A stretch of DNA of 64,000 nt from Clostridia bacterium (lineage in GTDB: Bacteria; Bacillota; Clostridia; Oscillospirales; Acutalibacteraceae), in NCBI GenBank assembly GCA_017516485.1, contig JAFXCH010000058.1, positions 1 to 64,000 on the forward strand, written 5' to 3'. Below are positions 1 through 64,000 of this stretch, in pieces. The notes under the pieces are model-generated. The model ran no database searches. It was not told the DNA's origin and worked only from the letters and a program-made list of their open reading frames with translations. The position numbers were made by a program, and so were the translations under genes. Numbering within the stretch: position 1 is the stretch's first letter; each line of letters opens with the position of its first letter.

Positions 1-38
1 AATCGTCGGTGTCGATGTCCAGTCCTTGTGCCCCAGCC

Positions 39-74
39 AAAAAATTCGACAAGTTTCGACTTGTCGAATTTTTT
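39..74. terminator. Bidirectional hairpin terminator
   Basis: A perfect 15-bp inverted repeat (AAAAAATTCGACAAG, loop TTTCGA, CTTGTCGAATTTTTT) carries an A tract on one side and a T tract on the other, so it can stop transcription in both directions. It borders the hairpin array that follows. Whatever lies left of it is mostly outside the window; positions 1-38 are too short to assign. Confidence 0.7.
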
Positions 75-77
75 ATT

Positions 78-228
78 CAAGCCGCAGGCTTGGCATATCA
101 TCAGCCCCTTTGGGGCTGTATCTCATCACGCTTTAGCGTGCATCTATCTGCGGCTTGATGATATACAACACTTCGTGTTGGTGATATGCAATTCCTTCGG
201 AATTGATGATATCCACGGCTATGCCGTG
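78..228. repeat. Array of six mini-hairpins (3+3) with flipping spacers
   Basis: Six short perfect hairpins lie at 78-92, 102-118, 127-140, 166-180, 189-205 and 214-228. Each begins CA and ends TG, with 5-7 bp stems and 3-4 nt loops. The left three are separated by ATATCAT/CTCAT-type spacers and the right three by ATGATAT-type spacers, so spacer orientation flips at the centre. CTGCGGCTTG at 148-157 is the reverse complement of CAAGCCGCAG at 78-87. The grammar resembles the larger repeats A to J later in the window. An open frame across the array (28-258) is a by-product of palindromes and is not a gene. Function is unknown. Confidence 0.75.
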
Positions 229-296
229 ATTTTGCGTTTGCGTTCGAATCCTTATTAAAGATTGCCCAAAATATCTTTTTCGTAGACTTTATACAG

Positions 297-332
297 AAAA
301 AAGCAGTATCTCGTTAGAGATGCTGCTTTTTT
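297..332. terminator. Hairpin terminator
   Basis: AAAAAAGCAG..ATCTC, loop GTTA, GAGAT..CTGCTTTTTT forms a 16-position stem with one T-G mismatch, an A tract upstream and a T tract downstream. It works as an intrinsic terminator on either strand. The stretch around it (229-450) also contains a smaller hairpin at about 391-412 and no convincing gene. Confidence 0.65.
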
Positions 333-452
333 GTTTGTATAATCAAGAATAGGGATTCGATATGCGCCTTTCGGCACGGTATATTTTAAGATGTAAACTT
401 CGGTTTGCATCTCATTTTTTGCTCTTTTTGCCAAAATGTAAAGCCTACTTGC

Positions 453-481
453 TTGTTGATACTCTGTTAGTTTGCTATAAT
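453..481 (+). promoter_or_regulatory. Sigma-A promoter for the 526 gene
   Basis: TTGTTG (453-458), a 17-bp spacer and TATAAT (476-481) precede the gene starting at 526. A Shine-Dalgarno AAAGGAG lies about 9 nt before its ATG. Confidence 0.6.
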
Positions 482-525
482 GCAAACAAAGAACGGATAG
501 ATTCCGCTACGAAAGGAGATTAAAA

Positions 526-1269
526 ATGGGTGCATCTATATTATTGGTATTCATCATTCCAATGGCTTTTCTTGAGGTGTTTTTTAGCGGTATTTCAGGT
601 GCTCTTTTCGGCTACCCTACTGCTGAAATTGCTTTGCCCTACGATGAAGAAAAAGGAATTGTATGGGAATATGACAACGTTGACGATCCCAACATTGAGC
701 TTGTAAAAACCGAAATTCGTGACGGCGAACAGGTTTTTGTTTTTGAGAGCAGAGGAACGATTGATTTGAAAAATGAGTTTTTTGTAAAGAATGAAGATGA
801 GCTGCAAGGCGATTTGATGGATCTTGTTTTCACCGACAAAAACGGAAATCAAAAGGTGTATTACGGCTACAACGGCTACAAAATTTACGAGCCTGTATTT
901 TATTCTGCCGAGGAATGTCAGACAATTGACGTAACGCTCACAGCAAAAAGCCCTAAGGAAAATGCCTCGTGGCAAGTTATAGACAGCACGCAATATGTTC
1001 TTATGAAAAAGTCCTCGGGAGAAGAGACGGAAACATTTACTGTGATTATTACACCGACTAACAGAAAGGGTGAATATGCAACAGTTGGCACTTTTGATGT
1101 AGAGTTTGCATATACGGATTCCGACGGAAGATATATTGAAAAGGCGACCGCACTCTTTACACTTCATGACGGCACGCATTCATTGGATGATATTACCTGC
1201 AAATCAATGACAGGAATAAAGCTGTTGGATTTTCTGGATACCTATTCGGTGTTTTCGGGAATGATTTAA
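526..1269 (+). CDS. Hypothetical membrane-anchored extracellular protein
   Basis: I do not recognise this 247-aa protein. Residues 4-28 are strongly hydrophobic without a classical lysine-rich start, so they look like a membrane anchor or atypical signal sequence. The rest (about 30-247) is acidic and rich in alternating hydrophobic and polar residues, with many YxxxD, TxxV and FxVE segments typical of beta-sandwich ectodomains. No catalytic motif is visible. The start is supported by a Shine-Dalgarno and a 17-bp-spaced promoter. It appears monocistronic: hairpin repeat A follows, and the next gene is convergent. Extracellular location is inferred from the N-terminus only. Confidence 0.65.
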   Translation: MGASILLVFIIPMAFLEVFFSGISGALFGYPTAEIALPYDEEKGIVWEYDNVDDPNIELVKTEIRDGEQVFVFESRGTIDLKNEFFVKNEDELQGDLMDLVFTDKNGNQKVYYGYNGYKIYEPVFYSAEECQTIDVTLTAKSPKENASWQVIDSTQYVLMKKSSGEETETFTVIITPTNRKGEYATVGTFDVEFAYTDSDGRYIEKATALFTLHDGTHSLDDITCKSMTGIKLLDFLDTYSVFSGMI

Positions 1270-1330
1270 CACGGAAAAACCTTCAAAAGCGAAGCACGAC
1301 ATCTCTTGAAATCGGAATTTGCAAAGCAAA

Positions 1331-1430
1331 TAATGAATTGATTTTAATCAATTCAAATCACGGAGCAAAGCGAGAAATCATGATTTGCAAAAATAATTTT
1401 ACATAATTTGCGTTTCTGCAAAACGCATTG
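1331..1430. repeat. Hairpin-ladder repeat, locus A (short 2+2 form)
   Basis: AATG is followed by a GAATTGATT/AATCAATTC hairpin (1335-1354), AAATCAC, a GGAGC..GCGAG unit, AAATCATGATTT, a GCAAAA-type unit, a degenerate spacer, and a GCGTTT/AAACGC hairpin ending CATT. The central module seen in longer copies is absent, so the two halves join directly at AAATCATGATTT. It lies between convergent genes. 1270-1330 shows nothing else recognisable. Confidence 0.75.
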
Positions 1431-1477
1431 TTTATATCCTCAATTTCCAGCTTGAATTACTGTTTCACGCATCAAAA

Positions 1478-1512
1478 AACCGCACTGCGTACAACAACTA
1501 CGCAGTGCGGTT
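1478..1512 (-). terminator. Intrinsic terminator of the 1521 gene
   Basis: AACCGCACTGCGTA and TACGCAGTGCGGTT form a perfect 14-bp stem with loop CAACAAC. Read on the minus strand it is followed by a run of T, directly after the stop codon of the esterase gene. Confidence 0.85.
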
Positions 1513-1520
1513 GATTTATT

Positions 1521-2573
1521 TTATGCGGTTAAGCTGACACCGAACATTGCAAGAATTTTCTTGAGGAACTCGATTACGTAGTGGAAATAGTCAAAAATGA
1601 GCACCATAATGCCGCCGTCGCCCTGACCTTCGAGGTTACCCATATCAGTTGCCTTTGCACCGTCAAAATCGGATGTATGGGAATAAAGCCAGGAAATCAT
1701 ACCGTTGGGGCTTGTAAGATTAACTGCCTTACCTGTGCCGTCAACAGTTGAAGAATCGGGATACGCTTTGCCGTCATAACCGAACATATCGTTATTTACA
1801 GCAAACCATGCATAGTGATTACTCTTGCAGGGTGTACCGTCGCCCATACGTGCTGTACCAAGAGTTGTAAACCTGCAATCAGCCGCAACAGCACTTGTTG
1901 CACAGACATTGTTCCAGCCGGGTACAACGCTGTTTTTATAGTTTACAATCGGGTCTTTGCTGCTTGATGTAAGCCATACAGGGATATTCTTAATCAGTTC
2001 AGCCTGAGTCTTTGAGGGCGACCATGCAGGGCATATCGGAAAGATTGCGGCAAACATTTCGGGGTATGCAACAGCCATTTTATAAACCATCTTACCGCCC
2101 ATTGAATAACCGCCGGCATAAATTCTGCTAAGGTCTATATTATTCTTATTCTTTGCTATAAAATCGTCAATTGCGGCACGCGCAGGTAAAATCATTGAGT
2201 TGTCCCAAGTGTTACCCATCTCTTCACGTGAGCGGATTGCAAGAATAAACGCACCGTCTACGTTGCCGAAACGGCCCTGATACTCTTCACTTGCCCAGAA
2301 AGCAACATAGTTTTTATCAATCTGCTCGCCTGCGTAGTTACCGTCGCCCAGACCGTGGAACCATACGACAAGCGGATATTTCTTGGTATCGCCGGACTTT
2401 ACTGGTGAGTAATACATATAGTCTACTGAGTAGTCGCCTGCAACGGGGCCTTCACCTGCCTGAAATTTTGCACGCAGGTCCTTAATCTGAGCGCTGAGGT
2501 CAACTGCGTTAGCACCGACAGAAAGGCTGAAAAGAAGTATTGTTACAAGAATAAAAGAAACTATTTTTTTCAT
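1521..2573 (-). CDS. Secreted alpha/beta-hydrolase (esterase-like)
   Basis: This 350-aa protein begins with a clear signal peptide (residues 1-23, MKKIV...GANA). The mature part has the alpha/beta-hydrolase layout: an oxyanion-loop HGLGDG near 73-78, the nucleophile elbow GYSMGG (155-160, Ser157), a likely acid in the SSSKDP segment and a late His in SNHYAW. This pattern matches the polyhydroxybutyrate-depolymerase/feruloyl-esterase-like (LpqC-type) group of secreted esterases, but the substrate cannot be read from the sequence. The last ~30 residues form a hydrophobic/amphipathic helix unlike a hydrolase core. A similar tail ends the secreted protein at 19751-20740. It is transcribed alone and ends at a strong terminator. 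Confidence 0.8.
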   Translation of the reverse strand: MKKIVSFILVTILLFSLSVGANAVDLSAQIKDLRAKFQAGEGPVAGDYSVDYMYYSPVKSGDTKKYPLVVWFHGLGDGNYAGEQIDKNYVAFWASEEYQGRFGNVDGAFILAIRSREEMGNTWDNSMILPARAAIDDFIAKNKNNIDLSRIYAGGYSMGGKMVYKMAVAYPEMFAAIFPICPAWSPSKTQAELIKNIPVWLTSSSKDPIVNYKNSVVPGWNNVCATSAVAADCRFTTLGTARMGDGTPCKSNHYAWFAVNNDMFGYDGKAYPDSSTVDGTGKAVNLTSPNGMISWLYSHTSDFDGAKATDMGNLEGQGDGGIMVLIFDYFHYVIEFLKKILAMFGVSLTA

Positions 2574-2608
2574 ATTTTATTCTCCTTTAATTTTGTATTT
2601 AAATTTTA

Positions 2609-3262
2609 TCAAAACTCGGCGAGTATGTCAACTATATCGCAGGTTGTGTCGACGTAAGCGTCTGCACCTGCGGCAATAAGCTCGTCCTTTCCGAAGCTGC
2701 CTTTGACACCTACAACGTAACAGCCTGCTGCTTTGCCTGAGAGCACACCTGCAACAGCGTCCTCAACAACCATACAGTTTTCGGGTGCAACGCCGACAGA
2801 AGCCGCCGCTTTGAGATAAATCTCGGGGTCGGGCTTTTTGTTGGTAATGTCACTGCCCGTGATTACCGAATCAAACACGCTCTCTTCAACACCGAGCACA
2901 TTTATATTTGTAACAACCTTGCGTCTGTCTGCAGACGATGCAACCGCAAGGCGGTATTTCTTTTTAAGCTCGGGAAGAACAGTGCTCATATTCGGTGCGG
3001 CATCGACAATAGTGCCTGCAAGCTGAATATAAATTTCGTAGCACTCATCCTTCATCTGCGGCAGATATGTACCGCCGTTCTTCTCAACAACTCCGCCGAT
3101 TGCGGCATCCTCACCCATACCGACAAAATCGTTGAAATCTTCAAGCTTTGCATCTATTCCGTACTTTTCCTTAAGGTGCTTTATACAGCACTTCATAAGC
3201 GGAATTTCAGAGTCAACAAGAACTCCGTCCATATCGAATAAAATTGCTTCAATCTTCCTCAT
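2609..3262 (-). CDS. HAD-superfamily hydrolase, beta-phosphoglucomutase-like
   Basis: The 217-aa protein carries the full HAD motif set: DMDG (Asp10 nucleophile, Asp12) in motif I, a Ser/Thr motif II in VASSAD, the motif III lysine in TNKKPDPEIY, and the acidic motif IV in VVEDAVAGV. A helical cap after motif I places it in subfamily I, with beta-PGM and phosphoglycolate-type phosphatases. I chose the ATG at 3262 rather than the in-frame one at 3283, because GGGGG precedes it at good spacing and the family starts at MRKIEAILFD. It overlaps the 3' end of the TtcA-like gene by about 14 nt, so the two are co-transcribed. The substrate is unknown. Confidence 0.85.
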   Translation of the reverse strand: MRKIEAILFDMDGVLVDSEIPLMKCCIKHLKEKYGIDAKLEDFNDFVGMGEDAAIGGVVEKNGGTYLPQMKDECYEIYIQLAGTIVDAAPNMSTVLPELKKKYRLAVASSADRRKVVTNINVLGVEESVFDSVITGSDITNKKPDPEIYLKAAASVGVAPENCMVVEDAVAGVLSGKAAGCYVVGVKGSFGKDELIAAGADAYVDTTCDIVDILAEF

Positions 3263-3980
3263 TTTTATACCCCCAACCGTCAATTCCTTTTCTTTGCATC
3301 GCTCCTATTATTTTAGAGCGGATATCGCCGTACTTTTTTTCATAGCCAGAGAGCAGCTGTTTCATACTCTCCCTCTCCGTCACACCGTCTGCAGGACAGC
3401 GGCTTTTGACAACGGGCAGCTCCATCCTGCGGCAGATTCGTGCAGGCTCACTTTCCCTGCAGAATATCATAGGTCTGATAACGTGAATATCTTTGCGTGA
3501 AAGATATGTTACAGGAGAAAAGCAGCCTATATGACCGCCGTTAAGCAGATTCATCATAAAAGTTTCTGCCGCATCGTCCATATGGTGGCCGAGTGCGACC
3601 TTATTACAGCCTGCTGCCTTAGCCGCATCGTGAAGTGCACCGCGCCGCATCTTCGCACAGAGGCTGCACGGATTTTTTTCGTTACGTGTTTCAAAAATTA
3701 TTTTACCAAGCTCCGTACGCTTGATTATGTACTCGACTCCAAGCTCACCACAAAGCTTCTCAAGCGGAGAAAAATCCGTTTCTTCGCCGCCGAAGCACGG
3801 GTCAAGCGAGATTGCGACAAGCTCAAACGGCTCGGGATAAAATCGCCTGATATTTGCGAGCGCAACTAACATAGCCGTGCTGTCTTTGCCGCCCGAAAGC
3901 CCTACAGCAACACGGTCGCCCGCAGTTATCATATTGTATTTTTCCATTGCCGAGCGCATATGGCTCATCATCTTCTGCAT
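3249..3980 (-). CDS. TtcA-family tRNA 2-thiocytidine synthetase-like protein
   Basis: The 243-aa protein has the PP-loop ATP pyrophosphatase signature SGGKDS at 29-34 and a CSLC pair (Cys105, Cys108), and a third cysteine near 195 (SRCPADG). These are the [4Fe-4S]/catalytic cysteines expected of TtcA, which thiolates C32 of tRNA. The GHHMDD segment (131-136) is a second family hallmark. Length is slightly shorter than enterobacterial TtcA, as usual in Firmicutes. It is the first gene of a two-gene unit with the HAD hydrolase. Hairpin repeat B lies directly upstream of its start, so any promoter would lie in or before that repeat. Confidence 0.85.
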   Translation of the reverse strand: MQKMMSHMRSAMEKYNMITAGDRVAVGLSGGKDSTAMLVALANIRRFYPEPFELVAISLDPCFGGEETDFSPLEKLCGELGVEYIIKRTELGKIIFETRNEKNPCSLCAKMRRGALHDAAKAAGCNKVALGHHMDDAAETFMMNLLNGGHIGCFSPVTYLSRKDIHVIRPMIFCRESEPARICRRMELPVVKSRCPADGVTERESMKQLLSGYEKKYGDIRSKIIGAMQRKGIDGWGYKNEED

Positions 3981-3986
3981 TTTTAC

Positions 3987-4287
3987 TACCTCAATAAAGT
4001 TGATTGCCTATCGTACATTGAGACACCGAGGAAAGTTTCTGCCTCTGTCTTTTCGTTATTAATGCGTTTAAAAAACGCAAATCATGCAAAATCTATTTTG
4101 CAAATCATGATTTTGTAAAAAATCAAATCATGCGAAGCAAATCATTTTTAATACCTCAATGAAGCTGCTATGCTATCGTACATTGAGACACCGAGGAAAG
4201 TGTTAGTCTCTGTCTTTTTATTACCTCAATAAAGCTGCTATGCTATCGTACATTGAGACACCGAGGAAAGTGTTAGCCTCTGTTTTT
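3987..4287 (-). repeat. Hairpin-ladder repeat, locus B (half ladder, three central modules)
   Basis: Three central modules lie in minus orientation at about 3987-4053, 4152-4219 and 4222-4287. Between the first and second is a half ladder with AAATCAT spacers: GCGTTT/AAACGC, GCAAAAT/ATTTTGC, GATTTT/AAATC and GCgaaGC. These are the hairpins normally found in the right half of other copies, here in reverse order. The last two modules are a ~70-bp tandem repeat. The locus abuts the stop codon of the 4287 gene. Confidence 0.8.
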
Positions 4288-4781
4288 CACTGATTCAGCA
4301 GTTCAACAATTTCATCCGAAAGCTTCAGGTATTCTTCCTGCGAGTCGAGGATTTTTTTGGCTATAAACCGCCACGAAAAACGCTCGCTGTAATCCTCTGC
4401 CATATCGTCACGGTAGGGGTTATTTTTTATAAGCTCAATCAGCTCTCGGCTCAAGTCAACATCACCCTTGCGCATAACACGCTTGGCGGTAAAGATAAGC
4501 GAATACTTATATGTATTAAGTCTGCCGAAATAAACGCGGCGAAGATACTCATTCTCTGCAATAACACGCACCATATTATCCTTATTTTTACGGTGCATAA
4601 GGTAGCGGCTGACAAGCCTTGCAAGGCAGGCACTGACCGCCCTTGAATGAGAAAAAAGCTCTTCGTTTTCTTTTAAAATAACGAGCACTTTTTCAAGTGC
4701 CGCCTGCGGATTTTCGGCAGTAAGCGAATCTATTTCAAGACCTATCGCCTTTTCGTTTTCAATAAGATATTCAGCCTGCAT
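4287..4781 (-). CDS. Hypothetical helical protein translated from the murD mRNA
   Basis: I do not recognise this 164-aa protein. It is predicted to be almost entirely alpha-helical, with many Leu/Glu/Lys/Arg heptad-like stretches, no signal, no membrane segment and no cysteine cluster. The start at 4781 (MQAEYLIEN) overlaps the last codons of murD and has GGTGG upstream; the longer in-frame start at 4823 lies deep inside murD and is less likely. Tight overlap implies translational coupling to murD, so a role in envelope growth or division is possible but is only inferred. Confidence 0.7.
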   Translation of the reverse strand: MQAEYLIENEKAIGLEIDSLTAENPQAALEKVLVILKENEELFSHSRAVSACLARLVSRYLMHRKNKDNMVRVIAENEYLRRVYFGRLNTYKYSLIFTAKRVMRKGDVDLSRELIELIKNNPYRDDMAEDYSERFSWRFIAKKILDSQEEYLKLSDEIVELLNQ

Positions 4782-6078
4782 AGTCAGCCACCATCTTTTT
4801 GAAAGCGTTGCCCTTCTCCTCAAAATTGCGGTAACGGTTATAGCTTGCCGCCGCAGGAGAAAGCAGGCAGGCTTTGCCCGAAGCTGTCAGCTCAAAGCTT
4901 TTTTCAACAGCCTCTTCAAGAGTTTCGCAGCGCACGATATTGAGCGTGCATCCCTTTGCCTCAAGCTCATCTGCAATATTATAACCCGTTTCGGGCATAC
5001 AGATAAGATTATCAATCGGTGCGGTCATAAGCTCGACAACAAACTGAGAATAATCAAGACCTCTGTCCATACCGCCGATGATAAGCGTGCCGACGTTGCC
5101 CAGTGCCTTTACGTTGCCGATAACTGCATTGGGAATTGTTGCAATCGCATCATCATAGAAACTGATACCGTTTTTGACGGCAAACTTTTCAAGTCTGTGC
5201 TCGATACCGCCGAATTCGCTGACAGCTTTTTCTATAGCTTCGTCGCTGACACCGAATTCACGCACTGCCGCCACGGCAAAGAAAATATCCTGCCACTGAT
5301 GCTCACCCGGAAGTGCTTCGGTAAGAGTGGTGAGCTTACGGAAAAACTCATCGTTTTCGTATGCCTTACTGCTGACATTCACTCTGCGTGAGCGCACAAA
5401 ACTGAGGTCACCTACAACCGACTCAAGCAGCTGGTCTGCATTGGAGATAAAGAGATTATCTTCACTCTGATAGCGTATAATATTCAGCTTTGCACCGATA
5501 TAGCCCTCGAAGCCGTTATAATGGTCGAGATGCTCGGGATATGCGTTTGTAAAAATAGCAATATCGGGGGAAGCGTGAGAAAACTCGAGCTGATGACAGC
5601 TCATTTCAATAACGGCAACCTTACCTTCGATTTCATCAAGGCTTTCAAAAACAGGTGTGCCGATATTGCCCATAATCATACTGGGCACGCCGCCTGCCTG
5701 AAGCATACGGTAGACCAGAGTTGTAGTAGTAGTCTTACCCTTTGTGCCTGTGATGCCGATTTTTTTGCAGGGCACGAAACGCAGGAATAAATCCATTTCG
5801 CCCGTAACGGTTGTACCCTCTTCAATTTTAACATCACGCAGTGATATACCGGGGCTCTGCATAACGATATCAAAATCATTTATACAGTCGAGATAATTTT
5901 CACCGCAGATTAGAGTGACATTGTCATCCTCAACCTTTACGGGATTTTTATCGGCAACAGTAATTTTCATATCGGGATAGTAACGGCGCAAGAAAGCAAG
6001 AGTTGCCCTGCCCTCTCTGCCCAGACCGAGTATAAGAACACTTTTATTTTTGAAAAAATCAACAAGATTCTGATACAT
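4771..6078 (-). CDS. murD: UDP-N-acetylmuramoyl-L-alanine:D-glutamate ligase
   Basis: MurD adds D-glutamate to UDP-MurNAc-L-Ala in the cytoplasmic phase of peptidoglycan synthesis. The 435-aa length is normal. An N-terminal Rossmann-like domain starts SVLILGLGREG (13-23), the Mur-ligase ATP loop is GITGTKGKTTTTT (108-120), and the EHLDHY motif is the central-domain signature. The C-terminal ligase domain follows. The C-terminal half is less canonical than in Bacillus but the domain order is complete. It lies downstream of secA in the same direction with a 72-nt gap. The next gene overlaps its 3' end. Confidence 0.93.
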   Translation of the reverse strand: MYQNLVDFFKNKSVLILGLGREGRATLAFLRRYYPDMKITVADKNPVKVEDDNVTLICGENYLDCINDFDIVMQSPGISLRDVKIEEGTTVTGEMDLFLRFVPCKKIGITGTKGKTTTTTLVYRMLQAGGVPSMIMGNIGTPVFESLDEIEGKVAVIEMSCHQLEFSHASPDIAIFTNAYPEHLDHYNGFEGYIGAKLNIIRYQSEDNLFISNADQLLESVVGDLSFVRSRRVNVSSKAYENDEFFRKLTTLTEALPGEHQWQDIFFAVAAVREFGVSDEAIEKAVSEFGGIEHRLEKFAVKNGISFYDDAIATIPNAVIGNVKALGNVGTLIIGGMDRGLDYSQFVVELMTAPIDNLICMPETGYNIADELEAKGCTLNIVRCETLEEAVEKSFELTASGKACLLSPAAASYNRYRNFEEKGNAFKKMVADYAG

Positions 6079-6150
6079 AAGGATAACCTCTTTATTTAAA
6101 CAGAGAAGAGACAGTCATGCTGCCCCTTCACCGTTTTTTGTGTTTATAAA

Positions 6151-8904
<2,754 letters not shown>

Positions 8905-9001
8905 TTGTTTACCTTCCTTACGTTAAACTTATGCGTTCAAAATATCATTATACTCTATTATTTAATAAAAATAAAGTGTTTTGGTGTCAGTGCTGTGAAT
9001 T

Positions 9002-9685
9002 TTATATAAAGCTTTTCAGCTTTTCCTCATCTGCTATGCAAACGGCACTGCCGTTAAACGCAATCACACCCCGGGCATTTAAAGCTTCAATCGCTTTGAA
9101 AAGTGTGTTTTTATCAATCTCCAACTGCTTTGAGAGCCTTAATATATCCTGCGGCAAAGAAACCTCACCTTTTGAGTTGCGCGGACGGGAAAGAAGATAA
9201 CCGGCAAGCTTACTTTCGGCACTTGCTTTTTTAAGTCCGATGTTTTGCTCTGACATATCGTTTATTTCAGCAGACAAAAATCCAAGATAGCTTTTCACTG
9301 CCGAAAAATCATCCTGCAAAAGCCAATCCACAGCCGGTTTTTTTATAAAAACTATCTTACTGTCCTGTGCAGCCATAAGTGAAAACTCACAGTCCGCCGA
9401 TAAATAAAGCGTCTCTATGCCAAAAATATAGCCGTCGTTTTTTGTTTCAACAATTTTTCTGTCCTTACAAATATGGCAACCGCCTGTAAGGATGAGTACA
9501 ACCGCTTTTTTCACCCCGTAACAGGGGAAAACCTGCTGACCCTTGGAAACCTCCCTGAGCAGAACATCTTCACCGGCAAGCACGTAGCGCAGAGATTCTT
9601 CCTTTGTACCCGAAAATGCAGAATGCTCCGAAACAAGCTTTACTGCCTTATCAAATAGTTCCTTGCGTGCCTTCATCCGTTCCAC
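9002..9685 (-). CDS. Crp/Fnr-family transcriptional regulator
   Basis: The 227-aa protein has an N-terminal cyclic-nucleotide-binding-like beta-roll (about 20-130), a long dimer helix and a C-terminal winged helix-turn-helix (about 165-227, with LSKQLEIDKNTLFKAI as the likely recognition region). The cAMP-contacting RxS residues of Crp are not evident. A CHIC pair near 71-74 could be a redox or metal site, but is not the Fnr cluster pattern. The effector is therefore unknown. A good promoter precedes it, and a divergent promoter for the 9845 gene lies in the same intergenic region, making that region its likely target. Confidence 0.8.
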   Translation of the reverse strand: MERMKARKELFDKAVKLVSEHSAFSGTKEESLRYVLAGEDVLLREVSKGQQVFPCYGVKKAVVLILTGGCHICKDRKIVETKNDGYIFGIETLYLSADCEFSLMAAQDSKIVFIKKPAVDWLLQDDFSAVKSYLGFLSAEINDMSEQNIGLKKASAESKLAGYLLSRPRNSKGEVSLPQDILRLSKQLEIDKNTLFKAIEALNARGVIAFNGSAVCIADEEKLKSFI

Positions 9686-9710
9686 TCCCGATCCCGATAT
9701 ATTTTTAATT

Positions 9711-9740
9711 ATTATAATACCTATCAGGTGTTCTTGTCAA
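9711..9740 (-). promoter_or_regulatory. Sigma-A promoter of the Crp/Fnr-type gene
   Basis: On the minus strand TTGACA (9735-9740) and TATAAT (9711-9716) are separated by 18 bp, just upstream of the start at 9685. Confidence 0.7.
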
Positions 9741-9774
9741 TGCTGCGGTTTTATCGCAAAATATCAAATTTCAC

Positions 9775-9803
9775 TTGCACTTTCTTTTAAAAGCATATAT
9801 AAT
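9775..9803 (+). promoter_or_regulatory. Sigma-A promoter of the 9845 gene
   Basis: TTGCAC (9775-9780), 17 bp and TATAAT (9798-9803) lie about 40 nt before the GTG start at 9845. Confidence 0.7.
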
Positions 9804-9844
9804 TAGATAGTTATAATGGATTAGTATGCGAATGAGGTGTATTA

Positions 9845-11071
9845 GTGATAAGTTTTCTCAAAAGAAGCAATCCGTTTTTTATATTTTTGGCGGTTACTTT
9901 TATCATTCATCTCTTCCTGCCGCTCAAGTGGGGCGATGATGCGGTATTCAGTGCCGAGGCTGCACTGCCGCTGAGTCAGTTTCTTTACGGCAGCAGCCGA
10001 ATCCTGACCGACACGATGACATACATATTCAACAAATACAATATTTTATGGCGGCTTCTCAATCCATGCGTACTGACGTTACTTGCTTCAACCCTGTCAA
10101 AACTCCTTTCCGTAAGGTCTGTATGGATAAGGTATTTCGTATGCGTTGCAGTTGCAATTCCGACAATGGCTATAGTTGATGCAGGCTTTATTGCAACAAC
10201 GGTCAACTACCTCTGGCCCGTCACATTCGGTATAGTGTCGCTGTATATTTTTCAGAATATTGCAGCAGGCAAAAAAGTGCCCGTTTTTACTCTTATCGCA
10301 GGCATACCGCTTATAGTTTACGCAATAAATATGGAGCAGATGTCGGCTGTGCTTACAGCATCGCTTCTTATAGGCTGTGCCTATCTGTTTTTTATAAAAA
10401 AGAGGTTTCATATTTACCCTCTTATTCAGCTTGCAATCAGTGCTTTCGGTGTGCTCTATGCATATTTCGGTAACACCTCACAGGAAAATTCGCGTATGGT
10501 GCGTGAAATCGGGCGTTACTTTCCCGAATTCAATGAGCTTAATGTATTACAAAAAATTGAGCTTGGGTTTTCTTCCACAATGCACGGACTTACAATAGCT
10601 TTAAGAGTACCCCTTGCCGCATTCCTTGCATTTACGGTTTTTCTTGCCGTTATTTCATTCAAAAAGAAAGTTCTCATTTCGGCACGGATTGCTTCACTTG
10701 TGCCTGTTGCTTTTTCGGTAATCTGTGCGGTGTACAACGCCGTAAAGCCGATTGAAAGTATAAAAAATTTCCGTCTGACCAAGGCAGAGTACCTGTTTTC
10801 TCCTTTGTTTGATATTCTTTTTGCAGCCGTACTTATATGCGTACTGTACACGGTTGCACACATCATAAAGAGCAAATCGCTCACCCTTGCGTCATACACG
10901 GTGCTCGCTGCAGGTATGGCATCAAGAATGCTTATGGGCTTCTCGCCGACGGTATGGGCTTCGGGCTACAGAACATTCTGTATAATGATAATTTCGTTTA
11001 TAATTGTCACTGTTATAATTTTGAATAGAGAAAGGACTGTCGCAAAAGACAGCTTGGTGAAAACACAATGA
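9845..11071 (+). CDS. DUF6056-like polytopic membrane protein
   Basis: This 408-aa protein has about ten hydrophobic segments and short loops. A conserved-looking polar stretch (residues ~25-75) after the first helix contains WGDDAVF and WRLLNP, reminiscent of DUF6056-type proteins near cell-surface polysaccharide genes. The C-terminal part has SRMLMGFSPTVWASGYRT, a motif I associate with the same group. It starts at GTG with AGGTG upstream and overlaps the ychF start by ATGA, so the two are translationally coupled. Function is unknown; a transferase of lipid-linked sugars would be a guess. Confidence 0.7.
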   Translation: MISFLKRSNPFFIFLAVTFIIHLFLPLKWGDDAVFSAEAALPLSQFLYGSSRILTDTMTYIFNKYNILWRLLNPCVLTLLASTLSKLLSVRSVWIRYFVCVAVAIPTMAIVDAGFIATTVNYLWPVTFGIVSLYIFQNIAAGKKVPVFTLIAGIPLIVYAINMEQMSAVLTASLLIGCAYLFFIKKRFHIYPLIQLAISAFGVLYAYFGNTSQENSRMVREIGRYFPEFNELNVLQKIELGFSSTMHGLTIALRVPLAAFLAFTVFLAVISFKKKVLISARIASLVPVAFSVICAVYNAVKPIESIKNFRLTKAEYLFSPLFDILFAAVLICVLYTVAHIIKSKSLTLASYTVLAAGMASRMLMGFSPTVWASGYRTFCIMIISFIIVTVIILNRERTVAKDSLVKTQ

Positions 11072-12162
11072 AACTCGGTATTGTAGGCTTGCCCAATGTA
11101 GGCAAGAGCACACTTTTCAACGCAATTACAAATGCAGGTGCACAGTCTGCAAACTACGCATTCTGCACAATCGAGCCTAATATCGGCGTTGTCAACGTAC
11201 CTGACAGCAGACTTGACAAGCTCGCCGAAATGTACAACCCCGACAAGTACACTCCCGCAGTTATCGAGTTTGTCGATATCGCAGGTCTTGTAAAGGGTGC
11301 ATCAAAGGGCGAAGGCCTCGGTAATAAATTCCTTGCAAACATCCGTGAGGTTGACGCAATCGTACACGTTGTACGCTGCTTTATCAATGACGATATTATT
11401 CACGTTGACGGCAGCATCAACCCGATGCGCGATATTGAAACAATCAACCTTGAGCTTATCTTCTCCGATATTGAGATGATTGAGCGCCGTATCGACCGCA
11501 CTGCAAAAGCTATGAAGGGTGACAAAACTCTTGCAACAGAGCTTGAATTCCTCAAGCGCGTAAAGGCTGAGCTTGAAGAAGGCACACCCGCACGTAACAT
11601 TGAGTGCGACGAAAATGAAAAAGAAATTCTTTCCCAGTCAACTCTGCTTACAGCAAAGCCCGTAATCTATGCCTGCAATATGAGCGAAGAGGACTTTGTT
11701 GACGGCCTTGACAAGAACGAAGGTTATGTAAAGGTATGCGAAATCGCAAAGGCAGAAGGCTCCGAGGTGCTTCCGATATGTGCAGAGCTTGAGGCTGAAA
11801 TAGCTTCACTCGACAAAGAAGAAAAAGAGATGTTCCTCTCCGACCTTGGCATTGAGCAGGGCGGTCTTGACCTTCTCATCCAGCGAAGCTACAACCTGCT
11901 CGGCCTTATCTCCTACCTCACAGCAGGCAAGCCCGAGGTAAGAGCATGGACAATCAAGCGCGGCACAAAGGCTCCGCAGGCTGCAGGTAAAATCCACAGC
12001 GACTTTGAGCGCGGTTTCATCCGTGCCGAAGTTGTTGCTTTTGACGACCTTATGGCTTGCGGCACAATGACAGCCGCTAAGGAAAAAGGCCTTGTAAGAA
12101 GCGAAGGCAAGGAGTACGTTATGCAGGACGGTGACATCGTACTCTTCAGATTTAATGTATAA
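11068..12162 (+). CDS. ychF: YchF/OLA1-type ATPase
   Basis: YchF is a universally conserved Obg-related P-loop ATPase that binds ribosomes and modulates stress responses. The 364-aa protein shows GLPNVGKST (6-14), the switch motif [10 protein letters not shown], and CNMSEED where GTPases have NKxD; this change accounts for ATP preference. The coiled coil and the C-terminal TGS domain are complete. It overlaps the preceding gene by 4 nt and is followed by pth after 36 nt, a conserved ychF-pth pairing in bacteria. Confidence 0.96.
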
Positions 12163-12198
12163 ACCCCCGAATCTGACATACAGAGGTTACACAAACGA

Positions 12199-12798
12199 AT
12201 GATATTCAAAAAGAAAACCTTCTCCGGCGGTCCCGAATACCTGATAGTAGGTCTGGGCAACCCCGGAAAGCAGTATGAAAACACACGTCACAACGCAGGC
12301 TGGCTTTGTATGGATATGCTCAGTGACAAGCTCGGCGTGAAAATAAACAAAATAAAATACAAATCAACCGTTTGCGAAGCTGATGTAGGCGGCACACGTT
12401 GCCTGCTGATGAAGCCGCAGACATTTATGAATCTCAGCGGTGAAGCAGTAGGCGAAGCCTGCAGGTTTTACAAGATACCGCCCGAAAACGTAATCGTAAT
12501 TTTTGACGATATTTCACTGCCCTGCGGCGGTCTTCGTATCAGACGCAAGGGAAGTGCAGGCGGACATAACGGCATAAAGAGTATTATTCAGCACCTCGGA
12601 AGCGATAACTTCCCGAGAATCAAGCTCGGTGTAGGCGAAAAACCGCACCCGGACTTTGACCTTGCGGATTATGTGCTTTCCGGCTTTACCAAAGACGAAA
12701 TTCCGCAGATGAAGCAGGCAATGGAAAAAGCCTGCAAAGCACTCGAGCTTCTTACAAACGGCAAAATCGACGAAGCTATGAGCAAATTCAGCCATTAA
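12199..12798 (+). CDS. pth: Peptidyl-tRNA hydrolase
   Basis: Pth releases peptides from prematurely dissociated peptidyl-tRNA. The 199-aa protein has VGLGNPGKQYENTRHN with the catalytic His, PQTFMNLSG, the FDDISLP acid segment and GSAGGHNGIKSI. All are diagnostic and intact. It follows ychF closely. Hairpin repeat C begins a few bases after its stop codon and separates it from mfd. Confidence 0.96.
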   Translation: MIFKKKTFSGGPEYLIVGLGNPGKQYENTRHNAGWLCMDMLSDKLGVKINKIKYKSTVCEADVGGTRCLLMKPQTFMNLSGEAVGEACRFYKIPPENVIVIFDDISLPCGGLRIRRKGSAGGHNGIKSIIQHLGSDNFPRIKLGVGEKPHPDFDLADYVLSGFTKDEIPQMKQAMEKACKALELLTNGKIDEAMSKFSH

Positions 12799-12802
12799 AA
12801 AA

Positions 12803-13058
12803 CGAATTGATTTATCAATTCAAATCATGTTGCAACGCAACAAATCATGGAGCAATAAGCGAGAAATCATGGCGAAGCCAAATCATTAAATTATAAAGAC
12901 AATGGCTCTGACTTTCCTCGGTGTCGCTGACTTAACTTTGTGTATCAACTTTATCGAGGCATTAAAAATATGATTTGCCTTACGGCATGATTTGATTTTT
13001 ACAAAATCATGATTTGCAAAATTTTATTTTGCGTGATTTGTGTTTTGTCAAACACATT
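12803..13058 (+). repeat. Hairpin-ladder repeat, locus C copy 1 (full 4+4)
   Basis: Left hairpins are GAATTGA/TCAATTC, GTTGC/GCAAC, GGAGC..GCGAG and GGCgaaGCC, separated by AAATCAT. One central module (about 12893-12966) follows. The right hairpins are GCCttacGGC, GATTTT/AAAATC, GCAAAAT/ATTTTGC and GTGTTT/AAACAC, separated by ATGATTT or GTGATTT. It ends CATT and begins about 5 nt after the pth stop codon. Confidence 0.88.
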
Positions 13059-13069
13059 AAAACAATACC

Positions 13070-13110
13070 GCAGGGGGTGGTAATGCCATTCCCTGCCTTT
13101 CGGCGTTTTT
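13070..13110 (+). terminator. Possible terminator between the two ladder copies
   Basis: GCAGGGGGTGG (13070-13080) can pair with CCATTCCCTGC (13086-13096), using two G-T wobbles. A GCCtttcGGC mini-hairpin and TTTTT follow. It is the only non-repeat sequence between copies C1 and C2 and could terminate the ychF-pth transcript. Confidence 0.45.
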
Positions 13111-13120
13111 AATCATAAAA

Positions 13121-13373
13121 AATGAATTGATTTATCAATTCAAATCATTGAGCAAAAGCGAAAAATCATGGCTGAAAGCCAAATCATGCGGCAGCTAATC
13201 ATAAAAGCACAAAGATAATGGCATAACGTTCCTCGGTGCTGCAATCTTTGCTTTGTGTATCGATTTTATTGAGGTATTAAAAATATGATTTGCCTTACGG
13301 CATGATTTGATTTTTACAAAATCATGATTTGCAAAATAAATTTTGCATGATTTGTGTTTTTTCAAAACACATT
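13121..13373 (+). repeat. Hairpin-ladder repeat, locus C copy 2 (full 4+4)
   Basis: It has the same layout as copy 1: AATG, four left hairpins, one central module (about 13207-13282), four right hairpins and CATT. Differences are compensatory: the fourth-type hairpin is GGCTgaaAGCC instead of GGCgaaGCC. The central module has the longest uninterrupted outer arms, CACAAAG/CTTTGTG. It ends about 40 nt before mfd. Confidence 0.88.
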
Positions 13374-13415
13374 AATAATTCAAAATGAAACCGTTGCACT
13401 TTTTCAGGAGGCAAA

Positions 13416-16400
13416 ATGTCAGGCATAGCTAATTTTACAAAAGGATTATTTGAATACGAAGAGCTGTCAAGGGCAATAGACAAAAGGATGTTGCCTATGG
13501 GTGTGCTCGGCCTTTCTCACATACACAAGGCACATTTTATTCACTCGCTCTGTGCCGAAAAAAAGAGAAAAGCCCTGATCATAACACCCGACGAAAGCTC
13601 GGCAACAAAGCTGCGAAATGACCTTGCATCTATGGGCACAGCCGCCGCACTCTACCCTGCAGGTGACTTCAGCTTCCGACCGACTCAGGCACACTCACAC
13701 GACTATGAACAGCAGAGACTCGGCGTGCTTTCATCAATGGCACAGGGAACTGTTGAAGCCGTTGTAATGAGTGCAGAAGCAGCTCTTCAGCTCACCATTG
13801 AGCCTCACATTCTCCGCAGAAATACAATGGTAATAGATGTCGGCAGTGAAATTCCGCTTGATATGATTGCCGACGACCTTGTTGCCGCAGGCTATACAAG
13901 GTGCGAGCTTGTTGAGGGCAGAGGCCAGTTTGCAATACGCGGCGGACTTATAGATATTTTCCCTCCCTCACTCGAAAACCCCGTAAGAATTGAGCTGTGG
14001 GGCGAAGAGGTTGACAGCATCGCCTATTTTGAAACAGATACACAGCGACGCACCGAGCAGATAGGTCAGGTAATGATAACACCTGCAACGGGTATCCTTT
14101 ACGAAAGTCCCGAGTCGCTTATCGGAATTATCGAGCAGCATAAGGCTACACTCAAAGGCAAAGGCTCGGTAAAAGCCAAGGCATTACTTGACGAAGATAT
14201 AGAAAAAATACGCAACGGTGTGCGAATTGAATCGCTCGACCGTTACTTGCCCTTGCTCGGCAACGGCGGTGCAACCGTGTTTGAGCACGCAGAGGGCTAT
14301 ATGCTGTTTGTATGCGAAACCTCCGCTGTCAAAACACACGCAGAATCAAGCGAAAAACTGCTGCACGAAGACATAAAAGCTATGTTTGAAGAGGGCGTGC
14401 TCTCCAAGGGTATGGACAGATTTGCTCTCAGCTTCGCAGAGCTTACCTCAATTTATGAAAAACGCCACGCGGTATATCTCGATAACCTGCCCAGAGGCAG
14501 TTTTGATACACCTGTCAAAAACCTTGTAACTCTTTCGGCAAGACAGCTGCCGCCGTGGACAGGTCAGCTGACAGACCTTATTGAAGATGTAAGGCCTGCA
14601 ATATCCAAAGGCTACAGAGCCGTTGTGTTTGCAGGCACCGACAAGGCGGCAAAATCGCTCACTCAGGAGCTTCAGGATGAAAACGTCAACGCAATGTACT
14701 TCCCCATTGAGCCTGCAGAATTTCCTGCAGGCTGTGTAAGCATTGTCAACGGCAGCCTTTCATTCGGCTTTGAGTATCCTGCTGCAAAAGTAATCGTAAT
14801 CACCTACGGCTCAAGGCAGGCAAACCTCGGCTCACTCAGAAAAGCCAAGAAGAAAAACAAGGGACAGACCTTCAACAGCCTTGACGAGCTTCACAGAGGC
14901 GATTACGTTGTACACGCAACGCACGGTATCGGCATTTTTGACGGCATCAACAGCCTGAATGCCGACGGAATGATAAAGGACTATATTAAAATCAAATACG
15001 CTAAAGACGGTGTGCTTTACGTACCTGTAACACAGCTTGACCTTGTCACAAAATACATCGGCCCCGGCAGTGAAACAAAGACGGTTTCGCTCAACAAGCT
15101 CGGCAGTGACGACTGGACAAAAACACGCTCGCGTGTACGCTCAAGCGTTAAGGATATGGCAGCTGAGCTTATCAACCTTTACTCAAAGCGACTTAGTATT
15201 CAGGGCTACGCATTCTCGCCCGACATTGATATGCAGAGTGACTTTGAGCGTAGGTTTGAGTTTGAAGAAACCGACGACCAGCTTCGCTGTATTGCCGAAA
15301 TCAAGCGTGATATGGAAAAGCCGCACCCGATGGACAGACTGCTCTGCGGTGATGTCGGCTTCGGCAAAACAGAGGTTGCACTGCGTGCGGCATTCAAGTG
15401 CGTTGCCGACGGCAAACAGTGTGCAATACTCGTGCCGACTACTCTGCTTGCAATGCAGCACTACCAGACAATCAAAAAGCGTTTTGACACGTTCCCGATT
15501 GAATGTGATATGATATCACGCTTCCGCACACCCAAGGAGCAGGAGAAAATTCTTGCAAACCTCCGCAGAGGCTCGCTTGACATAATTGTCGGCACGCACA
15601 GACTTATTTCAAAAGACATTAAATTCAAAGACCTCGGTCTGGTTATAATAGACGAAGAACAACGCTTCGGTGTTGAGCAAAAAGAAAAGCTCAAGGAACT
15701 TTATCCTGCAGTCGATGTACTCACGATGTCCGCAACCCCGATTCCGCGTACACTCAATATGGCTATGTCGGGTATCAGAGATATGTCAACAATCGAAGAA
15801 GCACCAATGGACAGACATCCGGTACAGACCTATGTTATCGAATACGACCTCGACATTATAACTCAGGCTATCGAGCGTGAAATCCGCAGAGGCGGTCAGG
15901 TTTATTATATCCACAACCGTGTTGACGATATTGAGCGCTGTGCCGCAAGGCTTCACGATGCTCTGCCCGATGCAAAAATCGTAATAGGTCACGGAAAAAT
16001 GAGTGAGGACGAGCTGAGCGAAGTATGGCAACAGATGCTTGAGGGTGAAGCAGATGTGCTCGTATGCACAACGATTATAGAAACAGGTGTCGACGTGCCC
16101 AACGCAAACACACTTATCATTGAAAACGCTGACAGAATGGGTCTTGCACAGCTCCACCAGATAAGAGGCCGAGTCGGCAGAAGCTCACGAAGAGCAAGTG
16201 CATACTTTACCTTCACACTCGGCAAGGAGTTGAGCGACATCGCAACCCACAGACTTGAGGCTATACGCGAATTTACAGAATTCGGCAGCGGCTTCAAAAT
16301 TGCCATGCGTGACCTTGAGCTGAGAGGTGCAGGCAACGTGCTCGGTGCACAGCAGCACGGATATATGGAGGCTGTCGGCTACGATATGTACGTAAAACTC

Positions 16401-16886
16401 CTTGGTGAAGCAATCAGTGAAGAGAAGGGCGAAGAGCCGACCGAGCCTACGAAGGAATGCCTTATCGACCTGCGTGTTGACGCACACATTCCCGAAAAAT
16501 ACATTTCAAATGTGCCGCAGAAGCTGGCAATGTACCGCAGAATTGCAGATATTAAAAACGAAGCTGATGCCGACGACGTTGTTGATGAGCTTATTGACCG
16601 TTTCGGAGACCCGCCGCCCAGCGTAACGGGACTTATAAATGTTTCGCTTCTGCGTAACTCTGCCGCACAGCTCGGAATTTACGAAATCGGCCAGAAGATG
16701 AAGGTGCTTCACCTCTACCTTGAACGACCCGATATGAGCAAGGTTGCCGCACTGATTACAACAATGGGCGGTCGTGCTTCGATTGTTGCAAAAGGTGCAA
16801 AACCGTATATTGCAATCAAGATTCTACCCGGTGACGAGCCGATTGAGTTGCTGAGAAAAGCCGTTTCGGCAATGGCAAATGCATAA
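13416..16886 (+). CDS. mfd: Transcription-repair coupling factor Mfd
   Basis: Mfd removes RNA polymerase stalled at DNA lesions and recruits UvrA. The 1156-aa length is typical. The order is: UvrB-homology N-terminus (with DIFPPSLENPVRIELWGEEVDSI), RNAP-interaction domain with the HRGDYVVHATHGIG motif, RecG-like translocase with Walker A GDVGFGKTEVA (about 643-651), DEEQRFG as the DExQ motif, SATPIPRTL, the TRG motif region with GAGNVLGAQQHGYMEAVGYDMY, and the C-terminal regulatory domain. The start at 13416 has AGGAGG about 8 nt upstream. Ladder repeats flank it on both sides. Confidence 0.96.
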   Translation: MSGIANFTKGLFEYEELSRAIDKRMLPMGVLGLSHIHKAHFIHSLCAEKKRKALIITPDESSATKLRNDLASMGTAAALYPAGDFSFRPTQAHSHDYEQQRLGVLSSMAQGTVEAVVMSAEAALQLTIEPHILRRNTMVIDVGSEIPLDMIADDLVAAGYTRCELVEGRGQFAIRGGLIDIFPPSLENPVRIELWGEEVDSIAYFETDTQRRTEQIGQVMITPATGILYESPESLIGIIEQHKATLKGKGSVKAKALLDEDIEKIRNGVRIESLDRYLPLLGNGGATVFEHAEGYMLFVCETSAVKTHAESSEKLLHEDIKAMFEEGVLSKGMDRFALSFAELTSIYEKRHAVYLDNLPRGSFDTPVKNLVTLSARQLPPWTGQLTDLIEDVRPAISKGYRAVVFAGTDKAAKSLTQELQDENVNAMYFPIEPAEFPAGCVSIVNGSLSFGFEYPAAKVIVITYGSRQANLGSLRKAKKKNKGQTFNSLDELHRGDYVVHATHGIGIFDGINSLNADGMIKDYIKIKYAKDGVLYVPVTQLDLVTKYIGPGSETKTVSLNKLGSDDWTKTRSRVRSSVKDMAAELINLYSKRLSIQGYAFSPDIDMQSDFERRFEFEETDDQLRCIAEIKRDMEKPHPMDRLLCGDVGFGKTEVALRAAFKCVADGKQCAILVPTTLLAMQHYQTIKKRFDTFPIECDMISRFRTPKEQEKILANLRRGSLDIIVGTHRLISKDIKFKDLGLVIIDEEQRFGVEQKEKLKELYPAVDVLTMSATPIPRTLNMAMSGIRDMSTIEEAPMDRHPVQTYVIEYDLDIITQAIEREIRRGGQVYYIHNRVDDIERCAARLHDALPDAKIVIGHGKMSEDELSEVWQQMLEGEADVLVCTTIIETGVDVPNANTLIIENADRMGLAQLHQIRGRVGRSSRRASAYFTFTLGKELSDIATHRLEAIREFTEFGSGFKIAMRDLELRGAGNVLGAQQHGYMEAVGYDMYVKLLGEAISEEKGEEPTEPTKECLIDLRVDAHIPEKYISNVPQKLAMYRRIADIKNEADADDVVDELIDRFGDPPPSVTGLINVSLLRNSAAQLGIYEIGQKMKVLHLYLERPDMSKVAALITTMGGRASIVAKGAKPYIAIKILPGDEPIELLRKAVSAMANA

Positions 16887-16899
16887 AATAATATATTAC

Positions 16900-17384
16900 A
16901 ATGAATTGATTTATCAATTCAAATCATGTTGCTTAAGCAACAAATCACGGAGCGTTAAGCGAGAAATCATGGCGAAGCCAAATCATTAAAGCATAAAGAA
17001 AATGGATTGAAATTTCTTCGGTGCCGCTATCTTAACTCTATGTATTAACTTTATTGAGGCATTAAGACATAAAGACAACGGCACAAACTTTCTTCGGTGT
17101 CGCTGACTTAACTTTGTGTATCAACTTTATCGAGGCATTAAAACACAAAGACAATGGCTCTGACTTTCCTCGGTGTCGCTGACTTAACTCTGTGTATCAA
17201 CTTTATCGAGGCATTAAGACATAAAGACAACGGCACAAACTTTCTTCGGTGCCGCTATCTTAACTCTGTGTATCAACTTTATCGAGGCATTAAAAATGAT
17301 TTGCCTTGCGGCATGATTTGATTTCTTACGAAATCATGATTTGCAAAAATAAATTTTGCATGATTTGCGTTTTAAAAACGCATT
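16900..17384 (+). repeat. Hairpin-ladder repeat, locus D (full 4+4, four tandem central modules)
   Basis: AATG and four left hairpins with AAATCAT/AAATCAC spacers are followed by four direct repeats of the central module at about 16990-17066, 17066-17141, 17141-17217 and 17218-17294 (period about 76 bp). Four right hairpins then end in CATT at 17381-17384. The four modules are mosaics of two sub-types that differ at the same positions. Two right hairpins carry compensatory changes: GATTTC/GAAATC and GCGTTT/AAACGC. It begins 14 nt after the mfd stop codon. Confidence 0.9.
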
Positions 17385-17456
17385 ATTAATGCATAATTTT
17401 TACCCTTTCGGTAATGCTATTACCGACCGTACAACGGTTGAAAAGGGGTGAGAAAA

Positions 17457-17690
17457 ATGCTGGATAAAACATCTCTTGCACTGGTAATTGTAGGTGCTCT
17501 CAACTGGGGCAGTATCGGACTTTTCAAGTTTGATATAGTCGCATGGATTTTCGGCGGCCAGGCTTCCATAGCCAGCCGAATTGTTTACACGCTTGTCGCC
17601 CTTGCGGGTATCTGGTGCATCTCGCTGCTGTTCCGCACAGAGTCTGCAGGTGCAACAGTCATCACCACACACGACAACCATATGGACTAA
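17457..17690 (+). CDS. DUF378 small membrane protein
   Basis: The 77-aa protein has two hydrophobic segments around a conserved ALNWGSIGLF motif that is typical of DUF378/YuzA-type proteins of unknown function. I place the start at the ATG at 17457, because AAGGGGTGAG sits at ideal spacing before it; an upstream in-frame GTG at 17448 overlaps that ribosome binding site. The last ten residues are polar and unrelated to the family core. It lies between ladder D and the GH20 gene, 43 nt before the latter. Confidence 0.85.
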   Translation: MLDKTSLALVIVGALNWGSIGLFKFDIVAWIFGGQASIASRIVYTLVALAGIWCISLLFRTESAGATVITTHDNHMD

Positions 17691-17732
17691 TTTTTAGCGG
17701 GGATAAAAATCCCCCTACATAGGAGTAAAAAA

Positions 17733-19181
17733 ATGATAAATGTTGTTCCGATTCCCGAAAAGATTACATATAACGGCGGTATTGTTGCAAGAAAAAGCAA
17801 CGTAATCCGACTGATTGAAAAAAATTCCGCATTAGGTGACGAGGGTTATATTCTGCGTGCCGAGCCCGAATCAATCACACTTATTGCCGAAACCCAAAAG
17901 GGAATTTTTTACGCAGAGCAGACCCTGAAACAACTTATGGAAGGCACTGTAATACAGTGTATGGAAATTATTGACAGACCGAGGTTTGAATACCGCGGAT
18001 TTATGCTGGACAGTGCACGCCACATGCAGAGCCTTGATGAAATAAAAAAGCTTATTGATGCTGCGGCACTGCTCAAATTCAACACAATGCACTGGCACCT
18101 TTGCGACGACCAGGGCTTCAGAATTGAAAGCAAAAAATTTCCGCTTTTAAACGAAAAAGGCTCTTGGCGTGACGGTGACAACTTCGGCCCGATAAAATCC
18201 GACAAGCGCTACGGAGGATACTACACGCAGGACGAAATAAGAGAAATTGTCAAATACTGTAAAGACAGATTTATTGAGATTGTGCCCGAAATTGACCTGC
18301 CCGGTCACACGACGGCACTTATCAGCTCATACCCTGAACTTTCCTGTACCAAGAACCAAATTCCCGTAGAGAAAAGGCAGGGAATTTTTGAGGATGTGCT
18401 GTGCATAGGTGATGAAAACACTCTGCCGTTTGTATACGAATTGCTCGACGAAATTATTCCGCTCTTCCCGTATGAGCGATTCCACATAGGCGGTGACGAG
18501 GTTAAATACAACCGCTGGGAAAACTGCCCCAAATGCAGTGCAAAAAAGCAGGAGCTCGGGTTTGAAAACTTCGCACAGCTTCAGTGGCACTTTACAAAGC
18601 AGGTTATTGAGCACCTTGAAAAGCACGGCAAAAAAGCAACTGTATGGAACGAGAGCCTTGCAGGCGGCAAGCTGACAGATGAGGCAACTGTTCAGATGTG
18701 GCTTGACCCCAAAAAGCACAGCGTGCGTCACGCAAACCGCGGCGGCAAGGTCATCACAAGTGATTTTTACCACTATTATTGCGACTATCCCTACCATATG
18801 ACACCGCTTAGAAAGACCTACAGATTCAACCCCGTGCTTAAAGGAATTGCACCCGTTATGAAGAAGCACGTAATCGGTGTAGAAGCCCCGATATGGACTG
18901 AATACATCTGCGATTTTGACAAGCTCTGCTATATGTTCTTCCCGCGTATTGCGGCAGTAGCAGAGGTCGGCTGGAGCAAAGAAGAAAATCTTAATTCAAC
19001 CGAATTTGAAAAAAGATTCAGAAAAATTACACCACTGCTCAAAAGTATAGGCATTAATCCCGCAAAGCCCGAGGAATGGAACCCGACTCCGATTCAAAGG
19101 CTTACGGGCACGGTAAAATTTTTCAGCAGCAGGATATCGGTTGATATCATAAAATCGTCATTAAATAACGGCAAAAAATAA
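17733..19181 (+). CDS. Beta-N-acetylhexosaminidase, GH20
   Basis: GH20 enzymes remove terminal GlcNAc or GalNAc by substrate-assisted catalysis. The 482-aa protein has an N-terminal GH20b-like domain (about 1-85) and the TIM-barrel domain starting RGFMLDSARHM. The NTMHWHLCDDQGFRIE segment and the catalytic Asp255-Glu256 pair in HIGGDE are intact. It has no signal peptide, so it probably acts on imported N-acetylated oligosaccharides in the cytoplasm. GGAGT lies upstream of the ATG. A bidirectional terminator begins inside its stop codon. Confidence 0.93.
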   Translation: MINVVPIPEKITYNGGIVARKSNVIRLIEKNSALGDEGYILRAEPESITLIAETQKGIFYAEQTLKQLMEGTVIQCMEIIDRPRFEYRGFMLDSARHMQSLDEIKKLIDAAALLKFNTMHWHLCDDQGFRIESKKFPLLNEKGSWRDGDNFGPIKSDKRYGGYYTQDEIREIVKYCKDRFIEIVPEIDLPGHTTALISSYPELSCTKNQIPVEKRQGIFEDVLCIGDENTLPFVYELLDEIIPLFPYERFHIGGDEVKYNRWENCPKCSAKKQELGFENFAQLQWHFTKQVIEHLEKHGKKATVWNESLAGGKLTDEATVQMWLDPKKHSVRHANRGGKVITSDFYHYYCDYPYHMTPLRKTYRFNPVLKGIAPVMKKHVIGVEAPIWTEYICDFDKLCYMFFPRIAAVAEVGWSKEENLNSTEFEKRFRKITPLLKSIGINPAKPEEWNPTPIQRLTGTVKFFSSRISVDIIKSSLNNGKK

Positions 19182-19218
19182 AAACAAGCCGTCATTCAAA
19201 CGAATGACGGCTTGTTTT
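19181..19218. terminator. Bidirectional terminator
   Basis: AAAACAAGCCGTCATTC and GAATGACGGCTTGTTTT form a perfect 17-bp stem with loop AAAC. It ends both the GH20 gene and the convergent RHH gene; the stem touches both stop codons. Confidence 0.9.
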
Positions 19219-19397
19219 TACTCTTCTTCAATTATTATTTTGCCTTCAAAGGTTTCGTACTCTTTTATGCACTGCCTGACAAGGTAAAGCACCTGTGCGT
19301 TTATACTTCTGCCCTCGTACTTTGCAATGTATTTCAGCTTTGCGTGAAGCTCAGGGTCAATCTCAATGCCCAGATGTTTGTTTGATTTGTTTCTCAT
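19218..19397 (-). CDS. Ribbon-helix-helix (Arc-type) small DNA-binding protein
   Basis: The 59-aa protein matches the Arc/CopG-like pattern: a short beta strand HLGIEIDPELHAKLK, helix A, the turn EGRSIN and helix B AQVLYLVRQCIKEYE. Such proteins dimerise and bind palindromic operators. The start at 19397 (MRNKS) has GAGGTG 5 nt upstream and is preferred to 19409. An 8+5+8 palindrome overlaps its own -10 box, which implies autorepression. No toxin gene is adjacent, so I see no evidence of a toxin-antitoxin pair. Confidence 0.82.
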   Translation of the reverse strand: MRNKSNKHLGIEIDPELHAKLKYIAKYEGRSINAQVLYLVRQCIKEYETFEGKIIIEEE

Positions 19398-19416
19398 AAA
19401 GCACCTCATAATTTCA

Positions 19417-19459
19417 GTATACTTGCTGTAAGTATACCATTGTTTGAAACGTTTTTCAA
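19417..19459 (-). promoter_or_regulatory. RHH promoter with overlapping palindromic operator
   Basis: On the minus strand TTGAAA (19454-19459), 17 bp and TATACT (19431-19436) form the promoter. The perfect palindrome GTATACTT-GCTGT-AAGTATAC (19417-19437) covers the -10 box. The same core AAGTATACTT recurs at 20873-20882. Confidence 0.75.
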
Positions 19460-19482
19460 TAGCAAATATGAATATAATTTAT

Positions 19483-19508
19483 CCGCGTGGATAAAATAAT
19501 TAACGCGG
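19483..19508 (+). promoter_or_regulatory. Leader stem touching the DUF1540 ribosome binding site
   Basis: CCGCGT (19483-19488) is complementary to ACGCGG (19503-19508), whose last bases begin the Shine-Dalgarno GGAGGTGAT. A TATAAT at 19473-19478 is a possible -10 box. Pairing would partly hide the ribosome binding site. Confidence 0.45.
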
Positions 19509-19522
19509 AGGTGATATAAAAA

Positions 19523-19690
19523 ATGACATGTGATAAGGAAAATAAGTGCATCCGTTGCAGCGTTTCACAGTGCAAGTATCACTGCAACACTTCCAACTAC
19601 TGCACACTTGACACAGTTTCAATCGGCACTCACGAGGCTAACCCCACACAGCCTGAATGTGTTGACTGTAACTCTTTCGTAAAGAAATAA
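19523..19690 (+). CDS. DUF1540 cysteine-rich small protein
   Basis: This 55-aa protein has eight cysteines with the DUF1540 pattern CIRCSVSQCKYHC...C...C near residues 9-27, the following SIGTHEA segment, and a C-terminal CVDCNSF motif. DUF1540 proteins are short, probably metal-binding and common in Clostridia; their function is unknown. Shine-Dalgarno GGAGGTGAT gives clear start support. A terminator follows 6 nt after the stop. Its last ~14 codons are duplicated almost perfectly at 21208-21251. Confidence 0.9.
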   Translation: MTCDKENKCIRCSVSQCKYHCNTSNYCTLDTVSIGTHEANPTQPECVDCNSFVKK

Positions 19691-19696
19691 GCAGTA

Positions 19697-19726
19697 AACC
19701 CCTGACAGAAATTTCTGTCAGGGGTT
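19697..19726 (+). terminator. Terminator of the DUF1540 gene
   Basis: AACCCCTGACAGAA and TTCTGTCAGGGGTT form an almost continuous palindrome with a two-base loop and a weak T-rich tail. It can also act for the convergent 19751 gene. Confidence 0.75.
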
Positions 19727-19750
19727 ATTCAATTATTTACCTGACTGTGT

Positions 19751-20740
19751 TCATAAGCTTAATTTTTCAGCGAAAAGACCTCCGAAAAAGTTGGCGATAA
19801 AATCAAATATATTTGTAAAGAAGTTGACAATCTTCTGCCAGAACGTAAGCTCTTCTTCACTTCCTTCGACGAGATAATCGTACAATTCAATATTGAGGTA
19901 CGAATATTCAAATTCGCCCTCAGCATCATAGTCGAAAGCTGCATTATAGTAGCCTTCAAAAAGTTCACCGTTTATATATACATCGGCATAATCCGAGATA
20001 TAATAGCCTTCGCCTGCACCGAAATACAAATCTAAGTCATAGACTTTGCCTGCTTCATAAGCTGTATCGTCATCAAGCGAATCTTCATGGTCATCGTCAT
20101 AATATACATATACCGTCTGATATCCGAACTCGTCATCGTGATAAATATTATCTGTATTGATGGTTATATAATCATAATAATCTCCGACAAGAGTACCGGG
20201 CTTGATATCAATATCGATATCGATTTTGTCGATAACCTTATAGCCCGAGCCTTCACCGATTGTGATATAGAATTTCAGCTCTACGCATTCTACTATATCA
20301 GCTCCATGAAAATAATCATCGCCATAGCGATTCATAAAATCAACCCTACAGTAAACAGGCTCTACTCGGTTGATTAGTGCATCGAAATATCTTTCTCCGT
20401 ATTTGTCTTCCGGATAAAAACTGTAGCCTGCATTGCAGGAAAGAAATAAAGAGACAAGATATGTTTCGCCCTCTTCAAACTCGCCCTCTAAATATTCGCC
20501 GTCGGAACATTCAACATATACGGCAGGTTCATCGTAATCATCTTCAAACTGAAGCTCAGGTGAAAGGATAGTGATATAATCGTAATAATCGTCGGCATCA
20601 ACACCCGCAATATCGGTATCAACCAGAATTTCGGCATAGTCGACATATTCTACATCGGCAGCTGATGCACTCATTGCAAACATACTCAGTGTAAGCATCA
20701 GTGAAAGCAAGACGGACATAAATTTTGTGAGTTTTTTCAT
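19751..20740 (-). CDS. Secreted acidic Tyr/Asp-rich protein with two internal repeats
   Basis: I do not recognise this 329-aa protein. Residues 1-28 are a classical signal peptide ending SASAA. The mature part has two related units, one beginning ADDYYDYITILSP and one GDYYDYITINTDN, each followed by a strongly acidic Y/D/E segment; this indicates internal duplication. The last ~32 residues are an amphipathic/hydrophobic helix rich in F, I, W and N. The acidic units might bind cations, as in some surface proteins (inference). The start at 20740 is preferred: the alternative at 20776 would lie on the -10 box. Confidence 0.8.
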   Translation of the reverse strand: MKKLTKFMSVLLSLMLTLSMFAMSASAADVEYVDYAEILVDTDIAGVDADDYYDYITILSPELQFEDDYDEPAVYVECSDGEYLEGEFEEGETYLVSLFLSCNAGYSFYPEDKYGERYFDALINRVEPVYCRVDFMNRYGDDYFHGADIVECVELKFYITIGEGSGYKVIDKIDIDIDIKPGTLVGDYYDYITINTDNIYHDDEFGYQTVYVYYDDDHEDSLDDDTAYEAGKVYDLDLYFGAGEGYYISDYADVYINGELFEGYYNAAFDYDAEGEFEYSYLNIELYDYLVEGSEEELTFWQKIVNFFTNIFDFIANFFGGLFAEKLSL

Positions 20741-20775
20741 TATGTGAATCACACCTTTCTTTTCTGATTGAGACA

Positions 20776-20804
20776 ATCATAACACAAGCTTTGGCTATTT
20801 TCAA
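20776..20804 (-). promoter_or_regulatory. Sigma-A promoter of the acidic secreted protein
   Basis: On the minus strand TTGAAA (20799-20804), 17 bp and TATGAT (20776-20781) lie about 36 nt upstream of the chosen start. Confidence 0.65.
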
Positions 20805-20907
20805 TATTTCTTATAATAGATTTTTATAACCGGGAATACATTGCATACAATCTGCATCTCTCAAAACAACGAAAGTATACTTCGCTTGTATTACGGAAAC
20901 TCTTCGG

Positions 20908-21209
20908 TCAGATTAAAATCTTCACGCCGGGACGCCGAGGTTTAGACTCCCTGATAATAATTTTACCTGCTATTTCTCCGGGTGATCCCGACAAAATATA
21001 TATTCTGTCCGATATAAGAATTGCCTCATCCATATCGTGGATAATAAAAAGCACTGAAAGCTTAATTTTTTCCATAACGCTCATATACCATTTGTACATC
21101 TATCTTTTGTAATTATATACGGTGCAGATAAAGGCTCATACGGAAGAGCAATATCCTTTAAAAACATTTAAGTCCGCAAAAGCGCCACACGCTGACGCAT
21201 GCCACCCGA
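20908..21209 (-). pseudogene. Decayed ABC-transporter ATPase (TauB/SsuB/ThiZ-like)
   Basis: Only the C-terminal third of an ABC ATPase remains. Near 21170-21207 the minus strand reads SGGMRQRVALLRT, the ABC signature. A stop and frame shift follow, then MFLKDIALPYEPLSA, a corrupted Walker B/D-loop (normally LLDEPFSALD). After another stop comes VLFIIHDMDEAILISDRIYIL, the H-loop region of nitrate/taurine/pyrimidine-type importers. The Walker A half and all partner genes are missing. Its broken end is fused directly to a copy of the DUF1540 gene tail. It is non-functional. Confidence 0.85.
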
Positions 21210-21251
21210 ATGCGTTGACTGTAACTCTTTCGTAAAGAAATAAGCAGTAAA
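21208..21251 (+). pseudogene. Duplicated 3' end of the DUF1540 gene
   Basis: These 44 bp match 19655-19698 with a single mismatch (C for T at 21213). They include the CVDCNSFVKK codons, stop codon and post-stop bases. The following terminators differ in sequence. The upstream part of the gene is replaced by the ABC ATPase remnant. Confidence 0.85.
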
Positions 21252-21284
21252 ACCCGGCAGATTGGTCTTAATCTGCCGGGTTTT
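21249..21284 (+). terminator. Strong intrinsic terminator
   Basis: AAAACCCGGCAGATT and AATCTGCCGGGTTTT form a 15-bp stem with a 6-nt loop followed by T. It follows the duplicated DUF1540 tail and also faces the 3' end of the patatin gene. Confidence 0.85.
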
Positions 21285-21326
21285 TGGTTAACAGCGTAAT
21301 ACTTTTCAGTATATTTAAATTTGTTG

Positions 21327-22163
21327 TTACCTCAAAAATTCTTTTATTCTTTCGGCATCCTTATATCCAAGCTCATACAGTTTATTTAAACCCTGCTTAT
21401 CTCTGGTTGCCGTTTTTATTCCGAAGCACTCCTTCGGACTGAGAATCAGCACCTTGCCTTGTTCTTCGAGCCCCAGAATTTCATTTATTCTGTCATTATA
21501 AATTATATGCGACATTGCCACAGCTTTTGCAATCTGAGGATAGCGTGGAAGTAAGATTCTGACAAGCTGTTTAGGAAATGCGGATTTTTTATAGTCAACA
21601 GGAAGTGTAAGACAGACAATCAATTTATCGCAACCGTCTTCAAATGCTTTTTTGTACGGAACAGGGTCAGACACACCGCCGTCGAAATACATTCCGTTTT
21701 TAAACGAAACCGGTCGGTGTGTTGCAATAGGAATTGCACAGCTTGCTTTCAGCAAAGTGAAATCATCATAGGCAAAATCGCTTTTATTAAAGAATTTCTG
21801 CTCTGCAGTGCATGCATCTGTTACCGCAAGAACAAATTTTTTGTTTGATTTTGTAACAGCTTCAAAATCCAACGGGTCTTTACCGTAACTGTTTGTTATA
21901 TCGGAATAAATATAATCAAGGTTGATATACATTCCTTTACTCAAATAATTACCTACACCCATATATTCTTTTTCAAATGCATATTCCTCGTAAAAGCGTT
22001 TGAGTCTTCCACGCTGACCTGCTATATATGTTATGAGATTTGCACTGCCTGCAGAAACACCCAGACAATATTCAATATCAATAGAATTATCAAGCAGATA
22101 ATCGATAACACCACTTGCGTAATTTCCTCTTAATCCGCCGCCTACATCCAGAATTCCAACCAT
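21327..22163 (-). CDS. Patatin-like phospholipase
   Basis: The 278-aa protein has the patatin catalytic set: a glycine-rich oxyanion loop GGGLRG (8-13), the nucleophile elbow GVSAG (Ser37) and the dyad Asp in YFDGGVSDPVP. It belongs to the bacterial YlbK/RssA-like group of patatin-family lipases and acts in or at the membrane; the substrate is not predictable. I chose the ATG at 22163, because AGGGGA precedes it and the family starts MVGILDVGGG; the longer in-frame extension overlaps the neighbouring gene. It is the last gene of the run that begins with fur. Confidence 0.87.
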   Translation of the reverse strand: MVGILDVGGGLRGNYASGVIDYLLDNSIDIEYCLGVSAGSANLITYIAGQRGRLKRFYEEYAFEKEYMGVGNYLSKGMYINLDYIYSDITNSYGKDPLDFEAVTKSNKKFVLAVTDACTAEQKFFNKSDFAYDDFTLLKASCAIPIATHRPVSFKNGMYFDGGVSDPVPYKKAFEDGCDKLIVCLTLPVDYKKSAFPKQLVRILLPRYPQIAKAVAMSHIIYNDRINEILGLEEQGKVLILSPKECFGIKTATRDKQGLNKLYELGYKDAERIKEFLR

Positions 22164-22191
22164 AATAATCCCCTGAAACTTTTTATCGGTT

Positions 22192-22833
22192 TTATTCAAG
22201 CTCTGATATCTTTTCTTCAAGCTTCTGCACGAACTGACCGACAAAATATCCGTCGATAAAACGGTGGTTCACATCAAGAGTCATATTGATGATATATTTA
22301 CCGTTCTGTTCTGTATATTTGCCCCACACGAGAATGGGTGCTGTATCGTCCTTCAGCTTCGGGTCGGTATAATCACGCTCGTTTGAGCACATTGTAATAT
22401 CCGCCCAGGGAATACAGGAAAAAACTATCTGCGATTCTCTCAGACCGCCGAGAGAATAAACCGACAAGGGATTTTTTTCGCTTTCCTCTCTTGCCTTAAC
22501 AGCAAAATCGGCAATATCACCTTCGCAGGGAAGTGACACCATATGAAAGCTCGTTGCGCCCTTCTTCAGATCGGTAAAGCAAGGTACACGTCGGTCAATT
22601 TTAAAAACTTTGTTATCTTCGGTTTCAAGCAAAAACTCGTCGATTTCATTAATCGACTGTGTACATAAATATATAAGAGAATAATAGAAAGATATTTTGT
22701 TTTTTCTTGTAAAGGCAAGCAGATTTGTTACATCAATATTGAACGCAACACAGTAATGCGGTGTAGCGATTTTTGAATAAAACTCAAAATGCTCTTTTCT
22801 TTCCCACTTACTGATATCTATTTCTTTTCTCAT
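22192..22833 (-). CDS. Chloramphenicol-acetyltransferase-like protein
   Basis: The 213-aa protein has CAT-family length and layout and the catalytic HxxxDG as NHRFIDG near the C-terminus (HHAVCDG in classical CAT). The FxYS-type segment around FYYSLIYL also fits. CAT-like acyltransferases include type A resistance enzymes and many of unknown substrate. The residues around the active site differ from known resistance proteins, so resistance should not be assumed. It lies 15 nt after znuC and 28 nt before patatin, implying co-transcription. Confidence 0.82.
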   Translation of the reverse strand: MRKEIDISKWERKEHFEFYSKIATPHYCVAFNIDVTNLLAFTRKNKISFYYSLIYLCTQSINEIDEFLLETEDNKVFKIDRRVPCFTDLKKGATSFHMVSLPCEGDIADFAVKAREESEKNPLSVYSLGGLRESQIVFSCIPWADITMCSNERDYTDPKLKDDTAPILVWGKYTEQNGKYIINMTLDVNHRFIDGYFVGQFVQKLEEKISELE

Positions 22834-22848
22834 ATAATCATTCCTCTT

Positions 22849-23550
22849 TTATTTGCCTGCAAACCTTTTGCCAAGGTCACTTGCAAGGTATTCCTCTGTT
22901 GTGCCGAAAAACTCGACACCTCTGCCGATGTGCAGAATTTTATCGGAATACTTTACCGCACCTGCTATATCGTGCGAAACCATAATTACGGCAACCTTAC
23001 GCTCGCGGTTGAGCTTTGCGATTGATTCGTAAAGCTCTGCGGAAACAAGCGGGTCAAGACCTGTTACAGGTTCATCAAGAATAAGAAGCTTTTCCGTAGC
23101 ACAAAGTGCACGCGCAAGAAGCACACGCTGCTGTTGACCGCCTGACAAATCACAGTAAGGGCGGTGGTGAATATGCTCTATACCAAGCTCGTGTATTGCA
23201 TCGTGAGCACGCTTTTTATCTGAACGCGAGCGCATACCGAGAAGCTTTGCACCACCTGTACAGCCCGAGAGCACAACCTCGTGCACGCAGGCGGGAAAAT
23301 CACGTTGTACAGCCGTTTGCTGGGGCAGATAGCCGATTTTTTTGCGTGTTAAACCACAACCGAAATCTATACTGCCGCCCTTTATCGGGAGCAGACCTGC
23401 AATACCCTTGAGCAAGGTTGTTTTGCCTGAACCGTTTTCACCGACAATGCTCAGCCACTCACCCTCATTCAGTGAAAAGCTGACATCTCTGAGCACGTCA
23501 ACACGCTCATAGCTCATTGTTAAATTTTTTACTTCAACTATTTTTTCCAT
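22849..23550 (-). CDS. znuC: Metal ABC transporter ATP-binding protein (ZnuC/MntB-like)
   Basis: The 233-aa ATPase has Walker A GENGSGKTT (about 37-45), a Q-loop, LSGGQQQRV signature, Walker B LLILDEPVTGLD and H-loop VSHD. Its similarity and its position directly after a ZnuA-type binding lipoprotein and a Fur-family regulator point to zinc (possibly manganese) import. Start and znuA stop overlap. The expected membrane permease ZnuB does not follow; the next genes are CAT-like and patatin. Confidence 0.88.
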   Translation of the reverse strand: MEKIVEVKNLTMSYERVDVLRDVSFSLNEGEWLSIVGENGSGKTTLLKGIAGLLPIKGGSIDFGCGLTRKKIGYLPQQTAVQRDFPACVHEVVLSGCTGGAKLLGMRSRSDKKRAHDAIHELGIEHIHHRPYCDLSGGQQQRVLLARALCATEKLLILDEPVTGLDPLVSAELYESIAKLNRERKVAVIMVSHDIAGAVKYSDKILHIGRGVEFFGTTEEYLASDLGKRFAGK

Positions 23551-24464
23551 TATTTTACACCCAATGCAATTTTAAGGTTTTCGGCATTTTTCTGCATAAG
23601 TGAAAGATACGTTTCGCCTGCGTTAAATTCTTCTGACGAGAGGTTATGGCAGGAGTGAAGCACAAGCACTGCAGCACCCGTCTGCTTTGAAACAGCATCG
23701 GCAACCTTGCGGTTTGAAAGCTCCGCACAAAAAACGGCAGGAATTTTTTCTGTCTTTACAGTTTCCGTTATTTTAACAATTACCGAAGGACTCGGCTCGG
23801 TATGTGATGTACACGCATCGAGTGCGGCAATATAGTCAAGACCGTACTCTTCACAGAAATAAAGCATGGCAAAGCGGTCACACATTATGATTTTTTTATG
23901 CTCGGCAGATGAAACTATTGACTCGATTTCAGTATCAAGAGCTTCGAGAGATTTCAGATACAATTCTTCATTAGCTTTGTAGTAATCTGCATTTGCAGGG
24001 TCTGTTTCGCATATTTTGGTGCAGATTTCACGAACAATTGCCATTGCATTTACAGGCGAAGTCCATATATGAGGGTCTGCCGAATGGTCGTGACCGTGGT
24101 CACTTTCCGAATGGCCTTCGGGTTTGGGCAGACTGAGCACTGCTACATCGTCACCAAGTGTGCCGATGATATTTGCCGCCCACGCTTCCATAGTATCTCC
24201 CGTATAAATAAACAGATCGCAATCGTTGATTTTTTTCATATCCGCAGGGCTGGGGTCATAGCTGTGGCTGTCCGTACCCGGGGTAAGAAGAAGCGTTACT
24301 TCCGCCTTGTCGCCTACAATCTGACGCACGAAATCATACTGAGGAAACAGCGTACACACTATGCTGAATTTACCGTCGTCTTTTTTACCGGCACCGCAGG
24401 CGGAAACACCGACAAAGAGCACCGCACATAGCAGTAGCGATATTATTTTTAAGCCTCTCTGCAT
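23550..24464 (-). CDS. znuA: Metal-binding lipoprotein (ZnuA-like)
   Basis: The 304-aa cluster A-I solute-binding protein begins with a lipoprotein signal (lipobox VSAC, Cys near 23). It has a His-rich mobile loop HSESDHGHDHSADPHIW (about 118-134), characteristic of zinc-specific ZnuA. Other metal ligands lie in the conserved His/Asp/Glu positions (DRFAMLYF and LHSCHNLS regions). It is anchored outside the membrane and delivers metal to the ABC channel. It overlaps the end of the fur gene by 16 nt. Confidence 0.9.
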   Translation of the reverse strand: MQRGLKIISLLLCAVLFVGVSACGAGKKDDGKFSIVCTLFPQYDFVRQIVGDKAEVTLLLTPGTDSHSYDPSPADMKKINDCDLFIYTGDTMEAWAANIIGTLGDDVAVLSLPKPEGHSESDHGHDHSADPHIWTSPVNAMAIVREICTKICETDPANADYYKANEELYLKSLEALDTEIESIVSSAEHKKIIMCDRFAMLYFCEEYGLDYIAALDACTSHTEPSPSVIVKITETVKTEKIPAVFCAELSNRKVADAVSKQTGAAVLVLHSCHNLSSEEFNAGETYLSLMQKNAENLKIALGVK

Positions 24465-24850
24465 TTTTCACACACTCCGCAAATTGTAATTTTATGGGTA
24501 TCGACCGTAAAACCGTGATGCTCAAGCACATGGCTGCTCATTTCGTCAAGATAATCGCACTCGACATGAAGAAGCTCGCCACATCTGAGACACTTGAGGT
24601 GGTAGTGGTTTTTGCAAGCCTCGCCGCCCGCATACTGGTAACAGCTCACCTTTGCATCGTCCGAAACAAAGCGTCGCACCACACCGTCCTCAACAAGCCT
24701 TTCGAGCCTGCGATAGACCGTAGCCTTGCCGAGCTTTTCGCCCTTTTGTGCCAGGGCAAGCTCAATCTCGGCAGCGGTAAAATGCTCGTTGGCGTTATCG
24801 GTAAAGAATTTAAGCAGCACTTCACGCTGTTTTGTATTATATTCAGGCAT
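24449..24850 (-). CDS. Fur-family metalloregulator (Zur-like by context)
   Basis: The 133-aa protein has the Fur winged helix (about 1-80, with KATVYRRLERLVEDG as recognition region) and the dimerisation domain with two structural-zinc CxxC motifs (CLRC and CGVC...C). The HHG segment carries regulatory-site ligands. Context with znuA and znuC makes a zinc sensor (Zur) most likely, but Fur or PerR roles cannot be excluded. I chose start MPEYNTK at 24850. A longer in-frame start at 24904 would lie inside the palindrome at the transcription start. Autoregulation is likely. Confidence 0.87.
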   Translation of the reverse strand: MPEYNTKQREVLLKFFTDNANEHFTAAEIELALAQKGEKLGKATVYRRLERLVEDGVVRRFVSDDAKVSCYQYAGGEACKNHYHLKCLRCGELLHVECDYLDEMSSHVLEHHGFTVDTHKITICGVCEKCREA

Positions 24851-24871
24851 ATTAATACTCCAAACATAAAA

Positions 24872-24914
24872 AATCCGTAAATTGAAACTGAAACTCAATT
24901 TCAATTTACGGATT
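24872..24914 (-). promoter_or_regulatory. Large palindrome at the fur-znuAC transcription start
   Basis: AATCCGTAAATTGAAA (24872-24887) and TTTCAATTTACGGATT (24899-24914) are perfect 16-bp arms around CTGAAACTCAA. It lies just downstream of the -10 box and contains TGAAACT-like Fur-box half sites. On the transcribed minus strand it is a hairpin followed by TTTTTT, so it could serve as operator, attenuator, or terminator of the maf transcript. Confidence 0.75.
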
Positions 24915-24916
24915 GC

Positions 24917-24945
24917 ATTATATATTTATTTTTAAGCTTTGTCAA
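24917..24945 (-). promoter_or_regulatory. Sigma-A promoter of fur-znuA-znuC
   Basis: On the minus strand a consensus TTGACA (24940-24945), 17-bp spacer and TATAAT (24917-24922). The -35 box overlaps the maf stop codon. Confidence 0.85.
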
Positions 24946-25499
24946 GCAAAAGACTTGATTTCACGGCAAAAACGTGATATAGGGAAGCCGACTACATTGA
25001 AGTAGTCGCCATCGATACCCTTTACAAGCACCGAACCCTTACCCTGAATACCGTATGCGCCTGCTTTGTCCATAGGCTCTTTGCTTGCAACATACTCTGC
25101 AATAAGCTCGTCCTCAAGCGGCCAGAAGGCAACCCTTGTGCACTCATAAAATTTATGCACCCTGTCGCCTTTGATAATACAGACACCTGTATAAACCTCG
25201 TGCGTATTTCCCGAAAGGTCACGCAGCATCTGCACTGCTTCGGCTTCGCTGTGGGGCTTGCCGAGCACTTTTCCGTCAAGCACAACTACGGTATCGGCAC
25301 CGATTACCGCCGCATCAAGGTTATTTTCCGCAACTGCCGAAGCCTTCTGAAAAGCAAGGCTCATTACAAGCTCACACGGTGCAAGAGACGCATCAAGCAC
25401 TTCATCGACATCGGCGGTAATAACCTCAAAATCGAAGCCGGCAAGCGACATAAGCTCTCTGCGGCGTGGTGAAGCAGAGGCTAAAATAAGCCTGCTCAT
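24942..25499 (-). CDS. maf: Maf-family nucleotide pyrophosphatase
   Basis: Maf proteins hydrolyse non-canonical or modified nucleoside triphosphates and have been linked to septum formation. The 185-aa protein has the [11 protein letters not shown] substrate loop at the N-terminus, the GADTVV catalytic Asp segment, and [18 protein letters not shown]. All are intact. Its start overlaps the stop of the EEP gene by 4 nt (ATGA). Confidence 0.92.
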
Positions 25500-27157
25500 G
25501 CCTTATCCTCCGCAAAAAGAAGCTCGGAATAGATTGCAAAGTGGTCGGAAGCATAGATGCCGTCCATAACATCGTACTTTGTAACCTCAAAGCCGTCGTT
25601 GATAAAGCAGTAGTCTATACGCTCGTAATCATCTCTGCCTTCTTCGTAACCGTTGTATGTACCGGAGTTATCGGTAACGGGAGCTGTAGCGCAGCAATCT
25701 GCATAACCTCTGTCAGTCATTAACTTAATTGCTTCGCTGTCGGGTGTAGCGTTGAAGTCACCCGTAATTACAACGGGAATATCAAAACCGTCTGCCTTAT
25801 CGGCAACAAGCTTTGCCTGATTTGTCATTGCCTCAACGCTTACATGGTCGAGGTGTGTGTTGAGCACAGCAAACTGTCTGCCGTCTGCCTTACACTCAAA
25901 GACAGCCCATGTACAGATACGGTTGCAGGCAGACTCCCAATCCTTCGAAGGCACATCGGGAGTAAGTGACAGCCAGAATGTACCGCTGTCGACAACAGTA
26001 TACTTATCCGTACGGTAGAAGATTGCGGAGTGCTCGCCTTCGTTTACACCGTCATCTCTGCCGACACCTACGTGTGAATATGTACCTGCATATTCGGTTG
26101 TAAGCAGATACATCCAATCGGGTGTGCCCTCCTGAGTGCCGATGATGTCAGGCTTGACTGTTGCGATAACATCTGTAAGCTCCTGCAGACGCGGAAGCGG
26201 GTCCTTGTAACGAAGGTTGAAAGACATAACTCTTACACCTTTTTCGCCTATATTATCATAACAGAGCTTCATCTTTGAAACAACGGGATAATGGTCTGAG
26301 GAATAAGCGCCGTCAACCTTACCGCTGAGCACCTTATAGCTCTCAACCTTTGCCTTTGCATAGGAAACAAAGATAAAATCAATCGGGGATGCACCTTTTT
26401 TCTCAACATTCTTCATACCGAAGTTGTGGTATGTGCCCATAGACATTGTTTCATCTGCGGCATACTTTGTATCCATAAAGCCTGCAGAAATTATTGTATT
26501 GTATGCATCTGTGCCTTCTTCGGTATTGAAGTCACCCGTAACAACTACGGGCATATCAAACGCACTTGCCTTCTCGGCAATAAGCTTCGCACCGTTTTCG
26601 CGTGCTTCAACGCCGATATGGTCCATATGTGCATTCATATGTGCATAGCGTTTACCGCTTTCCTTTTCCTCAAGAATTACCCATGTGCAGATACGCTTAT
26701 ACATGGCATCCCAACCCTTGGAAGGTGTATCGGGAGTTTCGGACAGCCAGAATGTACCGCTGTCGATAAGGCTATACTTTTCTTTAAGATAAAAAACGGG
26801 CGAGAATTCGCCGCCCTCGGCACCGTCATCCCTACCGACACCTGCCCAAGCATATTCGGGCATACCCTCGCTTACACGGTTGACCCATGCTATATCAGCC
26901 TCCTGAAGGCCGAAGGAATCGGGCATTTCACTGCGGATTGTTTTGATAACAAGCTCACCGCGATTTTCGGGAGACTTTTTGCCGACACCTGCAATATATA
27001 CATTGTAGCTCATAACCTTGACGTCGAGTGAATCACTGACAGGCTCGGCAAAATCATAAGTCGGCAGCGGAGTGGCAACCGAAATACCGAGGACAAGAGA
27101 AACAAGCCATTTGAAGAAGCCGCTGTAAAGTTTTACCCAGAAAGATAATTCGTACAA
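25496..27157 (-). CDS. Membrane-anchored protein with two tandem EEP (endonuclease/exonuclease/phosphatase) domains
   Basis: The 553-aa protein has one N-terminal hydrophobic segment (about 8-32) and then two homologous EEP/DNase I-like domains, roughly 45-295 and 305-550. Both contain the metal-binding Glu in a GLQEAD or GTQEGT context, the catalytic ...NAHMDH / NTHLDH histidine, the TGDFNTE / TGDFNAT Asp-Asn pair and a final SDHYPV / SDHFAI histidine. Both sites therefore look active. EEP enzymes may be nucleases or phosphoinositide/sphingolipid phosphatases; the outside-facing anchor suggests a surface or secreted phosphodiesterase. It is co-transcribed with maf. Confidence 0.88.
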
Positions 27158-27211
27158 AGAAATTCCCCTTTCTCAAAAGACAGTTAACACGTTAGTTAAA
27201 CGGTATGATTC

Positions 27212-27240
27212 ACTATAACAATTTTTTGTGTTTAAGTCAA
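27212..27240 (-). promoter_or_regulatory. Sigma-A promoter of the EEP-maf unit
   Basis: On the minus strand TTGACT (27235-27240), 17 bp and TATAGT (27212-27217). GTTAAC and GTTAAAC repeats at 27183-27201 just downstream could be an operator. Confidence 0.65.
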
Positions 27241-27308
27241 TATTTTACACCTTTATTTCGACTCGGAAAAGCCCTGATTTTCCGCCCGAAACCGAGCTGA
27301 AAAATCTG

Positions 27309-27337
27309 TTTACAATTCACATAAAATAATGTATAAT
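27309..27337 (+). promoter_or_regulatory. Sigma-A promoter of the dCMP deaminase gene
   Basis: TTTACA (27309-27314), 17 bp and TATAAT (27332-27337). The in-frame start at 27329 overlaps the -10 box and is therefore rejected in favour of 27374. Confidence 0.75.
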
Positions 27338-27373
27338 ACCCTTGATAAACAAACGAAAACGGAGGTTTTTACT

Positions 27374-27871
27374 ATGCCGAAGCGTCAGGATTACATTTCC
27401 TGGGATGAATATTTTATGGGCATCGCCATGCTTTCCGCAAAACGAAGCAAGGACCCCAACACTCAGGTTGGAGCCTGCATCGTCAATCAGAATAACAAAA
27501 TTATGTCCGTCGGCTACAACGGATTCCCTCTCGGCTGCAGTGACGAGGATTTTCCCTGGGAGCGTTCAGGCGATGATTACGACACAAAATACCCTTATGT
27601 CTGCCACGCCGAGCTCAATGCAATCCTCAACAACGCTGGCGGTAACCTTAAAGGCTGCAAAATCTATGTCGCCCTCTTCCCTTGCAACGAATGTGCAAAG
27701 GCGATAATCCAATGCGGCATCAGTGAGGTAATCTACCTTTCCGACAAATATGCCGACACTTGGGGTACTCGTGCCTCCAAGCGTATGCTCACAGCCGCAG
27801 GTGTCAAGCTGACCAAAATCAAGCTCGACCACGATGAGCTGACAATTAATTTTAAGGAAGAACTTGTCTGA
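27374..27871 (+). CDS. Deoxycytidylate deaminase (ComEB-like)
   Basis: dCMP deaminase makes dUMP for thymidylate synthesis. The 165-aa protein has the zinc site HAELNAI (His and Glu) with PCNEC (two Cys), and the SKDPNTQVGACIV and GYNGFP segments of the family. Firmicute homologues are often called ComEB. Start at 27374 (MPKRQD) is supported by GGAGG 8 nt upstream. The stop overlaps the ATG of the next gene (TGATG), so the two are coupled. Confidence 0.92.
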   Translation: MPKRQDYISWDEYFMGIAMLSAKRSKDPNTQVGACIVNQNNKIMSVGYNGFPLGCSDEDFPWERSGDDYDTKYPYVCHAELNAILNNAGGNLKGCKIYVALFPCNECAKAIIQCGISEVIYLSDKYADTWGTRASKRMLTAAGVKLTKIKLDHDELTINFKEELV

Positions 27872-28422
27872 TGCTCGAAAAAAGCAACTATCAACACAAT
27901 AAAAAGGTCGGCGAACCGTATAAAATAATCAATGGCCATACTCGACACAAATGTGCACATATGCGTTTCGGTCTGCGCAGTTTTTCAAAAGCAGGCAGCG
28001 GAGTTATAGCTGTATATAATCTTATGATTCTTCTCAACCGCTCCGCACTACTGTCCGACACTGCGCGCGAACTTTACATCAAGGCAAGAACTCCGCTTGG
28101 GATTTTCGGCGTGCATCCGCTTAAGGTTTTCCGCTATTTCTCTTCGCACTATCTGCCCGTAAATCTTGACAGGAACTGCCGCGATTTCTGCTGCAGATTT
28201 CAACCCGGCTTCTGCGGAATTGTTTTCTGCTGGACAGGTAAAAAATTTCTCTCACCCATTCACGCATTTGCTGTTGAAAATTACAACGGAAAAATCTATA
28301 TTTACAACCGAATGCCAAAGTCGGCAAGGCCTTACGAATACCAGAGCATAACTTCAGCCGTCAATCCGAAAAATTTTATTGTCGGCTACTACATAAACCG
28401 AGACGAATTTGATAAATTTTAA
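27871..28422 (+). CDS. Papain-like-fold protein with Ser at the expected Cys position (tentative)
   Basis: I do not recognise this 183-aa protein with certainty. The segment FSKAGSGVIAVYNLMILL (about 35-52) looks like the nucleophile helix of C39/papain-like peptidases, in which AGCG is usual; here the cysteine is serine. A possible partner histidine lies at IHAFAVENYNG with the usual beta hairpin after it. There is no signal peptide or membrane segment. It begins on the last base of the dCMP deaminase stop. It could be an inactive peptidase or a serine variant; the assignment rests on pattern only. Confidence 0.5.
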   Translation: MLEKSNYQHNKKVGEPYKIINGHTRHKCAHMRFGLRSFSKAGSGVIAVYNLMILLNRSALLSDTARELYIKARTPLGIFGVHPLKVFRYFSSHYLPVNLDRNCRDFCCRFQPGFCGIVFCWTGKKFLSPIHAFAVENYNGKIYIYNRMPKSARPYEYQSITSAVNPKNFIVGYYINRDEFDKF

Positions 28423-28425
28423 TAC

Positions 28426-28498
28426 CTCCGGTAAGCAGATACTCAGAGCACCGTTTAATCTGCGGAGTAATCAGACTGTACTGTCTTTACGGTGCTCT
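28426..28498 (+). ncRNA. Candidate H-type pseudoknot RNA element
   Basis: CTCC + GCAGAT (28426-28440) pair with ATCTGC + GGAG (28458-28467), forming a 10-bp stem. The loop strand AGAGCACCGT (28445-28454) is perfectly complementary to ACGGTGCTCT (28489-28498). The arms interleave, so both stems together make an H-type pseudoknot. It begins 3 nt after the stop codon of the preceding gene and is followed by a terminator. Expression strand and function are unknown. Confidence 0.55.
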
Positions 28499-28520
28499 AA
28501 TCAGATATTCTACAAAAAAT

Positions 28521-28563
28521 AAAACGCGGTATACGACGGCAAGCACCGTATATACCGCGTTTT
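28521..28563. terminator. Bidirectional terminator
   Basis: AAAACGCGGTATA (28521-28533) and TATACCGCGTTTT (28551-28563) form a 13-bp stem; the loop contains a small ACGG/CCGT stem. T tracts lie on both sides. It separates the convergent 27871 and 28575 genes. Confidence 0.85.
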
Positions 28564-28574
28564 TTATTCATAAA

Positions 28575-28880
28575 TCAGATGCGATGGCCGTTCTTGAGTT
28601 TGATTTTGCCGATGAACGGAATTTTGAGAATGCCTGTGAAGGAATCGTCATCAAAATCGATATCAAGCTCTGCATCCTTGCCGAGCATTGCTACATTGAT
28701 AACAGCCTTGAGGTGATTTTCGCCAATATCAACAGACTTAACGGTGTACTCGGGAATATCAACACCTGAAATTTCAAGCTCGAAATCATAAGCACCGTCT
28801 TTTTCGAAAATATTAACATTAGCTTCGCCGCGGAAGAGCATTGAGTCTACCGTGCAAGCCCATTTACCTGTAGGATTCAT
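28575..28880 (-). CDS. Hypothetical small beta-rich protein
   Basis: I do not recognise this 101-aa cytoplasmic protein. It has alternating strands (VNIFEKDGAYDFELEI, LKAVINVAMLGKDAELDIDFD) and ends in FTGILKIPFIGKIKLKNGHRI, suggesting a small beta-barrel or lipocalin-like fold. There is no signal or catalytic motif. It has its own consensus promoter and a GGAG ribosome binding site, and is monocistronic. Confidence 0.75.
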   Translation of the reverse strand: MNPTGKWACTVDSMLFRGEANVNIFEKDGAYDFELEISGVDIPEYTVKSVDIGENHLKAVINVAMLGKDAELDIDFDDDSFTGILKIPFIGKIKLKNGHRI

Positions 28881-28916
28881 TTACACTGCACTCCTTTGAA
28901 AAATTATGTTGAACAA

Positions 28917-28945
28917 ATCATAACATCTGCACCGTATTTTGTCAA
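28917..28945 (-). promoter_or_regulatory. Sigma-A promoter of the 28575-28880 gene
   Basis: On the minus strand TTGACA (28940-28945), 17 bp and TATGAT (28917-28922). Confidence 0.8.
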
Positions 28946-28959
28946 CACAGCAATTTATA

Positions 28960-28988
28960 TTGACATTGTCTTCTCTTAGTTTTATAAT
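28960..28988 (+). promoter_or_regulatory. Sigma-A promoter of the CapD-type gene
   Basis: TTGACA (28960-28965), exactly 17 bp and TATAAT (28983-28988), divergent from and only 15 bp away from the promoter at 28917-28945. Confidence 0.85.
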
Positions 28989-29047
28989 ATATAATACTTT
29001 AATTATAATAGCCAAGTTCCGACCCAAAACGAAAGGCGGCATAAGTT

Positions 29048-30952
29048 TTGAAAAATTTTTTCTCTTCCGAAAAAACACACAGTGAAAAAACGGAGTTTTT
29101 TTTATTAAATATCAGAAGGGCAGGTGTGGCGTTATTAGACGCTCTGATTATTAACCTGACCTTTATTCTGGCAAATTTAATTGAGTTTTATCCCAATACG
29201 CTCAGATACGATGTTATACAGACACTTGTAGGCCGTTCATTTTACACAACCGCAATATTCATTGTCATTTACGCATTCTTCGGCCTTTACAACAGCCTCT
29301 GGGAATACGCAGGTGTGCACGAAATGATACGTTGTGCATGTGCAGGCGTATTATCGACTCTGGTCTGCCTTGCAGCTGACTTTATTTGTGACACTTTTGA
29401 TCTTTTTGACGTTAATACATTCAGCCTGAGTATATATTTCACTTCAATGCTTCTGATTATTGCCGGTACCGGCTGTATCCGCCTTGCATACCGTATGATA
29501 AGACGTACAAGAAAAGCTCGCTCTGCCGGCTCACGCAGAGGCGCAGGCAAGCGCGTTATGATTATCGGCGCAGGCGATATGGGTCAAATTATACTCAAAG
29601 AGCTTGAAGCAACAGCATTTGCCCTCGGCAAACCCGTGGTATTTGTTGATGACGACCATATGAAAGACGGCAGACGCATCGAAGGCATCCCTATCGAAGG
29701 CGGCTGTGAAAACATTCCCGCACTTGCTCAGAAATACAAGGTTGACGAGATTATTTACGGTATTCCCTCTGCAAGTCCGCAGCGAAAAAGTGAAATTCTC
29801 AAGCTCGCTGTAAATACCGGCTGTTCTCTCAAAACTTCGCTCTCTCTTCAGGAATTTACTGAAAAGAGCGTAAATGAGCCAACAATTCGTAATGTAGAAA
29901 TTACCGACCTTCTTGCCAGACCCGAAGTTCTGCTCAATACAGATATATGCTCATATCTGAAAGATCAGACCATTATGGTCACGGGCGGCGGCGGCTCAAT
30001 AGGCTCTGAAATCTGTACACAGGTTGCACGCTATAAGCCTGCAAAGGTTATCATATTCGATAACTACGAAAACAACGCCTTTGTTCTTAAGAACAAGCTT
30101 GATCGCAAATATCAGGGCAAAGTTCAGTTTTTTATCCGCATCGGTTCTGTTCAGGATCCGGCAAGACTCGATGAAGTCCTCACCGAATTCAAACCATCAG
30201 TTATCTTCCACGCAGCAGCTCACAAACATGTTCCGCTTATGGAAGACAGTCCTTGCGAAGCAGTTAAAAACAATATTTTCGGTACATACAACACAGCTAA
30301 AGCTGCAATTGAACATAATGTCAGCAAATTTGTCATTCTCTCAACTGACAAAGCTGTTAACCCAACAAACGTTATGGGTGCAACAAAGCGTGTAACCGAG
30401 CTTATAATTCAGTACTTTGAGCGTCAGAATACAGGTACACACTTTGCAGCAGTACGTTTCGGCAATGTCCTCGGCTCAAACGGCAGTGTTATTCCGATTT
30501 TCAAGGAGCAGATTGCAAACGGCGGCCCCGTAACTGTTACACACAAGGATATCACACGTTACTTTATGACTATTCCCGAAGCTGCACAGCTTGTAGTGCA
30601 GGCAGGTGGTATTGCAAAGGGCGGCGAAATATTTGTACTCGATATGGGTGACCCCGTCAGCATTACTTCACTTGCCGAAAAGCTCATCACTCTCTCGGGT
30701 TACAGACCTTATGAGGATATAAAAATTGAATTTACGGGTCTGCGTCCCGGTGAAAAGCTCTATGAAGAGCTGACACTAGCGGAAGAAGAAAGTGAAATGC
30801 AGCTCACCGCAAACGATAAGATTTTTGTGCTGCCTCCCGTAGATTTCAGCAATGAAAAACTTGAAGCAGAGCTTGAGAAGCTGAAAACGGCTGATAAGAC
30901 AAACGTGCGCGAGATTCTGCTTGAGCTTGTGCCCAATTTCAATAACAGATAA
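29048..30952 (+). CDS. Membrane-bound nucleotide-sugar 4,6-dehydratase (CapD/WbpM/PglF family)
   Basis: The 634-aa protein has four N-terminal membrane helices (about 20-135), a Rossmann-like linker domain (VMIIGAGDMG near 170) and a C-terminal SDR dehydratase domain with TGGGGSIGSE (about 312). The catalytic strip STDKAVNPTNVMGATKR has Met in place of the usual Tyr, as in the long-form PglF/FlaA1-related dehydratases. These enzymes convert UDP-GlcNAc to a 4-keto-6-deoxy sugar for capsule or glycoprotein synthesis. It starts at TTG with AAAGGCGG upstream and a perfect promoter. Confidence 0.92.
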   Translation: MKNFFSSEKTHSEKTEFFLLNIRRAGVALLDALIINLTFILANLIEFYPNTLRYDVIQTLVGRSFYTTAIFIVIYAFFGLYNSLWEYAGVHEMIRCACAGVLSTLVCLAADFICDTFDLFDVNTFSLSIYFTSMLLIIAGTGCIRLAYRMIRRTRKARSAGSRRGAGKRVMIIGAGDMGQIILKELEATAFALGKPVVFVDDDHMKDGRRIEGIPIEGGCENIPALAQKYKVDEIIYGIPSASPQRKSEILKLAVNTGCSLKTSLSLQEFTEKSVNEPTIRNVEITDLLARPEVLLNTDICSYLKDQTIMVTGGGGSIGSEICTQVARYKPAKVIIFDNYENNAFVLKNKLDRKYQGKVQFFIRIGSVQDPARLDEVLTEFKPSVIFHAAAHKHVPLMEDSPCEAVKNNIFGTYNTAKAAIEHNVSKFVILSTDKAVNPTNVMGATKRVTELIIQYFERQNTGTHFAAVRFGNVLGSNGSVIPIFKEQIANGGPVTVTHKDITRYFMTIPEAAQLVVQAGGIAKGGEIFVLDMGDPVSITSLAEKLITLSGYRPYEDIKIEFTGLRPGEKLYEELTLAEEESEMQLTANDKIFVLPPVDFSNEKLEAELEKLKTADKTNVREILLELVPNFNNR

Positions 30953-31102
30953 ATATTTTATACGAGGTTAATCACATAAGTGACAGCCGAAACCGCAATA
31001 TTTACGTATAGGCTTCTTGCTTTTAAGGAAAAACTATAAAAAACAAAACCTTGGCAACGAAAAAGGAATCGACAAATTTTATCAACTTCCGGAGGTAAAA
31101 TT

Positions 31103-31999
31103 ATGATATACAAAGAGTGGATGAAATACATCAAGGACGATGTTAAATTAACCGAAGTTGTAATGCCCGGCACTCACAATGCAGGCAGCTACGGTATGAC
31201 TGCACTCGGCTGTTGTCAGGACGGCACATTTTACTCGCAGTTCGCCTACGGAGTACGCCATTTCTGCATACGTTACTGCGGCGATAAAAAGAAAGGCATC
31301 GTGCTCAGCCACGGCCTTGCAAAGGGTGTGCCGCTCACAGAAGGTTTTGAAAGCATGAGAAGAATGATTGAAGAAAACGACAGCGAATTTTTCATCTTCG
31401 ATATGCGCGAATACTACAACCAGAAGATAGGTCCGTTCAGCTTCACATACCCTGCAGACGATGCAGAGGTAGTAAAGCTTATTGAAGAATACCTGGCACC
31501 CGAAAAATATGCTTACACAGATTTTGAGCACGTAAGTGACATCACCTTCGGTGACATCCGCAAATCCGGCAAGCGTTATCTTATCGTCAACTACCGTAAC
31601 GCTTACCAGCCCTGGTGCAGAGATGTTGAGCACATACTGCCGTGGAATCCCGTGCTTCACGCAAAGAAGCCCGAAGTATTTGCCTCAGAGGTGCTTATGC
31701 ACTTCAATAATGAGCAGACAAACGGCATCTATTGGTTCCAGACCCAGCTCACACCCGTATTCGGTGTAAAAATCAAGACACCGCGCACACTTGAAAAGGC
31801 TCTTCGCCCATACTATCAGCAGATAATTGACCGTATTGCCGCAAACAAGTTCTACCTCGACAGTGCAAATGTAATTTCGGGCGACTTTATGACAGAGGAC
31901 TACTCCAAGTGCCGCGAAATAATCAAACTCAATCTGCTTAAAGGTACTGTTAAGGAAGAGTACAGAGAAAAATTTGAAAAGGAACTGAACGAGAGATGA
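31103..31999 (+). CDS. PI-PLC X-domain-like phosphodiesterase
   Basis: The 298-aa protein resembles bacterial phosphatidylinositol-specific phospholipase C. MPGTHNAGSYG (about 22-32) carries the first catalytic His, VLSHGLA the second, and FFIFDMREYYN a conserved acidic strand. It lacks a signal peptide, unlike secreted PI-PLCs. GGAGG precedes the ATG. It overlaps the PfkB kinase gene by 4 nt and the Gfo/Idh gene follows, forming a three-gene operon. The context suggests intracellular cleavage of an inositol or glycerol phosphodiester, but the substrate is inferred. Confidence 0.78.
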   Translation: MIYKEWMKYIKDDVKLTEVVMPGTHNAGSYGMTALGCCQDGTFYSQFAYGVRHFCIRYCGDKKKGIVLSHGLAKGVPLTEGFESMRRMIEENDSEFFIFDMREYYNQKIGPFSFTYPADDAEVVKLIEEYLAPEKYAYTDFEHVSDITFGDIRKSGKRYLIVNYRNAYQPWCRDVEHILPWNPVLHAKKPEVFASEVLMHFNNEQTNGIYWFQTQLTPVFGVKIKTPRTLEKALRPYYQQIIDRIAANKFYLDSANVISGDFMTEDYSKCREIIKLNLLKGTVKEEYREKFEKELNER

Positions 32000-32886
32000 G
32001 TTACAAGTCAATTATAATCGGTCACATCACTAACGATATAAATACCGACTGTGAAGGCAACACCGAGGAAATGGCGGGCGGCGCAATACTTTATTCTGCA
32101 GCAGTTGCAACCGCACTGGGCCACGATGTTGCGGCAGTGACAAAACTGCCCGTAAGCGAGAGAGCACGTGTGCTTGAACTCAGTGTTGAACCGGATGCAA
32201 TCTTCTGCTCTGCAGGTGAGAGTGCCTGCGATATGGTAAACACTTACCTCACACCTGACAAAGAACGCCGCAAAAGCGTATGCGAAAGCGCAGGTACACC
32301 CTTTACCGCAGAGGATATTCCCGACGAAGAAGCTGACGTAATCCACTTTGCAGGTCTTGTCTACGGCGATTTTGACAGCGAAATGATTATTGCCGCCTCC
32401 GAGCAGGCTGCCGTTGCTGTTGACCTGCAGGGTTTCCTTCGTCACGTAAACGATGACGGCACAATGGAGCTTCGCGACTGGGACGAAAAAGAAGATATCA
32501 TCCCCTACATCACCTACCTCAAGGCTGATGCCGCCGAAGCTGAAGTACTTACAGGTACATCAGACAGACGCGAGGCTGCAAAAATAATGTACGAGTGGGG
32601 TGCAGACGAAATAATTATCACCCACAACACAGAAGTACTCGTGTTTGACGGCGACAATTTCTACACCTGCCCCATCCGCTCAAGAAACTTAAGCGGCAGA
32701 ACAGGCAGAGGCGACACAACCTTCAGCGCATACATCTGCGAGAGGCAGGAATTTGAAATTGATGAAGCACTCCTGCTTGCAACTGCAACCGTATCACTCA
32801 AAATGGAAACTCCCGGTCCGTTTGGCGGCACAAGAGACGATGTCAAAGACTATATCAACGAATTCTACAGAGATTATATAGACTAA
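31996..32886 (+). CDS. PfkB-family sugar/nucleoside kinase
   Basis: The 296-aa protein has an early substrate-binding GGAILYSAAVATALG and the C-terminal PfkB signature SGRTGRGDTTFSAYIC with the catalytic Asp. The more common GAGD is GRGD here, as in some family branches. Family members phosphorylate ribose, fructose, inositol or nucleosides; the neighbours (phosphodiesterase upstream, Gfo/Idh oxidoreductase downstream) suggest a cyclitol or sugar, not proven. ATGA overlap gives coupling to the upstream gene. Confidence 0.85.
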   Translation: MSYKSIIIGHITNDINTDCEGNTEEMAGGAILYSAAVATALGHDVAAVTKLPVSERARVLELSVEPDAIFCSAGESACDMVNTYLTPDKERRKSVCESAGTPFTAEDIPDEEADVIHFAGLVYGDFDSEMIIAASEQAAVAVDLQGFLRHVNDDGTMELRDWDEKEDIIPYITYLKADAAEAEVLTGTSDRREAAKIMYEWGADEIIITHNTEVLVFDGDNFYTCPIRSRNLSGRTGRGDTTFSAYICERQEFEIDEALLLATATVSLKMETPGPFGGTRDDVKDYINEFYRDYID

Positions 32887-32904
32887 TCAGAAGGACTGAA
32901 AAAA

Positions 32905-33888
32905 ATGAAGTATGCCGTTATCGGCACGAGCTGGATTACAGAAGAATTTATAATGGGTGCAAACCTTGTTGAAGGGCTTGAGCTTTTCGGAGTATGCTCA
33001 CGAAGCTATTCAAAAGGCAAAGCCCTTGCCGAAAAATTCGGTGCACCCCGTGTGTTTATTGACCTTTACGACCTTGCACGATGTGCCGATGTTGAGGCTG
33101 TTTATGTAGCAAGTCCAAACTCGCTCCACTATGAGCAGTGCAAACTGTTACTCGGTGCAGGCAAGCACGTAATATGTGAAAAGCCGATTACGGTTACACC
33201 TGCCGAGCTTAACGAGCTGCAGACACTTGCCGCAGAAAACGGCAGAATCTATATGGAAGCGATAATGTATATGCACAGCCCTGTAAGACCCAAGCTCAAG
33301 GCTTCACTTCAGGCGCTTGGCAACATCACGGCGGCACACTTCGACTTTTCTCAGCTTTCATCAAAATATCCGGCATACAAAAGAGGAGAAAACCCGAATA
33401 TCTTTAACCCGCAGTTTGCTACCGGCTGTCTGATGGACCTTGGTATTTACTGTATTTACCCTGCACTTGATCTTTTCGGAGCACCGAAAAATATTATCAG
33501 TACCGCAAGGTTTCTCGAAAGCGGTGCGGACAGCGGCGGCACAACTGTTTTTGAGTATGACAATATGCTGCTGACTATGACCTGGTCAAAGGTTTCGCAG
33601 GATTTCTGCGGCAGTCAGATTCTCGGTGATGAAGGTACGGTTACAATCGGCTCAATCTCACAGCTTAACCATATTTCATTCTGCCGTAAGGGTTACGAGC
33701 CTAAAGAGGTTATCGGCGAAACCGAAAAGCACGTGATTATGTCGCACGAGGCCCGGGCTTTCTATGACTTTATAACGAAGCCCGAAGAAACCGCAGAAAA
33801 ATATAAAGAGGCAAGCCGTATGGCACTTGCAGTAAGTGCCGTAATGGAAAAGATAAGAAAACAAACCGGAATTAAGTTTGATATATAA
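32905..33888 (+). CDS. Gfo/Idh/MocA-family oxidoreductase
   Basis: The 327-aa protein has an N-terminal NAD(P)-binding fold (YAVIGTSWITEEF, the VYVASPNSLHYEQ segment), the EKPITV motif with the conserved lysine (about 95), and the C-terminal substrate domain with DLGIYCIYPALDLFG. Family members oxidise sugars or inositols. The glycine motif is slightly degenerate at its start (GTSWIT). It is the third gene of the PLC-kinase operon. Ladder repeat E begins 5 nt after the stop codon. Confidence 0.88.
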   Translation: MKYAVIGTSWITEEFIMGANLVEGLELFGVCSRSYSKGKALAEKFGAPRVFIDLYDLARCADVEAVYVASPNSLHYEQCKLLLGAGKHVICEKPITVTPAELNELQTLAAENGRIYMEAIMYMHSPVRPKLKASLQALGNITAAHFDFSQLSSKYPAYKRGENPNIFNPQFATGCLMDLGIYCIYPALDLFGAPKNIISTARFLESGADSGGTTVFEYDNMLLTMTWSKVSQDFCGSQILGDEGTVTIGSISQLNHISFCRKGYEPKEVIGETEKHVIMSHEARAFYDFITKPEETAEKYKEASRMALAVSAVMEKIRKQTGIKFDI

Positions 33889-33892
33889 TATT

Positions 33893-34154
33893 AATGAATC
33901 GGTTTACTGATTCAAATCATGTTGCGTTAAGCAACAAATCATGGAGCGATAAGCGAGAAATCATGGCGAAGCCAAATCATTAAAAGATTATAACAATGAC
34001 ATAAGCTTTACTCTGTATCATTAACTTTATTCTGTGTATCAATTTCATTGAAATATTTAAAATATGATTTGCCTTACGGCATGATTTGATTTCCTCGAAA
34101 TCGTGATTTGCAAAATGAAATTTTGCATGATTTGTATTTTTTTCAAAATACATT
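33893..34154 (+). repeat. Hairpin-ladder repeat, locus E (full 4+4)
   Basis: AATG, four left hairpins with AAATCAT, one degenerate central module (about 33985-34060), four right hairpins with ATGATTT/GTGATTT, and CATT. The first hairpin is GAATCGG/CTGATTC instead of GAATTGA/TCAATTC, and the last is GTATTTT/AAAATAC, both compensatory. An in-frame start at 34108 inside this repeat is not used. Confidence 0.88.
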
Positions 34155-34191
34155 ATTTATACACATAAATGTTAAAAGGAAAGTGAAAAAA

Positions 34192-35136
34192 ATGAAACTA
34201 TCACTTGTTGTACCTTGCTACAATGAAGAACAGAACGTTGCTCTCTTTTACAGCGAAGTAAAAAGGGTTTTTGACGCAGAGGGCTACAGCTACGAATGCG
34301 TTTTTGTAAACGACGGCTCGGCTGACAATACTCTCGGAGAGCTTAAAAAACTTCATGCCGAGGCTGACGGCAACATACGCATTGTCAGCTTCTCTCGCAA
34401 CTTCGGCAAGGAGGCTGCTATGTATGCAGGTATTGAGCACGCAAAGGGCGACCTTATCTGCCTTATAGATGCCGACCTTCAGCAGAGACCCGAAGTTGTA
34501 GTCGGTATGGTAAAACGACTTGACGAAGCTCCCGAGCTTGACTGTGTTGCCGCATTTCAGGCTGAACGTCGCGAAAGCGGCCTGCTTACATTCTTCAAAT
34601 CCAATTTCTATAAGCTTATAAACTCCGTATCCGACACAACATTTGTACAGGGTGCGAGTGACTTCCGCACATTCCGCCGCAGTGTTGCCGAGGCTGTACT
34701 TTCAATGGGCGAATACCACAGATTTTCAAAGGGTATTCTCTCTTGGGTCGGCTTTAACACCGAGTATATTCCGTATGAGGTGCAGGAGCGTGCCGCAGGC
34801 GAAAGCAAATGGTCATTCAAGAAGCTTTTCAAATACGCAATCGACGGTATTATGGCTTTCTCAACTGCTCCGCTCGCAATCCCGACAGTACTCGGCATAA
34901 TTATGGCTGTAGTGTCCTTCCTTTATCTCGGCATTGACGGCTTGATTTCTGTTATCAGCTCTGATTTTGAAAACATCCGCGACACTCTTATTATATTCCT
35001 GCTTCTGCTTATAGGCGGAATTCAGCTGATAAGCATAGGCATTATCGGCAAATACCTTGCAAAGACCTATGAGCAGGGCAAAAACAGACCTATTTATATA
35101 GCAAGAGAAGTTATTGAACCCAAAAACGATGACTGA
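34192..35136 (+). CDS. Family 2 glycosyltransferase with C-terminal membrane helices (GtrB/DPM-like)
   Basis: The 314-aa enzyme begins MKLSLVVPCYNEEQN, with the GT-A nucleotide-binding VNDGSADNT, the metal-binding DADLQQRPE and the QGASDFRTFRR and RFSKGILSWVGF segments of polyprenyl-phosphate sugar transferases. Two membrane helices near the C-terminus are typical of GtrB. It transfers glucose or a related sugar to undecaprenyl phosphate at the inner membrane face. Start 34192 is supported by AAAGGAAAG; upstream sequence is repeat E. It overlaps the QueG-like gene by 8 nt. Confidence 0.9.
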   Translation: MKLSLVVPCYNEEQNVALFYSEVKRVFDAEGYSYECVFVNDGSADNTLGELKKLHAEADGNIRIVSFSRNFGKEAAMYAGIEHAKGDLICLIDADLQQRPEVVVGMVKRLDEAPELDCVAAFQAERRESGLLTFFKSNFYKLINSVSDTTFVQGASDFRTFRRSVAEAVLSMGEYHRFSKGILSWVGFNTEYIPYEVQERAAGESKWSFKKLFKYAIDGIMAFSTAPLAIPTVLGIIMAVVSFLYLGIDGLISVISSDFENIRDTLIIFLLLLIGGIQLISIGIIGKYLAKTYEQGKNRPIYIAREVIEPKNDD

Positions 35137-36016
35137 TTATATTGAGTTTATTTCAAAACTGCTCAGTGAAGCAGAGTGGGCAAGCGTTTCGGCAGACGGT
35201 ATAACCTACACCGTATTCGCACTGCCATATACTCAGCTTGATTTCCCGCCGGAGGGTTATGCTTTTGTTGACAGCTACTATGTTGCGTCAAACCGTGCGT
35301 ATTTTTTACGCAAAGAGCTTGTAAAAAAGCTGACGGATGAAGGCTTTGAAACGGTTGAGTGTAACCTGCCGTACAAGAGTCTTGCCTATCATTCGGGGCT
35401 CGGTGTGCCACTGAGAAGCACGCTTATTGCAAACAAAAAATTCGGCACGCGTATGGCACTCGAAATCATAGCTGTACGCGGTGTATACGCAAAGGAAGTA
35501 ACTGTTGACGATATACTGAAAAAGCCGGAAATGGCAGCATTTTGCCGCACCTGCGGTATATGTGAAAGCGTGTGTCCGCGCGGCTGTATTTCTGCCGAAT
35601 CGTTTGAAAGAAACAAGTGCATAAGGAGTGTGCAGGAATCTGCCGACCTTACCGATAAAGATGCCGCAAAGGCTATGGGCACTCAGCTTTGGGGCTGTGA
35701 TATCTGCCAGCGCTGCTGTCCGTTTAACAGCCACCTTGAGTCAAGAGAAATGACCGAAGAAGAAAAAACGCTGTTTAATCTTGACAACCTATACAATGCT
35801 TTTTCTTCGGGCAAAAAAGGCTGCGAGCCTTACCGCGATATTCTTGGAGGCAACTACCTGCGTCCTGCAAAGCTGACAGCACTGACGCTTAATGTTATGG
35901 CAAACAGCACAGACCCTGAAAAATACAGAAAATATGCCGAGGAAAGCCTAAACCACAACGATATAAGAGTACGTACAGCCGCTCAGAGGCTGACAGATAA
36001 AACTACGGAGAATTGA
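35129..36016 (+). CDS. QueG-like double-cluster ferredoxin protein
   Basis: The 295-aa protein has two [4Fe-4S] binding motifs like epoxyqueuosine reductase: CRTCGICESVCPRGCI (about 135-150) and CDICQRCCPFNSH (about 190-202), and a C-terminal HEAT-like helix pair (NHNDIRVRTAAQRL). An N-terminal region with LAYHSGLGVPLRSTLI resembles the cobalamin-binding part. It is about 60 residues shorter than classical QueG. It could be a short QueG or another reductase of that family. I use ATG 35129 rather than an upstream TTG at 35114. Confidence 0.78.
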   Translation: MTDYIEFISKLLSEAEWASVSADGITYTVFALPYTQLDFPPEGYAFVDSYYVASNRAYFLRKELVKKLTDEGFETVECNLPYKSLAYHSGLGVPLRSTLIANKKFGTRMALEIIAVRGVYAKEVTVDDILKKPEMAAFCRTCGICESVCPRGCISAESFERNKCIRSVQESADLTDKDAAKAMGTQLWGCDICQRCCPFNSHLESREMTEEEKTLFNLDNLYNAFSSGKKGCEPYRDILGGNYLRPAKLTALTLNVMANSTDPEKYRKYAEESLNHNDIRVRTAAQRLTDKTTEN

Positions 36017-36019
36017 TTT

Positions 36020-37960
36020 ATGAAAAAAAGAATTTTAAGCATCGTGCTTTGTCTGATTATGATTTTTACTTTAGCTTTGCCGGTATTTTCGGCAGACAGC
36101 ACTGCACCCGAATACGTAACTCTGCCCGAGCTTAAAACAGAGCAGACGGAGCTTCGCACGCGCAAAAAGGTTGACGGACTCAGACTTTACGTTGACGAAG
36201 AAAATCCGCTGTTTATAATAAGAAACTGTCCGATATGGGGCGGTCCGCAGACAGGCGAAGCCTTTGCCGAATACGCAATCAAAACCTACTACGCACTGCC
36301 TGAAGATGTAAGAAACTTTACAGTAATTTACATAGACGAAGGCCCAACGGATATGACACCTGCAAGACAGCTTGAATTTTGGCACGAGCTGCTGACAATT
36401 ACCGACACAGCAAATGTACCTATAGTATGCCAGTCCGAGTGCTTCTGCACGAACAAGACCCGTGACCCCTTTACTCAGGAGGAGCTGTCCGAAGTATTCA
36501 GAAAGCATCCCTCACTTATGGGCTTTGTGCAGGTTGAGCTTTCAACTAACGGTGTTACAAACGAAAAGCTCGCCTATGACGAAGTAACTGACGACCAGGG
36601 TGTTAACAAAAACATACTCAGGCGTATGAAATCCTGTATCAAGGCCTGTGCCGAAAACGGCGGTCTTTTTATCTGGCAGGATATGGAATACATCTACCAC
36701 AAGAAAGCAAACTACGTTAACCAGATTCTCAAGGACAGAGAGCTTTACGACCTGCTCAAGGCTAACACTGAAAATGTAATAATTATGGACAAGCACAACG
36801 GCCACGGCAGACACTTTGCAAGCCAGGCAAACATTTTCGGCTGCTGGCTTGACGATGTCTGCGGCAACTGGGGCGTAAACCTCGAAAACTTCCTCTGGTA
36901 TGAGGAGGGCTTTCTTGATTACGACGACCTCGGAGTTGCACCGAACGAGCCGCATCCGTTTTTCACCGCCAAATATCCGCCTGCTCTTTACGGAATCGAT
37001 ATGATTGCTGACCTTGTGGGCGGTGCTACGGTTTATGCAATTGAAGGTACATTAAGCAGAGGCGGTCTTTATCACTTTGTAAACGGCGAAGTAATACTCA
37101 CACCGACATTCTATGAGGTGCTTTACCCGATATATCAGCTGATTTTAAACGGTGCGGTACCCGATAAAGAAGAGGTAAAGTCAAACATAAAGGTAGCCTA
37201 CAAGATGTCAAGCCCGAGAGCATACGCACTCAGCGGTAACGACGCTCACATCCTGCAGGGTCTCTACTGCGATGTATTCACATTCTTCCAGGAAAAATTC
37301 AACAACATATATTTTGACTGTACAAAGACATGGGTGCCTTCAACTTCAAGATATTACATAGTACCCATTCTGCCGATTTATTCCGACCCTGAAGAAGTAT
37401 TGCCCGACAGCAAAATTCTCACCGACTTCTCCTATTTCTTCAACTTCCTTTTCATCAACCCGATCAAGATGAATTTCTTCAACCGCTGCTACGAAGAAAC
37501 CTATGAGGGTAACGGTGTGCTGTTTGATATTAATGATTATATCTATATATTCAACAGCAACGAGAACAAGACAATCGACAGCGAACAGAGCGTCAGCTAC
37601 ACTCTTGACAGCGGCAAGAAGCTTAACACAACCTTTGTTGCTCACACCTACGCAATATTCAACGAGGATGACGGCAAAATCGATATCGACCTTTGCAACC
37701 TGCGACTTGATACGGATGACATATGTAATTTCCGTGAAGACGAAAACCAATTTATGACTGCCTACGCACTCGGCGGCAAGCGTGACAATCCCAGAGATTT
37801 CAGAGAATCCGTAATTGAGATTTCGGGCTTTGAAAGTGAGCCGACGGTAACCGCCGCAGGCAAAAACAACGCAACAATGAAAACCGAATGGAATGAGGCA
37901 ACAAAAACTCTCACACTTTCAGTTATCTCAAACGGCGAAGTAAGAATTACAATAGAATAA
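36020..37960 (+). CDS. Secreted glycoside-hydrolase-like protein (possibly GH98-related)
   Basis: The 646-aa protein has a signal peptide (1-25, ending PVFSA). The N-terminal catalytic-like region contains PLFIIRNCPIWGG, FTVIYIDEG, GFVQVELS and FIWQDMEY, with several Glu/Asp residues in barrel-strand positions; the middle contains WLDDVCGNWGVN. This order reminds me of GH98 endo-galactosidases, but I cannot confirm it. The C-terminal ~150 residues look beta-rich, as in an accessory domain. It starts 4 nt after the QueG-like gene in a three-gene operon and ends at a terminator. Export to the cell surface is secure; the substrate is not. Confidence 0.65.
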   Translation: MKKRILSIVLCLIMIFTLALPVFSADSTAPEYVTLPELKTEQTELRTRKKVDGLRLYVDEENPLFIIRNCPIWGGPQTGEAFAEYAIKTYYALPEDVRNFTVIYIDEGPTDMTPARQLEFWHELLTITDTANVPIVCQSECFCTNKTRDPFTQEELSEVFRKHPSLMGFVQVELSTNGVTNEKLAYDEVTDDQGVNKNILRRMKSCIKACAENGGLFIWQDMEYIYHKKANYVNQILKDRELYDLLKANTENVIIMDKHNGHGRHFASQANIFGCWLDDVCGNWGVNLENFLWYEEGFLDYDDLGVAPNEPHPFFTAKYPPALYGIDMIADLVGGATVYAIEGTLSRGGLYHFVNGEVILTPTFYEVLYPIYQLILNGAVPDKEEVKSNIKVAYKMSSPRAYALSGNDAHILQGLYCDVFTFFQEKFNNIYFDCTKTWVPSTSRYYIVPILPIYSDPEEVLPDSKILTDFSYFFNFLFINPIKMNFFNRCYEETYEGNGVLFDINDYIYIFNSNENKTIDSEQSVSYTLDSGKKLNTTFVAHTYAIFNEDDGKIDIDLCNLRLDTDDICNFREDENQFMTAYALGGKRDNPRDFRESVIEISGFESEPTVTAAGKNNATMKTEWNEATKTLTLSVISNGEVRITIE

Positions 37961-38007
37961 AAAAAGAGAGCTGTAACAAACTTATTATAGTTTTTACAGC
38001 TCTTTCT
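37961..38007 (+). terminator. Intrinsic terminator
   Basis: AGAGCTGTAA (37967-37976) pairs with TTACAGCTCT, extended by A/T-rich flanks and followed by a T-rich tail, right after the secreted hydrolase gene. Confidence 0.8.
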
Positions 38008-38063
38008 TATTTCAGAAGACCATACGTTTTTTTAATATTCAATATTCTTTATTATCTTGTTAA

Positions 38064-38171
38064 GATTCTTCGCATTCGCTCAGAATGACATCAATTTTTT
38101 TAGGATCGATTCACTAATCGACCGCAATTAACGAAATATGGCAAATGAAAACGGGCGGCTGATAGCCGCCC
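38064..38171. repeat. Three unrelated small palindromes between convergent genes
   Basis: 38065-38086 is an imperfect inverted repeat with ATTCT/AGAAT ends of a type widespread in Firmicute genomes. CGATT/AATCG lies at 38107-38120. GGGCGGCT-GAT-AGCCGCCC lies at 38153-38171. None shows the AAATCAT spacer grammar. Nothing else is visible in 38008-38241. Confidence 0.5.
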
Positions 38172-38241
38172 CTACTTTTAATATTGCAAACCCCGAGACT
38201 TCGAAAAAGTCACCGTGAACACACACAATTCTATATATAAA

Positions 38242-38280
38242 AAATACCGAGAGGAATCATATGAAAGCCTCTCGGTTTTT
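38242..38280 (-). terminator. Terminator of the ribF end of the translation cluster
   Basis: AAATACCGAGAGG and CCTCTCGGTTTTT pair around a 13-nt loop. On the minus strand it follows the ribF stop codon and has T-rich sequence after the stem. Confidence 0.75.
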
Positions 38281-38305
38281 TATTGATTTATTTTGCAAAA
38301 GTTTT

Positions 38306-39166
38306 TCACATTTTATCTTTTTCGAGCTGAGCTTTCAATTCGTCGAGTGACTCGAATTTCATTTCTTCGCGTTTGTATTTCTGCAGACGCACCTCGATAA
38401 ACTTACCGTAGAGGTCACCGTCGTAGCCGATGATATGCGTTTCGCTTCGCTGCTCGTCATTATCAAACGAAGGGCGTCTGCCGATATTTGTAACCGAGCG
38501 ATACCACTCGCCGTCTATGCAGGTGCGTGAAGCATAGACACCGTATTTCGGCACAATCAAATCTTCGGGAAAGAGCTGGTTTATAGTCGGGCAGTCGAGT
38601 GACCTGCCGAGATGGTCGCCATGTACAACCTCGAGCGTGTAACCGAATTCTCTGCCGAGCATTTCGTTTGCCGACTCGATATCGCCGCCCTCTATTGCCG
38701 CACGAATGCGTGTTGAGCTGACGGCTTCGCCGCGGAAGCTGACCGACGGTGTAACACTCAGTGCTATACCCGTAATTTCACACAGCCAGCCGAGCAGAGT
38801 GCTGTCACCCTCGCCGCCTTTACCGAATCGGTAATTAAAGCCGCAGCTTAACATACCTGCATTAAGCTCACCTGCCAGAATTTTTACAAAAAACTCCTGC
38901 GGTGCATAGTCTTTAATTTTAAGAAAATCTATTCTGACAACCTCAACACCCATATCGGCAAATAACTTGTCCTTATCAGCCTCGGTTAAAAGTGTAGGTG
39001 CCTGCCGCCCGTCAATGACAAAAGAAGGCAGAGGGCTGAGAATCAGCACGGTAGGTATCATATCCCACTGACGTGCCGCCTGCACAGCCGCATCTATAAC
39101 CGCAGTATGGCCTTTATGAATGCCGTCAAAATTTCCGAGAGCAATTGCTCTTTTTTTATTATTCAT
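38306..39166 (-). CDS. ribF: Bifunctional riboflavin kinase/FAD synthetase
   Basis: RibF makes FMN and FAD. The 286-aa protein has the adenylyltransferase GNFDGIHKGH motif near 12-21 and STRIRAAIEGGDI (RxxL/STRIR region), then the riboflavin kinase domain with DCPTINQLFPEDLIVPKYGVYAS and the RRPSFD motif. It is the last gene of the rimP-to-ribF cluster and starts 12 nt after truB. Confidence 0.94.
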   Translation of the reverse strand: MNNKKRAIALGNFDGIHKGHTAVIDAAVQAARQWDMIPTVLILSPLPSFVIDGRQAPTLLTEADKDKLFADMGVEVVRIDFLKIKDYAPQEFFVKILAGELNAGMLSCGFNYRFGKGGEGDSTLLGWLCEITGIALSVTPSVSFRGEAVSSTRIRAAIEGGDIESANEMLGREFGYTLEVVHGDHLGRSLDCPTINQLFPEDLIVPKYGVYASRTCIDGEWYRSVTNIGRRPSFDNDEQRSETHIIGYDGDLYGKFIEVRLQKYKREEMKFESLDELKAQLEKDKM

Positions 39167-39178
39167 ATTCGTTACCCT

Positions 39179-40042
39179 TTAGGTTTCGGAATAAATACGC
39201 TTGATTTTAAGTTGGTCGGCATCGGCTTCGCCAAGACCGAGAAACCTGCCTTCGGGTGAGTAGACTTTAAGTATACCGTCTTCAAGCGGTGAATGGATAC
39301 GGTTTCTGTCAAGTGCACCGCCGTTTGAAAAACGCTGTGCCTGTGCCGCTGTTACCGTAACGCTCGGGTATTCAAGCAACGTATCAAGTGCGACAACGTC
39401 GCCTTCACCAATTTCTTCAAGAGATTTACAGCGGGAAATATCAACACCGTGTGCCTCAACCCTGCGAAGAGAGGTCAGCACAGCACCGCAACCGAGCTTT
39501 TCACCTATATCGGACGAAAGCGAGCGCACATAAGTGCCTGCAGAGCAACTTACACGGAACGAAAATTCCTGCTTTGACTCGTCAGCACCCGTCAATTCAA
39601 GCGAATATATATTTACTTTGCGGCTTTCACGCTCTATTTCAATACCCTCACGGGCAAGCTCATAGAGCTTTTTGCCGTCTTTTTTTATTGCGGAATACAT
39701 CGGCGGCACCTGCTCAATTTCACCGAGAAATGAGAGCATTGCTGATTCAAAATCCGATGTTTTAAAGTTTGTTTCGGTCCGGGTCAACACCTCACCCTCG
39801 ATATCGAGAGTATCGGTAGTGACACCGAGCTTCACCGTTGCCTCATACGCTTTGTCGTGCGTGTGCAGAAAGTCAATAAACCGCGTTGCACTGCCGAGCA
39901 TTACAACGAGCACGCCTGTTGCCATAGGGTCAAGCGTGCCTGTATGGCCCGACTTTTTTGCACCCAGAATTCGTTTAACTCTGTTTGCGGCAACAAACGA
40001 GGTAAGCCCCTTGGGCTTGTCGAGAAAAATTACACCTGTCAT
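39179..40042 (-). CDS. truB: tRNA pseudouridine-55 synthase
   Basis: TruB makes pseudouridine 55 in tRNA. The 287-aa protein begins GVIFLDKPKGLTSF and contains the catalytic GHTGTLDPMATGVL with the essential Asp (about 38). The YEATVKLG and AGTYVRSL motifs are intact. The C-terminal PUA-like tail is short. It overlaps nrnA by 4 nt. Confidence 0.95.
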   Translation of the reverse strand: MTGVIFLDKPKGLTSFVAANRVKRILGAKKSGHTGTLDPMATGVLVVMLGSATRFIDFLHTHDKAYEATVKLGVTTDTLDIEGEVLTRTETNFKTSDFESAMLSFLGEIEQVPPMYSAIKKDGKKLYELAREGIEIERESRKVNIYSLELTGADESKQEFSFRVSCSAGTYVRSLSSDIGEKLGCGAVLTSLRRVEAHGVDISRCKSLEEIGEGDVVALDTLLEYPSVTVTAAQAQRFSNGGALDRNRIHSPLEDGILKVYSPEGRFLGLGEADADQLKIKRIYSET

Positions 40043-40980
40043 ATAAATTCACCGATTACGTCTATGAGCTGCTTTATAGCCTCATCCTTTGTGCCGGGAA
40101 GCTGACAGCCTGCCGCATTCGGATGACCGCCGCCACCGAATCTTGAGCAGATTGCACTTGCATCTACGGGATTGTGTGTGCGTACAGAAGCTTTGAAGCT
40201 TCCGTCACGTCTTTCACGCACAGTGACACCTACAAGCACACCCTCAATCTGCCTTGAGATTGCAGCAATACCGTCGCACTCGTTTTCATCAGAGCCGCTT
40301 TCGGCAAACATATCACGTGTAATTGTAATCAACGCACACTTGCCGTCATAGAAAAACTGCATACCGTCAAGAGCAAGCTTTTCAAGTGCGGCATAAGTCC
40401 TCGTCTTTGTTTCAAACATCATAACGTTTATTTTTGCCGCATCTGCACCTGCCTCCATAAGCTTTGCGGCTGTACGGAGAGTTGCAGGCGTAACATTTGC
40501 ATAGCGGAAACAGCCCGTATCGGTAGAAATACCGGTGTAAAGGCAATTCGCAATCTGCGGGGTTATCTCAACACCGAGCAAACCGATAACCTCAAAAATT
40601 ATCTGGGCTGCGGCCGCTGCAGACGAATCAACGTAATTCATCTTTGCGAAAAGTCTGTTTGAGCCGTGATGGTCGATAGAAAGGTCAACTTTTGTTTCAT
40701 ATTCTGCTTTTATATCGTTACCCATAAGGTTTGCATCGGCAATATCGACTGCAACAACCGTTTGCTCCGCAAACTCCTGCGGCTCAATTTCGAGATAGCG
40801 GAATTTTGGCGGAAGCTCCTCATTGTTGACTACGTTTGCTTTTTTGCCGAGTGCACGCAGTGCAAGACAAAGACCGAAACCCGAACCGAGAGTATCTCCG
40901 TCCGGGTGAGCGTGGGTAAGGATTGTAAAATTGTCGTGGGACTTCAAGAAAGAAACTGTACTGCCGATATCAATAAGCAT
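40039..40980 (-). CDS. nrnA: DHH-family nanoRNase/PAP phosphatase NrnA
   Basis: NrnA degrades short RNA oligomers and 3'-phosphoadenosine 5'-phosphate. The 313-aa protein has LTHAHPDGDTLGSG (DHH motif I), VAVDIAD (II), SIDHHGSN (the DHH motif) and YTGISTDTGCFRY, then a DHHA1 domain with the GGGHPNAAG motif. It is placed between rbfA and truB, as in many Firmicutes. Confidence 0.94.
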   Translation of the reverse strand: MLIDIGSTVSFLKSHDNFTILTHAHPDGDTLGSGFGLCLALRALGKKANVVNNEELPPKFRYLEIEPQEFAEQTVVAVDIADANLMGNDIKAEYETKVDLSIDHHGSNRLFAKMNYVDSSAAAAAQIIFEVIGLLGVEITPQIANCLYTGISTDTGCFRYANVTPATLRTAAKLMEAGADAAKINVMMFETKTRTYAALEKLALDGMQFFYDGKCALITITRDMFAESGSDENECDGIAAISRQIEGVLVGVTVRERRDGSFKASVRTHNPVDASAICSRFGGGGHPNAAGCQLPGTKDEAIKQLIDVIGEFI

Positions 40981-41065
40981 TGTTCTTCCCTCCCTTTAAA
41001 ATTCGGAATTCGGAATTAAGAATTAGGAATTATAAAAAATAAACTGCTGCGATAAATTTCATTTT

Positions 41066-41228
41066 GTAATCGCTGATTTAATCGTAGTGCTCAGATTGGC
41101 GTGATAGGTTTTTGTCAGTACGCTTGAAAAAACGCAGGTAATACTTGGTGTATTGCCGAGTATTTTGAAAGCGGAATGGCGAAAAGATATCCGTCAAGAT
41201 GAGTGCTTAAGATTAAAGAAGTGATTAC
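41066..41228. repeat. ~163-bp element with imperfect terminal inverted repeats
   Basis: GTAATCGCTGATTTAATC at 41066-41083 and GATTAAAGAAGTGATTAC at 41211-41228 are near-reverse complements. Inside, CGCTT (about 41131) and AAAGCG (about 41168) enclose a GGTAATAC-TTG-GTGTATTGCC foldback. The right end coincides with the rbfA stop codon. It resembles a small non-autonomous element or extended terminator. A GGAATTA-type simple repeat lies at about 40998-41032. Confidence 0.5.
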
Positions 41229-41587
41229 TTATTCAGGTCATTTAACATCTTTGCTATGCTCATACCGTGCTCGATTGAGTCATCGGCGATAAAGCGAAGC
41301 TCGGGTGTTTTACGAAGGCGGAGCCTCTGACCTACCTCGCGGCGGATATAGCCTGCGGCATTCTTAAGGCCTGCAACAGCCTCTTTAGCCGCATCGATAC
41401 CCTCCATAGCGCTGATATAAGCCTTGGCATAGGAAAGGTCGCCCGTAACCTCAACACGGATAACGGTGAGGAGCTTGCCCTGAACACGGGGGTCTTTTAT
41501 TTCGTCACGGATGATTGCGATTATTTCACGCTTGATATCTTCCGCAACTCTGTCAGATTTATATCCTGCCATAATATTTTTTGGCAA
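41225..41587 (-). CDS. rbfA: 30S ribosome-binding factor A
   Basis: RbfA assists 16S rRNA 5'-end maturation. The 120-aa protein has the KH-like fold motifs DRVAEDIKREIIAIIRDEIKDPRV and the ending RKTPELRFIADDSIEHGMSI, all as expected. It lies 49 nt after infB in the rimP-ribF cluster. Confidence 0.94.
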   Translation of the reverse strand: MPKNIMAGYKSDRVAEDIKREIIAIIRDEIKDPRVQGKLLTVIRVEVTGDLSYAKAYISAMEGIDAAKEAVAGLKNAAGYIRREVGQRLRLRKTPELRFIADDSIEHGMSIAKMLNDLNK

Positions 41588-41636
41588 AGGCTGACGAAAA
41601 ATTCACCGTCAGCCCCTGCATTTACCTTTCAATTAA

Positions 41637-44042
41637 TTAATCGCGGTACTCCTCGATGATGAAAGCTTCGAAGATGTCACCGAGCTTGATATCGTTGAAC
41701 TTGTTGAGAACAATACCGCACTCATAACCGGAAACAACTTCCTTTACGTCATCCTTGAAACGCTTGAGTGAGCCCATCTCGTCCTCTGTGATAACGATAC
41801 CGTCACGTACAACACGAATCTTGGAGTTACGTGTAACCTTACCGTCGAGCACGTAGCAACCTGCAACGTTACCGACAGAAGAGATATTGATGATGTTACG
41901 AACCTCGATACGTCCCTGTACAACCTCACGTGTCTTGGGAGCAAGCATACCCTTGATAGCAGCCTCAATCTCCTCAATACAGTCGTAGATAATTCTGTAC
42001 ATTCTCATATCAACACCGTCACGCTCTGCATTTGCCTGAGCAGCAGGGTCGGGACGAACATTGAAACCGACGATGATTGCGTTTGATGCATTTGCAAGCA
42101 TAACGTCGCTCTCACTTACTGCACCTACACCGCTGTGGATAACGCGTACACGTACTTCGTCATTGGAAAGCTTCTCAAGATTCTGCTTGACAGCTTCTGC
42201 CGAGCCCTGAACGTCAGCCTTGACAACAACATTGAGGTCCTTGACCTCGCCTGCCTGAAGTGAAGAGAAGAGGTTGTCGAGTGTAACCTTCTGTACGGAG
42301 TTGAACTGCTCATCCTTAATCTTCTGCTTACGCTGCTCAACAAGCTCTCTTGCAAGACGCTCGTCGCTTACTGCGTCGAAAACATCACCTGCCTGGGGAG
42401 CTTCGTCAAGACCCATAATCTCAACGGGGCAGGACGGACCTGCTTCCTTTACGTTTTTGCCGTGCTCGTCAACCATTGCACGTACACGGCCGACGGATGT
42501 ACCGGCAACAATGATATCACCTGCGTGAAGTGTACCGTTCTGAACAAGGAGTGTTGCAATCGGGCCGCGACCCTTGTCGAGTCTTGCCTCGATAACGCTA
42601 CCCTTTGCAGCTCTGTTCGGGTTAGCCTTGAGCTCCATCATCTCTGCAACGAGAAGGATTGACTCAAGAAGGCTGTCGATACCCATTTTTGTATGAGCAG
42701 ATACAGGCACACAAATTGTATCGCCGCCCCACTCTTCGGGAATAAGCTCGTGCTCTGTAAGCTGCTGCTTGATTCTTTCGGGGTTAACATCGGGCTTATC
42801 CATCTTGTTGATTGCAACGATAATCTGGACACCTGCAGCCTTTGCGTGGTTGATGGCCTCGATAGTCTGCGGCATAATACCGTCATCTGCGGCAACAACA
42901 AGTACTGCGATATCAGTTGCCTTTGCACCACGTGCACGCATTGATGTAAAAGCTGCGTGACCGGGAGTATCAAGGAATGTGATAAGCTCGCCGTTTACCT
43001 TTACTCTGTAAGCACCGATGTGCTGTGTGATACCGCCTGCCTCTGTTGAAGTAACGGATGTGTGGCGGATTGCGTCAAGAAGTGAAGTCTTACCGTGGTC
43101 AACGTGACCCATAACAACGACAACGGGATTTCTCGGCTCAAGGTTTGTATCGTCGTCCTCTGTTGCGTCGATAATTCTGTCTTCGATTGTGACAACAACC
43201 TCTTTCTGTACCTTTGCACCGAGCTCTGTTGCAACGATTTCTGCTGTATCAAAGTCGAGCATATCGTTGATTGTAGCCATCTGACCGAGGAAGAAGAGCT
43301 TCTTGATAACCTCGGCTGCTGTCATTTTAAGCTTGAGGGCAAGGTCGCCGACAGAGATTTCCTCGGGAAGGACAACCGTAATCTTCTTGTTTGCACGCTC
43401 TGCCTCGATACGCTTGATTCTCTCCTGCTCAGTTTCGCGGCGGTGAGTACGTGTGCCCTGCTTGCGGTACTGCTTGGACTTCTGGTTGAGCTTCTGCTTA
43501 CGGACAGAAGAATCCTGAATGCCCTGTGACTTGTTTACGGGCACGATATTCTCGTAATGCTCGTTGTACTTCTCGAGCTGTACGTTGTCTGCACGTGTGT
43601 CGATTGTTCTCTTTTCGCCCTTTGTTCTTGCCTGAAGAGGACCTGTACGGTCTTTCTCCTTCTTCTTGGGCGGTTCAGGCTGTTTTGCAGCAGGAGCTGT
43701 TGCAGGCTTGCTGTCAGCCTTCTTTGCTTCGGGCTTCTTGCCGCCTTCCTTCTTTGCCTCGGGTTTCTTATCATCTGCCTTTGCAGGTGCAGCTTCAGCC
43801 TTGGGAGCCTCTTTCTTAGGCTCGGGCTTAGCCTCTGCAGCAGTTGCAAAGTACTCATCAAAGCTCTTGACTGCAGACTGCTGTGTGAATGTTTCGAAAA
43901 CAATATCAAGCTCTTTATCTGTAAGAGCTGTCATGTGATTTTTTGTGTCGTCAAAATACTGTGTAAGCAGCTCGAGCACTACTTTGCTTGACTTACCGAA
44001 ATCCTTACCGACTTCGTGAATTCTGTATTTTATTGCTGCCAT
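41637..44042 (-). CDS. infB: Translation initiation factor IF-2
   Basis: IF-2 places fMet-tRNA on the 30S subunit. The 801-aa protein has an N-terminal IF2-N fold, a long Lys/Ala/Glu/Pro-rich linker (about 70-140), a second IF2-N ([21 protein letters not shown]) and the G domain with [15 protein letters not shown] (G1), DTPGHAAF (G3) and NKMD (G4), then beta-barrel domains II-IV. It is complete. The gap to ylxR is 12 nt, and no YlxQ/L7Ae-like gene lies between, unlike Bacillus. Confidence 0.96.
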
Positions 44043-44054
44043 ACGTTTTCCTCC

Positions 44055-44327
44055 TTAGTCCTGCTCATCAAACTGTGCGAGCAGATTATCGTATACGTGC
44101 TGTTCAACAGCACAACCGAAAGCTCTTTCAAACCTTTTTGCTTTGATTGCCTTTGTGAGGCAGCTTCTGTTGTGACAGATGTATGCACCTCTGCCGTTTT
44201 TCTTGCCCGTAAGGTCAAGTGACACTTCACCCTCGGGAGAGCGTACCGCACGGATAAGCTCTTTCTTCGGCATCATTTCACCGCAACCCAAGCACTTTCG
44301 CATAGGTATTTTCTGGGGCTTGTTCAT
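44055..44327 (-). CDS. ylxR: YlxR (DUF448) nucleoid/RNA-binding protein
   Basis: The 90-aa protein has the family motif RKCLGCGEMMPKKELIRAVR and GRGAYICHNRSC. YlxR proteins bind RNA or DNA and affect transcription in Bacillus. It lies between nusA and infB as usual. Confidence 0.92.
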   Translation of the reverse strand: MNKPQKIPMRKCLGCGEMMPKKELIRAVRSPEGEVSLDLTGKKNGRGAYICHNRSCLTKAIKAKRFERAFGCAVEQHVYDNLLAQFDEQD

Positions 44328-44343
44328 TATCTCACCCTTTTAA

Positions 44344-45402
44344 TTATTCTTTAATCTCAAAAAATCCGCTTTCGGGGTTGATATCAATCTTCCAACCTGT
44401 AAGCTTTGCGGCAAGACGGGCATTCTGACCCTTGTTGCCGATTGCAAGTGAAAGCTGGTTGTCAGGAACAACTACACGGCAGGAGTTGGGAGCATCCTCG
44501 AGCACTTCAACGCTGATAACATCAGCAGGAGCAAGTGAAGCGGCAATAAACTCAGCCGGATTTTCGCTGTACTTAACAATATCGATTTTCTCACCGCCGA
44601 GCAGGTCAACAACCTTGCCTACACGTGCACCTCTTGCACCGATGCAGGAGCCGACAGCATCGACATTTTCGTCTGCACTGAATACTGCAACCTTTGTGCG
44701 TGAGCCTGCCTCACGGGAGATAGCCTGAATTTTAACTGTGCCGTCGAAGATTTCGGGTACTTCTTCCTCGAAGAGTCTGCGGACAAGGCCGGGGTGTGTA
44801 CGTGAAATCATAGCCTTGACACCGCTCTTCTCGCCGTCGCGGATATCCACGACGTAAACCTTGATAAGGTCACCAATCTTAAGCTCTTCACCGGGTACCT
44901 GCTCTGTCTTGGGAAGGATTGATTCGCCCTTACCAAGCTCAACAGTTGCGTTACCTGTTTCAGCGTCGATATTTACAACCTTAACTGTTACAAGCTCATT
45001 GTGCTTGCTCTGGAATTCCTGCTTGATCTGGCTGCGCTCAGCCTCACGGATACCCTGACGGATAACGTTCTTGACTGTGCTTGCAGCAATACGGCTGAAG
45101 CTCTTTGTCTCAAGCGGAATCTCGATAATGTCACCGGGCATTGCGCTTGCCTTATAACGCTCAGCCTCCTCGGGGAGAAGGTCTGTAACGGGGTCTGCGA
45201 TTTCGCTGACTACATTCTTGCGAAGGTAAACCGCCATCTCGCCGTTTGCATAGTCGATATCACAGTAGCCGATGTCTCTGCCGTATTCGCCCTTGATTGC
45301 GGATACGATAGCTGCCTGGATTCTCTCGCAGAGAATCTCTGCAGGAATGCCTTTTTCTTTTTCGAGAAGCTTCACAGCTTCAAAAAATTCTTTTGTGTCC
45401 AT
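44344..45402 (-). CDS. nusA: Transcription termination/antitermination factor NusA
   Basis: NusA binds RNA polymerase and modulates pausing and termination. The 352-aa protein has the N-terminal RNAP-binding domain, S1 domain (around GDLIKVYVVDIRDGEKSGVK), and two KH domains with SCIGARGARVGKVVDLLGGEKIDIV and LAIGNKGQNARLAAKLTGWKIDI. The C-terminal acidic repeats of proteobacterial NusA are absent, as usual in Firmicutes. Confidence 0.96.
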   Translation of the reverse strand: MDTKEFFEAVKLLEKEKGIPAEILCERIQAAIVSAIKGEYGRDIGYCDIDYANGEMAVYLRKNVVSEIADPVTDLLPEEAERYKASAMPGDIIEIPLETKSFSRIAASTVKNVIRQGIREAERSQIKQEFQSKHNELVTVKVVNIDAETGNATVELGKGESILPKTEQVPGEELKIGDLIKVYVVDIRDGEKSGVKAMISRTHPGLVRRLFEEEVPEIFDGTVKIQAISREAGSRTKVAVFSADENVDAVGSCIGARGARVGKVVDLLGGEKIDIVKYSENPAEFIAASLAPADVISVEVLEDAPNSCRVVVPDNQLSLAIGNKGQNARLAAKLTGWKIDINPESGFFEIKE

Positions 45403-45436
45403 TTTGATATATCAATCCTTTCGTTAATTTACGGTT

Positions 45437-45922
45437 TTATATTGCACCTGAGTCATCAAGTCTGACCCATGATGCTTCTTTACGCTCGATAACAAGTGTG
45501 CAGCCGTCATCAAGAGTGACGGTGAAGCTGCCTGCATCGTGCGAATCGAGTGTGCAGTGAAGCTCACGCTCGCCTGTTTCGAGCGGACGGATAAGCCTTA
45601 CGACTACGGATGCGCCGATATAAGCGTCAAAGTGTGCGGGACGTGTAAGCTCACGGTCGATACCCGGAGAGCTTACCTCAAGACAGTAGCTCTGCTCAAT
45701 GAGGTCTGCCTCATCAAGAGGTTTGTCGAGTGCGTGGCTCATATCCACACAGTCATCAATGCCTACGCCGCCGTCCTTGTCGATAAAAATACGCAGATAC
45801 CAGTTTGCACCCTCTTTTACAAAGCGTACATCCCAGAGTCTGAGACCGAGCTGCTCTGCTATCGGCTCAGCGATTGCCGTTACGGCTGCAACAGTGTTGC
45901 CGCCCTTACCTTTGCCTGCCAT
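45437..45922 (-). CDS. rimP: Ribosome maturation factor RimP
   Basis: RimP is needed for 30S maturation. The 161-aa protein shows LRLWDVRFVKEGANWYLRIFIDKDGGVGIDDCVDMSHALD and YCLEVSSPGIDRELTRPAHFDAY, both family hallmarks. It is the first gene of the cluster. A hairpin leader lies between its promoter and start. Confidence 0.95.
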   Translation of the reverse strand: MAGKGKGGNTVAAVTAIAEPIAEQLGLRLWDVRFVKEGANWYLRIFIDKDGGVGIDDCVDMSHALDKPLDEADLIEQSYCLEVSSPGIDRELTRPAHFDAYIGASVVVRLIRPLETGERELHCTLDSHDAGSFTVTLDDGCTLVIERKEASWVRLDDSGAI

Positions 45923-45966
45923 ATCATCGCTCCTTTTTTAAGTTACAAAATCAGGATGAATAAACA

Positions 45967-45991
45967 AAAGAGCGGGCAGAGCCCACTCTTT
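45967..45991 (-). promoter_or_regulatory. rimP leader hairpin (terminator-like attenuator)
   Basis: On the minus strand AAAGAGTGGGC, loop TCT, GCCCGCTCTTT form an 11-bp stem with one G-U pair, followed by a T-rich stretch. It lies between the promoter and rimP and matches the known rimP-leader type of structured 5' region (from memory). It may attenuate the whole operon. Confidence 0.7.
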
Positions 45992-46015
45992 CAGTCAAAT
46001 CATTCGTACATCCAT

Positions 46016-46044
46016 AGTTTAACATAAAAAAAATAAAATATCAA
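46016..46044 (-). promoter_or_regulatory. Promoter of the rimP-nusA-infB cluster
   Basis: On the minus strand TTGATA (46039-46044), 17 bp and TAAACT (46016-46021). Confidence 0.6.
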
Positions 46045-46105
46045 TAGTATTTTTAATATAAATAAGGCAAAAAAACGCTTTGTTTACGGCAAAACAGCCC
46101 AAAAA

Positions 46106-46810
46106 TCAGTGCTTTTTCTTGTCCGACGGCTTCTTTTTGCGATTTATTGCCCATCGGATTACAAAAACTGCGGCAACAATCGGCACAGCTATAATAACAG
46201 CTTTAATAATCCATGACATAGGAATATATTTGTATACACTGTCGCCCACAACAATCAGTCCGATTACGCGCGGAGCTATACCGAGCACCGAAAAAATCAT
46301 ATAACGGAAAAACGGAAGCTTCATCGAGCCGAAAAACAGGCTCGAAAAATCAATAGGCAGTGCTATAAGACGCACAACAAAAACGGTTGAAAACTTTGAT
46401 GTGTTTTTCATGCCGAGAATTTTGTCGCCGCCCTTTACTTTATGAAGCAGCTTTGTAACATACTCACCGCCGAGTGCTCTGCCGAACCAGTAGGTTACGG
46501 TAACTTCGAGTGCAATACCGGCGATGCTTATTAAAATTGCGACCGGTGTATCAAACGCCATACCGACAGAAAGATAAATAAGCGAAGCGGGAATTACAAA
46601 AGTAAGACCCTTGAGACCGAATATACCTACGGCAATCGCAACAGCCATAAACTGACTCGGTGCGGCGGCAACAAGTGCACGCACATCGAGGTTGACAAGC
46701 TTTTCATAATTGAGCACAACGGCAACAAAAATCACCGCAAGAAAACAGATTCGCAGAATCAGCGGCAAAACTGACTTTTTTTCAAATTCTTTATTCAAAA
46801 TCCAATTCAA
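46106..46810 (-). CDS. TVP38/TMEM64 (VTT/DedA-like) membrane protein
   Basis: The 234-aa protein has about six hydrophobic segments and the VTT-domain elements: a re-entrant-like GLTFVIPASLIYLSVG, TYWFGRALGGEY and the IDFSSLFFGSMKLPFFRY segment. Members flip or transport phospholipids or undecaprenyl phosphate. The C-terminus is lysine-rich. It is monocistronic. Confidence 0.85.
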   Translation of the reverse strand: MNWILNKEFEKKSVLPLILRICFLAVIFVAVVLNYEKLVNLDVRALVAAAPSQFMAVAIAVGIFGLKGLTFVIPASLIYLSVGMAFDTPVAILISIAGIALEVTVTYWFGRALGGEYVTKLLHKVKGGDKILGMKNTSKFSTVFVVRLIALPIDFSSLFFGSMKLPFFRYMIFSVLGIAPRVIGLIVVGDSVYKYIPMSWIIKAVIIAVPIVAAVFVIRWAINRKKKPSDKKKH

Positions 46811-46862
46811 TCCTTAATTTTATTTGAAGTTGATTATACAAGCATATACGCTTTTTTGTCAA

Positions 46863-47984
46863 TTATTCAACGGCTTTATTTGCATTAAGCTTATTATAAA
46901 CCTTTTCGTAAATGCAATCTGTCAGATTCTCAAATTTTACAAAAAGACTGTTAATACGCAGAAGCTTGAAAAGACAAATTCTTGCCTTTTCAATAAGACT
47001 GCACACAACATAAATAACAAGCGCAAAAGCAAAAACAAAAACAGGCACTAAGAAAATATTTATTGCGTCCAAATCAGGCAGTGCTTTTTTTATTACGTCG
47101 GTAATCACATTCGGATGATAGTGTATCAGATAAACGCCGAGTGCTGCAGGCGAAAAAAATCCGATAACTTTTTTCGTACGCTCTGAAAAAGAGAGCTTGA
47201 CGCAGAAAACAAATAATCCCAGCGATGCCAGAATTACAAGCGCGGTATTGTAACTTATAAACAAATCTTCATAAAGAACTTTACCGAATACTTTTCTGGT
47301 AAGAACATTCATTATCGGCCTTGACAAAAACATTATGGTTGCCATAACAAAATAAAGAATCAGTGCTGTGGATTTTTTGATTTTTTCCGCTACCGAATAC
47401 TTACTGATATAGCCGCCTGTCAGATACATCAGCGCAAGCCAGAGCGTACTGTAACCGCCCCGCAGATCAAACGGGTCGAATAATAAAGCAAAATTAACGC
47501 AGAACACTATAAAGCACAGGATCAAGGTCTTTTCAAACACCTTTTTTTCCAGCTTATTTATTACCGTATTGAGCAGCGGAATCAAAAAGAACATTCCGAA
47601 ATAGGCTGAAACATACCAATACTGTGCGGATGAAATCGGGAGAAAACTTTTTATCAACTTAATGGTGTTGAACTCTTTTTTGATAACTGAAAACAGCACA
47701 CGAAAACCTGCGGAATAAAAAAATGTCTGAGCCCAGAGCTGACAGATTTTTGACATACGGAATTTGGAGTTGTACATTACATATCCGCTGATTAAAGCAA
47801 AACAGTTGACAGCAACAAAGCAAAAACTGTGAATAAAAACAATTACCATACGGTTGCCCGAAAGATTAGCTACATCGTAGATTGTTCTTTCGCCTCGGAA
47901 AATATGCAACACCACAACCATAAACATAGAAAGAATTCTGAGAAATTCTATTCCGTAATTTTTTTCAGCCTTTTTTTCAATCAT
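46863..47984 (-). CDS. Acyltransferase-3 family membrane protein
   Basis: The 373-aa protein has about ten membrane segments and begins NYGIEFLRILSMFMVVVLHIF, with the family His. The ARG-like arginine in RGERTIYD follows. Acyltransferase-3 proteins O-acetylate surface polysaccharides or lipids (WecH/OafA type). Gene neighbours give no substrate hint. Codon usage is slightly A/T-richer than in flanking genes. Confidence 0.88.
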   Translation of the reverse strand: MIEKKAEKNYGIEFLRILSMFMVVVLHIFRGERTIYDVANLSGNRMVIVFIHSFCFVAVNCFALISGYVMYNSKFRMSKICQLWAQTFFYSAGFRVLFSVIKKEFNTIKLIKSFLPISSAQYWYVSAYFGMFFLIPLLNTVINKLEKKVFEKTLILCFIVFCVNFALLFDPFDLRGGYSTLWLALMYLTGGYISKYSVAEKIKKSTALILYFVMATIMFLSRPIMNVLTRKVFGKVLYEDLFISYNTALVILASLGLFVFCVKLSFSERTKKVIGFFSPAALGVYLIHYHPNVITDVIKKALPDLDAINIFLVPVFVFAFALVIYVVCSLIEKARICLFKLLRINSLFVKFENLTDCIYEKVYNKLNANKAVE

Positions 47985-48074
47985 TTTTTCACATCTCCGA
48001 CAAATCCGAGTAAAATCAGCACATATCTTTCACTGTTTGTTTATTTCAAGTATACTTTAATCAAGATGACTTTG

Positions 48075-50579
48075 TCAATATTTCACTCTTTTTGAAATCT
48101 CCACAGCCGCAAGAAGTGCAAAGCCAAGTACAGCTACCAAAGACCACTGTACAAAAGAAAGAGTCACGACACCGAATACGGCGGCAACCTGCGGAATCAT
48201 TACAACACCTACCTGAAGCAGCATACATACCGCAAAGGCAATATTCATCCTCTTATTTGAAAGCAGACCGATACTGAAAAGAGAGTGCTTACTGCGTGAA
48301 TTGAGCGCGTGCACAAGCTCGCATATACTCATCGTACAAAAACAGACCGCACGCCCTGCATCCAGCCCCCAGAAGGCTCTGCCGAGCACGAATCCAAGCA
48401 GGGCAAGTACGCCTATAAAAACACCTTCGAGCGCAATATCAAGCCAGCCGTTTTTTGTAAACAGACCTTTTTTAGGGTCGACAGGCGGTCGGGTCATAAT
48501 GTCGCTGTCCGCTTTTTCTACTCCGAGTGCCATTGCAGGCAGTGAATCCGTAACAAGATTTATCCACAGCAGCTGAATCGGCAGCAGTGGCGACGGCAGG
48601 TGCATAAGCCCTGCAAAAAACACGAGAATTATCTCGCCGATATTACTGCTGAGCAGAAAATGAATAACCTTTTTTATGTTGTCATATATCCCTCTGCCTT
48701 CACGCACAGCTTTAACAATAGTTGCAAAATTATCGTCGGCAAGCACGATATCTGCCGCACCCTTTGCTACTTCGGTGCCGCCCTTACCCATAGCACAGCC
48801 GATGTCTGCCGCCTTCAGTGCAGGGGCATCATTTACACCGTCACCTGTCATAGCAGTGACCTCGCCGTTTGCACGCAGTGCCTTGACTATACGCACCTTG
48901 TGCTCTGGGCTTACCCTTGCAAAAACTCGCTTTGTTTTAACGGTTTCGCACAGCTCTTTATCGCTCATACTGTCGAGTTTTGCACCCGTAACGGCACTGT
49001 CGCTTTTTTCTGCTATGCCGAGTCTTGCCGCAATTGCAACAGCAGTACGCGGATTGTCACCCGTTATCATCACGGGGGTAATTCCCGCCTGCTTACACAG
49101 TGCAACAGCCCTTGCCGCTTCGCGTCTTTCGGGGTCTTCTATTGCTATAAGTCCGACGAGTTCAAACAGCTCTCCGCCCTCACGTGTTGCAACGGCAAGA
49201 ACGCGCAGACCCTCATCGGCAAGCCGATTATTCAGCACATAAGCGTTGCCCGGAAAACGGCAAAGCGCAAACACTTTTTCGGGTGCACCTTTGACTATTT
49301 CGAACCGTCTGCCGTCAAACTCAACCTCAACCGTCATCATCTTTTTTTCTGAGCTGAACGGCTCTTCACGAAGCCTTACCGCATCTTTAACAAGTGCTTT
49401 CTGCTGTGACGCCGCATACACGATTGCCGTTTCCGTAGGCTCACCGCTGTCAACAGTTGCGTTACAGCACAGTGCGGCTGTTTTCAGCAGATTTTTACCC
49501 TCATCGGAATCTGCATCAATCTCACTGTAAGGTGAACAAAGCCGACTTACAGTCATTTTATTCTGTGTAAGCGTGCCCGTTTTATCCGAGCAGATATATG
49601 TAGCACTGCCGAGTGCTTCGACTGCGGTAAGTCTGCGGATTATAGCCTTGTTTTTTGCCATTTTCGATACGCCCGTACTCAACACAACCGTAACAACCGC
49701 AGGCAGACCTTCGGGGATTGCCGCAACAGCAAGGCTTACAGAAAGCATAAAGCTCGAGAGCAGACCGTCTCGCCTGAGTACACCGAGAATAAATATCACT
49801 GCACAGATTGCAACCGCACCGAGACCGAGTGCTCTGCCGATTTTTTCTAGTCTTAACTGCAGCGGAGTCAACGGCGATTTTTCGCTGCCTATCATATCAG
49901 CAATTCTGCCAATCTGCGTATCCATTCCCGTATGGGTTACAACAGCTTTTGCGTGTCCCGAAAGCACTGTTGAAGTTGCATAAACCGTGTTGCACCGCTC
50001 TGCAAGCGGAGTGTCCTCACTAAGCAAAACAGCGGAATTCTTTTCAACAGGCAAAGCTTCACCCGTCAGAGCACTCTCATTTGTTTTAAGTTCTACCGAC
50101 TCAACAAGCCTTGCATCTGCCGCGACGCAGTCGCCTGCACCAAGCAGAAGAATATCGCCGACAACAACCTGAGCTGCAGGAATTTTCTGCACCTGCAAGT
50201 CACGCACAACCGTTGCTTCGGGTGCCGACATCTGACGGAGTCTGTCGATTGCGTGCTCTGCTTTGCTCTCTTGCACTACACCGATAACAGCGTTCAGTAT
50301 TACGATTGCAAGAATAATTATGGGGTCAATATACGAACCTTCACCCTCTATATATGCGGTAAAAAAAGATATCGCCGCCGCAATAATCAGCGTGATAACC
50401 ATAAAATCTTTAAACTGCGACAGAAAACGCAGGACAATATTTGTTTTCTTTTTTTCACTGAGTCTGTTTTCGCCGTGCTCGTTAAGCCTTTTAAGTGCTT
50501 CGGATTTTTTCAGTCCGTTTTTTATGTCTGTTTTCAGCTTTTGTGCTGTATCGTTTATACCTGCTGAATGAAAATCCAT
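48075..50579 (-). CDS. Calcium-transporting P-type ATPase
   Basis: The 834-aa P2-type pump has the N-terminal cation domain, TGES-type actuator loop (LTGEALPVEKN), CSDKTGTLTQNKMT phosphorylation site, KGAPE nucleotide site, MTGDGVNDAPALKAADIG hinge and a six-helix C-terminal unit. PEGLPAVVT in M4 and the SSNIGEI region in M5 indicate the Ca2+ (PMR1/SERCA-like) group. Start 50579 (MDFHSAG) has AAGGGTGG upstream, and an in-frame start at 50624 is less likely. It is divergent from rnpB. Confidence 0.93.
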   Translation of the reverse strand: MDFHSAGINDTAQKLKTDIKNGLKKSEALKRLNEHGENRLSEKKKTNIVLRFLSQFKDFMVITLIIAAAISFFTAYIEGEGSYIDPIIILAIVILNAVIGVVQESKAEHAIDRLRQMSAPEATVVRDLQVQKIPAAQVVVGDILLLGAGDCVAADARLVESVELKTNESALTGEALPVEKNSAVLLSEDTPLAERCNTVYATSTVLSGHAKAVVTHTGMDTQIGRIADMIGSEKSPLTPLQLRLEKIGRALGLGAVAICAVIFILGVLRRDGLLSSFMLSVSLAVAAIPEGLPAVVTVVLSTGVSKMAKNKAIIRRLTAVEALGSATYICSDKTGTLTQNKMTVSRLCSPYSEIDADSDEGKNLLKTAALCCNATVDSGEPTETAIVYAASQQKALVKDAVRLREEPFSSEKKMMTVEVEFDGRRFEIVKGAPEKVFALCRFPGNAYVLNNRLADEGLRVLAVATREGGELFELVGLIAIEDPERREAARAVALCKQAGITPVMITGDNPRTAVAIAARLGIAEKSDSAVTGAKLDSMSDKELCETVKTKRVFARVSPEHKVRIVKALRANGEVTAMTGDGVNDAPALKAADIGCAMGKGGTEVAKGAADIVLADDNFATIVKAVREGRGIYDNIKKVIHFLLSSNIGEIILVFFAGLMHLPSPLLPIQLLWINLVTDSLPAMALGVEKADSDIMTRPPVDPKKGLFTKNGWLDIALEGVFIGVLALLGFVLGRAFWGLDAGRAVCFCTMSICELVHALNSRSKHSLFSIGLLSNKRMNIAFAVCMLLQVGVVMIPQVAAVFGVVTLSFVQWSLVAVLGFALLAAVEISKRVKY

Positions 50580-50639
50580 ACAGTTGCCACCCTTAATTTT
50601 ATTTTTTAAATTATATGCATACATATATATTATTATTAA

Positions 50640-50668
50640 TTGACATCAAGAAACTTTTGTAATAAAAT
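50640..50668 (+). promoter_or_regulatory. rnpB promoter
   Basis: Consensus TTGACA (50640-50645), exactly 17 bp and TAAAAT (50663-50668). The predicted start is at about 50676-50680, in agreement with the RNA's 5' helix. Confidence 0.88.
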
Positions 50669-50678
50669 ATATATTCAC

Positions 50679-51026
50679 AAGCGGATTGGGCAGCTGCGGC
50701 GGTAAGGACTTATCACCCTTACCGACGAGGAAAGTCCGGGCTTCACAGAGCAGGATAACGGCTAACGGCCGCCGAGGGTGACCTCCGGGACAGTGCAACA
50801 GAGATATACCGCCTGCAACTTTCAGTTGCAGGTAAGGGTGGAAAGGCGAGGTAAGAGCTCACCGGCGTGCAGGAGACTGTACGGCCCTGTAAACCCTATC
50901 CGAAGCAACACCGAATGGAGTGGCTTGCTCGGCCCATACTCCGACGGGTGGCTTGAGCGTTGCGGCAACGCAACGCCTAGAAAGATAGTTGCCTTAAACG
51001 ACAGAACCCGGCTTACAGATCCGCTT
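50679..51026 (+). ncRNA. rnpB: RNase P RNA, bacterial class A-like
   Basis: The RNA subunit of RNase P processes tRNA 5' ends. AAGCGGAT at 50679-50686 pairs with ATCCGCTT at 51019-51026 (P1). The conserved core motifs GAGGAAAGTCCGGGC near 50728 and ACAGAACCCGGCTTAC near 51001 are present, as is the AGAGAT-containing mid region. About 348 nt is normal. No strong hairpin terminator follows; a T run lies at about 51032, and the next gene starts soon after. Confidence 0.95.
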
Positions 51027-51063
51027 GTGATTTTTTACTACAACGAAAAGGAAAGATTGGGAA

Positions 51064-52179
51064 TTGGAAGATATTTATGTAGGCGGCAATAACACGCCCC
51101 GTAATACCTTTGCTGAAAATCCTGAAGATATTTATATCTCCCAACAAGGATACCGCAGACAACAGAATATCGAACAGCCTTTGCCCGAAGATTATTACGG
51201 CTACGACGGCGGCAACCAATTACCCGACGATGAGCCGCCTAAGAAAAAACCTAAAAAGCGTAAAAGTAAAATCCGGCATACAATTAAGGCAATATTCCTC
51301 ATTCTCGTGCTACTTGCAGGTATGGGTACCGCACTTATTTACCAAACCTTCAGCAAGGTAAACTACAACGAAACAGGTCACGGCAACAACGTTTACCTCG
51401 ACAGAAGCAAGCTTATGCAGAGCGACAAAGTTAAAAACATACTGCTTATAGGTGTTGACCGCCGCAACGAAGACGAAAATTCGCGCTCTGATACAATGCT
51501 GTTGCTTTCAATCAACACCGAAACCAAAAAAATTCTGCTGACCTCATTTATGCGCGACAGCTATGTGCATATACCGGGCCATAAGGATTCAAGGCTCAAT
51601 GCTGCCTGCACATGGGGCGGAGCACAACTTGTAATGGACACAATAGAGTACAACTTCAACATAAAAATCGACAACTATATGCTTATCGATTTCACAATAT
51701 TTGAAAGCGTTGTTGACGGACTTGACGGAATTGAGGTTGAAGTGACGGAAAAAGAGGCAGAATATATGCGTGATGCCGTACACCTCTCCGACATCGAAGC
51801 AGGTGAATCCGTTGAGCTCGACGGTGAGGAAGCACTCTGGTACTGCCGCATACGAAAGCTCGATTCCGACTTTATGCGCACAAAACGTCAGCGTAAGATT
51901 ATGACGGCAATCATTGATAAATGCGCCAAAACCAATCCGTTAAAAATGTATAAAATTCTCAGCAGCGTTATAGACGAGGTTGAAACAGATATGTCAGCTG
52001 TAAAACTGACGGGTATTGCAATAAACGGTCTGCTCAGATATCTGCACTACGATATTGACCAGGGCAGCGTGCCCAAAGAGGACACCTGGAAAAACGCTAC
52101 AATTAACGGACAGGCTGTACTCAGTATTGACCTTGGCGAAAACATCGATTATCTCAAAGAATTTATATATGAGCAATAA
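51064..52179 (+). CDS. LytR-CpsA-Psr (LCP) family cell-wall glycopolymer transferase
   Basis: LCP proteins attach teichoic acids or capsular polymers to peptidoglycan. The 371-aa protein has a cytoplasmic basic region (KKKPKKRKSK), one membrane helix (about 78-97), and the LCP domain with NILLIGVDRRNEDENSRSDTM, SFMRDSYVHIPG and TKRQRKIM, giving the conserved Arg/Asp pyrophosphate site. Start at TTG 51064 with AAAGGAAAG upstream is my best choice. It lies just after rnpB and may depend on read-through. Confidence 0.92.
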   Translation: MEDIYVGGNNTPRNTFAENPEDIYISQQGYRRQQNIEQPLPEDYYGYDGGNQLPDDEPPKKKPKKRKSKIRHTIKAIFLILVLLAGMGTALIYQTFSKVNYNETGHGNNVYLDRSKLMQSDKVKNILLIGVDRRNEDENSRSDTMLLLSINTETKKILLTSFMRDSYVHIPGHKDSRLNAACTWGGAQLVMDTIEYNFNIKIDNYMLIDFTIFESVVDGLDGIEVEVTEKEAEYMRDAVHLSDIEAGESVELDGEEALWYCRIRKLDSDFMRTKRQRKIMTAIIDKCAKTNPLKMYKILSSVIDEVETDMSAVKLTGIAINGLLRYLHYDIDQGSVPKEDTWKNATINGQAVLSIDLGENIDYLKEFIYEQ

Positions 52180-52209
52180 AATGTTCATTCTTACAACAGG
52201 AGAGATGAT

Positions 52210-53610
52210 ATGAAAAAGTTTATGGGAGAGGATTTCCTACTCAACAATCCCGCGTCAAAAGAGCTTTTTGCCGCTGCAAACGAAATGCCGATTTTTGACT
52301 GGCACTGTCACCTTTCACCCAAAGAAATTTACGAAAACAAGCAACCTTCAGATATTGCGTGGCTGATGCTTGCAGGTGACCACTACAAGTGGCGTGCAAT
52401 GCGTTCATTCGGAATTGACGAAAAATACATTACGGGCGATGCAAGCTGGCACGACAAATTTGTTGCCTACGCAACCATGCTTGCTTACGCACCCGGCAAT
52501 CCCCTTTATCACTGGACTCACCTTGAGCTGCAGCGTTACTTCGGCATTGACACACCCTTAAGTGCAAAGACAGCCGAAGAGATATGGGAAAAAGCAAACG
52601 CAAAAATAGCAGAAGGCGGCTTTACTCCGCGTGAGCTTATAGCACGCTCCAATGTTGCCTGTGTTTACACAACGGATGACCCTGCAGATTCACTCGAATA
52701 CCACGTGCTTCTGGCTCAGGATGAAAGTTTCAAAACAAAGGTTATTCCTGCATTCCGTCCTGACAAAGCACTTTCAATCGAGCTTCCCTCATTCATACCG
52801 TGGCTCGCTTCACTTGAAGAGAGAATCGGAAGAAAAATCGAGAGTTACACAGCACTTGAAGAGGCTCTGCTCGAGAGAATTGAAGCATTTGCAAAGATGG
52901 GCTGCCGTGCAAGCGACCACGCATTCACCTACGTGCCTTATGCAGAGGCTACAGCAGATGAGCTTGAGGCTATATTCCAAAAAGGCAGACTCGGCGGTGA
53001 ATTCACACAGCACGAGCTTGACGCATACCGCACTGCTCTGCTTCGCACAATGGCAAAAGAATACGCACGCAGAGGCTGGGCGATGGAGCTTCACATGGGC
53101 CCGATGCGCAATAACAACACACTTATGTTTAACAAAATCGGCCCTGACGCAGGCTTCGATTCAATAGACGACAAAGAGATTGCACAGCCGCTTTCACGCT
53201 TCCTCGACAGCCTTGCAAAAGAGGAGCTTCTGCCCCGTACAATTCTCTTCACACTCAACCCGAAGGATAACTACGTGCTCGGTACAATGCTCGGCAACTT
53301 CCAGAATTCCGATGCACCCGGCAAGATTCAGTTCGGCAGCGGCTGGTGGTTTAACGATAACCTCGACGGTATGCGTGAGCAGATGAAGGCTTTCGGCAAC
53401 CTCTCCGTACTCGGTAAGTTTGTCGGTATGGTTACCGATTCACGCTCCTTCCTCTCTTACCCGAGGCACGAGTATTTCCGCCGTATCCTCTGCGGTCTGC
53501 TCGGTGATATGGTTGAGGACGGACTGTATCCTGACGATATGGAAACACTAAAACAGCTTGTGCAGGATATATCCTATAACAACGCCGCAAAATACTTCGG
53601 ATTGGAGTAA
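52210..53610 (+). CDS. uxaC: Glucuronate/galacturonate isomerase
   Basis: UxaC converts D-glucuronate to D-fructuronate. The 466-aa protein has FDWHCHLSPKEIYENK (metal-binding His-X-His near residues 34-36), the VYTTDDPAD segment, ELHMGPMRNNN, and SYPRHEYFRRILC. All are typical. Other hexuronate genes (uxaB, uxuA, kdgK) are absent from the window. An aldo-keto reductase follows 5 nt later. Confidence 0.95.
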   Translation: MKKFMGEDFLLNNPASKELFAAANEMPIFDWHCHLSPKEIYENKQPSDIAWLMLAGDHYKWRAMRSFGIDEKYITGDASWHDKFVAYATMLAYAPGNPLYHWTHLELQRYFGIDTPLSAKTAEEIWEKANAKIAEGGFTPRELIARSNVACVYTTDDPADSLEYHVLLAQDESFKTKVIPAFRPDKALSIELPSFIPWLASLEERIGRKIESYTALEEALLERIEAFAKMGCRASDHAFTYVPYAEATADELEAIFQKGRLGGEFTQHELDAYRTALLRTMAKEYARRGWAMELHMGPMRNNNTLMFNKIGPDAGFDSIDDKEIAQPLSRFLDSLAKEELLPRTILFTLNPKDNYVLGTMLGNFQNSDAPGKIQFGSGWWFNDNLDGMREQMKAFGNLSVLGKFVGMVTDSRSFLSYPRHEYFRRILCGLLGDMVEDGLYPDDMETLKQLVQDISYNNAAKYFGLE

Positions 53611-53615
53611 TTAAA

Positions 53616-54722
53616 ATGAACAGAAAATTCAAAGGCATTGATGTTGAAGTTTTTCCGCTCGGCTTCGGTTGTATGCGATTCCCCACAAAGGGCGGAAAAA
53701 TTGACCGCAAAACCTCAACAGAAATGATTCGCCACGCCATTGACGAGGGTGTTAACTATATCGACACAGCATACTACTACCACGACCAGGAAAGCGAAGA
53801 ATTTGTAGGTGAAGCGCTCGGCGACGGCTACCGCGAAAAGGTTTACCTCGCAACAAAGTGCCCCATATATGACCTTACTGATGAAATCACTTTTGAGCAG
53901 AGGCTTGAAACTCAGCTTGAAAGACTTAAGACCGACCATATTGATTTTTACCTTCTTCACACACTCAACAAGGACCTCTGGAACAACAAAGCACTCAAAT
54001 ACAACGTGCTCGACAGTATGGTAAAGGCAAGAGAAGAGGGCAAAATAAAATACCTTGGCTTCTCATTCCACGATGACATCGACCTTTTCAAAGAGATTGT
54101 TGACGCTTTCGATTGGGATTTCTGCCAGATTCAGCTCAACTATGTTGACACAAAGCATCAGGCAGGTATTGAAGGACTCGAATATGCTTACGCCAAGGGT
54201 ATGAGCTGTATCATAATGGAGCCTCTGCGCGGCGGCAGACTTGTAAAAGGCCTGCCCGAGCGTGTTAAAAACGCGTTGCCCAAAAAGAAGAGCAGAGTTG
54301 AACTTGCACTTGACTACCTCTGGGACAGAGAAGAGGTTGCCGTTGTTCTCAGCGGTATGAGCACCCCGAAGCAGGTTGAAGATAACCTCCGCTACGCAAA
54401 AAGAAGCTCTGTCGGTATGCTTACACCTTACGAGAGAAAGGCACTCAAAAAAGCTGACGAGCTGTGGCACACAATGCCGCTTGTAGGCTGTACGGGTTGT
54501 GAATACTGTATGCCCTGCCCATTCGGTGTCAATATTCCCGAGTGCTTCACTGCATACAACTCAACCGTTTATAAGGGCGGCCGCAGTGCAAAAGAGGCAT
54601 ACACCGCGCTTGACGGCAAGGCTGACCTCTGCCGTGCCTGCGGAAAATGCAAGCCTTCCTGTCCGCAGAGTATCGATATACCTGCCGAACTGAAAAAGAT
54701 TACGGAAGTATTTAAAGACTGA
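53616..54722 (+). CDS. Aldo-keto reductase with C-terminal 2x[4Fe-4S] domain
   Basis: The 368-aa protein has an N-terminal TIM-barrel aldo-keto reductase with YIDTAYYYHDQE (catalytic Asp and Tyr), ATKCPIYD (Lys) and LLHTLNKD (His). A ferredoxin-like tail follows with CTGCEYCMPCPFGVNIPECF and CRACGKCKPSCPQSIDIP. This fused architecture is common in anaerobic Firmicutes; electrons may come from ferredoxin. It pairs with uxaC as a bicistron, so uronate-derived aldehydes are possible substrates (inference). Confidence 0.92.
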   Translation: MNRKFKGIDVEVFPLGFGCMRFPTKGGKIDRKTSTEMIRHAIDEGVNYIDTAYYYHDQESEEFVGEALGDGYREKVYLATKCPIYDLTDEITFEQRLETQLERLKTDHIDFYLLHTLNKDLWNNKALKYNVLDSMVKAREEGKIKYLGFSFHDDIDLFKEIVDAFDWDFCQIQLNYVDTKHQAGIEGLEYAYAKGMSCIIMEPLRGGRLVKGLPERVKNALPKKKSRVELALDYLWDREEVAVVLSGMSTPKQVEDNLRYAKRSSVGMLTPYERKALKKADELWHTMPLVGCTGCEYCMPCPFGVNIPECFTAYNSTVYKGGRSAKEAYTALDGKADLCRACGKCKPSCPQSIDIPAELKKITEVFKD

Positions 54723-54724
54723 TT

Positions 54725-54758
54725 AAAAAGCCGATGACGGTGAAGTCATCGGCTTTTT
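54725..54758 (+). terminator. Terminator of uxaC-AKR
   Basis: AAAAAGCCGATGAC (54725-54738) and GTCATCGGCTTTTT (54745-54758) form a perfect 14-bp stem with T tail. Confidence 0.9.
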
Positions 54759-55087
54759 AATGAATTGATTTATCAATTCAAATCATGGAGCGGTAGCGAG
54801 AAATCATGGCGAAGCCAAATCATGCGGAGCAAATCATTAAAACAGAAGACAGTGGCACAACTTTTCTCGGTACTACGGACTTTCCTATGTGCATCGATTT
54901 CATTGAGGTATTAAAAAACAGAAAGACAGTGGCACAACTTTTCTCGGTGCTACGGACTTTCATTTGTGCATCAACTTAATTGAGATATTTAAAATATGAT
55001 TTGCCTTGACAGGCAGTGATTTGATTTTTTCAAAATCATGATTTTCAAAATAAATTTTGCATGATTTGTGTTTTTGCAAAACACATT
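54759..55087 (+). repeat. Hairpin-ladder repeat, locus F (full 4+4, two central modules)
   Basis: AATG follows the terminator directly. Four left hairpins, two tandem central modules (about 54841-54914 and 54917-54990), four right hairpins and CATT. The first right hairpin is TGCCT-TGAC-AGGCA, extended by one compensatory pair relative to TGCC/GGCA. Positions 55088-55102 are unremarkable. Confidence 0.88.
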
Positions 55088-55102
55088 TCATTTAAGCATA
55101 AA

Positions 55103-55134
55103 AAAGACCGTTACTCGTTTGAGTAACGGTCTTT
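55103..55134 (-). terminator. Terminator of the zinc-ribbon gene
   Basis: AAAGACCGTTACTC and GAGTAACGGTCTTT form a 14-bp stem with loop GTTT; a T run follows on the minus strand. Confidence 0.9.
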
Positions 55135-55149
55135 AACTTTTAAACTGAA

Positions 55150-55932
55150 TTATTCAGCAGCAACTGCTTCCTCTGCGGGAGCTTCTTCTTCAGCCTCACC
55201 GTATGTGGGGAGCTCAGTATACTTAACAACGATGGGGTTCTTAACAAGAGTATAGTTGAGAACGATAACGGGAATGTGAAGAGCAGCTGTAACAAAGATA
55301 CCGAAGCCAACACTTGCATCGATGAAATCGGGGAAGAGCTTAACAATACCGCTTGCGAATACAGCAAAAGTAATGCCTGATGCGATTGCAAGGAGCATAC
55401 TTACGATGCTGACGATCATATTCTTCTTGCAGGATTTGGGCTGTGATGAGCAGAAGTTTCTGCCGAAATTGACGATACCGACAACTACGGAAAGAGCAAG
55501 GCAGATGATTGAAGCGGCAAACATAATGAAGGGCATGCCGACAGTCTTGTGACCGACCATAGCCAAAAGGCCGTCAATATCGAACAAGTTCATAAAATAC
55601 TCGGTAATAAGAGTGATGAGGTTGACGCTGATTGTCTTATCCTCAACAAAGGGAATATTCTTGAGTGAAATTGAAGCGAGCGGAAGAAGCAGACCGAGAA
55701 TCGGGATAATTGAAAGTACGATTCTGGCAATCTGGCGCTTACCTTTGATTGAAGAAGCCTTAACGCGGTCAAGACCCTTCTGGAATTTTGCGTGCTCTGC
55801 TTCAGCCTTTTCTGCATCGGCAAGAAGACGCTCTTCCATACCGTAGTAAACCATATTTACACCGCACTTGGGGCACTCGGGACGCCAGTCTGTAAGTTTG
55901 AGCTTGGCATTACATTTTGGACAGTTAGCCAT
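55150..55932 (-). CDS. Zinc-ribbon multi-pass membrane protein
   Basis: The 260-aa protein begins with a zinc ribbon (CPKC near 4-7, CPKC near 21-24), followed by a charged linker and about four membrane helices. The tail is acidic (EEEAPAEEAVAAE). Function is unknown. Start 55932 (MANCPKC) has GGAGGAA 8 nt upstream; a longer in-frame start is less likely. Confidence 0.82.
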   Translation of the reverse strand: MANCPKCNAKLKLTDWRPECPKCGVNMVYYGMEERLLADAEKAEAEHAKFQKGLDRVKASSIKGKRQIARIVLSIIPILGLLLPLASISLKNIPFVEDKTISVNLITLITEYFMNLFDIDGLLAMVGHKTVGMPFIMFAASIICLALSVVVGIVNFGRNFCSSQPKSCKKNMIVSIVSMLLAIASGITFAVFASGIVKLFPDFIDASVGFGIFVTAALHIPVIVLNYTLVKNPIVVKYTELPTYGEAEEEAPAEEAVAAE

Positions 55933-56081
55933 ATCTGTTCCTCCGTTTTGTATGTATTTGCGCACTAACACGCACTTATTATTTTAGTATTATTTATATT
56001 AGCATAAAACTTCAACAAAATCAACACATTTTTATTTAATTTTATTAAGACTTTATAAAACAGCAATCCCATATGTCGGAT

Positions 56082-56816
56082 TTACACTATAAAGCCGCCG
56101 TCAACACCGAGTATTTGTCCGGTTATAAACGAAGCTTTTTCGGATGCCAAGAAAACAGCAGCCTGAGCAACCTCTTCAGGTTCACCTATACGGCACAGCG
56201 GAGTTTCGTCGCTGAGAGCTGCCATATCAGCCTCGGTCAGGTTCTTGTTCATCTTTGTGTTTATCACACCGGGTGCAATACAGTTGACTGTGATTCCGCT
56301 TGGGCCAACCTCTTTTGCAAGTGCCTTTGTAAAGCCGATTACTGCCGCCTTTGACGCAGAGTAAAGCACCTCACAGGAAGCACCGCTGACACCCCACATT
56401 GAAGATATGTTTATAATTCTGCCGCTTTTACGGCGAATCATCGAGGGCAGTGCTGCACGGCAACAATTGACCGTACCGAGTGTGTTTACACCGAAAACAT
56501 AATCGTAATCGGCAAGCGTAGTATCGGTAAACAGCTTCTGCTGAGAAACGCCTGCATTGTTTACAAGCACGTCTACCTCACCAAGCTGAGCCTCGATTTC
56601 GGCAAACATTCCGTTTACTTCGGCTTCATCACGCAAATCAGCCGAAACACATACAGCCTCACAGCCATTGCCGTGAAGCTCATCTTTTAGTTTATTTGCC
56701 GCCGCTTCATCGGTATTGTAATGAATGGCGACCTTATAACCTTCGGCGGCAAAAAGCCGCACACAGGCGCTCCCGATACCGCCGGAAGCACCTGTGATAA
56801 GAACTGTTTTACTCAT
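56082..56816 (-). CDS. SDR-family oxidoreductase (FabG-like)
   Basis: The 244-aa protein has TGASGGIG (7-14), NNAGVSQ, the catalytic Ser in NISSMWGVSG, YSASK (Tyr/Lys) and PGVINTKM. It resembles 3-oxoacyl-ACP reductases, but no other fatty-acid gene is nearby, so the substrate is open. It starts 4 nt after the lipoprotein gene and is probably co-transcribed. Confidence 0.88.
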   Translation of the reverse strand: MSKTVLITGASGGIGSACVRLFAAEGYKVAIHYNTDEAAANKLKDELHGNGCEAVCVSADLRDEAEVNGMFAEIEAQLGEVDVLVNNAGVSQQKLFTDTTLADYDYVFGVNTLGTVNCCRAALPSMIRRKSGRIINISSMWGVSGASCEVLYSASKAAVIGFTKALAKEVGPSGITVNCIAPGVINTKMNKNLTEADMAALSDETPLCRIGEPEEVAQAAVFLASEKASFITGQILGVDGGFIV

Positions 56817-56820
56817 TTAA

Positions 56821-57711
56821 TTAAAAGCTGCCCATAAGGCCTGCGAGAGCACCGATATTATCCTCTGTGATCTCTTTATAGCCTGAAGGTATACTGAATA
56901 CGCCGTCGGGTACATTTGCAGAGAACTCATTGAAGTTTGTAACCTCTGATGTGCCATTGGAATCGACAATGTCAATTCTTTTGAGGTTATCGTTGCTGTC
57001 GAAATAATACTTGTTGGTGTTTACACCGTCTTGGTATGTTTCGCAGATATAGCTCTTACCGTCAAGCTGGACATTTGTTGTTTCGACGTACTTAAGCTCA
57101 TCGCTTGCCATCTTTTCTACCATACTCATCATTTTCTGTGTATCCATCGGACCAACACTTTCGGGAGGCATTGTGATGTAGTACTTAAGTGAGGGGAAAA
57201 TCATTTTGACAGAGTCTTTAGTGTAAATAACACGTACGTTTGTAGCGCCCATTTTCATTTCAGTGGCAAAATTATCGCCCTTGATGTACACCTTCACAGC
57301 TACACTCTGGCCTTCCATAGGCATTGAGCCGTCTACAAAGATTGCATTTTTGCTTGTTATGCTGTTAACAAGCTTCTTGAGCTTACTGTCTACAGGTACA
57401 CCTGATGCATCAACGTCAACATCTACCTTTTCACCATCGGGTGTTGTTTCAGCAGAGGAAGAATTTGATGAAGGCTTTGTTGTTACGGGTCTTGTAACGG
57501 TTATAACGGATGTATTGCCCTCAGCATCGGTAACGGCTTCGCCTGATGCGTCGGTCTGTACTACGGTTACTTCCTCGTAAGCTACACCTGCTGTTGTTGC
57601 ATTGGTTTCGTTTTCATCCTTCTTATCCTTATCGCCCTTACCGCAAGCGGCAAAAACGAAGAGCATTGCTGCAAGGAAAGCAAGGATTGCTACAGAATTT
57701 CTCTTTTTCAT
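56821..57711 (-). CDS. Lipoprotein with a LolA/LppX-like beta domain
   Basis: The 296-aa protein has a lipoprotein signal (lipobox FAAC, Cys near 23), a low-complexity Thr/Ser/Asp/Glu linker (about 33-100) and a folded domain (about 105-296) with MEGQSVAVKVYIKGDNFATEMKMG, KMIFPSLKYYITMPP and PDGVFSIPSGYKEI. The last motif resembles LolA/LppX-type lipoprotein carriers. Function is inferred only from that resemblance. It precedes the SDR gene in one transcript. Confidence 0.75.
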   Translation of the reverse strand: MKKRNSVAILAFLAAMLFVFAACGKGDKDKKDENETNATTAGVAYEEVTVVQTDASGEAVTDAEGNTSVITVTRPVTTKPSSNSSSAETTPDGEKVDVDVDASGVPVDSKLKKLVNSITSKNAIFVDGSMPMEGQSVAVKVYIKGDNFATEMKMGATNVRVIYTKDSVKMIFPSLKYYITMPPESVGPMDTQKMMSMVEKMASDELKYVETTNVQLDGKSYICETYQDGVNTNKYYFDSNDNLKRIDIVDSNGTSEVTNFNEFSANVPDGVFSIPSGYKEITEDNIGALAGLMGSF

Positions 57712-57784
57712 TTTTTATTCTCCTTTTTAATAAAGTATTATTATGATAGCTTAATTATATATATTTTGTCAAGCACGGGTAAAA

Positions 57785-58068
57785 TGTGGCAGAGCTAAAA
57801 ATCAAATCGTACGAAGCAATTCATTAAAACATAAAGGCAATAACATAAGTTTTTCTCGGTGCTGCAGTCTTTATTTTGTGCATCGATTTTATTGAGGTAT
57901 TAAAACACAAAGACAATGGCTCTGACTTTCCTCGGTGTCTCTGACTTAACTTTGTGTATCAACTTTATCGAGGCATTAAAAATGATTTGCCTTACGGCAT
58001 GATTTGGTTAAAAACCATGATTTGTTGCTTAACGCAACACGATTTGAATTGATTCATCAATTCATTAA
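57785..58068. repeat. Hairpin-ladder repeat, locus G (re-shuffled right half, two central modules)
   Basis: A degenerate left side is followed by two central modules at about 57829-57903 and 57905-57979, then ATGATTT-spaced hairpins GCCttacGGC, GGTT/AACC, GTTGC/GCAAC and GAATTGA/TCAATTC, ending CATT. The last two are hairpins found in the left half elsewhere. The locus ends 3 nt from the stop codon of the CorC-type gene. Nothing else is visible in 57712-57784. Confidence 0.82.
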
Positions 58069-58071
58069 ATA

Positions 58072-59490
58072 TCAGTCATCCTGCTCATCTTTATTGCGGC
58101 GCCTGCCAAGAAGAAGGTGAGGCTCATCCTCATCATCGTCATCCTCTTCTTCCACGGGAAGAATCTCGACCTTGAGCTTACCTATACGTTTATCTTCGAG
58201 GTTGAGGATTGTAAAGTGAAGATTCTCATAATCAATCTCGTTCATTTCGCCGTCGTTAGGCAGATAACCGAGCAGACTTATTACAAAGCCGCCGATTGTA
58301 TCATATTCATCTTCGGGAAGGTTTACACCGACGTGTTCATTTACTTCGTCAATGGGTGTTGTGCCGTCAACGGTGAATGTAGTTTCGTCTATAACGGAAA
58401 AATCCTCTTCCTCATTGTCGTATTCATCCTGAATATTACCGACAATTGACTCGAGCAGGTCCTCAAGAGTAACGATACCTGCAGTACCGCCGTATTCGTC
58501 AACAACAACAGCCATCTGCACGCGACGTGCCGTCATCTCCTGGAAAAGCATTCCGCATTTCATTGACTCGGGTACAAAGTACGGCTCACGCATAATTTTG
58601 CGAAGATTCTCCTGCTTGGGCACGGACGAGCCGATGTAACCGATAAGGTCTTTGATATAGACAATACCGATGATTTTATCAAGGCTTTCTTCGTAAACGG
58701 GAATTCTGGAATAGCCTTCCTTCTCCGCAATCTCAACAACATCCTGAATCGGGTCATTGATTTCTACAGCCGAAACATCTGTACGGTGAGTCATAATGTC
58801 GCCTGCATCAATATCGTCAAACTCAAATATGTTGTTAATCATTTCCTTCTGGGTGTCTTCAATAACACCCTTCTCGCCGCCGACATCAACCATCATACGG
58901 ATTTCTTCTTCGGTAACCTCTTCGGGCTCTGAATTGGGGTCAATACCAATCAGCCTGAGAATTCCGTTTACCGAAAGCGAAAGCACCTTTACAAACGGCT
59001 TTGTGACCGCTGCAACAAAGGTGAGCACACCTGCGATACGGAAAGAAATCTTCTCGGGATTGTACATGGCAACACGCTTGGGCACAAGCTCGCCGAGTAC
59101 AAGTGAGAAATAGGATGTGATAAGCGTGATTACAACAAGGCTGAAGCCTTCAACTACCGACATCGGTATATTGATTGCGTCAGCAACTGAGCTGAGTGCA
59201 CCCGAAAGCATCTCGACAAAGCTCTGTGAAGCAGATGCGGATGACAAGAAACCGGCGAGAGTAACGCCTATCTGGATTGTTGAGAGGAATTTGCTGGGAT
59301 TGCTTGTGAGTTTAAGCAGCTTTTTAGCCTTTTTGTTTCCCTCCTGTGCCTGCTTTTCAAGCTTGGCATCGTTGAGAGAGATAATCGCTATTTCGCTCAT
59401 TGCAAAAAACGCATTGATAAGAATAAGTACTAAAAGCAATACGATTTTAAAAATAAGTGAAGTTGCAGTATTAGGCCCGGGGTCGTCCAT
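58072..59490 (-). CDS. CNNM/HlyC-CorC-type membrane protein with CBS pair
   Basis: The 472-aa protein has an N-terminal DUF21/CNNM domain with four hydrophobic segments (about 10-185), two CBS domains (GDIMTHRTDVSAVEI..., ...RRVQMAVVVDEYGGTAGIVTLEDLLE) and a C-terminal CorC_HlyC domain. CNNM relatives act in Mg2+ or Co2+ transport. The C-terminal ~25 residues are highly acidic then basic (EEEDDDDEDE...GRRRNKDEQDD), perhaps a metal-sensing tail. It is monocistronic. Confidence 0.9.
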   Translation of the reverse strand: MDDPGPNTATSLIFKIVLLLVLILINAFFAMSEIAIISLNDAKLEKQAQEGNKKAKKLLKLTSNPSKFLSTIQIGVTLAGFLSSASASQSFVEMLSGALSSVADAINIPMSVVEGFSLVVITLITSYFSLVLGELVPKRVAMYNPEKISFRIAGVLTFVAAVTKPFVKVLSLSVNGILRLIGIDPNSEPEEVTEEEIRMMVDVGGEKGVIEDTQKEMINNIFEFDDIDAGDIMTHRTDVSAVEINDPIQDVVEIAEKEGYSRIPVYEESLDKIIGIVYIKDLIGYIGSSVPKQENLRKIMREPYFVPESMKCGMLFQEMTARRVQMAVVVDEYGGTAGIVTLEDLLESIVGNIQDEYDNEEEDFSVIDETTFTVDGTTPIDEVNEHVGVNLPEDEYDTIGGFVISLLGYLPNDGEMNEIDYENLHFTILNLEDKRIGKLKVEILPVEEEDDDDEDEPHLLLGRRRNKDEQDD

Positions 59491-59582
59491 TTCAGACTTT
59501 CTCCTTTCAGTTGCGGTTTTACCGCCTATAAGAATTATAATAATTATTAAACATCTATTATATAGATGGTTTAATCGTGGAT

Positions 59583-59836
59583 AATGAATTGATTTATCAA
59601 TTCAAATCGTGGAGCGTTAAGCGAGAAATCATGGCGTTTACGCCAAATCATGCGACAGCAAATCATAAAAAACAAAGACAACGGCAGATGTTTTTCTCGG
59701 TGCAATCATCTTTATTGTGTGTATCAATTTTATTGAGGTATTAAAAATGATTTGCCTACGGCATGATTTGATTTTTTTCAAAATCATGATTTGCAAAATT
59801 TCATTTTGCGTGATTTGCGTTTTTACAAAACGCATT
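59583..59836 (+). repeat. Hairpin-ladder repeat, locus H (full 4+4)
   Basis: AATG, four left hairpins including GGCG-TTTA-CGCC (59633-59644), one central module (about 59670-59745), four right hairpins ending GCGTTTT/AAAACGC and CATT. It ends 4 nt from the alr stop codon on the opposite side. Positions 59491-59582 contain a likely promoter region but no gene. Confidence 0.88.
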
Positions 59837-59840
59837 GTAC

Positions 59841-60977
59841 TTATTTCCCGTCGATATAAACTCTCGGAACACGCTTTGTAATATCGCACACATACTCGTA
59901 GTTGAAGCTGCCTGCGGTTTTTGCAAGCTCTTCAACCGTGAGCCTCTGGTTGCCGTCGGTACCGACGATTGTCACCTCGTCGCCCTGCTTTACATCGGGA
60001 ATATCGGTAACATCTACCATAAACTGGTCCATACAAACTCTGCCTATAACCGGAGCACTGTGGCCGTTGATGAGCACCCTACCCTTATTGGTAAGCAGAC
60101 GCGGATAGCAATCGCCATAGCCGCAGGGTATTGTAGCAACAAGCGTATCACGCTTTGCCATAAATGCCGCACCGTAGCCGACGGTATCACCCTCGCGTAC
60201 TTTTTTGATATAAGCGATATGGCTTTTAATCTGCATTACGGGAGTAGTCGGCAGATTTTCAAACTTAACCTCGTCAGACGGGTCAAGACCGTATGTGACT
60301 ATACCGCAACGCACCATATCAAAACAGCCGCCGTCAAAATCCATAATAGCGGCAGAGTTGTAGAGGTGACGCAAAGGAATATTCACACCTGCCTGCTCAA
60401 TACGCCCGGTAAAGCTCTCAAACAAAGCCCTCTGCTTATTTGCAAAGCTCTTATCGGCAAAGTCAGCACAGGCAAGGTGAGAGAAAACACCTTTGACATT
60501 GATGCCCTCAAGAGAAGCAATCTGCTTTATCTCTTCAAGGCTTTCGTCGCACGGAATAAGACCGATTCGGTGCATACCCGTATCAATCTTGATATGAACA
60601 CCTGCTTTTCTGCCCAGTCTGAGTGCAACTTCTGAGAGCTGCTTTGCAGTTTCATATTGGAAAACGGTAAGGTCGATACCGTTAAGTACAGCCGCTTCAA
60701 ACAGCTCGGGGAATGCGTAGCTGAGCACAAGAATCGGCTTTTTGATACCGCTTGTGCGAAGCTGCAAGCCCTCTTCTACAGTAGCAACGCCGTAGGCATA
60801 AGCACTGCTGTCCTCAAGAGCTTTAGCAATCGGCACAGCACCGTGACCGTAAGCATCAGCCTTGAGGATTACCATAACCTTAACGCCGTCGCCGACTCTT
60901 GACTGTACGGCGGCGACATTCGAGCGTACTGCATCGAGGTCTATATAGGCACATACTCTGCTGTTAGTGTTCATCAA
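59841..60977 (-). CDS. alr: Alanine racemase
   Basis: Alr makes D-alanine for peptidoglycan. The 378-aa PLP enzyme has the Schiff-base lysine in VILKADAYGHG (near 34), the IDTGMHRIG segment, and the second-base tyrosine in DTVGYGAAF. The C-terminal beta domain is complete with GRVCMDQFMVDV. It is monocistronic between ladders H and I. Confidence 0.95.
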   Translation of the reverse strand: MMNTNSRVCAYIDLDAVRSNVAAVQSRVGDGVKVMVILKADAYGHGAVPIAKALEDSSAYAYGVATVEEGLQLRTSGIKKPILVLSYAFPELFEAAVLNGIDLTVFQYETAKQLSEVALRLGRKAGVHIKIDTGMHRIGLIPCDESLEEIKQIASLEGINVKGVFSHLACADFADKSFANKQRALFESFTGRIEQAGVNIPLRHLYNSAAIMDFDGGCFDMVRCGIVTYGLDPSDEVKFENLPTTPVMQIKSHIAYIKKVREGDTVGYGAAFMAKRDTLVATIPCGYGDCYPRLLTNKGRVLINGHSAPVIGRVCMDQFMVDVTDIPDVKQGDEVTIVGTDGNQRLTVEELAKTAGSFNYEYVCDITKRVPRVYIDGK

Positions 60978-61001
60978 AATTAAATTACCTTTAAATATAT
61001 T

Positions 61002-61256
61002 AATGAAATGATTTTAATCATTTCAAATCATGGAGCGGCAAGCGAGAAATCATGGCGATATGCCAAATCATGCGAAGCAAATCATTAAAACAGAAAGACA
61101 GTGGCACAACTTTTCTCGGTACTACGGACTTTCCTATGTGCATCGATTTCATTGAGGTATTTTAAATATGATTTGCCTTACGGCATGATTTGATTTCAAT
61201 GAAATCATGAATTGCAAAATATAAATTTTGCATGATTTGCACCTTACGGTGCATTT
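61002..61256 (+). repeat. Hairpin-ladder repeat, locus I (full 4+4)
   Basis: AATG and GAAATGATT/AATCATTTC (61005-61024) start the left half. Spacers are AAATCAT. One central module (about 61089-61160) follows. Right hairpins include GATTTC-AAT-GAAATC and end GCACC-TTAC-GGTGC (61239-61252), quite different from the GTGTTT/AAACAC of other copies. It ends at the stop codon of metY. Confidence 0.88.
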
Positions 61257-62536
61257 TATTTGATTGCATCAAGAGCCTGCTGGATATCCTCGATAATATC
61301 ATCGACATTTTCGATACCGACGGAGAAACGGATAAGGTCGGGTGAAACGCCGCACTCAACAAGCTCGCTGTCGCTGAGCTGACGGTGAGTTGAGGATGCA
61401 GGGTGAAGCACACAAGTGCGTGCGTCTGCAACGTGGGTTACGATTGCGGCAAGCTTGAGAGAATTCATAAACTTCTCTGCCTTTTCTCTGCCGCCCTTTA
61501 CCCCGAATGATACAACACCGCAGGTGCCGTTCGGCATATACTTCTGAACAAGCGGATAGTACTTGTTGGAAGGCAGTGCAGGGTAATTAACCCAGGAAAC
61601 CTGCTCGTTATTTTCAAGGTACTCGGCAACCTTGAGAGCGTTTGAGCAGTGACGCTCCATACGCAGTGCAAGCGTTTCAAGGCCGAGGTTAAGATAAAAT
61701 GAATTCTGCGGAGCAGGAGTTGAGCCGTAGTCACGCAGAAGCTGTGCAACGATTTTTGTAACATAGCCTGCCTTGCCGAAATCACGGGTATAAACCGCAC
61801 CGTGGTAGCTTTCGTCAGGCTGAGTAAGACCGGGGAATTTATCATTCTGCTCCCAGTCAAAATTACCGCTGTCGACAACGACACCGCCGATTATATTTGC
61901 GTGACCCTCCATATACTTTGTTGTGGAATGGGTTACGATATCTGCACCGAATTCAAACGGACGGCAGTTAATCGGAGTCGGGAAAGTATTGTCTATAATA
62001 AGCGGAACGCCGTGTGCGTGGGCAACGCGTGCAAACTTCTCAATATCGAGCACGTCGAGTGAGGGGTTTGCGATTGTTTCGCCGAAAACAGCCTTTGTAT
62101 TGGGACGGAAGAGTGCTGAAATCTCCTCTTCGCTTGCATTCGGGTCAACAAAGGTTACGTCGATACCGATTTTACGCATTGTGACGTTAAAGAGGTTGAA
62201 CGTGCCGCCGTAGATTGTTGCGGCAGAGATAAAGTGGTCGCCCGCACCCATGATATTGATGAGTGAGAAGAAGTTTGCCGCCTGACCCGAAGAGGTGAGC
62301 ACTGCGGCAACACCACCCTCAAGCATAGCGATCTTCTGTGCGACGATATCGCTTGTAGGGTTTGCAAGGCGTGTATACATATAACCGGGCTCGAGGTCAA
62401 ACAGCTTTGCCATTGCCTCGCTTGTATCGTACTTGTAGGTTGTGCTCTGGTAAATCGGGAGCACTCTCGGCTCACCGTTTTTCGGCTCGTAAGCACCCTG
62501 AACACATTTTGTATCTATTCTGTAATTTTCTTTCAT
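61256..62536 (-). CDS. metY: O-acetylhomoserine sulfhydrylase-like PLP enzyme
   Basis: The 426-aa Cys/Met-metabolism enzyme starts MKENYRIDTKCVQGAYEPKNGEP and has the PLP lysine in THSTTKYMEGH, the DNTFPTPINCRPFEFGADIV segment and SVGIENVDDIIEDIQQAL. Length and ending match MetY rather than the shorter MetB/MetC. It would make homocysteine from O-acetylhomoserine and sulfide. I use ATG 62536 with AAGGAG; a longer frame to 62656 runs into apgM. It follows apgM by 31 nt. Confidence 0.9.
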   Translation of the reverse strand: MKENYRIDTKCVQGAYEPKNGEPRVLPIYQSTTYKYDTSEAMAKLFDLEPGYMYTRLANPTSDIVAQKIAMLEGGVAAVLTSSGQAANFFSLINIMGAGDHFISAATIYGGTFNLFNVTMRKIGIDVTFVDPNASEEEISALFRPNTKAVFGETIANPSLDVLDIEKFARVAHAHGVPLIIDNTFPTPINCRPFEFGADIVTHSTTKYMEGHANIIGGVVVDSGNFDWEQNDKFPGLTQPDESYHGAVYTRDFGKAGYVTKIVAQLLRDYGSTPAPQNSFYLNLGLETLALRMERHCSNALKVAEYLENNEQVSWVNYPALPSNKYYPLVQKYMPNGTCGVVSFGVKGGREKAEKFMNSLKLAAIVTHVADARTCVLHPASSTHRQLSDSELVECGVSPDLIRFSVGIENVDDIIEDIQQALDAIK

Positions 62537-62567
62537 AAAGAAAACTCTCCTTAAATTGCGAATTGTA

Positions 62568-63779
62568 TTACTCTGCGAAAAAATGCTGAATAAGCGAAGG
62601 ACCGAAATCGACAAAGTTGCCTGTTGCCTCGGCTGTCTTTTCGTTGATTGATTCAACGCCGCTATCCTTCTCGCCCTGCTTGTGGTAAATCATATATGGA
62701 ACAGGGTCGGAAGCGTGAGTCTTTGTCTTTATCGGTGTGGGATGGTCGGGAAGAATCATCACCTTATAGTCATCATACTTCTCAAGTGCCTCAAGAAGAA
62801 TCGGAAGCACCTTTTCGTCGATAATCTCGATTGAGCGGACCTTGTTTTCGGGCTCTGCTCTATGGCCGCACTCGTCGGGTGCTTCAATATGAATATATAC
62901 GAAATCGCAGCCGTTTTCGAGTGCATCAACGGCAGCCTTTGCTTTGCCCTCGAAATTAGTGTCAATATAGCCTGTTGCACCCTCAACCTCGGGTACGAGC
63001 ATACCTGCACCGATACCGATACCTTTGAGCAGGTCAACTGCAGAAACGATACAGCCCTTCATACCGAATTTCTCTTCAAAATTCTCAAGCTGAGGCTTTG
63101 TGCCTTCACCCCAGAGCCAGATTGAATTTGCAGGGCGCTTGCCCTCGGCAATTCTTCTCTTGTTTACGGGATGGTCCTTGAGCAAGTCATAGCTTTCACG
63201 CATCATCTTTGTAAGCTTTTCGGCTGAAGGTGCGGTTGAGATATAGCTGCCGACAACTCTGTCGGAAATATCGTGAGGCGGAGTCATTGTACCAAGCTGA
63301 GTTGTACCGCCGTGGTGAATAAGGCAGTGACGGTAGCTGACACCTGGATAGAAATCAAACTCACCGCCGCCGAAATGCTCCTGCACGGTTTTGATGATTT
63401 CAGCCGCATCCTCGCTGGAAATATCACCTGCGGAATAATCAATCATAGTCTTGTCGTCGTAATTCTCTTCGTCTGAAAGAGTTACGACGTTACATCTGAG
63501 AGCAACATCGGTAACACTCATCTTAACACCGATGCTGATAGCCTCGAGCGGAGAGCGACCTGTATAGCAGACTGCAGGGTCGTAGCCGAGCACGCTGAGG
63601 TTTGCAACGTCACTGCCGGGCTTGAGGCCTGCGGCAACGGTACGTACAAGACCAACCTCACCCTTGCTTGCCATACGGTCAAACAGCGGCTTCTTTGCAA
63701 GCTCCATAGGAGTCTTACCGCCGAGCGCATCTACGGGGTAGTCTGCCATTCCGTCATATAAAACTACTGCGTATTTCAT
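62568..63779 (-). CDS. apgM: ApgM-type cofactor-independent phosphoglycerate mutase (possible homoserine kinase analogue)
   Basis: The 403-aa alkaline-phosphatase-superfamily protein has MKYAVVLYDGMADYP (metal-binding Asp), KPGSDVANLSVLGYDP (nucleophile Ser region), and VYIHIEAPDECGHRAE / ILPDHPTPI metal ligands. Archaeal-type ApgM interconverts 2- and 3-phosphoglycerate. In anaerobic bacteria a paralogue beside threonine/methionine genes is believed to replace homoserine kinase. Its position directly before metY suits that view. Either role is possible. Confidence 0.85.
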   Translation of the reverse strand: MKYAVVLYDGMADYPVDALGGKTPMELAKKPLFDRMASKGEVGLVRTVAAGLKPGSDVANLSVLGYDPAVCYTGRSPLEAISIGVKMSVTDVALRCNVVTLSDEENYDDKTMIDYSAGDISSEDAAEIIKTVQEHFGGGEFDFYPGVSYRHCLIHHGGTTQLGTMTPPHDISDRVVGSYISTAPSAEKLTKMMRESYDLLKDHPVNKRRIAEGKRPANSIWLWGEGTKPQLENFEEKFGMKGCIVSAVDLLKGIGIGAGMLVPEVEGATGYIDTNFEGKAKAAVDALENGCDFVYIHIEAPDECGHRAEPENKVRSIEIIDEKVLPILLEALEKYDDYKVMILPDHPTPIKTKTHASDPVPYMIYHKQGEKDSGVESINEKTAEATGNFVDFGPSLIQHFFAE

Positions 63780-63836
63780 AGTATTACCAAACTTTCTGTA
63801 TGCTGTGATATATATACTGAAATTTATTGACCAAAA

Positions 63837-63907
63837 ATGCGTTGAAAACGCAAATCATGCAAAATTTATTTTGCAAATCATGATTTGAATTGATAAATCA
63901 ATTCATT
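63837..63907. repeat. Hairpin-ladder repeat, locus J (short 2+1 form)
   Basis: AATG, GCGTT/AACGC, AAATCAT, GCAAAAT/ATTTTGC, AAATCATGATTT, GAATTGA/TCAATTC, CATT. There is no central module. It ends 3 nt from the stop codon of the next gene. Confidence 0.78.
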
Positions 63908-63909
63908 AA

Positions 63910-64000
63910 TTATTTGAAGTACTTAACACCGGACTCGAATATCTTCTGGTCCTTGTTGTAGGGAACATTCTTGTAGAGGTTGTCGCCCTTACGCTCACTG
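63910..64000 (-). CDS. 3' end of a gene running off the window
   Basis: The last 29-30 codons of a minus-strand gene end at TAA 63910-63912. The visible C-terminus reads NLYKNVPYNKDQKIFESG and ends VKYFK. It is too short for a family call. Its start lies beyond 64000. Confidence 0.65.
   Translation of the reverse strand, partial: SERKGDNLYKNVPYNKDQKIFESGVKYFK

What the first reader, a model, noticed from the sequence alone, without database searches (positions are those of the whole stretch)
1331..63907. Ten-locus 'hairpin-ladder' repeat with a strict 4+4 grammar
Loci A to J share one architecture. Seven copies (C1, C2, D, E, F, H, I) have AATG, four hairpins separated by AAATCAT, a central module, four hairpins separated by ATGATTT, and CATT. 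The termini AATG/CATT and the heptamers AAATCAT/ATGATTT are reverse complements across the centre. If both halves pair, each heptamer pair makes a 7-bp rung with a hairpin on either side. I know of no named repeat (REP/BIME, ERIC, RUP, MITE, attC) with variable hairpins on constant flipping spacers. It could be a single-strand substrate for a transposase, a structured RNA or a nucleoid-binding site.
Basis: partly seen in the sequence, partly recalled or inferred. Interest (0 to 1): 0.93.

Follow-up and report, generated by a model that had tools for sequence, protein, structure and literature searches.

The report
Mobile four-plus-four DNA hairpin ladder
Uncultured gut bacteria of the class Clostridia carry many copies of a short non-coding DNA element made of two facing rows of usually four hairpins strung on one constant spacer word; copies are present in one sister species and absent in another, and the element likely works as folded single-stranded DNA moved by an enzyme not yet known.

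Summary
The repeat is real, genome-wide and not unique to this contig. Each half is a row of hairpins on a constant word (AAATCAT, 'alpha'). Two-sided copies are most often 4+4 (37 of 68 parsed), and the number four is mostly kept while the members swap. Sister species differ in which sites are occupied, and two shared sites hold the element inverted. A second family with spacer ATATCG ('beta') has the same plan and sits at some of the same gene-end sites in relatives. A third, with spacer ATTTCAC, matches the plan of the Rfam 'Gut-1 RNA'. Loops carry the strongest signal. On the strand reading hairpin-AAATCAT/ATATCG, loops are GNA (59 versus 4 TNC), GNNA (45 versus 0) and stems carry tandem G.A (40 versus 0). 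The tetraloops show no preference for the GNRA (RNA) form, none is UUCG, and one hairpin is the hyperstable DNA mini-hairpin GCGAAGC. Best reading: a non-autonomous mobile element whose recognised form is folded single-stranded DNA. The mobilising enzyme is unknown; Y1/RAYT transposases were tested and not found in several ladder carriers.

The parts
1332..1429 (+). Locus A: reduced alpha ladder (hp1, hp3 | hp7, hp8), centre and inner hairpins missing; the joint is AAATCATGATTT
   Evidence: same site and orientation in G003
4061..4145 (-). Locus B: right half only (hp8-hp7-hp6-hp4b) between centre modules
   Evidence: same site in G003 and G001
12801..13058 (+). Locus C1: 4+4 ladder (1-2-3-4 | 5-6-7-8), begins AACG
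   Evidence: absent at this site in G003 and G001
13121..13373 (+). Locus C2: 4+4 ladder (1-3-4-4b | 5-6-7-8); at this site G003 keeps only its first hairpin, and a copy 97% identical over 13121-13321 lies elsewhere in G003
16900..17384 (+). Locus D: 4+4 ladder (1-2-3-4 | 5-6-7-8) with about four tandem centre modules
33893..34154 (+). Locus E: 4+4 ladder, 5 bp after a stop codon; inverted copy at this site in G003, no ladder in G001
54759..55087 (+). Locus F: 4+4 ladder with two centre modules, directly after a terminator-like hairpin
   Evidence: no ladder at this site in G003 or G001
57982..58066 (+). Locus G: half ladder (hairpins 5, 4, 2, 1) preceded by centre modules
59583..59836 (+). 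Locus H: 4+4 ladder; beta ladder at the same site in G003 and G001
61002..61255 (+). Locus I: 4+4 ladder; beta ladder at the same site in G003 and G001
63836..63907 (-). Locus J: reduced ladder; G003 and G001 keep a two-sided ladder here; the deletion joint lies in the repeated CATGATTT
16987..17295 (+). Centre modules of D, about 75 bp each, tandem; also free-standing around locus B

Best explanation
The hairpin ladder is a short non-coding repeat that is present in one sister species and absent in another, and it is likely a non-autonomous mobile element whose recognised form is folded single-stranded DNA, moved in trans by an enzyme that is not yet known. Shown: pooled over both halves, the strand that reads hairpin-spacer carries hairpins with GNA or GNNA loops and tandem G.A pairs; because the spacers are inverted, this is the opposite strand in the two halves. 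The number four is usually kept while hairpins are swapped. Inferred: when the region becomes single-stranded or is negatively supercoiled, the four hairpins on the marked strand fold and leave the spacer words exposed in a row. A DNA-recombining protein reads the spacers, and cuts or joins at them would give the deletions, inversions and half-swaps seen between copies. Different spacer words (AAATCAT, ATATCG, ATTTCAC) would belong to different recognising proteins.
For: Copies: 47 matching places in the own genome. Presence/absence: at the C site G003 lacks C1 and keeps only the first hairpin of C2, while a copy 97% like C2 sits at another site there; E, no ladder in G001; K, in G000 and G003 but not G001; M, in G000, none in G003, G004, G006. 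Opposite orientation at a shared site: E in G003 and M in G001. Joints in spacer words: J, A, and hp4b/hp5 exchanged between halves in L328. Strand-specific folding marks on the hairpin-spacer strand: GNA 59 versus TNC 4 of 101 triloops; GNNA 45 versus TNNC 0 of 75 tetraloops; tandem GA 40 versus TC 0 in 384 distinct segments. Against 423 tri- and 419 tetraloop hairpins elsewhere in three contigs, p = 8e-20 and 2e-16 (background stems 5 bp or more, ladder stems 2 bp or more). DNA rather than RNA: third base of GNNA is 26 R to 19 Y (p = 0.37), no UUCG among 75 tetraloops, hp4b is GCGAAGC with only two base pairs. PMC4686876 (passages) gives GNA/GNNA loops with at least two G-C pairs as stable DNA mini-hairpins and a Tm of up to 78 C for GCGAAGC. 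PMC4496689 (passages) says that small N4 hairpins needing a G..A loop and C:G closure extrude at sub-physiological supercoiling and that SSB melts only the other strand. Four-hairpin rule: 37 of 68 two-sided ladders exactly 4+4, 64 of 68 with at least one half of exactly four; 55 one-sided arrays were set aside. 35 of 39 alpha left halves have four hairpins of varying membership. Same spacer with unrelated hairpins in other Clostridia.
Against: No enzyme was found. No plausible gene family recurs beside ladders in different genomes, and Y1/RAYT genes were not found in several ladder carriers. I saw no clear target duplication or exact empty site by eye; intergenic sequence around insertions has drifted too far. 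Sites are often shared between species, also by the beta family, which a freely moving element need not show. Most genomes are metagenome assemblies. GNRA-type loops, tandem G.A pairs and G.T wobbles (12 G.T versus 5 A.C mismatches, p = 0.14) are also compatible with RNA. Segments counted are distinct sequences, not independent events, and 145 of 353 segments had no qualifying hairpin and were dropped before the loop count. The higher DNA-fold stability of the marked strand (14 of 14 halves of seven window copies) rests on energy parameters that may already reward such loops.
Confidence: 0.5

Rival explanations
1. A host-maintained cis element at gene 3' ends, for example a supercoil buffer or a protein-binding DNA hub, that is conserved at sites and swaps type in place.
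For: All ten window loci lie beside the 3' end of at least one long ORF. Alpha in G000 is matched by beta at the same site in G003 at H, I, L and N, and A, B, D, J, K keep an alpha ladder in place in G003. The four-hairpin number is mostly kept.
Against: Several sites have no ladder in close relatives (E, F, K, M, beta 89463). Eight of ten congeners have no match to the alpha pattern and it is patchy across the order. Copies 97% alike sit at different sites.
Confidence: 0.25
2. A structured RNA or sRNA family, as Rfam files the related Gut-1 motif.
For: A beta half matches Gut-1 RF01706 at 47.4 bits, E = 2e-8 in 400 bases, 1.8e-6 in 37 kb, with weaker matches in L316, L577 and L566. Stems are conserved with compensating changes (hp8 pair 2: 30 CG, 5 TA; hp1 pair 5: 31 TA, 4 CG, 1 GC). 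G.T mismatches outnumber A.C 12 to 5, not significantly.
Against: The Gut-1 score is under its curated cut-off of 50; four of six beta-bearing loci and the alpha loci given give no match. No UUCG among 75 tetraloops, no preference for GNRA over GNYA, and a 2-bp hairpin is kept. The two halves mark opposite strands, so one transcript would carry only half of them in marked form.
Confidence: 0.13
3. A REP/BIME-like element mobilised by RAYT (Y1, HUH) transposases.
For: The own genome has RAYT-like Y1 genes; among the proteins read, two groups occur only in the three alpha-carrying congeners (two G006 proteins were not read). A RAYT-like fragment lies about 1.1 kb from a ladder in L365, and a Y1 gene about 0.6 kb from a beta ladder in L408. 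REPs too are mostly downstream of genes (PMC3733652, abstract).
Against: Ladder carriers G063, G381, G424, G426, G428 and G433 have no Y1 match at E <= 0.01, though assemblies are incomplete. The three congeners are close relatives, so shared genes may be descent. The other G000 RAYT genes read have no ladder beside them. No GTAG or CGTC tag at the hairpin foot.
Confidence: 0.07
4. A MITE of an ordinary DDE transposon whose long terminal inverted repeats happen to contain hairpins.
For: Short, non-coding, dispersed, inverted halves, presence/absence between species.
Against: The halves share only the spacer word and the hairpins differ. No consistent target duplication was seen. Strand-specific loop rules are not expected of duplex end-binding sites. 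An autonomous partner was not found, though the search was not exhaustive.
Confidence: 0.05

Closest known systems
Gut-1 RNA (Rfam RF01706)
   Same: Hairpins separated by a constant word (GUGAAAU in the consensus); a beta half matches it at 47.4 bits. Three DNA loci show an inverted array with ATTTCAC/GTGAAAT.
   Different: Listed by its authors as a noncoding RNA of human gut sequence only (PMC2864571, passages); the model has 77 positions. The DNA element has two inverted halves and is dispersed, and its strand marks point to the strand opposite to the one modelled (the model's loops UUGC, CUUCG and UUC read GCAA and GAA there).
REP / BIME / REPIN with RAYT
   Same: Palindromic units, often in inverted pairs, downstream of genes, many copies.
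   Different: REPs carry a GTAG or CGTC foot (PMC3733652, abstract and the section on REP dimers read). Here the spacer is constant and hairpins vary, in rows of about four, and Y1 genes were not found in several carriers.
Integron attC sites
   Same: A constant 7-mer with variable folded single-strand hairpins (recalled).
   Different: attC is one hairpin whose two ends carry complementary core boxes (recalled); here about eight hairpins sit on one word in two inverted rows, without cassette genes.
Phage N4 early promoters
   Same: Small hairpins with G..A loops and C:G closure, strand-specific, extruding under supercoiling (PMC4496689, passages).
   Different: Single hairpins used as promoters by a phage polymerase; no array, no dispersal.
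STAXI motif
   Same: Tandem structured units that its authors considered as single-stranded DNA (PMC2864571, passages).
   Different: Its UUCG loops led those authors to RNA; the ladder tetraloops counted have none.

Membership tests
REP/BIME (RAYT-mobilised) | GTAG or CGTC tag at the hairpin foot | tested here: not met
   Foot word is ATGATTT/AAATCAT or CGATAT/ATATCG
REP/BIME (RAYT-mobilised) | RAYT/Y1 gene in the carrier | tested here: not met
   No Y1 match at E <= 0.01 in carriers G063, G381, G424, G426, G428, G433; other carriers, among them G000, G001, G003, G082, G425 and G429, do have one
REP/BIME (RAYT-mobilised) | Lies mainly downstream of genes | tested here: met
   All ten window loci flank at least one ORF 3' end
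MITE | Terminal inverted repeats of one sequence | tested here: not met
   Outer hairpins hp1 and hp8 differ; only spacers and AATG/CATT are inverted copies
MITE | Target-site duplication | tested here: inconclusive
   None seen by eye; flanks too diverged
MITE | Autonomous partner with the same ends | tested here: inconclusive
   No plausible recurring gene beside ladders; no whole-genome search for each transposase family
Gut-1 RNA RF01706 | Score at or above the curated cut-off (50 bits) | tested here: not met
   Best beta half 47.4 bits; alpha loci given: none
Gut-1 RNA RF01706 | Expressed as RNA | not testable with these tools
   No expression data
Integron attC | Folded single-strand hairpin recombined by an IntI integrase | not tested
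   No integrase search was run; attC core boxes are recalled, not searched
   Observed identity equals shuffled identity in three sets

The most novel reading that the evidence does not exclude
A new class of mobile DNA in gut Clostridia that lives as folded single-stranded DNA: rows of four hyperstable mini-hairpins on a protein-read spacer word, with several spacer families competing for the same gene-end sites and moved by an undescribed single-strand recombinase; the Rfam 'Gut-1 RNA' is one half of such an element read from the wrong strand.
Probability: 0.4. Interest if true: 0.92.

Novelty: categorically new. Interest (0 to 1): 0.82.

Why it matters
Folded single-stranded DNA is rarely the unit that evolution preserves in a chromosome; here three strand marks point to it. 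If right, a gut repeat class of which one member has been filed as an RNA is a mobile DNA element, an unknown DNA-processing enzyme with word-specific recognition waits to be found, and the rule of four hairpins per half becomes a direct test of how that enzyme assembles.

Tried and rejected
Rung pairing across the centre: no covariation. RAYT/Y1 as universal mobiliser: not found in several carriers. A linked mobiliser gene: 575 ORFs of the fetched ladder loci were clustered; only two families recurred in three or more genome groups, an XRE-type regulator and an RNA-methyltransferase-like protein, judged to be chance (names are my reading of the sequence). Known RNA family in the window at Rfam's own cut-offs: only RNase P. 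Plasmid and phage records: no match to copy E at E <= 0.001. The genome-contig scan also stopped at its limit, so the taxon list is partial. Gene-end inverted copies as the origin of the terminal hairpin of beta: suggestive at some sites, but similar hairpin words recur at unrelated sites, so I do not claim it. G.U wobble test for RNA: 12 G.T versus 5 A.C, inconclusive. A regex census of hairpin order printed nothing and was redone. The MAFFT alignment A1 misaligns hp8 and was not used for pair counts; no covariance model was built and no expression data were available. Paper searches for an earlier description; on DNA hairpin loops. None of the listings names such a ladder; that covers only these terms in the held open-licence library.
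Full report
What is there. A full copy reads AATG, four hairpins separated by AAATCAT, a centre, four hairpins separated by ATGATTT, CATT, with scattered one-letter departures in the spacers. Read outward from the centre both halves have the same unit, ATGATTTG-hairpin-C. The word occurs 88 times against 16.9 expected, and the two-spacer pattern has 61 matches in the own genome against 0 for its reversed control. DNA similarity to copy E finds 47 matching places in the 2.17 Mb genome of 65 contigs. The copies lie between long ORFs, each beside at least one ORF 3' end; for J that ORF ends at 63910.

Number and membership of hairpins. A parser that allows one mismatch per spacer, and needs at least three spacers in a half, finds 68 two-sided ladders in the stretches given to it (alpha in the genus 33, alpha in other taxa 13, beta in the genus 11, beta elsewhere 11) and 55 one-sided arrays. 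Of the 68, 37 are exactly 4+4 and 64 have at least one half of exactly four; the other four are 3+3 (2) and 5+3 (2). Some fifth spacers are one-mismatch words next to the end. Two reversed control words give none. Alpha left halves draw mainly on five hairpin kinds, and of 39 read, 35 have four: 1-3-4-4b (13), 1-2-4-4b (13), 1-2-3-4 (6, one with its outer hairpin labelled late), 1-2-4-5 (2), 1-3-2-4b (1). Four have three. One further left half (L333) was filed by the labeller as a right half. Orthologous copies are counted separately. So the number is mostly kept while the members change.

Other families. Relatives of the genus show a second ladder with spacer ATATCG/CGATAT (beta), also often 4+4, either converging or diverging. 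The beta three-spacer pattern has a match in 75 of 197 genomes of the order; some of these are coding chance matches. The alpha pattern has a match in 12 of 394, of which I judge 5 real from the listed matches (G000, G003, G063, G082, G381). In distant gut Clostridia the same alpha word carries quite different hairpins. A third family with ATTTCAC/GTGAAAT is seen at three loci (L613, L676, L714); it was sought because the Rfam Gut-1 consensus has GUGAAAU between its hairpins. Its few loops follow the same rule only in part. Diverging ladders often have a centre of 27-29 nt: 8 of 11 in alpha of other taxa, 5 of 10 in beta elsewhere.

Movement. Synteny with congeners G003 (mostly 87-94% identity) and G001 (mostly 79-89%) gives a site table. 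Alpha at the same site in G000 and G003: A, B, D, J, K, and E inverted. At the C site G003 lacks C1 and keeps only the first hairpin of C2, but a copy 97% identical to 13121-13321 sits near the site corresponding to window 8925. F: no ladder in G003 or G001. E: none in G001. K: none in G001. M: none in G003, G004, G006, and inverted in G001. H, I, L, N: alpha in G000, beta in G003; H and I beta also in G001, L beta also in G004; at D, G004 has beta. J in G000 is a deletion of a ladder still two-sided in G003 and G001; its joint lies in CATGATTT. Inversion and independent insertion in the other orientation cannot be told apart here. The beta copy at G000 89463 is shared with G003 and missing in G001 and G007.

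Which strand, and DNA or RNA. Of 353 distinct segments between exact spacers, 208 had a qualifying hairpin and were counted. Oriented on the strand reading hairpin-AAATCAT or hairpin-ATATCG, triloops are GNA 59, TNC 4, other 38 (of 101). Tetraloops are GNNA 45, TNNC 0, other 30 (of 75). 76 of 101 triloops close with C-G. Background hairpins of three contigs have GNA/TNC in 67 of 423 and GNNA/TNNC in 58 of 419 (their stems were 5 bp or more, those of the ladders 2 bp or more). Tandem GA/GA mismatches occur in 40 and TC/TC in 0 of 384 segments. These marks hold in alpha and beta and in other taxa, so they are not one copy's accident, although copies are related. The third base of GNNA is 26 purine to 19 pyrimidine, so the RNA rule GNRA is not followed (p = 0.37), and no tetraloop is UUCG. 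hp4b is GCGAAGC, a 2-bp hairpin; PMC4686876 (passages read) gives its melting temperature as up to 78 C as DNA. PMC4496689 (passages read) reports that hairpins with such loops extrude in supercoiled DNA and that SSB melts the other strand only. The G.T versus A.C test does not decide (12 to 5).

Rungs. Spacers do not covary across the centre, so the paired ladder is at most a possible fold. The DNA minimum-energy fold of copy E does pair part of the halves, but selection does not visibly maintain it.

Enzyme. RAYT-like Y1 genes exist in the own genome (four matches; six with a looser limit, two of them pieces of one gene). Among the proteins I read, two groups occur only in G000, G003 and G001; two G006 matches were not read. 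But G063, G381, G424, G426, G428 and G433 carry alpha ladders and have no Y1 match at E <= 0.01. In all, 12 of the 24 genomes of that call had a match, carriers among them. Incomplete assemblies weaken each single absence. No plausible gene recurs beside ladders. The mobiliser is unknown.

Relation to what is known. A beta half matches Gut-1 RNA below its curated cut-off (47.4 of 50 bits). Its authors list it as a noncoding RNA of human gut sequence (PMC2864571, passages read); in those passages they discuss single-stranded DNA for another motif, STAXI, and prefer RNA because of UUCG loops. By the same kind of argument the ladders point to DNA. REP, MITE and attC membership fails or stays open as listed.

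Source. Congener G003 is probably goat cecum MAG RGIG1745, because two of its contig lengths, 55269 and 80307, equal those of JAFQEL010000009.1 and JAFQEL010000046.1; this is inference.

Verdict. A mobile element recognised as folded single-stranded DNA is the best explanation at about even odds. A site-bound host element is the strongest rival.

Noticed in passing
G000:C9 (window and beyond): Alpha copies are crowded here: 27 of 61 two-spacer matches of the own genome lie in this 111.5 kb contig of a 2.17 Mb genome; the syntenic contigs hold 12 of 34 in G003 and 8 of 20 in G001. Cause unknown (local hopping or chromosome position).
   Followed up: partly
G004:C12:54826-54967, G006:C11:173070-173234, G009:C111:20556-20761, G005:C8:21816-22067: At the same intergenic sites other congeners carry further array-like repeats: tandem words such as TGCAAAATGCAAAA or AATGAATAATGAA, inverted around a centre with hairpins. 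Possibly kin of the ladders without hairpins.
   Followed up: no
G003:C33:103010-103033, G004:C15:45780-45804, G004:C12 near 54960: Next to beta or other array repeats there is often a long perfect hairpin whose outer arm overlaps the gene's 3' end, in one case about 15 bp that look like an inverted copy of coding sequence.
   Followed up: partly
window 3981-4290 and 16987-17295: The centre module (about 75 bp, ACCGAGGAAAG ... TTTATTGAGG) is also free-standing and tandem; it may be an independent repeat that lodges in ladder centres.
   Followed up: partly
G000:C14:71722, C14:11234, C21:47697: RAYT-like Y1 proteins; in the first a stretch VGATLRGRP looks like a GTAG-type REP inserted in frame (my reading, not tested).
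   Followed up: no
window 50678-51031: RNase P RNA class A.
   Followed up: no
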